Shown piece by piece: positions 1 to 30,075 of a DNA stretch of 30,075 bases (positions are counted from its first letter, which is position 1; each line of letters begins with the position of its first letter). The notes beneath the pieces were generated by a model. That model was not told the origin of the DNA. It did no database searches and saw only the letters and a list, made by a program, of their open reading frames with translations. Source of the stretch: a virus; the IMG/VR virus record IMGVR_UViG_3300032084_001074, positions 1 to 30,075 of that record. One strand, given 5' to 3'. Position numbers and translations under genes: made by a program.

Positions 1-624
1 ATGAACGAAAGAGTACCCTTTGAGGGGCAAAACTTGGAAAGTTCGTTGAGTGAACCCGATTATAGCGGTGAAGCGGAGGCAGACTTCGCACTAAGACAAG
101 AAGAATTAGAACAGGCTATGAAAGAAGGTACAACGCCTAATGAAAGCCAAGAAGACATAGATGCTGATAAAAAACGAATGCCTAATTTGTTTGACAGTGA
201 AGGTAAACTCCGTGATGGTATGCCGCCCGAAGAAGAGTTCAACCCCGATGCCGAGGCTGAACACATGCGCCGCATCATGACCTCTCGCCAAGTTCCTATG
301 CGTGATGCTTGGGATATTTTGAAATTTGGCTATCCTTCGGTAGCGGGTGTGGAGATTCCCGAAGAAGTGCGAGCGAGGCATAATGTTGTTGCTTCAAATT
401 GTAAAGTTTGTCAAGGAAAGTTGGAAGAAGTTCACCCCGGTGAAGGAAAAATGGTTTGTATGAATGCGAACTGTCCAGCACAAATGATGATACAAAGCGA
501 AGGCCAACCACCAAGACTTCGTTTCCCGGCAGAAATGTTCCCAACTGGTGGGTTTAATTCTCTCGAAGAAATGACGGAAAATGCTCGTAATAACCCCGAC
601 TATTCACAGGATTTAGGCTATTGA
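1..624 (+). CDS. Acidic zinc-ribbon protein, unknown function (207 aa, start may lie upstream)
   Basis: I do not recognise a family. The first ATG is the first base of the window, so the true start could lie further upstream. Residues 1-90 are strongly acidic and look disordered. Residues 103-108 read AWDILK, which matches a motif found again in the two genes at 27961 and 28623. Residues 134-158 hold a compact zinc-ribbon pattern: C134-x2-C137, then C153-x4-C158 in the context MVCMNANC. The C-terminus is Pro/Gly-rich. It lies 17 bases upstream of the connector-like gene, so it belongs to the head/neck block. Zinc-ribbon proteins in such blocks may be minor structural proteins or regulators; the sequence does not decide. 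The reading frame and motifs are clear; the function is unknown. Confidence 0.75.
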   Translation: MNERVPFEGQNLESSLSEPDYSGEAEADFALRQEELEQAMKEGTTPNESQEDIDADKKRMPNLFDSEGKLRDGMPPEEEFNPDAEAEHMRRIMTSRQVPMRDAWDILKFGYPSVAGVEIPEEVRARHNVVASNCKVCQGKLEEVHPGEGKMVCMNANCPAQMMIQSEGQPPRLRFPAEMFPTGGFNSLEEMTENARNNPDYSQDLGY

Positions 625-626
625 AT

Positions 627-635
627 GAGGGAGGG
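627..635 (+). promoter_or_regulatory. Ribosome binding site of the connector-like gene
   Basis: A purine-rich GAGGGAGGG lies 6 bases before the ATG at 642, in the 17-base gap after the previous stop. It favours ATG 642 over the out-of-frame ATG at 638. Confidence 0.6.
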
Positions 636-641
636 TAATGT

Positions 642-2204
642 ATGCCAGTAGTGTTCAGTCCCGGTGAGGCGGAAACCCGCCCACTTGACCCGTCTGCTGT
701 AGTGTACACCACCGCCCAAAAAGTCGCTGACCTACTCGATATTGGACCAAGCGAGGCTGTCCTCGTAAGTGCCGACAGTGCTACTGATGGTGTTTTTATC
801 ACTGGTGGCGACTATCGAAACAACGGCTACAGTGTTGGTGACACACTTTTAATTTACTCCGATGCAGACCCTATGGGTTTTGAAAAAGTCATTACTGCTA
901 TCACCAGTTCAGCCAGCGGTGTAAAACTGGCTTTTAGTGGTAGTATTACGGCGGCTGATTATCAAGTGGCTGACAACACCTATGTGCAAAACCAAGCATC
1001 GTTTACCGATGGCCGCACTCGTGGAATGACGAAGGCCAAAGTGGACCATGTTATTCTTAAGATGCAAGACCGCATCGACAATCTTACTCGCAACGCTTGG
1101 CGACCTTATTTGGTATCAGCCGAGTACATTAATTTCGATACCTACAAGCCATACCGACGACGATACTATACGGATTATGTCGGTACTGCACCCCTTCTTT
1201 TTAGGAATGTACAGCAAATTCTTCGCCTTGAACTATGGCAAGGTGCTGACTATCGTGAAATTGGTGCGGCAGAAGCCCGTGTAAAGTTTGAGGATGTGTC
1301 TTCGCTTAGTTCAGCCGCAGTGTACTTTTCACCCGGTAATGGAAGTGTTGCTACTCTTGCTCAAGGCACTGGTACAGGCCAGTGGCGTGACGACTTTGAT
1401 GCCGCTACGGTAGCGCAAAACTTTGCTGACCTCATAAACAAGGAAGACCGTGTAAGCAAAGCGGCTGTTGAGTTTTCACCAACATTTACACTTGAAGGCT
1501 CTACATCAAATATCGCTATTCATAATGAGTTTTTGGCTACTGCCAACGCTGATTACGGTACAGGTGTGGTCAAAGTCACCAGCATGAGGGGTGTAAAGGC
1601 TGGTGAGGTGTGTAGTATGGTCACCAATTCATCAACTATTGCTATTGACCAAACACAGACCAACAGCACTACATTCACAAGCCTTGACAGTACAACTATC
1701 AATGTAGCATCAACAGAAGGATTCGTAAACGCTGGTGTTGCTATTGATGCCAGTGGTGATGTGTTCCGATACACAGGCAAGACGGCTACCTCCTTCACAG
1801 GATGCGTGGCTGTCACCGGTAGTTTAGGAGCAATTACAGGGGCTATCACCCAACAATCACTCTTGGTTGACCTACAAGGCGGCTCAAGCAGTGGTGACAG
1901 TGGCCGACTCCGTGATTGGTGGCTTGACCACGAAATGGGGATTGTTTACTTCAACAACTCCTACCCGTTCTTTGAATGGAACGCTATCAAAACCAGTTAT
2001 ATCTACGGTGAAAGATACCTTGAGAAAGCCATTGAAGATGTATGTACCAAGATGGTTGCCATTGAATTATTGATGGCTGACGACCGCTCGGTGCTTATTC
2101 CCGAAGGTACACAGAACATTGACCTTGCGAGCAAGGTGCAGTTGTATCAAGCCGAAATCGACCGAACCCTACCAAAGTATGTCGAAATGGTGGTGTTTGA
2201 GTGA
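642..2204 (+). CDS. Head-tail connector / neck adaptor-like protein with inserted beta modules (520 aa)
   Basis: Probable neck protein joining the portal vertex to the tail. Two separated blocks look like a gp6-type adaptor core. The first (about residues 129-210) is helical with a KMQDRIDNLTRNAW motif, followed by strands and a PLLFRNVQQILRLEL segment. The second (about 423-520) begins RDWWLDHEMGIVYF and continues with a helical YLEKAIEDVCTKMVAIELL, the pattern usual for such adaptors near their end. Adaptors of this family are usually 100-200 aa. Here the extra length is an N-terminal beta domain (1-125) and an insertion (about 215-420). The insertion includes an FRYTGKTATSFTGC module (about 345-400) that resembles two segments of the giant protein. 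Its stop overlaps the next start by 4 bases (GTGA). The assignment rests on fold-like pattern and gene order, not on a clear signature. Confidence 0.55.
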   Translation: MPVVFSPGEAETRPLDPSAVVYTTAQKVADLLDIGPSEAVLVSADSATDGVFITGGDYRNNGYSVGDTLLIYSDADPMGFEKVITAITSSASGVKLAFSGSITAADYQVADNTYVQNQASFTDGRTRGMTKAKVDHVILKMQDRIDNLTRNAWRPYLVSAEYINFDTYKPYRRRYYTDYVGTAPLLFRNVQQILRLELWQGADYREIGAAEARVKFEDVSSLSSAAVYFSPGNGSVATLAQGTGTGQWRDDFDAATVAQNFADLINKEDRVSKAAVEFSPTFTLEGSTSNIAIHNEFLATANADYGTGVVKVTSMRGVKAGEVCSMVTNSSTIAIDQTQTNSTTFTSLDSTTINVASTEGFVNAGVAIDASGDVFRYTGKTATSFTGCVAVTGSLGAITGAITQQSLLVDLQGGSSSGDSGRLRDWWLDHEMGIVYFNNSYPFFEWNAIKTSYIYGERYLEKAIEDVCTKMVAIELLMADDRSVLIPEGTQNIDLASKVQLYQAEIDRTLPKYVEMVVFE

Positions 2205-2572
2205 GTGTCCGAGAGTTCACAGAACAAGGTAATTACTTTCATACTGGAATTACTGAAATGTACATTAAAGACAAGCAATTGCAAAAGCAAATGCGTGAAG
2301 AGTTCACTCAAGAACCCAAAGATTTTCGTGAGCGAATGATGGATATTGAGGCTACTGCTCAAGGTTTACAACAAAAAGATGGTGCATATTTTAACACTTC
2401 AAGTAAAAAACAAGCCACTGATGAAGAGATGGAAAAACTCTTCAAAGCCACCGATGATGCTATGCTACGGCAGAATCCGAAGATGGTGGAACACAATTTG
2501 CAATTCAAAGATGGTTTTATTATTCCTTTAAACTTCAAAGAACTTAGCGACAAAATAAGTGGTGGTATTTGA
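2201..2572 (+). CDS. Small hypothetical neck-region protein (123 aa)
   Basis: Not recognised. The start is a GTG that overlaps the preceding TGA in a GTGA junction, which suggests translational coupling. The protein is charged and mostly helical in appearance, rich in Lys, Glu, Gln and Met, with no Cys, signal peptide or membrane segment. The C-terminal part has a hydrophobic stretch around FKDGFIIPLNF. Its place between the connector-like protein and the probable tail terminator is where small head-tail joining or stopper proteins are found, so a neck role is a positional inference only. The next gene begins on the last base of its stop codon. Confidence 0.7.
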   Translation: MSVREFTEQGNYFHTGITEMYIKDKQLQKQMREEFTQEPKDFRERMMDIEATAQGLQQKDGAYFNTSSKKQATDEEMEKLFKATDDAMLRQNPKMVEHNLQFKDGFIIPLNFKELSDKISGGI

Positions 2573-3021
2573 TGGTTGCAACTTGGACTGAATCACTTGA
2601 TGTTATCATCAACCTGTTTCAAACTGACTGGAATCGGGGAAATACCAGCAATATACGCCCTATAGTAATTGATATTGCTTCCACATCGCCGGAAAGAGGA
2701 AAGCGTATTGATTTACAACGCCATGATTATATCATGTGCTATGAAACCGCACACAACGAAGAAGCACCGGAATTGTTCTATGATTTCGTCACTTCTCGTA
2801 TAAATATCACGGTTGATATGCGAACTGTTAAGGGGAGGAAGCATCTGCAAGCACTTGAGAACGAAGTGCGAAGGCTGATTCACTCGAAAAGAAAGGGGGA
2901 TGGGGTAAGTTTTGACCGCTTAGTTTTCAAGACCCGCACCGACCTTTCCGACCGTAGCAAGCAATTATTCCGTATGACATTCCAAGTTGAAGTAGTAATA
3001 CTCGCAGAAGCAATACCATGA
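2572..3021 (+). CDS. Probable tail terminator / tail completion protein (149 aa)
   Basis: Likely caps the tail tube at the head-proximal end. The alpha/beta layout fits tail terminator proteins: an N-terminal helix (ESLDVIINLF), a strand pair (RPIVIDIAS ... DYIMCYET), a second strand (RINITVDMRT) followed by a helix of the form KHLQALENEVRRLIHSKR, and a final strand (RMTFQVEVVIL). Length is normal for that family. It sits directly before the tail tube gene, as expected. I chose ATG 2572, which shares one base with the previous stop (TGATG), over the in-frame TTG at 2569. Assignment is by pattern and position; a general neck protein is the alternative. Confidence 0.6.
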   Translation: MVATWTESLDVIINLFQTDWNRGNTSNIRPIVIDIASTSPERGKRIDLQRHDYIMCYETAHNEEAPELFYDFVTSRINITVDMRTVKGRKHLQALENEVRRLIHSKRKGDGVSFDRLVFKTRTDLSDRSKQLFRMTFQVEVVILAEAIP

Positions 3022-3031
3022 GTTGATTAAC

Positions 3032-5212
3032 ATGCCAAGCACAGTGTACAAGGGCGATTTAGCAGAAGTATCATTTGCACCGGAAGCGGGTATGCGAATA
3101 AGAATTGGTACGGATGCAAACTCCGATGTGGGGCTAACTGTAGTATCGAGTAATAATATCACCACTTTGGCATTTAAAGCAGAAGTAAACACTACTCTTT
3201 TTCAAGAGGCAATTACATTTACCGATAATACATGCGATACCAACCATACATCCGGTTTAAGCGACGGTACTACATCCAGTGTAAAACACATCACTATGGA
3301 CTCAACTGCTCTTGTAAGAGTGGGTATGGTAGTGACCGGAACAGGTATTGGTTCAAATAGCATAGTGACAAAAATTAACAGTGCTACTGTAATTACTGTT
3401 TCAGTTGCTACTACTGCTACAAATAGCAACCAAACATTAACTTTTTCAGCAACTAATTTAAAGTACCCAAAAAATATGCTTGTTGGCTCTCAACTTATTT
3501 GGACCACTTCGGGTGGAAGCGGGGCTGATGATGTTGATTCGGGTGACTTAGCAAGCAATGGGCGTATTTTTACCATTGTTGAAAATAACGGTTGTTCTTT
3601 ACAAATTACACCCGCAATGATAACAGATGATATGGTCACTATGGGAGCGGGCAATGTGTTAGAAATTTTACCTTACAAAACACCACCAATGGATATAGCA
3701 ATGACTCAAGCCACAGTAGCCTTACCGGGTACTGAATCAGTCAAAACAGACCAGTTCTTGGGTATTGCTACGGCCCTCACCCTACCCGAAACTAAGGTGG
3801 ACTTGAAGCGGTTCCATGTTGTAGGGCTTGGTCGTGATGTAAGCGTGCAAGTTCCCGGCAAACTTACCAACGAAGGTGGCTCATTTGAAGTCGCTATGCA
3901 TTCTGCTCGCTGGCTCAAATACTGTCTTGGACATGAATTGTTAAGCAAACTTCAAACTTCACTTGCCAGTGATGTGACACTTTCTCTTGGCTCGGCTTCT
4001 TTTGCTGGTCAATCACACATTGTTCTCAACGCTCACGATGCTCAAGTTGCTGTAGGCACTTACATTGAAATTCAAGACCCTACAGAAGTTCCTATTGTAA
4101 GCGACCATGAGCCGGAAACAGGCTCGGCTGAATGGGATGGAACACTTACTGACTTTGATTTTGATTTAGCGCAAACAAATGAAATCCGAAGAGTAATCGG
4201 AGTTTCGGAGAACACAGGCGACCATGTTGTGTACTTGGATGAACCCTTGAAATATGCTCACGATTCGGGAAGAGTAGTTGAAGTACGAATTATCGGTGAT
4301 GCTGATACAAACCCTGTAGCAGTTGGCACTGATAATACCATTACTGATTCTGTTTCACATCTTCTTTTCTCTCGCACCACCCAACCATCATTTGCTCTTG
4401 AAGTATCACAACGCCGCCGAGATATTGACTCAAATGCTGGTAGTACCGATGGTGGAGTTAATGACTCAAAGGAATTGACTCGTGTGTTCCGTGGCTGTAA
4501 GGTCACTGACTTTACCATGACAACTGACAACGATGCGGCACTACGCCTTTCAGTCAACTTCAATGCGGCTCTTTGCTACACCGATACTGGTCGTTTAGAA
4601 GCCACACCGTTGACAAGATATGGCGCACATCGCATGTTTGATGATACTGCCAGCACTGAAGCAAAGCGTCTTGAATCGGGTATTGGTAAGGGAACGCAGA
4701 AACCGTTTATGTTTTACAACGGTAGCATTACTTTGGCTGGACAACAGGTTGCTCAAGTGATGAACTTCTCATTAACCGGACAAACAGGTATGCAAGCATT
4801 CCATACCATCAATGGACAGTATCAATCAGCATCAGCATCAACGGACCAAGTACCATTTGCTGGTGCGAGAAACGCAAACCTCATGGTTGAAGGTCAAACT
4901 TCGTATGAAATGACAATGGAAATTGCAGTGGATGACCCGTTGTTTTACCACAAAATGCGTACAGGAACGGAGTTCAGTGTACACGGTGAAAACAACTCAA
5001 CAACCAATCAAATTCGTATCATTTTTGAAAAGAATAAAATGGGTAGTACAGCAGACGCACACACCGAAAAAATGGTGCTTTTGATTGATGATTACTACAT
5101 TATTGAAGCACCACTTCAAATTCCCGAAGACAAAGGTGTGGTAAAATCCACACTGAAAATTATGCCAAAGGCTATCAAAGTCTTGGCTCGTGATACTATC
5201 GCAAAGTATTGA
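3032..5212 (+). CDS. Probable major tail tube protein with inserted GTGI beta module (726 aa)
   Basis: Likely polymerises into the tail tube. The last 200 residues show the features expected of tube proteins: FRGCKVTDFTMTTDND, then FYNGSITLAG and MNFSLTGQTG, then EMTMEIAVDDPLFYHKMRTG, and a terminal strand block ending VVKSTLKIMPKAIKVLARD. At 726 aa it is much longer than a usual tube protein (150-300 aa). The excess includes an N-terminal beta region (about 1-215) containing a VGMVVTGTGI module (residues 63-138) that recurs in the giant protein. That module is about 31% G+C in two lines counted, against 52% in a line of the core (3781-3840). I chose ATG 3032; the in-frame TTG at 3023 is less likely. 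There is no strong ribosome site. A major capsid role was considered but fits the neighbours less well. Confidence 0.65.
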   Translation: MPSTVYKGDLAEVSFAPEAGMRIRIGTDANSDVGLTVVSSNNITTLAFKAEVNTTLFQEAITFTDNTCDTNHTSGLSDGTTSSVKHITMDSTALVRVGMVVTGTGIGSNSIVTKINSATVITVSVATTATNSNQTLTFSATNLKYPKNMLVGSQLIWTTSGGSGADDVDSGDLASNGRIFTIVENNGCSLQITPAMITDDMVTMGAGNVLEILPYKTPPMDIAMTQATVALPGTESVKTDQFLGIATALTLPETKVDLKRFHVVGLGRDVSVQVPGKLTNEGGSFEVAMHSARWLKYCLGHELLSKLQTSLASDVTLSLGSASFAGQSHIVLNAHDAQVAVGTYIEIQDPTEVPIVSDHEPETGSAEWDGTLTDFDFDLAQTNEIRRVIGVSENTGDHVVYLDEPLKYAHDSGRVVEVRIIGDADTNPVAVGTDNTITDSVSHLLFSRTTQPSFALEVSQRRRDIDSNAGSTDGGVNDSKELTRVFRGCKVTDFTMTTDNDAALRLSVNFNAALCYTDTGRLEATPLTRYGAHRMFDDTASTEAKRLESGIGKGTQKPFMFYNGSITLAGQQVAQVMNFSLTGQTGMQAFHTINGQYQSASASTDQVPFAGARNANLMVEGQTSYEMTMEIAVDDPLFYHKMRTGTEFSVHGENNSTTNQIRIIFEKNKMGSTADAHTEKMVLLIDDYYIIEAPLQIPEDKGVVKSTLKIMPKAIKVLARDTIAKY
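3218..3445 (+). repeat. GTGI beta module, copy in the tail tube gene
   Basis: Residues 63-138 of the tube protein. The pattern is FTDNTCDTNH, then ITMDSTALVRVGMVVTGTGI, then TTATNSNQTLTF. It matches five modules in the giant protein in order and spacing, and its ending is nearly identical to those of the tandem pair at 14445-14891. Confidence 0.8.
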
Positions 5213-5217
5213 GGTGA
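5211..5217 (+). promoter_or_regulatory. Ribosome binding site of the SAP-domain gene
   Basis: GAGGTGA lies four bases before ATG 5222 and overlaps the stop codon of the tail tube gene. Confidence 0.6.
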
Positions 5218-5221
5218 AAAT

Positions 5222-5710
5222 ATGAAGCAATCACTACAACAATACCGCCGCCTCGGACCAGTTGGATATGCCAAGTGGGTGATTAAGGCAAACGGTCTTG
5301 ACATAGTGGAAACAGACATCGACTGTGCTTCAAACCACACCATTCACGCCGCTATCGCTATCAACTTGTTTAACCTCAATAGTAAACCCGTTGAAGAAGA
5401 AATCAATCCACTGGTGCAAGAAGACGCACCATCCCCTTTCATCGTTGATGAAGTACAATACGATTCCCTAACCGTCGCTGAACTGCGAGAACTATGCAAA
5501 GAACGAGGCTTGCCCGTTTACGGTACAAAAGCCGAGATAGTTCTCCGACTTAAGCAAAACGACGAGGGTGTGACTGACGGCCCTACCGAAGAGGTAGCCC
5601 CCGAAGAAACGCCGGATGCCCCCACCGAAGAGGTGGCTGTAGCCAATGGAAGTGCAATAGATGACCAAACAACAAGTAGTGATGAACAAGAGCCTATTAT
5701 TGAAGAATGA
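5222..5710 (+). CDS. SAP-domain protein in the tail gene block (162 aa)
   Basis: Residues 81-114 form a SAP motif: a first helix LTVAELRELCKERGL, the Gly-containing turn VYGTKAEIV, and a second helix ending LRLKQND. SAP motifs are helix-extension-helix modules that usually bind DNA; in phages they also occur in small structural or morphogenetic proteins. The first 60 residues are mixed charge with no known domain. The C-terminal 50 residues are very acidic, with two near copies of PTEEVA, and look disordered. The position between tail tube and chaperones is unusual for a DNA-binding protein, so the motif may serve protein contacts here. The last 50 bases overlap the next gene. The SAP call is strong; the role is open. 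Confidence 0.8.
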   Translation: MKQSLQQYRRLGPVGYAKWVIKANGLDIVETDIDCASNHTIHAAIAINLFNLNSKPVEEEINPLVQEDAPSPFIVDEVQYDSLTVAELRELCKERGLPVYGTKAEIVLRLKQNDEGVTDGPTEEVAPEETPDAPTEEVAVANGSAIDDQTTSSDEQEPIIEE

Positions 5711-6035
5711 CGATGTGACCAAGCACAAGATTCGGGTTGACCCCGATGACGAAAGTGCAATCATCGAAGTTTGGGTTCGTGAAATCTCTTTCCTTGACAT
5801 TCAAGCCGCCGCTCAAGAAATGTTCCTCGTAGCAAACGGGGATGTAGCATTGAACTTGAAAGGCTACTGGCAATTTGCATTTACCCATTGGGTCACTAAA
5901 ACCAATCCATCCTTGACTACAGAAGAAATGCTGTCACTCAAGGGCTATGTCGGTGAGCAACTCTCGAAAGTGCTACCGCAACCTAACGACATGGCGGAGG
6001 CTTTGCAAGGGGGGTTTACGAAGCCGACAAAGTGA
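5661..6035 (+). CDS. Probable tail assembly chaperone, gpG-like (124 aa)
   Basis: Likely binds the tape measure protein during tail assembly. The call is from position and architecture: it is the first of a pair of small genes between tail tube and tape measure, and the second gene is in the -1 frame. The core (about residues 22-110) has two strands (KIRVDPDDESAIIEVWVREI) followed by helices, plausible for this class. The start could be ATG 5661, which overlaps the SAP gene by 50 bases and is preceded by GGAAGTG, or ATG 5682. Shortly before its stop lies a run of six G followed by TTT (6009-6017), a candidate site for -1 slippage into the next gene. Confidence 0.6.
   Translation: MTKQQVVMNKSLLLKNDDVTKHKIRVDPDDESAIIEVWVREISFLDIQAAAQEMFLVANGDVALNLKGYWQFAFTHWVTKTNPSLTTEEMLSLKGYVGEQLSKVLPQPNDMAEALQGGFTKPTK
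6009..6017 (+). other. Candidate -1 programmed frameshift site
   Basis: The zero frame reads GGG GGG TTT, six codons before the stop at 6033. The -1 frame is open from 5987 through 6316, so a slip here would fuse the two chaperone genes into a protein of about 218 aa. It is not a textbook X XXY YYZ heptamer in the right phase. With GGG in the P site, that tRNA re-pairs perfectly while the A-site codon mismatches. The downstream GTG 6032 lacks a ribosome site at normal spacing, which makes frameshifting attractive. Confidence 0.4.
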
Positions 6036-6316
6036 GGGTGCAAAAGTTTCTAAGCAAAGATAAAATTGACAGTGAAAGTGATTTAACATCTCAAGTTGAA
6101 CTTTGGGCTTATACCATCGCTAAACACTACTCAATTTCTTTGCTTGAAGTGTACTCAATGCCACCTCACTTATTCAAGCAATCACTCGTATGGGCGATGG
6201 TTGCAACCGAAGAAGACAAAAAGAAAACCGAACATAGCAAACAACAGGCGAAGGCGGGTGACAGGGAAATGGTAAGTTTGGATTACTCGTTTTTAGATTG
6301 GGAGGGTACTGAATGA
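6032..6316 (+). CDS. Probable tail assembly chaperone extension, T-like (94 aa as a separate ORF)
   Basis: Second member of the chaperone pair, in the -1 frame relative to its partner, as with the G/GT pair of lambda-like phages. It could be made only as the C-terminal part of a frameshift fusion, or could start independently at GTG 6032, which overlaps the partner's stop in GTGA. The protein is helical. The middle reads LTSQVELWAYTIAKHYSISL and the end is Lys/Glu-rich, finishing SFLDWEGTE. T domains of this kind bind both tape measure and tube subunits in known systems. It overlaps the tape measure gene by 4 bases (ATGA). Assignment is by position and register. Confidence 0.6.
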   Translation: MRVQKFLSKDKIDSESDLTSQVELWAYTIAKHYSISLLEVYSMPPHLFKQSLVWAMVATEEDKKKTEHSKQQAKAGDREMVSLDYSFLDWEGTE

Positions 6317-7347
6317 CACTCGTAGCGACCCTCGCTTCTATGTCAACGATGGTCAATGCCATTGGGCCAGCCTTTACAGCCATAGGACAAACAGCAATGA
6401 AAATGTGGACCGCCCTTAAGCAATTTGTAAGTGACAAATTTATCAAACCACTTAAAGAAAAACTTGGCGAAATCAAAGAATGGTGGACTGGATTTAAAGA
6501 AACCGTTATTGAAAAATGGCAGGGTATCAAGGACTTCATCAATGATAATGTTGTCACCCCCATACAAGAAAAATGGCAGGGTATCAAGGATTTTATCAGT
6601 GATAATGTCGTTGACCCGATTAAAGAAAAATGGGGTACACTAAAAGAATGGTTTACTGGATTCAAAGAAAGTGTTATTGAGAAGTGGACACTAATCAAGG
6701 CTTACATTAACAACAATTTTATTACACCTGTTAAGACAAAATTGCAGATTATCAAAGATTTTTTTGGTGGTTTGAAAGACGAAGCCATACTAAAAGTACA
6801 AGGTATCTATGATTTCTTTAGCACCAAAATAAGCAACATTTGGGACTCTTTACCCTCCATCCCCGAACTTTTTACACTCGATTTTTGGACAGGGCTTGTT
6901 GAGGATATTGGGGGTGCATTTCTTGGTATCGGTGACTTCCTCATAGAAGGAATGAAAGCGGGTATTAACGGTATTATTTCCTTAATCAATTCTATGTTTG
7001 CATCAATCAATTTCAGTAAAACAATTGATTTACCGGGTCTTGACCCCATGACTGTAGGTTTTGATTTAACTTCTTGGAGTATTCCAGCACTTGCTAAGGG
7101 TGGTATCGTCAACAAGCCTACGCTCGCCATGATTGGTGAGGATGGGCCGGAGGCGGTTGTTCCCCTAAGCCAACGCAACAACCCCGGTGGGGCTGGTATG
7201 GGTGGTGGTACATACAACATCACCGTCAATGCCGGAGGTATTACAGACCGCACAGACAAGCGAGCATTAGCAAGGGAGATTGGTAATATGATTCAACAAG
7301 AACTTGCTCGCAGTATCGGTGGCTCAACCATGCGAGGGCGATACTGA
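6313..7347 (+). CDS. Short tape measure protein (344 aa)
   Basis: Sets tail length and is threaded through the tube. The C-terminus carries the recognisable tape measure ending: AKGGIVNKPTLAMIGEDGPE (about residues 261-280), then AVVPL, then NITVNAGGITDRTDKRALAR (about 303-322). The N-terminal 35 residues are hydrophobic and small-residue rich. Residues 52-150 are amphipathic helix with Trp-containing repeats of about 19 residues centred on EKW at 67, 86, 105 and 123. A second hydrophobic segment follows near 200-230. Tape measure proteins are usually 600-2000 aa. Using about 0.15 nm per residue, known from siphoviruses, 344 aa predicts a tail near 50 nm. It starts in an ATGA overlap, and the following gene begins on the last base of its stop. 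Confidence 0.85.
   Translation: MTLVATLASMSTMVNAIGPAFTAIGQTAMKMWTALKQFVSDKFIKPLKEKLGEIKEWWTGFKETVIEKWQGIKDFINDNVVTPIQEKWQGIKDFISDNVVDPIKEKWGTLKEWFTGFKESVIEKWTLIKAYINNNFITPVKTKLQIIKDFFGGLKDEAILKVQGIYDFFSTKISNIWDSLPSIPELFTLDFWTGLVEDIGGAFLGIGDFLIEGMKAGINGIISLINSMFASINFSKTIDLPGLDPMTVGFDLTSWSIPALAKGGIVNKPTLAMIGEDGPEAVVPLSQRNNPGGAGMGGGTYNITVNAGGITDRTDKRALAREIGNMIQQELARSIGGSTMRGRY
6475..6687 (+). repeat. Tape measure internal repeats (57-base unit; 168-base higher-order duplication)
   Basis: A 23-base sequence beginning GAAAAATGGC is identical at 6511-6533 and 6568-6590. A diverged third copy starts at 6625 and a fourth at 6679. A longer similarity pairs 6475-6519 with 6643-6687, coding KEWWTGFKETVIEKW and KEWFTGFKESVIEKW. 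Confidence 0.85.
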
Positions 7348-8540
7348 TGGTGACAAATGTTCCTGTCCGTTTAGTTCGTAAAGACGGTGAGTTAATCCCA
7401 CTCGATGTGACCGAACTGGTACTCGATGTGGACCGTGGTGTGAACGCTCGTACTGGATTAAGAGGCGGAGCGGAGCGTTTTGCGATTGATTTGAACAGAC
7501 CAAAGGCGGTTATTTTGTTGAAGGGATATATTGTCGATGATGACCTTTCAACTGGTGTGTCGCTTGGACAAAAGGCTTCGGCCAGCATTGATTTTTCAAG
7601 AAGAAATAATACGGATTTCTCATTGGTTGGCACCGGAGCAGGTGGTGACCTTACCTCATTAGCGGCTACTTTAACACACAATGATTTTGGTAGTTTTCTT
7701 ATTCCAAAACTTACTTTAAAAGCAACAGATGGAGAAGAGTACGAAATTCTTTTTATCAAATCTTCAACTGCTCAAGCCCACAATACAGCCAGTAGTGGTA
7801 AATACCATGTGTCAATTCATGATAATTCGGATATGAATACTGCTGTTGAAATTGCTACAAACTTAGTCAACCTTATCAACAGTACCGCTACAGCAGATAA
7901 TGTATTGTTAAGCAACAGATTTACTGCTACTCTTGAACAATCAACATTGAGTGACGAAGCAAACACACTTGTCAAAATTGAACAAAAAGTGACAGGTGCA
8001 AATGGAAACACTCCTGTTTCTTGGAACAGTTCATCGTTGTACACCCCTTCAATTAAGAATTTCAAAAACGGTGTTGATGATTCTGCTGGATTCACGGGCA
8101 AGAGTGCTGGTGATAAAGTGGCTGAATTGTACGCTGTGCTTAACAATTCTAACGATGGTGGATTTCGATTTACCAACGGAATAGGCTTTACTTATGGTAA
8201 AAACAAAAGAACACATGTGGGTAATTTTGGATTTGATGCAAAGGCAAAACACGGTATGTACATAGGAGGCATACAAATTCCATTTAATTCAACTGTAAAT
8301 GCAGATGGAGAAAAATACAAAGCAATGAATTTCTTCATGCCCACTGGTAGGTTGGTAAAACCATCGGAAAAAGAAGCAACTGCCGCTAAAGCCGCTTCAA
8401 CTGTCATTGAAGACACAAATGATTCATACGAATTTTCATTCATCAAAGGAGCCGTCACAAAAGCCACATTTGTACAAATGGGCGGCGAGCCAATCTATTC
8501 ATTCGATATTCAATTCCTACCAATTGACAGGATTCTTTGA
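7347..8540 (+). CDS. Distal tail-like structural protein with inserted domain (397 aa)
   Basis: Lies directly after the tape measure gene, the place of the distal tail (Dit) protein in siphoviruses. The N-terminal 70 residues (VRLVRKDGELIPLDV to AVILLKGYIVDDD) are all-beta and look like a tail-tube-fold beginning. The C-terminus returns to strand pattern (FSFIKGAVTKATFVQMGG ... SFDIQFLPIDRIL). Between them, about residues 100-246, is an insertion with a common phage layout: a DGEEYEILFI strand, a helix TAVEIATNLVNLINS, and VKIEQKVTGANGNTPVSW ending in FKNGVDD. Lines counted in the insertion are 30-38% G+C against 53% near the gene start. The start shares one base with the previous stop. Dit is an inference from order; another tail-tip protein is possible. 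Confidence 0.5.
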   Translation: MVTNVPVRLVRKDGELIPLDVTELVLDVDRGVNARTGLRGGAERFAIDLNRPKAVILLKGYIVDDDLSTGVSLGQKASASIDFSRRNNTDFSLVGTGAGGDLTSLAATLTHNDFGSFLIPKLTLKATDGEEYEILFIKSSTAQAHNTASSGKYHVSIHDNSDMNTAVEIATNLVNLINSTATADNVLLSNRFTATLEQSTLSDEANTLVKIEQKVTGANGNTPVSWNSSSLYTPSIKNFKNGVDDSAGFTGKSAGDKVAELYAVLNNSNDGGFRFTNGIGFTYGKNKRTHVGNFGFDAKAKHGMYIGGIQIPFNSTVNADGEKYKAMNFFMPTGRLVKPSEKEATAAKAASTVIEDTNDSYEFSFIKGAVTKATFVQMGGEPIYSFDIQFLPIDRIL

Positions 8541-8546
8541 GGTGAG
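8539..8546 (+). promoter_or_regulatory. Ribosome binding site of the giant gene
   Basis: GAGGTGAG ends 3 bases before ATG 8550 and overlaps the stop of the upstream gene. It is one of the clearest sites in the window, along with that of the SAP-domain gene. Confidence 0.65.
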
Positions 8547-8549
8547 TTT

Positions 8550-11500
8550 ATGGTTGGAATTGGAAGAACAAGCAACGCTTTCTTTTTTGATGGTGTTAGT
8601 GATTCTATTCTGCTACCTCAAGGTAATTTTACAAGCGTTGGTCCAGCACGAGATATTCTCGGTAAAACCGGCAGTGGTAGTGATGAAATCACTGTTATCA
8701 ATTCTTTAGTCGATGACCAATTTGCTATCGAGGCTTGGGTTGTTCCCGATTGCGGTGGCGTGATTGCTCATCGTGATGACCAGTTTACACTTGAGTTTGG
8801 TACAGTCGATACGCCCGGTCCAGCCAAATTTACTGTTTTCATTCAAACCCCAAGCGGTACGCAAAAAGTAGTCCTAAGCACCGCTAAATTGACCTCCACC
8901 CGGTGGGAGGGGGTAGTGTACCCCCCACAAGAAGTTGGGGGCATACACGACACCTACAACCGCTTTTTAACGGGTAATCCACCTACCACAGAACCCAACT
9001 TGTACAACGATGCTACCAATCTTAACTTCAAGCATCGAGGTTTGTATCATGTTGTTGCCGCTGTTTCACAGCGTTCAGTATCATTGTATGTCAATGGTAA
9101 TAGGGTAGCAAGCGAGATTATTGAAAAGGATTCCAGTATTGTTAATTCAACAGCGCATGTGTATGTTGGTGGAAAGGGTGGAGAGTTCCGTGGTGCTATC
9201 GAAGCACTTCACTTTAACAGTGATTTTGATTCGGGAATGATTGATAGCACTGTGCCTGTCAACGGTGATACAACAACTGGTATGTATCGCTTTGAAGAAC
9301 CACTTGATATTGTGAGTGAGTCATACGAGTTCAATGCGTTTACTGTAGCCGCTGATGGTACGACAACTACAATCACCGTAGCCGCCACTGATGCTCAAGC
9401 CCTTATCGCTCGCTTGACTGGTAAGCCGTATGACAGCACCAGTGTCACTACTACATTCACAGCCACACCATACAGCATGGGGAACTACAAGGTGACTGAT
9501 TTTGTCACCACTCCCGGCACAGAAGCCACACTTGCTATACCACATACTCCTTATAATCTTCTCATTAACCCCGGTGCGATTAACCGGAATACGGAAAAAC
9601 CAAACGCATCTCCGCCGGAAAGAGCAAGAATAGAGTCAATAAATGGCTCGACAGGGGTAATTACTGTAAGCAGTATTCACATTGATTTTATCCTCGGCAC
9701 TGGTGGTAAGCGTGGTCTTCTTCATTCTCGTACTGCAAATGTTGACAACTATTTTGTCATTGTAAATGCTGATTTGTTGATTGACAATGGCACAGGTAGG
9801 CCGTATCAACCCCCACACTACGGTAGCCAAATCTTTGATAAAACAGGTCAAATGGTGCTTGATGAGAGTGATTTTGCTCAACATGGCTTGGTGTATTCAA
9901 CACAAATGGCTACAACGGACAACTCACCAAACAATCCGTTTGCTGTCACTTGGCCCGCTACACTCGACACTCTTTACCAAGTGGGTCACAGTGGGCGGCA
10001 CAAGTTCTCACACATCAACGGCCACGAGTACATGCGTCGTTATCCAACACCATCGTATCTCGCTATTGACCAAAAGATGGATGGTTCAGCAGATATTGTT
10101 GAAATGGTGTATGAAAACACAGGAAAGGGAATAGCGGGACTTTTTGCCATGAACGCACTATCCGATTTTTATGAAGAAAGTACACAAGTCGATGTTGCTA
10201 AGTTTAATAATTCATCTGCCGTTGATTTCGTAGTCACCAATGGACTACCAGCAAGCAAGGAACAAGCAATCGCTATTGGTGGAACTAACTTTGATTATCG
10301 CCCTTTTATGATGAAAGGACCAGTACCGGAGTATGGTGACATAGATGACGACGCTCGCTTGTATCACTTGCGACCGGAAAGCGTAAGTCGCATCGCACTG
10401 CTCAAAGTTCCTACTCTTCAAAGCACCCACAATCTTGCACCGTATGTTGAAATTCATTACAACGCCATTGACTTGACTGGTGCAAGTATGGGTAAAACAA
10501 CACCTTGCTTGATGATTGAAAAGACTGTACCGAGTGGTAATTTTGTACTCACAGGTTCAACTACGGTACTGGATGTTATCGAAGCAGATTTGGCTGATGC
10601 ATCAAAAGATACCACTCTTTTCTCACCGGGCGGAGTGTTGTTCTTGGGCTTAGGTCAAATTGCAGGGTCGGTTCATTTAGAAGAATCTCACTCCTTAGTT
10701 GGTGACAACACTGGTGGATATGAACTTGACAGTGAAGTTGATTTTAGTCTATGTCCTGTCAACTACACACCACCTAACGATGCCACGGCACAAGGTAATA
10801 CAGCCCCTCAATATCTTACTGCTTCGCACAACAATGGCATACATGATTCAGCATATCACAAATTATGCATTGAGCCAGCATCCAGTGATACTGTAAGGAA
10901 CACCACCGATACAGGCATACAATTTGTCAAAGGGGCCGCTGTCACTAATACTGGTACTGGTGTTTTTGACGAAGGCTCCACAAGCGATGCAAGCAATACC
11001 TTTGAAATGTTTGACATTATTGACAATGTTCTTGAAGATACACACGAAACTTCAATGGTAATTTATGTACAACCATCGGACAGAACAAGAATAAATCAAC
11101 TGTCAAAGATGCGTACAAACCTTACCGAAGGCGACTCACCCAGCATTGCATCGCTGTTGTTCTTGATGAGTCGTACACGCATTCGCTCAATTAAGGAAGA
11201 TGAAAACCCCGAAGACAACACTAAAATCATCACAATCACGGCGACCGGTATTGCGGAAGGACTCGCCAATCAAAATGTCAACATCACCGGTAGCGGCTCA
11301 CCCGATTCGCACATCGTCAAAGAGATTGAGCCTAACGCTCCTGTCGTCACTGTCACGCTTGGTGGACCGGGACAGGGTGCTGTCAACACCAAGCCTACCA
11401 ATGACCCCAGCCTACTGATGCGCTTACCGGGTTCAACCCGCCGCAACTGCGCTGTACAAGCCGTAAAGGTGAATACTGATACCGATAGGATTTACATGTC

Positions 11501-14500
11501 CGTTCAGCCACTCAATAACCAATCAACTGATTTGGCCTCATGGGGTACATATTGTTTTCCAAAGATAGGTCGTATTTATCTCGCAGACGGCGCAAGTGCC
11601 GCCTACAGTTCAAAAACTGGTGCTGGATTTAATTTCACTGTTGATACAAGCGGTGGACCGGGTATTTTACAGCAAAGGTCGTTTTTAGATGCAGAAGGTG
11701 TAGCGTATGCAACATTCCATGAGTGGCTAAACGCTACTGGTATTCTTGCAAATGCCACAGAAAATGAGTATGAAATAAGTGTGAAAATATACAATGACCC
11801 GGATTTCAATGATGACAACCTTTGCGAAGACGGTAGCACAGTCAATGACCGATTGTTCCAAAGTATGGACACAGTAAATCACGATTATCAACTTGGTACA
11901 CAGTATGCCAGCACTCGTGCAATGGTCGAAATCCCACTTTTCCCTAAGCAATTCTTTGACCACGCACCGGACAGCGTATTTCCCGGTCCCGATAACAGCA
12001 TGAAAATTCACCTTGATGCTACTTACACAGCCCATTCATGGAACCCCACCCCTGTAGGTCGTCGTGCAAACGATATTGCTGTAAGCGACCGTAATGCTCA
12101 TTCAGCGTATGGATTTAATGCAAATACCGACGCACATATTTCATCAGCCACCATCACTCAAATTAAAGTGAGTACAAATCATACTGATGTGTATGTATCT
12201 CATCCGAAGATATTCCCAACTGCCGAAGGTACTACTACTGCTAACGCTCATCGAAACATGAAAGATGTGACACGCTATCGTCGTGTTTTCTTGTCGAATA
12301 ACCAATGGGCAATATACATCAATGACCCTACTGTGGCTGGTGCTGGATATTTACGAATACCCACTACCGCATCCGGTGGGTTTACTGGTGGTTTTTCGGA
12401 TGATTTCTTTACCGATGCTACTGTGGGTGCTTTAGTCTATGTAGCCGGTGGTTATCGAAACGAAACACTCGTTCCTATTGCTTCGGATGTGACTACACCA
12501 TCATCCGATTATGAAGGTCGCTCACCTTACTACTACGATAACGCAAACATGCAAACTCAAGGTGGCAATCTTGATTACGGATTGCGGCAATATGTGAGTG
12601 CAGTTGAGTTCAAAGAAGGACCACTTACCAATCCCCACGCCCCTCGTATTCAATCAAAAACTGCATCTTCGACTATCTTAGAAGTGAACAAAGTGACTGA
12701 CCGTGATGGTTCGGCTGGTAATAGAGGATTTTATTATTTTACGGTTGAAGATGCGTCTGTATTCCCCGAAATTCAATTTTCTAAACAAGGGGGATATACA
12801 AGTGATTCAAATAACCCTCTTGCTGGTAAGGGTGATATGGTATTTGTAATTGAAGTTCTTGCCGATACACCGATTGAAATGATTTATCTTGGAAATATCA
12901 CAACTGCGAGTGAAACACAAAATCAATTTGTTTGTATGGCCCCTTTGAGTTTTTCAACAACAAACATGAAAGGTAAAACAATACGACTGAAAAAAGCATG
13001 TCGGGCTTTGTACACACTCACAGACCCTTTTTACGCCGACCCCTTTGAAAATATAATGACTACTTTCAAACCATCAGTGGGTGGTGAGCAATGGACATTT
13101 ACAGCGGCGGGTGCGGTAGGGGCTACCACTCTTTCTTTAGCACCCGCAACTGCTACTCTTATGCCACAGGCTAACACCGTAGGTATCAATCTCCGACCGG
13201 GTGATGAAATCTTCATGGAAGATGTAAGTGACAATAGCAACATTAAGTATGTAGGAAAGGTCGCTTTCAGTGAATCACCCCTTGCTGGTAGTGGACACGC
13301 CACAAACACAGTAATTACACTTGATACCTTTTCATTATCCACTGTAGTATCAAGTGGTTCACCTACTGCAACTGTGGCTGATACAACTAACATTCGTGTA
13401 GGTATGTCTGTAAGTGATGGAGCAACAAGAATACCAGCGGCAACAACAGTGCTTAGTATCACCAACGCAACTACTTTTGTAATGAGTGCTAATGCTTCGA
13501 GTAGTGGTACTGTCACCGGAGTTTATGGTGGCAATTCAACCACTATTGCAAGTGGTGACCCGTTGCTATTGAGTATCGGAACTGTCACTGAAAATGACCC
13601 CGATGCTGTACTCAATCGCAGTTGGTTGTACCCGTATGCTCAAGGTGGCTTACGCAATGGTGACACTGTATGGATGAACATGACAATGAACAATCCCCAT
13701 GCTGTCGAGGGGTTGTTTGCTAAGTCCCGTGGTGTGCTTAACGAAGGTCAAGTTTGGACCGGATTCAACGGCGGGCAAGGTGCTTTGGCTAACCGCCCTC
13801 GTGATTCTATACCAATTGAAAACTTCTTGATTGGTAATTCGTGTCTTGAAACTGCAAACAACTTTGTTCAACATGTAAACAAAACTATTGAGTTGAACTA
13901 CGAATCAATGGGACTATCATCATCTCAAGCACCCACTGTTGCTTACCTCGACCCATACCTTGCTAAGAAAGGACATGCACGAGTATTGATGTTCGATGTA
14001 GCGCACGACCGTGAGTTCATTGCATTCCACGATTTGCACATGCAGGTTCAATCCAGTGCCGCTACACCACACATCGGATTTGGTCGGCACATTATCACCA
14101 AAGATGGTATTGTTGACCTTGACCGATACTTAATACAACAAAACGGTGGTGCGCCACACTACTTTACTACTCAAATAGATGTAGCAAATGGTTTCCCAAG
14201 TGAAAACCCATACATGCGTAGGAACCAGCAATCCAAGTTTATTGAAAGTGCGTATGTGCATAACATAGCCGGTAATACATCCGAGGATGTGATGAGTACC
14301 AATGCTGGCGGTGAAAACCCGATTAGTAATTTCTTGACTCATGATTCTTATGCCATACCCGGAGAAGGTAAAACAAAATTAGCACTGATAGGAAACTCGT
14401 TTACTTTGGGATGCGATACAGACCATAATGCCCCTACCAGTGTATTTACAGATGCTACTGTTGATACAAACCATAACAATAGTTCGCCTTCGGCTTCGAC

Positions 14501-17500
14501 ATTTGGTGGTGGTAATGCAAAAATCCTCAAAATGGATTCAACTTCTTTACTAAGAGTAGGTATGGGTGTAAGTGGTACAGGTGTAGCAAGCGGTTCAGTT
14601 ATTACTCAAATTGACAGCGGGACTTTGTTTAGAGTGGATAAAGATACAACTGCTACAAATAATAATCAAACCATTACTTTTACACCAAATTCTCATTTAT
14701 TCGCTGGTAATCATAAAATTATACGACCTAACGGTGGTTATACAAAAATGGATAAGTTTACAGTCGGTATGACTGTAAGCGGAACGGGTATAGCGAGTGG
14801 TTCTAAAATTATTGAAATAGATACCAATGCAAGTTTGTTGTATCTTGATAAGGACACTACGGCAACCAATTCAAATCAAACATTGACCTTCATTACGACA
14901 AACAATTCGTATTTCATGGGTAAAGGTCACGGGCATTATGTTCATACCGGTCTTATGAATGAAGGGACAAGTGATTCATTCACCATTGCAGACAGTACCT
15001 TACCTCGTGTTCAACCAGCCGTAGCCTCGCCTTACTGGGCTAACCATTTACATGCCTTATCGAGAAAAACACTTGGTGCTACACAAACACTTGCTGGTGC
15101 TTTGAAGAAATCAAGATTCATTAACAACCCCGATACATTTTCGCTTCGTGATGCCAGTACAATGATGGACACACCGGATGGTACACGAGCCATTTCCGCC
15201 TTCCTTTGCTTGAAGGGTATTCGCTCACAAGCACTTACACTTGCAGACCATGAAGAAAGTCGATTGCAACATCTTGAGCATTGGACCAATATGGATTTCG
15301 TGCGCCGTCTTACCATCGACTGTGGTGAAGTAGGTATCAAAGAAGGTGTCACTGATATTGAAGCCGCCGCAAGAGAAATTGTTCGTCTTATCAATCAAGG
15401 TGGAGCCAAGAATGCACTTACTACCGGTGCAAAGGATTCCGATACGGGTTCGATATTTGACCCTGCACCGTGGTGGTTTGCTGATGAAGCACTTGATACA
15501 CAAAACCGTGGTAGTCACATGGGGTACTTGCGGGCACACTTGGGGCGTGTTGTTGAAGACCTTGATGGAAACACAGGACACTCAATTGTTATTCACTCCA
15601 CCGTACCCGGAGCCAGTGGTCGCAATTTCTGTACATGGTTGGACAACAGTAAGGGTCAATCGCAATACAAACCTCAATTCCTTGTTGGACACGGTGGGCG
15701 ATTCCGAAACTTTTGGTGTCAACCCGACGAAACTACCGGTGAGAACATGCACCCTGCGCCTATGCCTATCAACAAACACGGTAGGCCATTTGCTCCAATC
15801 ACTACACTACGGGAATATGTCACGCAAGAAGATGCTGATGATAATTTCCTAAGCAATGGTGATTTTGCTACAAGAAAGAGCAACCTATCAAATAATCAAA
15901 AGCGTAGCATATCGGCTTTCAATGGTAGTGGTATGATTGCAAACACAATCAATGATGAATCATTTGAATCTCAAAGCCCATCAAAAACTCTTGTTGAGGG
16001 ATTGAGGACAGGAACTCAAGCGTTTGGTCGAGTCAACTTTGGTGGTATGGTCGCCAGTGGTATTCCGGGTTTTGCCCCCGATGCTGGTGTGTGGGGTCTT
16101 GGTAGCCGAAGTGATGCTGGTTTGTTTGATACTCGATACTCCGATGCAATTACTACAGGCGATGCAGATACATCATCAATTCCCAATTACTCCGGTTATG
16201 TCACTGATTCTCAAGTTGATAATGTGGGTGACTCACAACTGTATGGATTCCAATTTGAAGACCATCGTGGAAATACATACGGCGTGAGGTTCATTTATCG
16301 CAGAATGGGTGACAACTTTAGCAATGATAATACAGCCTTACCCCCTACTCTCGACAATGAAATATGTGTGTATTTCGATGACCGAGATGTAGGGCAGGGT
16401 GGACTTACCATTGGTAATCACATGCTTGGATTTGGTGATGCTACTGGTCGAATTGATACCACGGGTGTACTCACAGAAGCATCATACCGTGGTAATCGCT
16501 GGAATGGCGTACCTGCGCCTTCTGTTGGTATTGATGCAAGTATTACACTCACATCGAGTCAACTTACTGTCGTGCTTCATCCACCGTTTGACACTGGTAC
16601 TGTTGGTGACGGAGTAGTAGGTAATCACCCCGATGTACTTGGTTATCTTGGGTTCCCTAAAACAAACGGCTTGATTCAAATTAACGACCCCTTCACTGGT
16701 ACTACAGCACCGGGGGCTGTTGGGAATACCTTTTCTTACACTCATCGTAGTCAAAATGATAATGATGGTACGCATATTTTCTATGGTGTAAGCGGTGATG
16801 GTTTTACCTCTTCGCACTATGTTGCAAACACCGCCGAAGGAACTGAAATTCATGATGTGGCAACAGTGCAACCTCACGCAAGCAATAACTCAATGCGTGT
16901 TTTACTTTCACCACGAATTAACTGGACAACACTTGTGACTGATGAATTGATGGCGGCTGTGACAGCGGCGGCGATTAACCATACCAGCCCAAGTAGCACA
17001 CTCAACTTTGATTGTCGAGGAATGTATGCCGCTGATGGAAGAACATTCGGACAATGGGGAGTAGCCGGTGACGCTATCAAAATACGGGCACATAACCCCT
17101 TTAGAAACACAAAACCCCTTGCAAACATGTTTGAGGCTACGCTACACAAAGATTGGGGTATTCATGCCGCTCATCTTGAATATGGTGAATACACAACTCT
17201 CAAACCCACTACTGCTGGTTGGGCTATTACATCCACCGATGCAATCAACAAACCATACAGTGATAATGAACTTGATGCAAACCGTCGAATGGATGTAGGC
17301 TACCTCCCATACACTGTACTACAATTACGAAGTAAGGGTCGAGGTTATAATGCAAATACAGCCACACCTGTCTTGGTTGATTCGGCTAACACCCCCGTAT
17401 CAGTTAATTCTTGGCGAAGAAACCTCAAAGGAGAAGATTACACTTCAATAAATGGCGACCATATTCTGCCTTGTTTAAATAATCCAATTTTATTGTTTGA

Positions 17501-20500
17501 ATCATACACTCACTCCGGCAATGTATTCCTTTCAAAAACCAATAAAATTGCACATGTTATGATTCCCGCTGGACAAGAAGCAGATGCTTTGGGTGATGCT
17601 GATGATGCCGACACTCACGCCAAAGCCCCTTCATTTGGTGAGATAATGACATTCCGATACCCTACTGCTACAGGAATTGGAGTAGCAGGGTTAGAATCAA
17701 TCAAGGGTGCTACTTCTCACACCTCTTTAACAAACCCCTATGGTGATGGACATAGTTTTTGGAAGACTCATTTCTATCAAGACATTACTGATGATTTCGT
17801 ACTCACTCGTTTCAGTCTAACTAATTTTGCCAACATAGAGTTCGAGGCTATATGTGGTTATCGTTCACACGGTAGCGTTGACAGTGAGCCTATCATTTAC
17901 TTCCGTGGTGCGAGGGACAGCATAGACCACAGCATACCATTGTACTTCGGTGGTGGATTCAGTGGTGTCACGCTTGACATTAACGATGGTACACAAAACG
18001 ATTACTCGTCATTCTATACCCATCCTTACTCCGGTGGACCTACTGGTACTGCTGGTATTCAAAACGCCAATGAAATCAGCGGGTCATTCGCTATGGTGGA
18101 TTGTAATGCACTGCTCGCTTTCTTCCCCGGTACAGCCCTACTCAATCAACACCGAGGCTCAATCAACAGTCCGGTGTCTAACAAGAACAGCATCCTATCG
18201 CCCGACCTACGGGGCGGCAACTTGGATGACAACTTTGCTTTATTGAATGCGGCGGCGGCTGGTGATGTACGAGCAAGATACTCCGCAGGTATTGTTCGCC
18301 AACAGCCTGTACCGTTGGTGCTTCGCTTTGCTCATCCTACTGCTCGCTACCACGACAGCCAGCCTATTGTTGACGCAACCTGTGATTATAACAATGACCC
18401 AACGATTACAATGGATTCGACAGCCCAACTTGTTGTAGGAATGACGGTCACCGGTACAGGCATTCCCGATGGGGCTACAGTAGCATCCATTACCAACGCT
18501 ACTACATTTGAGTTATCGGTGGCTACTACTGGCGGCTCGGTTTCAAACGGTACTTTAACATTCAATTACATTGAAAACAAAACCACCTACCTTGTCTATG
18601 GCCCCGGTCAAGCATTCCCATTCACCGAAGACGACAACTCCAATGCGGCTGTCGAGCCACACCCCGGATATGTCGTCACTACCGGCAACACTTGGAGCAA
18701 AGTACCTCACAGCAAGTACCTACCAAATGAAATTACCAACAGTGACAATTTGTACGGCCCACCCGATTCGGCTTACCAAACCGCAAGAAACCGCTATCAC
18801 TGGCGCACCACACTCAACTGGTCACCACCGCAGGGTATTCCAAATGTGGGCTACCTACAACAGCGACCCGAACACGGTTCCCACTATGGTGAAGTATTTA
18901 CCAACCCGACAAGTGGTAAAATTACCAGTGATAATAAAGGAGATTATTGGAAGGCCCACCCGTACAAACACAGTGCAACTGCCTACTATGGTATTGCCAT
19001 GAGTGCGGATATGACCTTCCACATGGACGGCGGCTACCACCCCGGCGGTTCGTGGTTGGACAACCAAGTTTCCTTCAACCCACCAAATCCAAACAGCAAC
19101 TACCGCTATGCTTTGGAAGCGTGGAACCAAGTCAACGCTACTGCTTATCGTGTATCGGGAGTAATGGGTAAAGCCATCCTTGAAGGTGCGAACAGTGAAA
19201 CTGCGCTTAACTTTGACACTGATTATATTGTAGTTGACGGTACACGCTGTCAAAATGGCGAAGAACTGGCGACTATCATCGGTCAAGCAATCAACGAAAA
19301 CCCCGGTAAAGGCGCACTTAAAGCAATGGGTGGTACATTCCTACCATCTATGGGTAATGCATCTCGACAAGACCGCTATGGTTGGGTTGAAATGACATTT
19401 GAAGCGTACACCAATGCCGCAAGTACAGGACCAACTGTTAATGCAGATACGCTGATTGGTAATCTTTATGCTGGGACTTTGGGAACTGCCATTAACTCAA
19501 GAAATTACATTCAAGCAAGTATCAGTGGTGCTACTCAAGAAGAATTAGAACAATTACCTATGAGTGGGTGGGTGCGTACACCTACTGGTGGTCGTGACCA
19601 TACAGTAGGTGGAGGGCATAGTGACCCCTCTTATCACGCTGGACCAACATGGGGATGTTATCATAGTCGAGAGGTATTCAGTGACAGTGGTACTTTCAAA
19701 GTGCGGTTTTACCTTGCACCAAATCGTATCAGTGGTTTACCCTTACTTGAAGACCGTACAACTTGGCATAATAAATGTCAAGGTGCTACTTTGACTTACC
19801 CAAGTCCGGGTCATGTTATCGACCCTAACCCACCAAGTCAACCCGAACCTATTGAATATCCACTTCCATCTCAATTGTATGTATGGTCAAAGGCTGGTGT
19901 TCACCGCTTCAATAACGAAAACGAAACACCTCGTAGTCACATGACCCAAGCACACTTTGGTGGGCTGGTGGATGCTATTGACCGTACACGCCCTGTAGGA
20001 GCCGTAGGATGGGCGGGAGAGCGTTATTCTTACCTCAACTCCCTCAAGGTCGATACAAGCGCATTTACCGATGCTACCTGTGACTACAACAACGACCCTA
20101 CTATTGCAATGGATTCAACTGCAAAATTGAAGGTTGGTATGTTAGTGAGTGGAACTGGTATTCCTACAGGTGCTTATGTTCGTAGCATCACCAGTAGCAC
20201 TGGATTTGAGTTGTCGGCATCAACAACAGGAGGTTCTGTGACAAACGGTACACTCACTTTCACTACGAATCTTTACGCCGCCGGAAAAGGTGCTTGGCAT
20301 CCTAAAATGGGATTCACCCCATACGGCTCATCAGCCTCATGTATGAGTACATTAGGTCACTTGCCAAGTTCATACCCAATGTACAACAGTCCCGAATCAA
20401 GCCCAAGAGTCAACGGGCAAGAAGCATCGAATACATCATACGATGTTGCCCTCACCACCCCGTACACTTGGAACATTGGTTTGGCTGGAAATGCTTCGTG

Positions 20501-23500
20501 GTACACCAATTACGACTTTACTGATGTTGAAAGTGCAAAGGATATTTTCAGTGCTAAACCAGCACACATGCGTGAAATAGACACAGATACAAACTTTGTA
20601 CTCAATCCAAAACTACACCACCAACAGGGTGTATTCAGTCGAGCAATGCTTGTCATTAGCAACGAAAGTGAATTGGCTCTTGTAGCCAAGACTGACCGTG
20701 ACGGTATCAAGTCAACCGGTGATTGGTTGTCGGTCGTATCAAAGACTCGTGCTGGTGTAGCCGCCGCTACTGCTATCACATTCGCTGGTACTACACGATG
20801 GGATGAGCGGTTCCACAATGCTGAACGATACATTGCACCTGCTAATGCTGGTCCGAATGTTGAAGCGTTGATTGCTACAGGAACCGCTACCCCTACTGCT
20901 GATGTACCAAACGGTGCTTATGTCTTACACACCGCACTGACCGGTGACCAAGATACCAACTTGTTTAACGCTGAACCTTGTTTTGCTGAAACAGGCGATT
21001 TGTTCTTTGACACCGATATTAGCCCCGGTTCAGTTCAACTTGAAGTTGCTACAGATGTATTACGAAACATCACAAAGGAATTGACAATTGCGAGTGCTGA
21101 TGCTGAAATTGACAATTACGATTACACAGAAACCACTGTGGATGGCGTGACTGGACCGGAGTTTTGGCTTGGTGACACCAATGGGTACAAGTTAGCACAA
21201 CGCACACCTGCTAAGAATTTCAGTGTTGAACATGTAGTGTGGAAGCGTATGGATGGTGGCAACCTTAGCCTCCCTGCTTCAAATGCACGAGGGTTGGGTG
21301 CTGTACCATTTGTCACTCGTGTAGCCGGTGGAAACGCATACACCACTGGTGAAAAACTGTACGGCAATAACCGCTTCACCTTTGAGTCAACTAACAGCGC
21401 AATGTTCCCAATCATCCAAGCGCAAGAATTGTCACACCCTCAATTAGCCGCTCGTCACCCCGACTTGTTGCGGAATATCCTTGAAATTCCAAATGAAGAA
21501 ATTCAATTTGAAAGTATCACTGTTATTGACGATACGGGGCAAGAACACAAAATCGAGGGTGGTTCACCGTTTGGTACAATCATTCGCACCTTCACTCAAC
21601 TTTCCGACCGTGGGGCACAGGGATTAGCACCAGCCGTTAGTGGTAGTGGGATAAGCCCTAACCTCAAGATTCGCCTACCGGACCCCGATTCAATACCCGG
21701 CAACTTAGTCATTCGCTCCGGCTTCGACCGACTCCAAGCCTATCAAACAGAATCAATGGGTACAGGCGGTATGATGACAAAATCAACTGTTGAGCATTTG
21801 TTTAACACTGATTCAGTTAGCCCTAACCTCGGTCCTACCTACAGTGACCACAATTGGGAACACCTCAAGCAAGGTATAGATAGCCCCGAAAGCACAATGT
21901 CGGGCTGGCAAAGTTCCACCGGAAACGCACCTCTTGAAACAGCCTATGAACTACACGACCGAACACTGTATTTCCATGTGACAAAGATGGGTAATACCAA
22001 CACCCACAAGCACCCAGTTATCTATTCTCATGCAGATGGTGTTGTTAATCACGAACTCACAGGCGTGTCTTTTAGTGGCACTACTTTAACAGTAAATACA
22101 ACTGTAAACTCCGCTGTGTACGATTCGACCTTTGGAAACAAAGAGCGTGTTGGGGAGCGCAGATTCCTTCGCTTGTACAATCCTACCACCGATGAAGGCG
22201 GCGTAGCATCCTTTACCGGTATCAGCGGGTCCACATTCACCGGTTGTGTGGGTGATGAAACATTCAACAAACTCGTTCTTAGCAGTATTACAGCACTGAA
22301 AGTAGTTCCATCGTATTATATCCCTGCTGGTAGCACACGATTCTATGGTTCACGCCGCATTCGTGACCACGCCGAAGTAAGCGGAAACAGCCCCGACATG
22401 GCACATACGCATTATGTCAACTACTCGGTGACAGCGGAAGAAGCCATGACTGGCTATTCGATTTACAGTAAACCACAACTCACCCCTGCGCCTATTCCTC
22501 GCATGGGCCATCACTTCGTCAACGCTACAATGGCTATGCTACCCGGACATTGGGCGCACCCTGCCTATCAAGGATTATACGACAAACATAGAGCCTGTCG
22601 CTCGGCCACCTTACAATCTCGTGAGTTTGAAATACTTAAAGAAAGTTATGATATGGATGATTTGATTACAAGCACACCCGACCAATTCCCTACCTATGAC
22701 CCATTGTTGGTCTTTGGTTCGCTAACCGCTACACCGAGTGGGCCAAGCGATATTCACGGTGGTGGGTTCTCACTGATGTTTGAAACCAAGTTGCGTAATG
22801 ACGGCTACGGCGTACTTGCCTCCGAAGGACAAGCAGGTGTAGTAAACGCCGCTGGTGGGCACACCATTGTGCTTGAAGCCGCAGGTACTTACACACTGAA
22901 AGAACACTTCCCCGACCCTGCGGAAGTTGGAGCCTATCAAATCATCATTCAGCCAAATATGCACAGTTCACAGTTTATTGGTTATCATGAAAATGGCCCT
23001 GCTAATGATATTCCTAATCAGTCTGTGAATGAATTAACAAGCCAACAAGTTGCACTTGTCGTAGGTATTCGTGAACCCGATGCTACTACAGGTGCTTATT
23101 CACTTGTCTTGGCTAACGCTACAATGGCAGATGTGCGAGGTTGTGAAGTGTTTATCAATGAATTGATGATTGACCACGACCCGGACCACGGTAGCCATTT
23201 CACCAACATTCCCCCTCTCATGCTGTACAACCCTCTTGGTGTACAAAGCACAGAATCACCAGCATTCGTTCGTCGCTCACTACCGTACACTACTGGAATA
23301 TTCGCAGATGCATCTCCGGGGTACACTATCAATATCCCGTGGTGGTCCATTGTCCACAAGGTCGGTCCCGACGATGCCGATGGTAGTCGCTTTAACCACT
23401 TGTCTTTGCATCGACTTGACAATTACTACGAGTTCCTAAGAGCCAACGCCGGTTCCGTTGCCGCACAAATTACACTGGCTGGTTATCCAAGTAATTACCC

Positions 23501-26500
23501 CGACCTATACTCCGAGATTCTTGAGAACATCAGCCTCACGCCCGTGTGTACTTTTGTAAGCCTTACATCGAGTACAGTCATAAAAGTTGATGATGCTCGT
23601 GGTTTCCCTAAGCAACCCTACTACGGTATGTTGCTTGAGTACACAGACGCTACAGGTACACGACGAACTCATTCTTACACTGAAAGAAGCGGTTATGATT
23701 CAAGCAACATGAACAAACCACTACAATTTACCATTGTAGCCAATAGTGATTTTACCAGCAACTTAACCGTTGGGACAAAGATTCGCTTGACTCGTGCATA
23801 CGACTTCCGACCAGCAAATACGATTTTAAGTGAAACTGAAACAAGTGTTTTGGCTCACTCTATTGATAATTTGATTACGGGTACTCGTGACACAAACAGC
23901 CTACACATGGCTGATGCATTCCTTTGCCTATGGCATCCAAATCTTGGTCGCCCCCACACCTTTTACAGTGATGCAAGTCGAACATGGTTAAACCCATTGA
24001 CTGACCGAGCCATCAATCAAAAACCACTCAACAGTATGCCGGAACACTTTGAAACTGTTCACTACCATGACGCTACCTATTACGCCAGCATGGGTCCGTT
24101 TGCTTTGCGAATGAAGACAGCCATGCCTCCTACCGAAGCACAATCAACATACTACACCGCTACATCAGCAAGTGTGAGTAGCACCACGGTCACCGCTACT
24201 GGAACTATCATGGCTGGATGGCCTACGAGTGGTACAAACACAGTGTATGTCAACAGTGGTAGTGAAGAAGAAATCTTCACATACACAGGCGGTGGTGCTG
24301 GTGGTACAACATTGACAGGGTGTGTTAATGTCAAGGGTACACCGTTGACAACTATGGCAAGTGGGAATCATTCACTGCGCTACTACAAGACCGCTGACCT
24401 TGCCGCTGATGGTTCACATACTCGTCAAGTAGTATCTCAAACCGCTGACCACACAATTACAACAAACGGTGGTGAAGGTATTGGAGATGGGGCTTACATC
24501 TTTGTTGACGGTCACATGTATCAAGTCAATGGTACTGTAGCAGAAGGAGGTACGAACATAGTAGTGTTTGATATTTTACCACCTCAAATTACTGTAGGCT
24601 CGGTCATATACACAGGTGCAGACGGTACACCTCAAACTGCTCAAACCATTGACACCACAATAGGAACAGGACTTATGCAAGGTGGACAATCGGACAGCAG
24701 TGATACAGCCACCAAGAGTATGCTCAATCACTTTTGGCCGAGTGGTAGCCGTGGTGGACCACTGGTGAGCCGTCTTGATGGCTACGCCTATGTTTCATCG
24801 TCTTGGGAATACCCACGGGATTACGGCTTTGACGGGCCAATTTGGACCGATGGTGACTATGATGCTGATAACAGTGATTATGCACCGAGTAGTGGTATCA
24901 GCAAGTCATCGTATGATGGCATCAGCAACCCAACACGGCCACGCCCATTCGGTTATCGCTTTGGCCTACGCCAACCATACAACAAGCCGCAGTGGTCTAT
25001 GTACGGTTTGCGAGCATTGCGTGAAACAGCAATAACAGCAACCAACGCCAGCGTTGCGTACAAGCATGGTCCGTTTGTACAAGAAGAAACTCAAACATGG
25101 ACTTACGCTGGCGGCAACGGTAGTTCAAACCCAACATTCCCTAACACATACACTGGTATTATGGAACGACAAACTAACTTCTCCGGTATGCTCGGCGTTG
25201 ACAAACCGGAATGGCAAGTTCGGTACAGCGACGGTGTACGCTTCACCCGCCCGTTCGGATGCCCTGTACGCACCCTACGCAACAGTGCTACTGTACTGCG
25301 TGATTGGTGGGGCGATGGCAACGGTAAGGGCTTGGACTCGATTGAGAGTGCGGCAAAATACTACCTCGTTGATTGGTGGGGCAACACCCGTGGTGAAGAT
25401 GTTCGCCGCTTCCCTGTCCGTTCATTCGGTATTCGCCCATCATGGGATGCGGGTGACGCATACGAGTATGACCGACGCAACAACCGTACACCGTATCAGC
25501 GAATACACAACAACGGAAAGCACCTTGTCAACTTGAAGGGACTTACCAATGCGGCAGACTCGGCATTGGATATTTCAGCGACCGTACCGAGATTTGGTGG
25601 TCGGTTAAACAACACCAATAGTAGTGACTCAACAACACTGGTTGATGTGTTCATGCCATCAAACGCACAGCGTGTGGGTGACATGGGTAATGGTCGAGGT
25701 ATTCGATACCCAACTCAATTCAACGAAGATGTACTCACCGCATTGAGTGAACCAATACACACCACGGGTCTTGTCCTCTCTCATCACACCGCCGAGCCTA
25801 TCCTCAATGATGGATTTATTCGTGCAAGAAACGATACACTGCAAGCCGATGAAGTACCTCGTGGTATCAGTTCACGCTTGGAGATTGCAGAAGATGGACT
25901 ACTCAAGCCCGAAGCAGTAGTGAGTGACCGCATGGAGAACATCGTTGGTGACTCACCTCACAAGGATGCTATAAGCCGCAGTAGCCCCCGTATCGGTCTT
26001 GACACCGAAAACCTACAAGGTGTGGACACCAATCAAATCATCATTAACACCGAGGCGCACAGCCTACACACAGACCGCAATGTAGGACAGCGTGTTGTGC
26101 TACAGGGCGGTATGCAAACTGGCTCTCAAACTATAGGCAACTACGACCTCACTGCACTCGACTTCGGAGGGCAACCTCAAGGCGGTGTGTTGCGTATGAG
26201 TCACACCTCAAACTTCAACCCGCTTGGTGGTACTTACCTCGCTGAAACCCGCAACTATCTTTCACCTATTGACGACACTGAATGGGGAGGCATACCAACA
26301 TCGGGTATGGTGTTGTGGCTTAAAGCCGACAGCCTCGATTTGACTGATGGTGAAAGTGTATCAACATGGGCTGATACGAGTGGAAATAATCGAAACTTTA
26401 CTCAATCTACAAGTAGTAAAAAGCCAACATATATCGCAAGTGAATCCGATTTTAATAACATGCCTGTGTTAAGATTTGATGGTGGAGATAAACTTGAATT

Positions 26501-27629
26501 GGCTTTCGATGCTAATTTGAATACAAATCAATTTACAATATTTTTCGTAGGTGCTGTGAACAGTGATAACAATGCTAATCAATTAGGTTATGAAAGTAGA
26601 AGTGCCTCTCCTGTCACGAGGTCGGGGTACAATCTATATGCCGATATGACAGGTTCAAATAATCAATGGGAGTATTGGGCTGGTGCTGATACAACTTGGA
26701 AAGCGTTGAAATCTGCTACGGGTTCTATTACACTCAACACACCCGACATCATCACCATGCAAATAAGCGGTGGTGATGGCGCAGGTGCTTCTGCTACTCA
26801 ATTGCTAAGGGTAGATGGTACTCAAATAGGCACTCAATCTGCTAATTTTTACAAATCAACGGCTGATGCACAAAACATAGGTACATTAAACACATCATCA
26901 GCACCGTATGTGGGTGAGATTGCTGAAATTATTCAATTCAATAGAGCATTAAGCACTACAGAACTACAACAAGTTGAAGGTTATCTTGCCGAAAAGTATG
27001 GTATCACTGCGGCATCTGCGTGGAAGTCCAGCAACCCATACCAAACGGACACTAACGGACATGTGCGTACAAATGTGACAGATAAGAAGGTCACATACAT
27101 GATGCGCCCAGTTCGATTACTGGACAAACAACACGCTGAAATGTTCCGTTCCAACCTCAACTTGCACTCATCAGCCCCGCAGTATGGTAGCAATTACTTC
27201 GGTGCTACCGCTGGCGGAAAGTATGGGCTTTATGTGTATGATGTGGATAACGGTAAGGCATCGGTTGGTTCGTACATTCGTGCCACCAACCCCGACACTA
27301 ACCCACCTTACACACCTGCGTATTACATGGACATTAGCGCAAGTGACACCGTACCTATGAGTCAAGGACCAAAGATTATCGGAACGGGCGATAGCGGCTT
27401 TGATAGCAGTAAAATTGACAATGAAGTCACTCGTGTAATTATCAGTGAAAATACTTTGGAACATTATCGTGCTGACGCATCACGCCGTCGCACATCCGTG
27501 GAAAGCGATGAGAGCGTTGTCCGTAAGGACTTCACCGTACAACCACGCTTCTCCCAATCCCTTCATCCAAAAGGACATAAAGGAGATGTTGACTACAATT
27601 CAACGGACCACACAGGTGATGGCGCATGA
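8550..27629 (+). CDS. Giant mosaic tail-tip / fibre protein (6,359 aa)
   Basis: One unbroken frame of 19,080 bases, about 0.7 MDa. No enzyme domain, signal peptide or membrane span is evident. Residues about 10-255 are LamG-like (FDGV ... FAIEAWVVPD ... VSLYVNGNRV ... IEALHF). Residues about 5918-6155 are a second, AT-rich LamG-like domain (GMVLWLKADS ... GEIAEIIQFNRALS). Five VGMxVSGTGI modules lie near residues 1601-1661, 1966-2044, 2064-2114, 3275-3338 and 3839-3904. Two YTGxxxxxLTGC-like modules lie near 4500-4580 and 5206-5272. The rest is Asn/Thr/Gly/His-rich beta sequence, poor in Cys. Its place after the distal-tail-like gene is that of the tail-tip or central-fibre protein, so host-surface binding is the likely role. 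The last base pairs overlap the next start (ATGA). A giant baseplate scaffold is the alternative. The frame is certain; the role is inferred. Confidence 0.8.
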   Translation: MVGIGRTSNAFFFDGVSDSILLPQGNFTSVGPARDILGKTGSGSDEITVINSLVDDQFAIEAWVVPDCGGVIAHRDDQFTLEFGTVDTPGPAKFTVFIQTPSGTQKVVLSTAKLTSTRWEGVVYPPQEVGGIHDTYNRFLTGNPPTTEPNLYNDATNLNFKHRGLYHVVAAVSQRSVSLYVNGNRVASEIIEKDSSIVNSTAHVYVGGKGGEFRGAIEALHFNSDFDSGMIDSTVPVNGDTTTGMYRFEEPLDIVSESYEFNAFTVAADGTTTTITVAATDAQALIARLTGKPYDSTSVTTTFTATPYSMGNYKVTDFVTTPGTEATLAIPHTPYNLLINPGAINRNTEKPNASPPERARIESINGSTGVITVSSIHIDFILGTGGKRGLLHSRTANVDNYFVIVNADLLIDNGTGRPYQPPHYGSQIFDKTGQMVLDESDFAQHGLVYSTQMATTDNSPNNPFAVTWPATLDTLYQVGHSGRHKFSHINGHEYMRRYPTPSYLAIDQKMDGSADIVEMVYENTGKGIAGLFAMNALSDFYEESTQVDVAKFNNSSAVDFVVTNGLPASKEQAIAIGGTNFDYRPFMMKGPVPEYGDIDDDARLYHLRPESVSRIALLKVPTLQSTHNLAPYVEIHYNAIDLTGASMGKTTPCLMIEKTVPSGNFVLTGSTTVLDVIEADLADASKDTTLFSPGGVLFLGLGQIAGSVHLEESHSLVGDNTGGYELDSEVDFSLCPVNYTPPNDATAQGNTAPQYLTASHNNGIHDSAYHKLCIEPASSDTVRNTTDTGIQFVKGAAVTNTGTGVFDEGSTSDASNTFEMFDIIDNVLEDTHETSMVIYVQPSDRTRINQLSKMRTNLTEGDSPSIASLLFLMSRTRIRSIKEDENPEDNTKIITITATGIAEGLANQNVNITGSGSPDSHIVKEIEPNAPVVTVTLGGPGQGAVNTKPTNDPSLLMRLPGSTRRNCAVQAVKVNTDTDRIYMSVQPLNNQSTDLASWGTYCFPKIGRIYLADGASAAYSSKTGAGFNFTVDTSGGPGILQQRSFLDAEGVAYATFHEWLNATGILANATENEYEISVKIYNDPDFNDDNLCEDGSTVNDRLFQSMDTVNHDYQLGTQYASTRAMVEIPLFPKQFFDHAPDSVFPGPDNSMKIHLDATYTAHSWNPTPVGRRANDIAVSDRNAHSAYGFNANTDAHISSATITQIKVSTNHTDVYVSHPKIFPTAEGTTTANAHRNMKDVTRYRRVFLSNNQWAIYINDPTVAGAGYLRIPTTASGGFTGGFSDDFFTDATVGALVYVAGGYRNETLVPIASDVTTPSSDYEGRSPYYYDNANMQTQGGNLDYGLRQYVSAVEFKEGPLTNPHAPRIQSKTASSTILEVNKVTDRDGSAGNRGFYYFTVEDASVFPEIQFSKQGGYTSDSNNPLAGKGDMVFVIEVLADTPIEMIYLGNITTASETQNQFVCMAPLSFSTTNMKGKTIRLKKACRALYTLTDPFYADPFENIMTTFKPSVGGEQWTFTAAGAVGATTLSLAPATATLMPQANTVGINLRPGDEIFMEDVSDNSNIKYVGKVAFSESPLAGSGHATNTVITLDTFSLSTVVSSGSPTATVADTTNIRVGMSVSDGATRIPAATTVLSITNATTFVMSANASSSGTVTGVYGGNSTTIASGDPLLLSIGTVTENDPDAVLNRSWLYPYAQGGLRNGDTVWMNMTMNNPHAVEGLFAKSRGVLNEGQVWTGFNGGQGALANRPRDSIPIENFLIGNSCLETANNFVQHVNKTIELNYESMGLSSSQAPTVAYLDPYLAKKGHARVLMFDVAHDREFIAFHDLHMQVQSSAATPHIGFGRHIITKDGIVDLDRYLIQQNGGAPHYFTTQIDVANGFPSENPYMRRNQQSKFIESAYVHNIAGNTSEDVMSTNAGGENPISNFLTHDSYAIPGEGKTKLALIGNSFTLGCDTDHNAPTSVFTDATVDTNHNNSSPSASTFGGGNAKILKMDSTSLLRVGMGVSGTGVASGSVITQIDSGTLFRVDKDTTATNNNQTITFTPNSHLFAGNHKIIRPNGGYTKMDKFTVGMTVSGTGIASGSKIIEIDTNASLLYLDKDTTATNSNQTLTFITTNNSYFMGKGHGHYVHTGLMNEGTSDSFTIADSTLPRVQPAVASPYWANHLHALSRKTLGATQTLAGALKKSRFINNPDTFSLRDASTMMDTPDGTRAISAFLCLKGIRSQALTLADHEESRLQHLEHWTNMDFVRRLTIDCGEVGIKEGVTDIEAAAREIVRLINQGGAKNALTTGAKDSDTGSIFDPAPWWFADEALDTQNRGSHMGYLRAHLGRVVEDLDGNTGHSIVIHSTVPGASGRNFCTWLDNSKGQSQYKPQFLVGHGGRFRNFWCQPDETTGENMHPAPMPINKHGRPFAPITTLREYVTQEDADDNFLSNGDFATRKSNLSNNQKRSISAFNGSGMIANTINDESFESQSPSKTLVEGLRTGTQAFGRVNFGGMVASGIPGFAPDAGVWGLGSRSDAGLFDTRYSDAITTGDADTSSIPNYSGYVTDSQVDNVGDSQLYGFQFEDHRGNTYGVRFIYRRMGDNFSNDNTALPPTLDNEICVYFDDRDVGQGGLTIGNHMLGFGDATGRIDTTGVLTEASYRGNRWNGVPAPSVGIDASITLTSSQLTVVLHPPFDTGTVGDGVVGNHPDVLGYLGFPKTNGLIQINDPFTGTTAPGAVGNTFSYTHRSQNDNDGTHIFYGVSGDGFTSSHYVANTAEGTEIHDVATVQPHASNNSMRVLLSPRINWTTLVTDELMAAVTAAAINHTSPSSTLNFDCRGMYAADGRTFGQWGVAGDAIKIRAHNPFRNTKPLANMFEATLHKDWGIHAAHLEYGEYTTLKPTTAGWAITSTDAINKPYSDNELDANRRMDVGYLPYTVLQLRSKGRGYNANTATPVLVDSANTPVSVNSWRRNLKGEDYTSINGDHILPCLNNPILLFESYTHSGNVFLSKTNKIAHVMIPAGQEADALGDADDADTHAKAPSFGEIMTFRYPTATGIGVAGLESIKGATSHTSLTNPYGDGHSFWKTHFYQDITDDFVLTRFSLTNFANIEFEAICGYRSHGSVDSEPIIYFRGARDSIDHSIPLYFGGGFSGVTLDINDGTQNDYSSFYTHPYSGGPTGTAGIQNANEISGSFAMVDCNALLAFFPGTALLNQHRGSINSPVSNKNSILSPDLRGGNLDDNFALLNAAAAGDVRARYSAGIVRQQPVPLVLRFAHPTARYHDSQPIVDATCDYNNDPTITMDSTAQLVVGMTVTGTGIPDGATVASITNATTFELSVATTGGSVSNGTLTFNYIENKTTYLVYGPGQAFPFTEDDNSNAAVEPHPGYVVTTGNTWSKVPHSKYLPNEITNSDNLYGPPDSAYQTARNRYHWRTTLNWSPPQGIPNVGYLQQRPEHGSHYGEVFTNPTSGKITSDNKGDYWKAHPYKHSATAYYGIAMSADMTFHMDGGYHPGGSWLDNQVSFNPPNPNSNYRYALEAWNQVNATAYRVSGVMGKAILEGANSETALNFDTDYIVVDGTRCQNGEELATIIGQAINENPGKGALKAMGGTFLPSMGNASRQDRYGWVEMTFEAYTNAASTGPTVNADTLIGNLYAGTLGTAINSRNYIQASISGATQEELEQLPMSGWVRTPTGGRDHTVGGGHSDPSYHAGPTWGCYHSREVFSDSGTFKVRFYLAPNRISGLPLLEDRTTWHNKCQGATLTYPSPGHVIDPNPPSQPEPIEYPLPSQLYVWSKAGVHRFNNENETPRSHMTQAHFGGLVDAIDRTRPVGAVGWAGERYSYLNSLKVDTSAFTDATCDYNNDPTIAMDSTAKLKVGMLVSGTGIPTGAYVRSITSSTGFELSASTTGGSVTNGTLTFTTNLYAAGKGAWHPKMGFTPYGSSASCMSTLGHLPSSYPMYNSPESSPRVNGQEASNTSYDVALTTPYTWNIGLAGNASWYTNYDFTDVESAKDIFSAKPAHMREIDTDTNFVLNPKLHHQQGVFSRAMLVISNESELALVAKTDRDGIKSTGDWLSVVSKTRAGVAAATAITFAGTTRWDERFHNAERYIAPANAGPNVEALIATGTATPTADVPNGAYVLHTALTGDQDTNLFNAEPCFAETGDLFFDTDISPGSVQLEVATDVLRNITKELTIASADAEIDNYDYTETTVDGVTGPEFWLGDTNGYKLAQRTPAKNFSVEHVVWKRMDGGNLSLPASNARGLGAVPFVTRVAGGNAYTTGEKLYGNNRFTFESTNSAMFPIIQAQELSHPQLAARHPDLLRNILEIPNEEIQFESITVIDDTGQEHKIEGGSPFGTIIRTFTQLSDRGAQGLAPAVSGSGISPNLKIRLPDPDSIPGNLVIRSGFDRLQAYQTESMGTGGMMTKSTVEHLFNTDSVSPNLGPTYSDHNWEHLKQGIDSPESTMSGWQSSTGNAPLETAYELHDRTLYFHVTKMGNTNTHKHPVIYSHADGVVNHELTGVSFSGTTLTVNTTVNSAVYDSTFGNKERVGERRFLRLYNPTTDEGGVASFTGISGSTFTGCVGDETFNKLVLSSITALKVVPSYYIPAGSTRFYGSRRIRDHAEVSGNSPDMAHTHYVNYSVTAEEAMTGYSIYSKPQLTPAPIPRMGHHFVNATMAMLPGHWAHPAYQGLYDKHRACRSATLQSREFEILKESYDMDDLITSTPDQFPTYDPLLVFGSLTATPSGPSDIHGGGFSLMFETKLRNDGYGVLASEGQAGVVNAAGGHTIVLEAAGTYTLKEHFPDPAEVGAYQIIIQPNMHSSQFIGYHENGPANDIPNQSVNELTSQQVALVVGIREPDATTGAYSLVLANATMADVRGCEVFINELMIDHDPDHGSHFTNIPPLMLYNPLGVQSTESPAFVRRSLPYTTGIFADASPGYTINIPWWSIVHKVGPDDADGSRFNHLSLHRLDNYYEFLRANAGSVAAQITLAGYPSNYPDLYSEILENISLTPVCTFVSLTSSTVIKVDDARGFPKQPYYGMLLEYTDATGTRRTHSYTERSGYDSSNMNKPLQFTIVANSDFTSNLTVGTKIRLTRAYDFRPANTILSETETSVLAHSIDNLITGTRDTNSLHMADAFLCLWHPNLGRPHTFYSDASRTWLNPLTDRAINQKPLNSMPEHFETVHYHDATYYASMGPFALRMKTAMPPTEAQSTYYTATSASVSSTTVTATGTIMAGWPTSGTNTVYVNSGSEEEIFTYTGGGAGGTTLTGCVNVKGTPLTTMASGNHSLRYYKTADLAADGSHTRQVVSQTADHTITTNGGEGIGDGAYIFVDGHMYQVNGTVAEGGTNIVVFDILPPQITVGSVIYTGADGTPQTAQTIDTTIGTGLMQGGQSDSSDTATKSMLNHFWPSGSRGGPLVSRLDGYAYVSSSWEYPRDYGFDGPIWTDGDYDADNSDYAPSSGISKSSYDGISNPTRPRPFGYRFGLRQPYNKPQWSMYGLRALRETAITATNASVAYKHGPFVQEETQTWTYAGGNGSSNPTFPNTYTGIMERQTNFSGMLGVDKPEWQVRYSDGVRFTRPFGCPVRTLRNSATVLRDWWGDGNGKGLDSIESAAKYYLVDWWGNTRGEDVRRFPVRSFGIRPSWDAGDAYEYDRRNNRTPYQRIHNNGKHLVNLKGLTNAADSALDISATVPRFGGRLNNTNSSDSTTLVDVFMPSNAQRVGDMGNGRGIRYPTQFNEDVLTALSEPIHTTGLVLSHHTAEPILNDGFIRARNDTLQADEVPRGISSRLEIAEDGLLKPEAVVSDRMENIVGDSPHKDAISRSSPRIGLDTENLQGVDTNQIIINTEAHSLHTDRNVGQRVVLQGGMQTGSQTIGNYDLTALDFGGQPQGGVLRMSHTSNFNPLGGTYLAETRNYLSPIDDTEWGGIPTSGMVLWLKADSLDLTDGESVSTWADTSGNNRNFTQSTSSKKPTYIASESDFNNMPVLRFDGGDKLELAFDANLNTNQFTIFFVGAVNSDNNANQLGYESRSASPVTRSGYNLYADMTGSNNQWEYWAGADTTWKALKSATGSITLNTPDIITMQISGGDGAGASATQLLRVDGTQIGTQSANFYKSTADAQNIGTLNTSSAPYVGEIAEIIQFNRALSTTELQQVEGYLAEKYGITAASAWKSSNPYQTDTNGHVRTNVTDKKVTYMMRPVRLLDKQHAEMFRSNLNLHSSAPQYGSNYFGATAGGKYGLYVYDVDNGKASVGSYIRATNPDTNPPYTPAYYMDISASDTVPMSQGPKIIGTGDSGFDSSKIDNEVTRVIISENTLEHYRADASRRRTSVESDESVVRKDFTVQPRFSQSLHPKGHKGDVDYNSTDHTGDGA
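8577..9314 (+). other. N-terminal LamG/concanavalin-like lectin domain of the giant protein
   Basis: Residues 10-255 follow the LamG order: FFFDGVSDSI, FAIEAWVVPD, GVIAHRDDQFTLEF, a HVVAAV strand, SLYVNGNRVASEII, and HVYVGGKGGEFRGAIEALHF. Such jelly-roll domains often bind glycans. This is a call from the motif order. Confidence 0.7.
8893..8941 (+). other. G/C-run cluster with overlapping inverted repeats inside the giant gene
   Basis: GGGGGTA (8909-8915) and TACCCCC (8919-8925) are perfect inverted repeats with a 3-base loop. CCCCCA (8922-8927) can instead pair with TGGGGG (8936-8941). CCTCC (8893-8897) can pair with GGAGG (8906-8910). These structures are partly exclusive. They lie about 340 bases into the reading frame. 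Confidence 0.55.
13350..13532 (+). repeat. GTGI-type beta module, giant protein copy 1 (diverged)
   Basis: Codes TTNIRVGMSVSDGATRIP, then SITNATTFVMSANASSS. It shares the VGM-x-VS core and the SITNATTF strand with copy 4 but lacks the GTGI string. Confidence 0.6.
14445..14681 (+). repeat. GTGI beta module, giant protein copy 2 (tandem)
   Basis: Codes FTDATVDTNHN, then MDSTSLLRVGMGVSGTGV, then TTATNNNQTITF. Its opening and ending closely match the tail tube copy. The region is AT-rich: the line 14641-14700 has 15 G/C of 60. Confidence 0.8.
14739..14891 (+). repeat. GTGI beta module, giant protein copy 3 (tandem)
   Basis: Codes MDKFTVGMTVSGTGIASGSK, then LDKDTTATNSNQTLTF. It follows copy 2 after 57 bases and lacks the FTDAT opening. 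Lines 14641-14880 total 80 G/C of 240 (33%). Confidence 0.8.
18372..18563 (+). repeat. GTGI beta module, giant protein copy 4
   Basis: Codes DATCDYNNDPTITMDSTA, then VGMTVTGTGIPDGATV and SITNATTFELSVATTGG. It is GC-rich for a module (34 of 60 in line 18421-18480), unlike copies 2 and 3. Confidence 0.8.
20064..20261 (+). repeat. GTGI beta module, giant protein copy 5
   Basis: Codes FTDATCDYNNDPTIAMDSTA, then VGMLVSGTGIPTGAYV, ending TNGTLTF. It is the closest relative of copy 4; the openings DATCDYNNDPTI are identical. Confidence 0.8.
22050..22290 (+). repeat. FTGC-type beta module, giant protein
   Basis: Codes LTGVSFSGTTLTVNTTV, then GVASFTGISGSTFTGCVGDE. The strand-turn-FTGC ending matches the module in the connector-like protein and the one at 24165. 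Confidence 0.5.
24165..24366 (+). repeat. FTGC-type beta module, giant protein second copy
   Basis: Codes SASVSSTTVTATGTIMAGW, then EEEIFTYTGGG and TTLTGCVNVKGTPLTTMASG. The layout is like residues 345-400 of the connector-like protein (FRYTGKTATSFTGCVAVTG). Confidence 0.55.
26301..27014 (+). other. C-terminal AT-rich LamG-like cassette of the giant protein
   Basis: Residues about 5918-6155: GMVLWLKADSLDLTDG, TWADTSGNNRNF, LRFDGGDKLEL, FTIFFVGAV, and GEIAEIIQFNRALSTTELQQ leading to VEGYLAEKYG, the usual ending of LamG-like (Laminin_G_3-type) domains. Lines 26401-26580 have 59 G/C of 180 (33%), against 58% at 25201-25260 and 52% at 27121-27180. Confidence 0.75.
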
Positions 27630-27961
27630 CGGATTACGATTTTTGTAATTGTTGCTCACCTGCTGACCTTGCTTTCGCTGTAATAAAAGCCAAAAAAGAG
27701 AAACCATTCCACGGCTACAATCCAAACAAGCACAGCAAAAAAGGTGGACTGAACGCTAAAGGCCGTGCCGCCGCCAAGCGTAAGAGCGGAGCAAACCTCA
27801 AACCCCCTGTAACGACTAAACCGAGCAAACTTAAACCCGGCTCGAAAAAGGCTAAGAGGCGAAAGTCTTTTTGCGCTCGAATGAGTGGCATGAAAGGAGC
27901 AACCAGCAAGAAGGGTAAACTTACTCCTAAAGGCGCATCACTAAAAAGGTGGAATTGTTAA
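27626..27961 (+). CDS. Small basic Cys protein of the SFCARM/DUF6321-like family (111 aa)
   Basis: Thirty of 111 residues are Lys or Arg by my count. Residues 36-60 (HSKKGGLNAKGRAAAKRKSG and on) and 74-111 (KRRKSFCARMSGMKG ... LKRWNC) match a small conserved family I recall from marine phages and large DNA viruses as DUF6321, function unknown. That name is from memory. The N-terminus has a C7-x-C9-C10 cluster, and C83 and C111 lie in the conserved part, so metal binding or disulphides are possible. LAFAVIKA at 15-22 weakly resembles the AWxxLKA motif of the two following genes. Its charge suggests nucleic-acid contact. It starts in an ATGA overlap with the giant gene and ends in TAATG with the next. 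Confidence 0.75.
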   Translation: MTDYDFCNCCSPADLAFAVIKAKKEKPFHGYNPNKHSKKGGLNAKGRAAAKRKSGANLKPPVTTKPSKLKPGSKKAKRRKSFCARMSGMKGATSKKGKLTPKGASLKRWNC

Positions 27962-28608
27962 TGAATCAACCGTTTGAACAAGCATGGAAATTATTGAAGG
28001 CTTTGCCCGAAGATTCACTTTATACTGAAACAATAGACCCGGACACGGCTTTTACAAATCAAGGTGGCTACCAAGTAGCACCAAACCAATTGAGGATTCA
28101 AGAAAGATTGAAAACTATGCACCCTGCAATCGTAGGTATGCTAAACAGAAGAAATCCTTATGAGGAAGGTAAAGGAAAGATAATCCCCGAACCAACAGAC
28201 ACGGAAGGGTACGAGTTAGACCCAAAAAATTTCCCTCATGAGTTGTATGAAGATTCACTAAAGAATAAAAATAGAATTAGGGATGTGCCTACTGCAACTA
28301 AACAGGGTTATCCAACGGATGAAGAAGGGTTCCCTGCGCCATATACAAGTCCCGACGACCCACACCGTTCACCCACGACCGGCAATAAAGCGTTTAGATT
28401 TAGGCAACTAGTTGACACGCCTACTTCATTTCATCCTCAATGGAACGCATATAGGCATGAGGGTCAAGAATATCATGGTCGTCAAAAACCCGAAGTAGCA
28501 ATGGGTGACACAAGAAGGGATTTTTTTAGGGCACCACCCGACGAACTTATGCCTCGTGAATTACAAACAATGGGACCACAACGAGCACCATACACTCCCA
28601 ATTCGTAA
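27961..28608 (+). CDS. AWxxLK-motif protein, unknown function (215 aa)
   Basis: Not recognised as a family. The N-terminus reads MNQPFEQAWKLLKALPEDS; the FEQAWKLLKA part (residues 5-14) is shared with the next gene. The remainder is Pro/Glu/Asp-rich, lacks Cys, and looks largely disordered, with short helices such as LRIQERLKTMHPAIVGMLNR. ATG 27961 shares one base with the previous TAA and follows AGGTGG at 27947-27952, so I prefer it to GTG 27949. The pairing of a short N-terminal helix with a variable body suggests the motif is a docking or targeting tag. That is inference; no known signal is matched. Confidence 0.75.
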   Translation: MNQPFEQAWKLLKALPEDSLYTETIDPDTAFTNQGGYQVAPNQLRIQERLKTMHPAIVGMLNRRNPYEEGKGKIIPEPTDTEGYELDPKNFPHELYEDSLKNKNRIRDVPTATKQGYPTDEEGFPAPYTSPDDPHRSPTTGNKAFRFRQLVDTPTSFHPQWNAYRHEGQEYHGRQKPEVAMGDTRRDFFRAPPDELMPRELQTMGPQRAPYTPNS

Positions 28609-28622
28609 TCATGAGGCTTGAT

Positions 28623-29240
28623 ATGGTGTTTGAGAAGGCATGGTATTTTCTCAAGGCTTCACGCCAAACAGAATTGGGTGAGTTCCACCCCGACTTTCCC
28701 AGTTCGTATGGGCCGGTGACGATGCAAAGAAGCCACCCTACTGCTGAATTTTTTGAAAACAATGAAATGCAAAGGATGGTAGATTCGGGAATACCCGAAT
28801 ATAGGAATACCCCTGTTCGCCCTATGCCGGTTTCCATGCAACAGCCCGCAGAACAAGTGTTCCGTCAAGGATTAAAACCCGAACCTCTTTCTTCTTATTC
28901 AAGAGATTGGGAAAAGTATTTTAGAGAAAAGGCTGATGCCGGTATCATATCACATGTTAAGTTGTTTGATTTTGATAAACCCGGTAATTGGTTTAGCCCG
29001 ATAAGAAGAACAGATGTAATGAGTGATTTTCCTTATCGTGCAAGGGTCGGTGTAAGAAAACCGATTAAAGAAGTACAGGGTGAATTTAGAAATAAAGGAT
29101 GGGGAATTGAAGGGCCGGAAGCATGGGTGACCGAAAATATCCCACCCGAAAGACTGGTGCGAATACCTAAAGATTATTACACTCACGACCAACGACAACC
29201 AAGAACTTTTGGCTCAAGGGGCGAAATAACGGGGCAGTGA
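28623..29240 (+). CDS. AWxxLK-motif protein with possible ART-like end (205 aa)
   Basis: Begins MVFEKAWYFLKASRQTELGE; FEKAWYFLKA matches FEQAWKLLKA in the gene before. I chose ATG 28623 because GAGG lies 6 bases upstream and because it aligns the motif with its neighbour. ATG 28611, four codons earlier, is the alternative. The middle is Pro-rich. The C-terminal half looks folded: KYFREKADAGIISHVKLFDF, YRARVGVRKPIKEVQGEF, and GPEAWVTENIPPERLVRIPK. The last string resembles the closing strand of ADP-ribosyltransferase-like folds, where a Glu precedes a PPE turn. No His-Tyr partner residues are evident, so this is a weak suggestion. It sits between the preceding AWxxLK gene and a baseplate-like gene. 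Confidence 0.7.
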   Translation: MVFEKAWYFLKASRQTELGEFHPDFPSSYGPVTMQRSHPTAEFFENNEMQRMVDSGIPEYRNTPVRPMPVSMQQPAEQVFRQGLKPEPLSSYSRDWEKYFREKADAGIISHVKLFDFDKPGNWFSPIRRTDVMSDFPYRARVGVRKPIKEVQGEFRNKGWGIEGPEAWVTENIPPERLVRIPKDYYTHDQRQPRTFGSRGEITGQ

Positions 29241-29241
29241 C

Positions 29242-30075
29242 ATGGTGGTAATCAAGAACACAGTTGTTGGTCGTTTCAATACCGACATGCCCGCAGTGAT
29301 GGACCATGTGCGTAAGCCAGTGTTTGTTGACAACGCCGTTCATCATGCAAAGGTGGACACGAGTACAGGCGTACAGGCGAAGGTCACTATTGAAAACAGC
29401 AACGCATCCACCTTCCAAGTCATGCCCGAAACTCGCTATCAAATCGTTGAGGGTGAGTCGTCAATTCAAATCACACATAAAGAAACTCCGGGCCACAGTA
29501 GTACCGCAGTACCCTTTTTAGGCGACAATGTATTGAGTTCAACCAACAAACCAATGCTTGTTTACAACGCCGACAACCCAGCCCAACGCTTGGTGACCTC
29601 AACGCTTGAGTCAAGCACTGTTGGTATCTTAATGAACTTAAGAAATATGAAAGGTAAAACACTTAACGACCTCGGCTTCTTTGAGCGTGAAGTTAAGTTG
29701 GGACAGCCGATTGATGTTGGTCTTCGTACTACCGACATGGCGATTCGCTTAGGTCAACAGGCTACTACGAGCATGAACAGTTTCAACATTGGCCGCAACA
29801 TGGCCGCTACAAACAACAACAATGGTCGAAGAATGCACTCCAATCGTTTCCTCGGTCAAGACTTCGCTAATGTCAACTTGATGACAGCACTGCGTTTCAT
29901 TGGACGACACGACAGCCGTATGGTGTTGATGGACCGGTTTGGTAATATGCTCTATGTACCTATCACATTCAGTGAAGCCACTGCTACAGTGGATGCTGAC
30001 TTCCACTTTGGCTCGACCCGCACAGACCCCGTGGACAACACACCCAATCGAATCACAGTACAAGGACAACCAATG
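29242..30075 (+). CDS. Baseplate/hub-like protein, cut by the window end (first 278 aa)
   Basis: Starts at ATG 29242, one base after the previous stop, with the protein beginning MVVIKNTVVGRFNTDMPAVM. The frame stays open to the last base, so the C-terminus is missing. Residues 1-140 are beta-rich (VQAKVTIENSNASTFQV, YQIVEGESSIQITHKETPG). Residues 200-278 include LMTALRFIGRHDSRMVLMDR, FGNMLYVPITFSEAT and PNRITVQGQPM. A helix, a short RFGNMLYVP strand and an NRITVxG ending recall baseplate hub and late-control-like proteins, where a similar NRVxVxG strand is usual. That is pattern memory, and position downstream of tail genes agrees. A minor tail protein is the alternative. Confidence 0.7.
   Translation, partial: MVVIKNTVVGRFNTDMPAVMDHVRKPVFVDNAVHHAKVDTSTGVQAKVTIENSNASTFQVMPETRYQIVEGESSIQITHKETPGHSSTAVPFLGDNVLSSTNKPMLVYNADNPAQRLVTSTLESSTVGILMNLRNMKGKTLNDLGFFEREVKLGQPIDVGLRTTDMAIRLGQQATTSMNSFNIGRNMAATNNNNGRRMHSNRFLGQDFANVNLMTALRFIGRHDSRMVLMDRFGNMLYVPITFSEATATVDADFHFGSTRTDPVDNTPNRITVQGQPM

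Follow-up and report, generated by a model that had tools for sequence, protein, structure and literature searches.

The stretch of DNA analysed here (the window) is an entire IMG/VR record of 30,075 bases, itself a fragment, as the genome measures 107.6 kb or more. Most of it is taken up by a single gene on the plus strand, an intact frame that opens with ATG at position 8550, ends at 27629 and encodes 6,359 residues (687.8 kDa), hereafter the giant protein. The first-pass annotation of this DNA had described an unbroken frame of 6,359 residues filling 63% of the window and about 18 times longer than a tape measure of 344 residues, and we obtain the same picture (6,359 codons, 63.4% of the window and a length ratio of 18.5 to the ORF at 6313-7347); in the genome of at least 107.6 kb the giant gene makes up 17.7%. 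The annotation had also placed it beside the tape measure, whose identity stands (phrog_1535, E 2.9e-27), but the two are not direct neighbours, as a gene of 397 aa (p397) lies between them (Table 1).

Table 1. Genes and protein features in the window, with the evidence for each assignment.
Feature	Position	Strand	Evidence and remarks
Tail tube protein, 729 aa	3023..5212	+	PF18906 E 1e-5 (25.7 bits; cut-off 27); one ~55-aa module
Small conserved gene, tail-assembly-chaperone position	5661..6035	+	Position only
Second small conserved gene, tail-assembly-chaperone position	6032..6316	+	Position only
Tape measure protein, 344 aa	6313..7347	+	phrog_1535 E 2.9e-27; 57-base (19-aa) tandem repeat
397-aa protein (p397), between tape measure and giant	7347..8540	+	Conserved; 375-488 aa in gene-order survey
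Giant gene, putative tail tip, 6,359 aa, 688 kDa	8550..27629	+	ORF and relatives
N-terminal LamG (concanavalin-like), giant aa ~7-235	8568..9254	+	PF13385 E 5e-6 (27.2 bits; cut-off 27.6)
Tail-hub/tail-tube-like fold, within giant aa ~486-902	10005..11255	+	Fold search with model of aa 486-1400
~55-aa module, copy 1, aa 1605-1654	13362..13511	+	
~55-aa module, copy 2, aa 1991-2045	14520..14684	+	
~55-aa module, copy 3, aa 2069-2114	14754..14891	+	
~55-aa module, copy 4, aa 3283-3339	18396..18566	+	
~55-aa module, copy 5, aa 3849-3905	20094..20264	+	
C-terminal LamG insert, aa 5977-6139	26478..26966	+	PF13385 E 1.7e-4 (under curated cut-off); phrog_10356 E 3.6e-24
DUF6321 protein, directly downstream of giant	27626..27961	+	PF19846 E 7.2e-17
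Further conserved gene, start only	29242..30075	+	472 aa in 107.6-kb contig

Relatives of the giant gene are numerous: a search with aa 1001-2200 returned 67 loci, and the alignment of aa 4001-5200 (alignment A3), used as a query, retrieved 360 related stretches, with the top 80 listed. A single uninterrupted frame of 5,109-6,359 aa is present in all 27 relatives extracted at full length (13 of 13 records in a set that includes the window's own virus, and 14 of 14 in a set that contains look-alikes, three of 5,567 aa and two of 5,517 aa), which is a biased rate, as these relatives were picked from long contigs already seen with long frames. In a 28-row alignment of giants, 906 columns are invariant and 4,654 are more than 90% occupied. 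The frame is interrupted in at least two other records: locus L009 carries a frameshift at giant aa ~3805-3821, beside a ~55-aa module, and contig 3300038530_002887 holds the giant as two frames; that of L102 is probably interrupted as well. A frame split among relatives had been proposed at the outset as evidence that would speak against the tail-tip reading, and, these interruptions notwithstanding, the full-length relatives give it no support.

An open frame of such length would arise by chance with a probability of about 10^-155 at the base composition of the window, and fusion during assembly is rejected on account of the 27 single-frame relatives. When the window was compared with four relatives in bins of 200 aa, dN was lower than dS in every bin, and in most far lower, the least clear bins being those of L009, which was covered up to aa 3800 and has diverged very little (e.g., 0.028 against 0.039). 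Taken with the single frames of the full-length relatives, this indicates that the giant is a real gene under purifying selection. The aa 4001-5200 stretch is found, whole or in part, in 29 of 41 polymerase-bearing contigs of the same clade. That the giant might be missing from some of these viruses was considered and not upheld: of the 12 contigs with no match, the check covered the two longest (82.8 and 71.3 kb, both cut at an end; the other ten measure 14.8-43.2 kb), and one of them ends inside the giant gene, with its last 526 aa present, and the other upstream of it. The giant is typical of a clade and not peculiar to the window's virus. That these two long contigs, G049 and G054, end where they do looks as though the repeated modules of the giant gene hindered assembly.

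The virus itself can be placed through a contig of 107,632 bases (3300031957_001682, G001), which encodes a 6,359-aa protein 100% identical to that of the window. By Pfam, this contig carries a family-B DNA polymerase (PF00136), a TCP1/cpn60 chaperonin, an HMG-CoA-lyase-like protein and a clamp-loader-like ATPase, together with virion genes for a terminase, a portal and an SU10-type capsid protein; on its gene map, replication and virion genes are oppositely transcribed. Among NCBIfam models, the chaperonin is best matched by the thermosome and passes the thermosome_beta cut-off, and the clamp-loader-like ATPase is best matched by the RFC small subunit at a score under the curated cut-off; a putative sliding-clamp gene has no match in Pfam or NCBIfam. 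PF00136 is found in 8 of 13 giant-bearing records. A family-B polymerase and archaeal-type replication factors, among others, belong to the magrovirus gene set (PMC12999244, PMC10768690), and the gene content of the 107.6-kb contig identifies the window as a fragment of a magrovirus-like archaeal tailed virus (order Magrovirales). A chaperonin gene and opposed transcription of replication and virion genes are magrovirus traits as well.

The chaperonin narrows this placement. It occurs in 24 of 29 giant-bearing records (the five with no match are all shorter than 71 kb), and each copy reaches 227-445 bits against the thermosome model but no more than 65 against GroEL, although none of the 24 passes the curated thermosome_arch cut-off. 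Among the viruses of Marine Group II (MGII) described in PMC5332604, every one of the 18 in clade 1 encodes a thermosome, and 20 from clades 2-4 encode GroEL. As all 24 chaperonins are far better matched as thermosomes than as GroEL, the window's virus appears to belong with the thermosome-bearing viruses of MGII, which makes Poseidoniales (MGII) its putative host. The sole relative among genome contigs sits in a bacterial MAG, where it was probably mis-binned.

Around the giant gene, the relatives keep one order wherever loci reach far enough upstream: tail tube, a SAP-domain gene, two small genes, tape measure, a gene of about 400 aa, and the giant. Gaps in this survey are confined to one small gene that was unrecognised in several loci and to the tape measure of L072. 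Survey of related viral contigs for the same gene order had been suggested with the first-pass annotation, and its outcome supports the tip position that the annotation gave to the giant, shortly after the tape measure, the place of tail hub genes, with one gene between. The intervening gene is itself conserved (381-429 aa, directly upstream of the giant in 14 of 14 full-length records) and p397 has no known family in PHROGs or Pfam. Complete tube ORFs among the relatives span 617-787 aa. The tape measure of the window also matches many other tape-measure families in PHROGs; across 78 loci, 59 complete tape-measure ORFs were recognised by motif, 58 of them of 334-667 aa and one of an apparent 236 aa, and the gene-order survey includes lengths down to 330 aa. 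Downstream, a DUF6321 protein is present in 7 of the 13 full-length records, one of these being the window's virus. In three loci (L083, L084 and L085), where no DUF6321 relative was found, a relative of 556-594 aa of the 472-aa gene starts 4 bases before the end of the giant gene.

The closest characterised system is the Haloarcula virus HVTV-1 (Druskaviridae), whose tail is described as non-contractile and 73 ± 5 nm long in PMC4284463. Its tail tube (gp128) is related to that of the window (hhalign probability 96.1% over residues 139-326), as is its tape measure (gp131, 96.8%), the latter over its C-terminal ~80 residues only (390-471); the best reversed-sequence control for these matches reached 6.6%. 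PMC8651126 describes Druskaviridae capsid proteins as interspersed among those of magroviruses, in agreement with this kinship of tube and tape measure. Scaling by the HVTV-1 ratio (a 480-residue tape measure for 73 nm, or 0.152 nm per residue) predicts a tail of ~52 nm for 344 residues, in line with the short tail of about 50 nm proposed in the first annotation. The genes that follow the HVTV-1 tape measure include a LamG protein, gp137 (57.9 bits), and in this the two viruses are alike. In contrast to the window, however, HVTV-1 has seven ordinary genes at this place (gp132-gp138, 151-524 aa), none of giant size, among them gp136, annotated as tail baseplate; with hhalign, none of gp132-gp138 matched p397 or the 21 of 41 giant segments tested. 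An origin of the giant by fusion of HVTV-1 or HF2 proteins was likewise not upheld: comparison of 15 proteins and their reversals with 21 of the 41 giant segments and with alignments of p397, tube, tape measure and p278, a weak test with single sequences on one side, returned only the match between tape measures, over the C-terminal ~80 residues, and that between tubes.

Predicted models cover aa 1-1150 and aa 486-1400 of the giant. The AlphaFold model of the former (mean pLDDT 66) has its best PDB match at Z 14.9 (rmsd 2.8 Å over 194 residues), and its matches are mostly chains of PAPP-A, pentraxin, laminin, neurexin and sialidase carbohydrate-binding modules (CBM), which indicates that the N-terminus of the giant has a LamG jelly-roll fold; these lists are largely driven by LamG and carry little information on the rest of the model. 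A second LamG, assigned from its sequence, is predicted near the C-terminus, where it occupies a slot (~aa 5905-6157) that holds a LamG in the window and in two relatives tested (PF13385 E 5.4e-5 and 2.7e-5, under the curated cut-off), a ~55-aa module in some other giants and little in the rest. The LamG ends of the first annotation thus hold at the N-terminus, but the C-terminal one is a variable insert, absent from many relatives, and not a fixed end. Only this C-terminal LamG region was found in phage isolates by tblastn, namely in cyanophage KBS-S-2A (two records) and PA-SR01.

Between the two LamG regions, the repeated modules announced in the first annotation are indeed there, in the form of five copies of a ~55-aa module, which ranges from 0 to 8 copies in 12 other giants counted. 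Internal self-comparison of 25 of the 41 starting segments recovered these modules, a possible divergent copy near aa 5199-5250 (91.8%) and some weaker matches. One copy also lies in the tail tube protein (aa 88-141, window 3284-3445), which points to an exposed virion surface.

The model of aa 486-1400 has a mean pLDDT of 65.6, approaching 90 at aa ~545-700, and its best match is 3d37_A, a tail protein of Neisseria meningitidis (Z 9.2, rmsd 1.7 Å, 76 residues), the sole chain at Z ≥ 8 among 992. It is followed at rank 2 by the monocin tail tube 8qhs_A (Z 7.0, rmsd 2.9 Å, 95 residues) and at rank 4 by the monocin cap (Z 6.8). With the tool used, models that lack a clear match commonly reach a top Z of 7-8, and 9.2 is only modestly above it; that tail proteins take ranks 1, 2 and 4 in a search of the whole PDB nevertheless suggests, though it does not prove, a hub- or tube-like fold, and we propose such a stretch within aa ~486-902 on moderate evidence. 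We take 3d37 to be a hub of the Mu gp44 and T4 gp27 kind. Most rows of the same search pair aa ~1191-1302 locally with ATP synthase chains, a similarity that we regard as chance. In a library of viral models, the model of aa 486-1400 retrieved three unnamed entries at 9-10% identity beyond a member of its own family. UniProt A0A1B1IU10 (BFVD model) is 46% identical to the giant over the modelled aa 1-1150 (E 0) and is evidently a deposited member of the family, so that at least one is in UniProt; it carries no name or function in the tables searched.

Outside the LamG domains, the modules and the hub-like stretch, the giant has no trusted match in Pfam, PHROGs or PDB sequences. At the sequence level, no PDB match is significant, neither for the giant (best E 0.53, to a laminin domain, with alignment A1) nor across alignments A1-A6 (best E 0.13, for A6). 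PHROGs searches with 31 members of A3, 40 of A1 and 42 of A2 gave scattered weak matches, none significant, the best being 'head closure Hc2' at E 0.0024 in 2 of the 42 members of A2. The earlier statement that the protein contains no recognisable enzyme agrees with our Pfam and PHROGs scans.

The giant is conserved along its whole length rather than hypervariable. Compared with L076, the giant of the window differs little at its ends (dS of about 0.1-0.36 in most bins) and much over aa ~1000-3200 (dS of 0.4-2.1), and the C-terminal slot is strongly different, for which the simplest reading is that a central segment and the insert were exchanged, rather than that they evolved fast by point mutation; no comparable central block is seen between L009 and the window. 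Conservation of the giant exceeds that of the tape measure and of p397 in 11 of 11 pairs, as in one pair with 84% in the giant against 69% and 53%, and in the three most distant pairs, with 42-43% against 31-37% and 30-32%, respectively. It is about level with the tube in these pairs and less conserved than the upstream 150-aa gene in all of them; it is also less conserved than DUF6321 in the five pairs that have the latter (L077, L078, L080, L081 and L082), four of which were compared at 82-92%. Conservation as even as this suggests a scaffold role for most of the chain, and leaves the inserts in the slots, the LamG domains and the exchanged central segment as the best candidates for parts that confer host specificity.

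We consider it probable (about 65%) that the giant forms the tail tip of an archaeal virus of the magrovirus type with a non-contractile tail, and consists of a hub fused to a giant extension with receptor-binding domains. The hub domain would dock on the end of the ~52-nm tail, next to p397, and probably as a trimer; the remaining ~5,000 residues would form a large tip structure, whose LamG domains and ~55-aa modules would bind sugars or proteins on the host surface. One polypeptide would then stand in for several of the genes that follow the tape measure in HVTV-1, and the viral thermosome may assist its folding. The intact frame, the single frames of the 27 full-length relatives, the conserved order and the matches of tube and tape measure to HVTV-1 speak for a tail tip, as do the LamG fold (Z 14.9), the hub/tube match (Z 9.2), the module shared with the tube and the excess of dS over dN. 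Phage tail hubs such as 3d37 and siphophage tip proteins, of which Tal and lambda gpJ are examples, are similarly encoded shortly after the tape measure and, if the putative hub-like stretch of the giant is one, similarly join a hub-like N-terminal part to a long extension; in the giant, however, a LamG precedes the hub-like stretch, sequence similarity to them is not detectable, and the chain is several times longer than that of lambda gpJ (~1,100 aa).

Against this reading, the hub match spans only 76-95 residues of a model with a mean pLDDT of 65.6, has no counterpart in a sequence match to a hub or PDB entry, and none of the giant segments tested matched HVTV-1 or HF2. p397, whose length lies in the ordinary range for hub and Dit proteins and which directly follows the tape measure, could be the hub instead; the giant would then be merely attached, as a peripheral tail fibre or side adhesin, for which the LamG at the N-terminus and the lack of sequence-level hub similarity also speak. 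The restriction of the tape-measure match to the C-terminus, together with the size of p397, slightly weakens the tail-tip reading and slightly strengthens this one. Leaving LamG aside, the giant nonetheless finds its closest fold match in a tail protein and the next in a tail tube, and a fibre should be most variable distally, whereas the giant is evenly conserved, a property that is unlike a typical host-range fibre and so counts against a tail tip as well. On balance we regard a side adhesin as unlikely, though it is the rival to be taken most seriously.

That the product is a polyprotein, cut by a viral or host protease into several tip proteins, would accord with its occupying the place of seven separate HVTV-1 genes and with its alternation of strongly conserved blocks and variable stretches; yet none of the 27 full-length relatives has separate genes in its stead and no protease domain was found in the giant by Pfam and PHROGs scans, so that we hold this to be improbable. 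More improbable still, to the point of being hardly credible, is a head decoration, internal or capsid protein, a reading prompted by the filing of phrog_10356 under 'head and packaging': this family matches the C-terminal LamG insert, which many relatives lack, and both the gene order and the non-LamG fold matches are those of a tail. A fold match to a capsid or internal protein had been named beforehand as evidence against a tail tip, and the best non-LamG match, of moderate strength, is to a phage tail protein.

If the giant is a tail-tip protein, it is one of extraordinary size, and viruses of uncultured archaea that abound in the ocean seem to make the end of a short tail chiefly out of a single protein of ~5,100-6,360 aa; its retention as a single gene among relatives hints at a host-contact structure of uncommon size that has yet to be seen. 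One could go further and propose a new type of tail end, in which a single chain of ~0.7 MDa (~2 MDa if a trimer) caps the tube with its hub and a conserved core of ~4,650 residues forms, as one piece, the tip that several gene products make elsewhere; LamG domains and ~55-aa modules would replace one another at recurring slots, and the thermosome, encoded not far away, may help in folding. We put this proposal forward tentatively and consider it rather doubtful in its entirety. A protein of nearly 700 kDa, encoded by about one sixth of the genome, points to the machine by which these viruses would bind their archaeal hosts. The reading predicts a short tail with an outsized tip, visible by electron microscopy, and offers the giant as a ready marker for the clade. 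No published description was found in the literature searched, which did not extend to key magrovirus papers, so that a prior mention is possible; a Laminin_G_3 gene listed among magrovirus auxiliary metabolic genes in PMC10160649 is possibly the giant.

Three observations concern the remainder of the genome. The thermosome gene (L088:5185-6687 and relatives) faces the tail module and lies 4.8 kb past the giant in the 107.6-kb contig, and about 4-18 kb past it among the records compared; it may be a folding helper for the giant, and shows a chaperonin of a virus encoded close to a presumed virion protein of extreme size. Near the capsid genes lies another long gene, of 1,978 aa (L089:13459-19395, minus strand), which has counterparts of 1,916 and 1,933 aa in two other records compared and no Pfam match at E 0.01. 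Finally, of 91 non-overlapping ORFs in the 107.6-kb contig, 7 contain an AWxLLK-type motif, five times within the first 15 residues (mean 0.27 and maximum 2 in 200 shuffles); it also occurs in the window in the ORFs at 27949-28608 (aa 12), 28611-29240 (aa 10) and 1-624 (aa ~103); its strict form is also present in three of nine other loci scanned (L131, L138 and L140), and the motif might serve these proteins as a common signal for docking or packaging.
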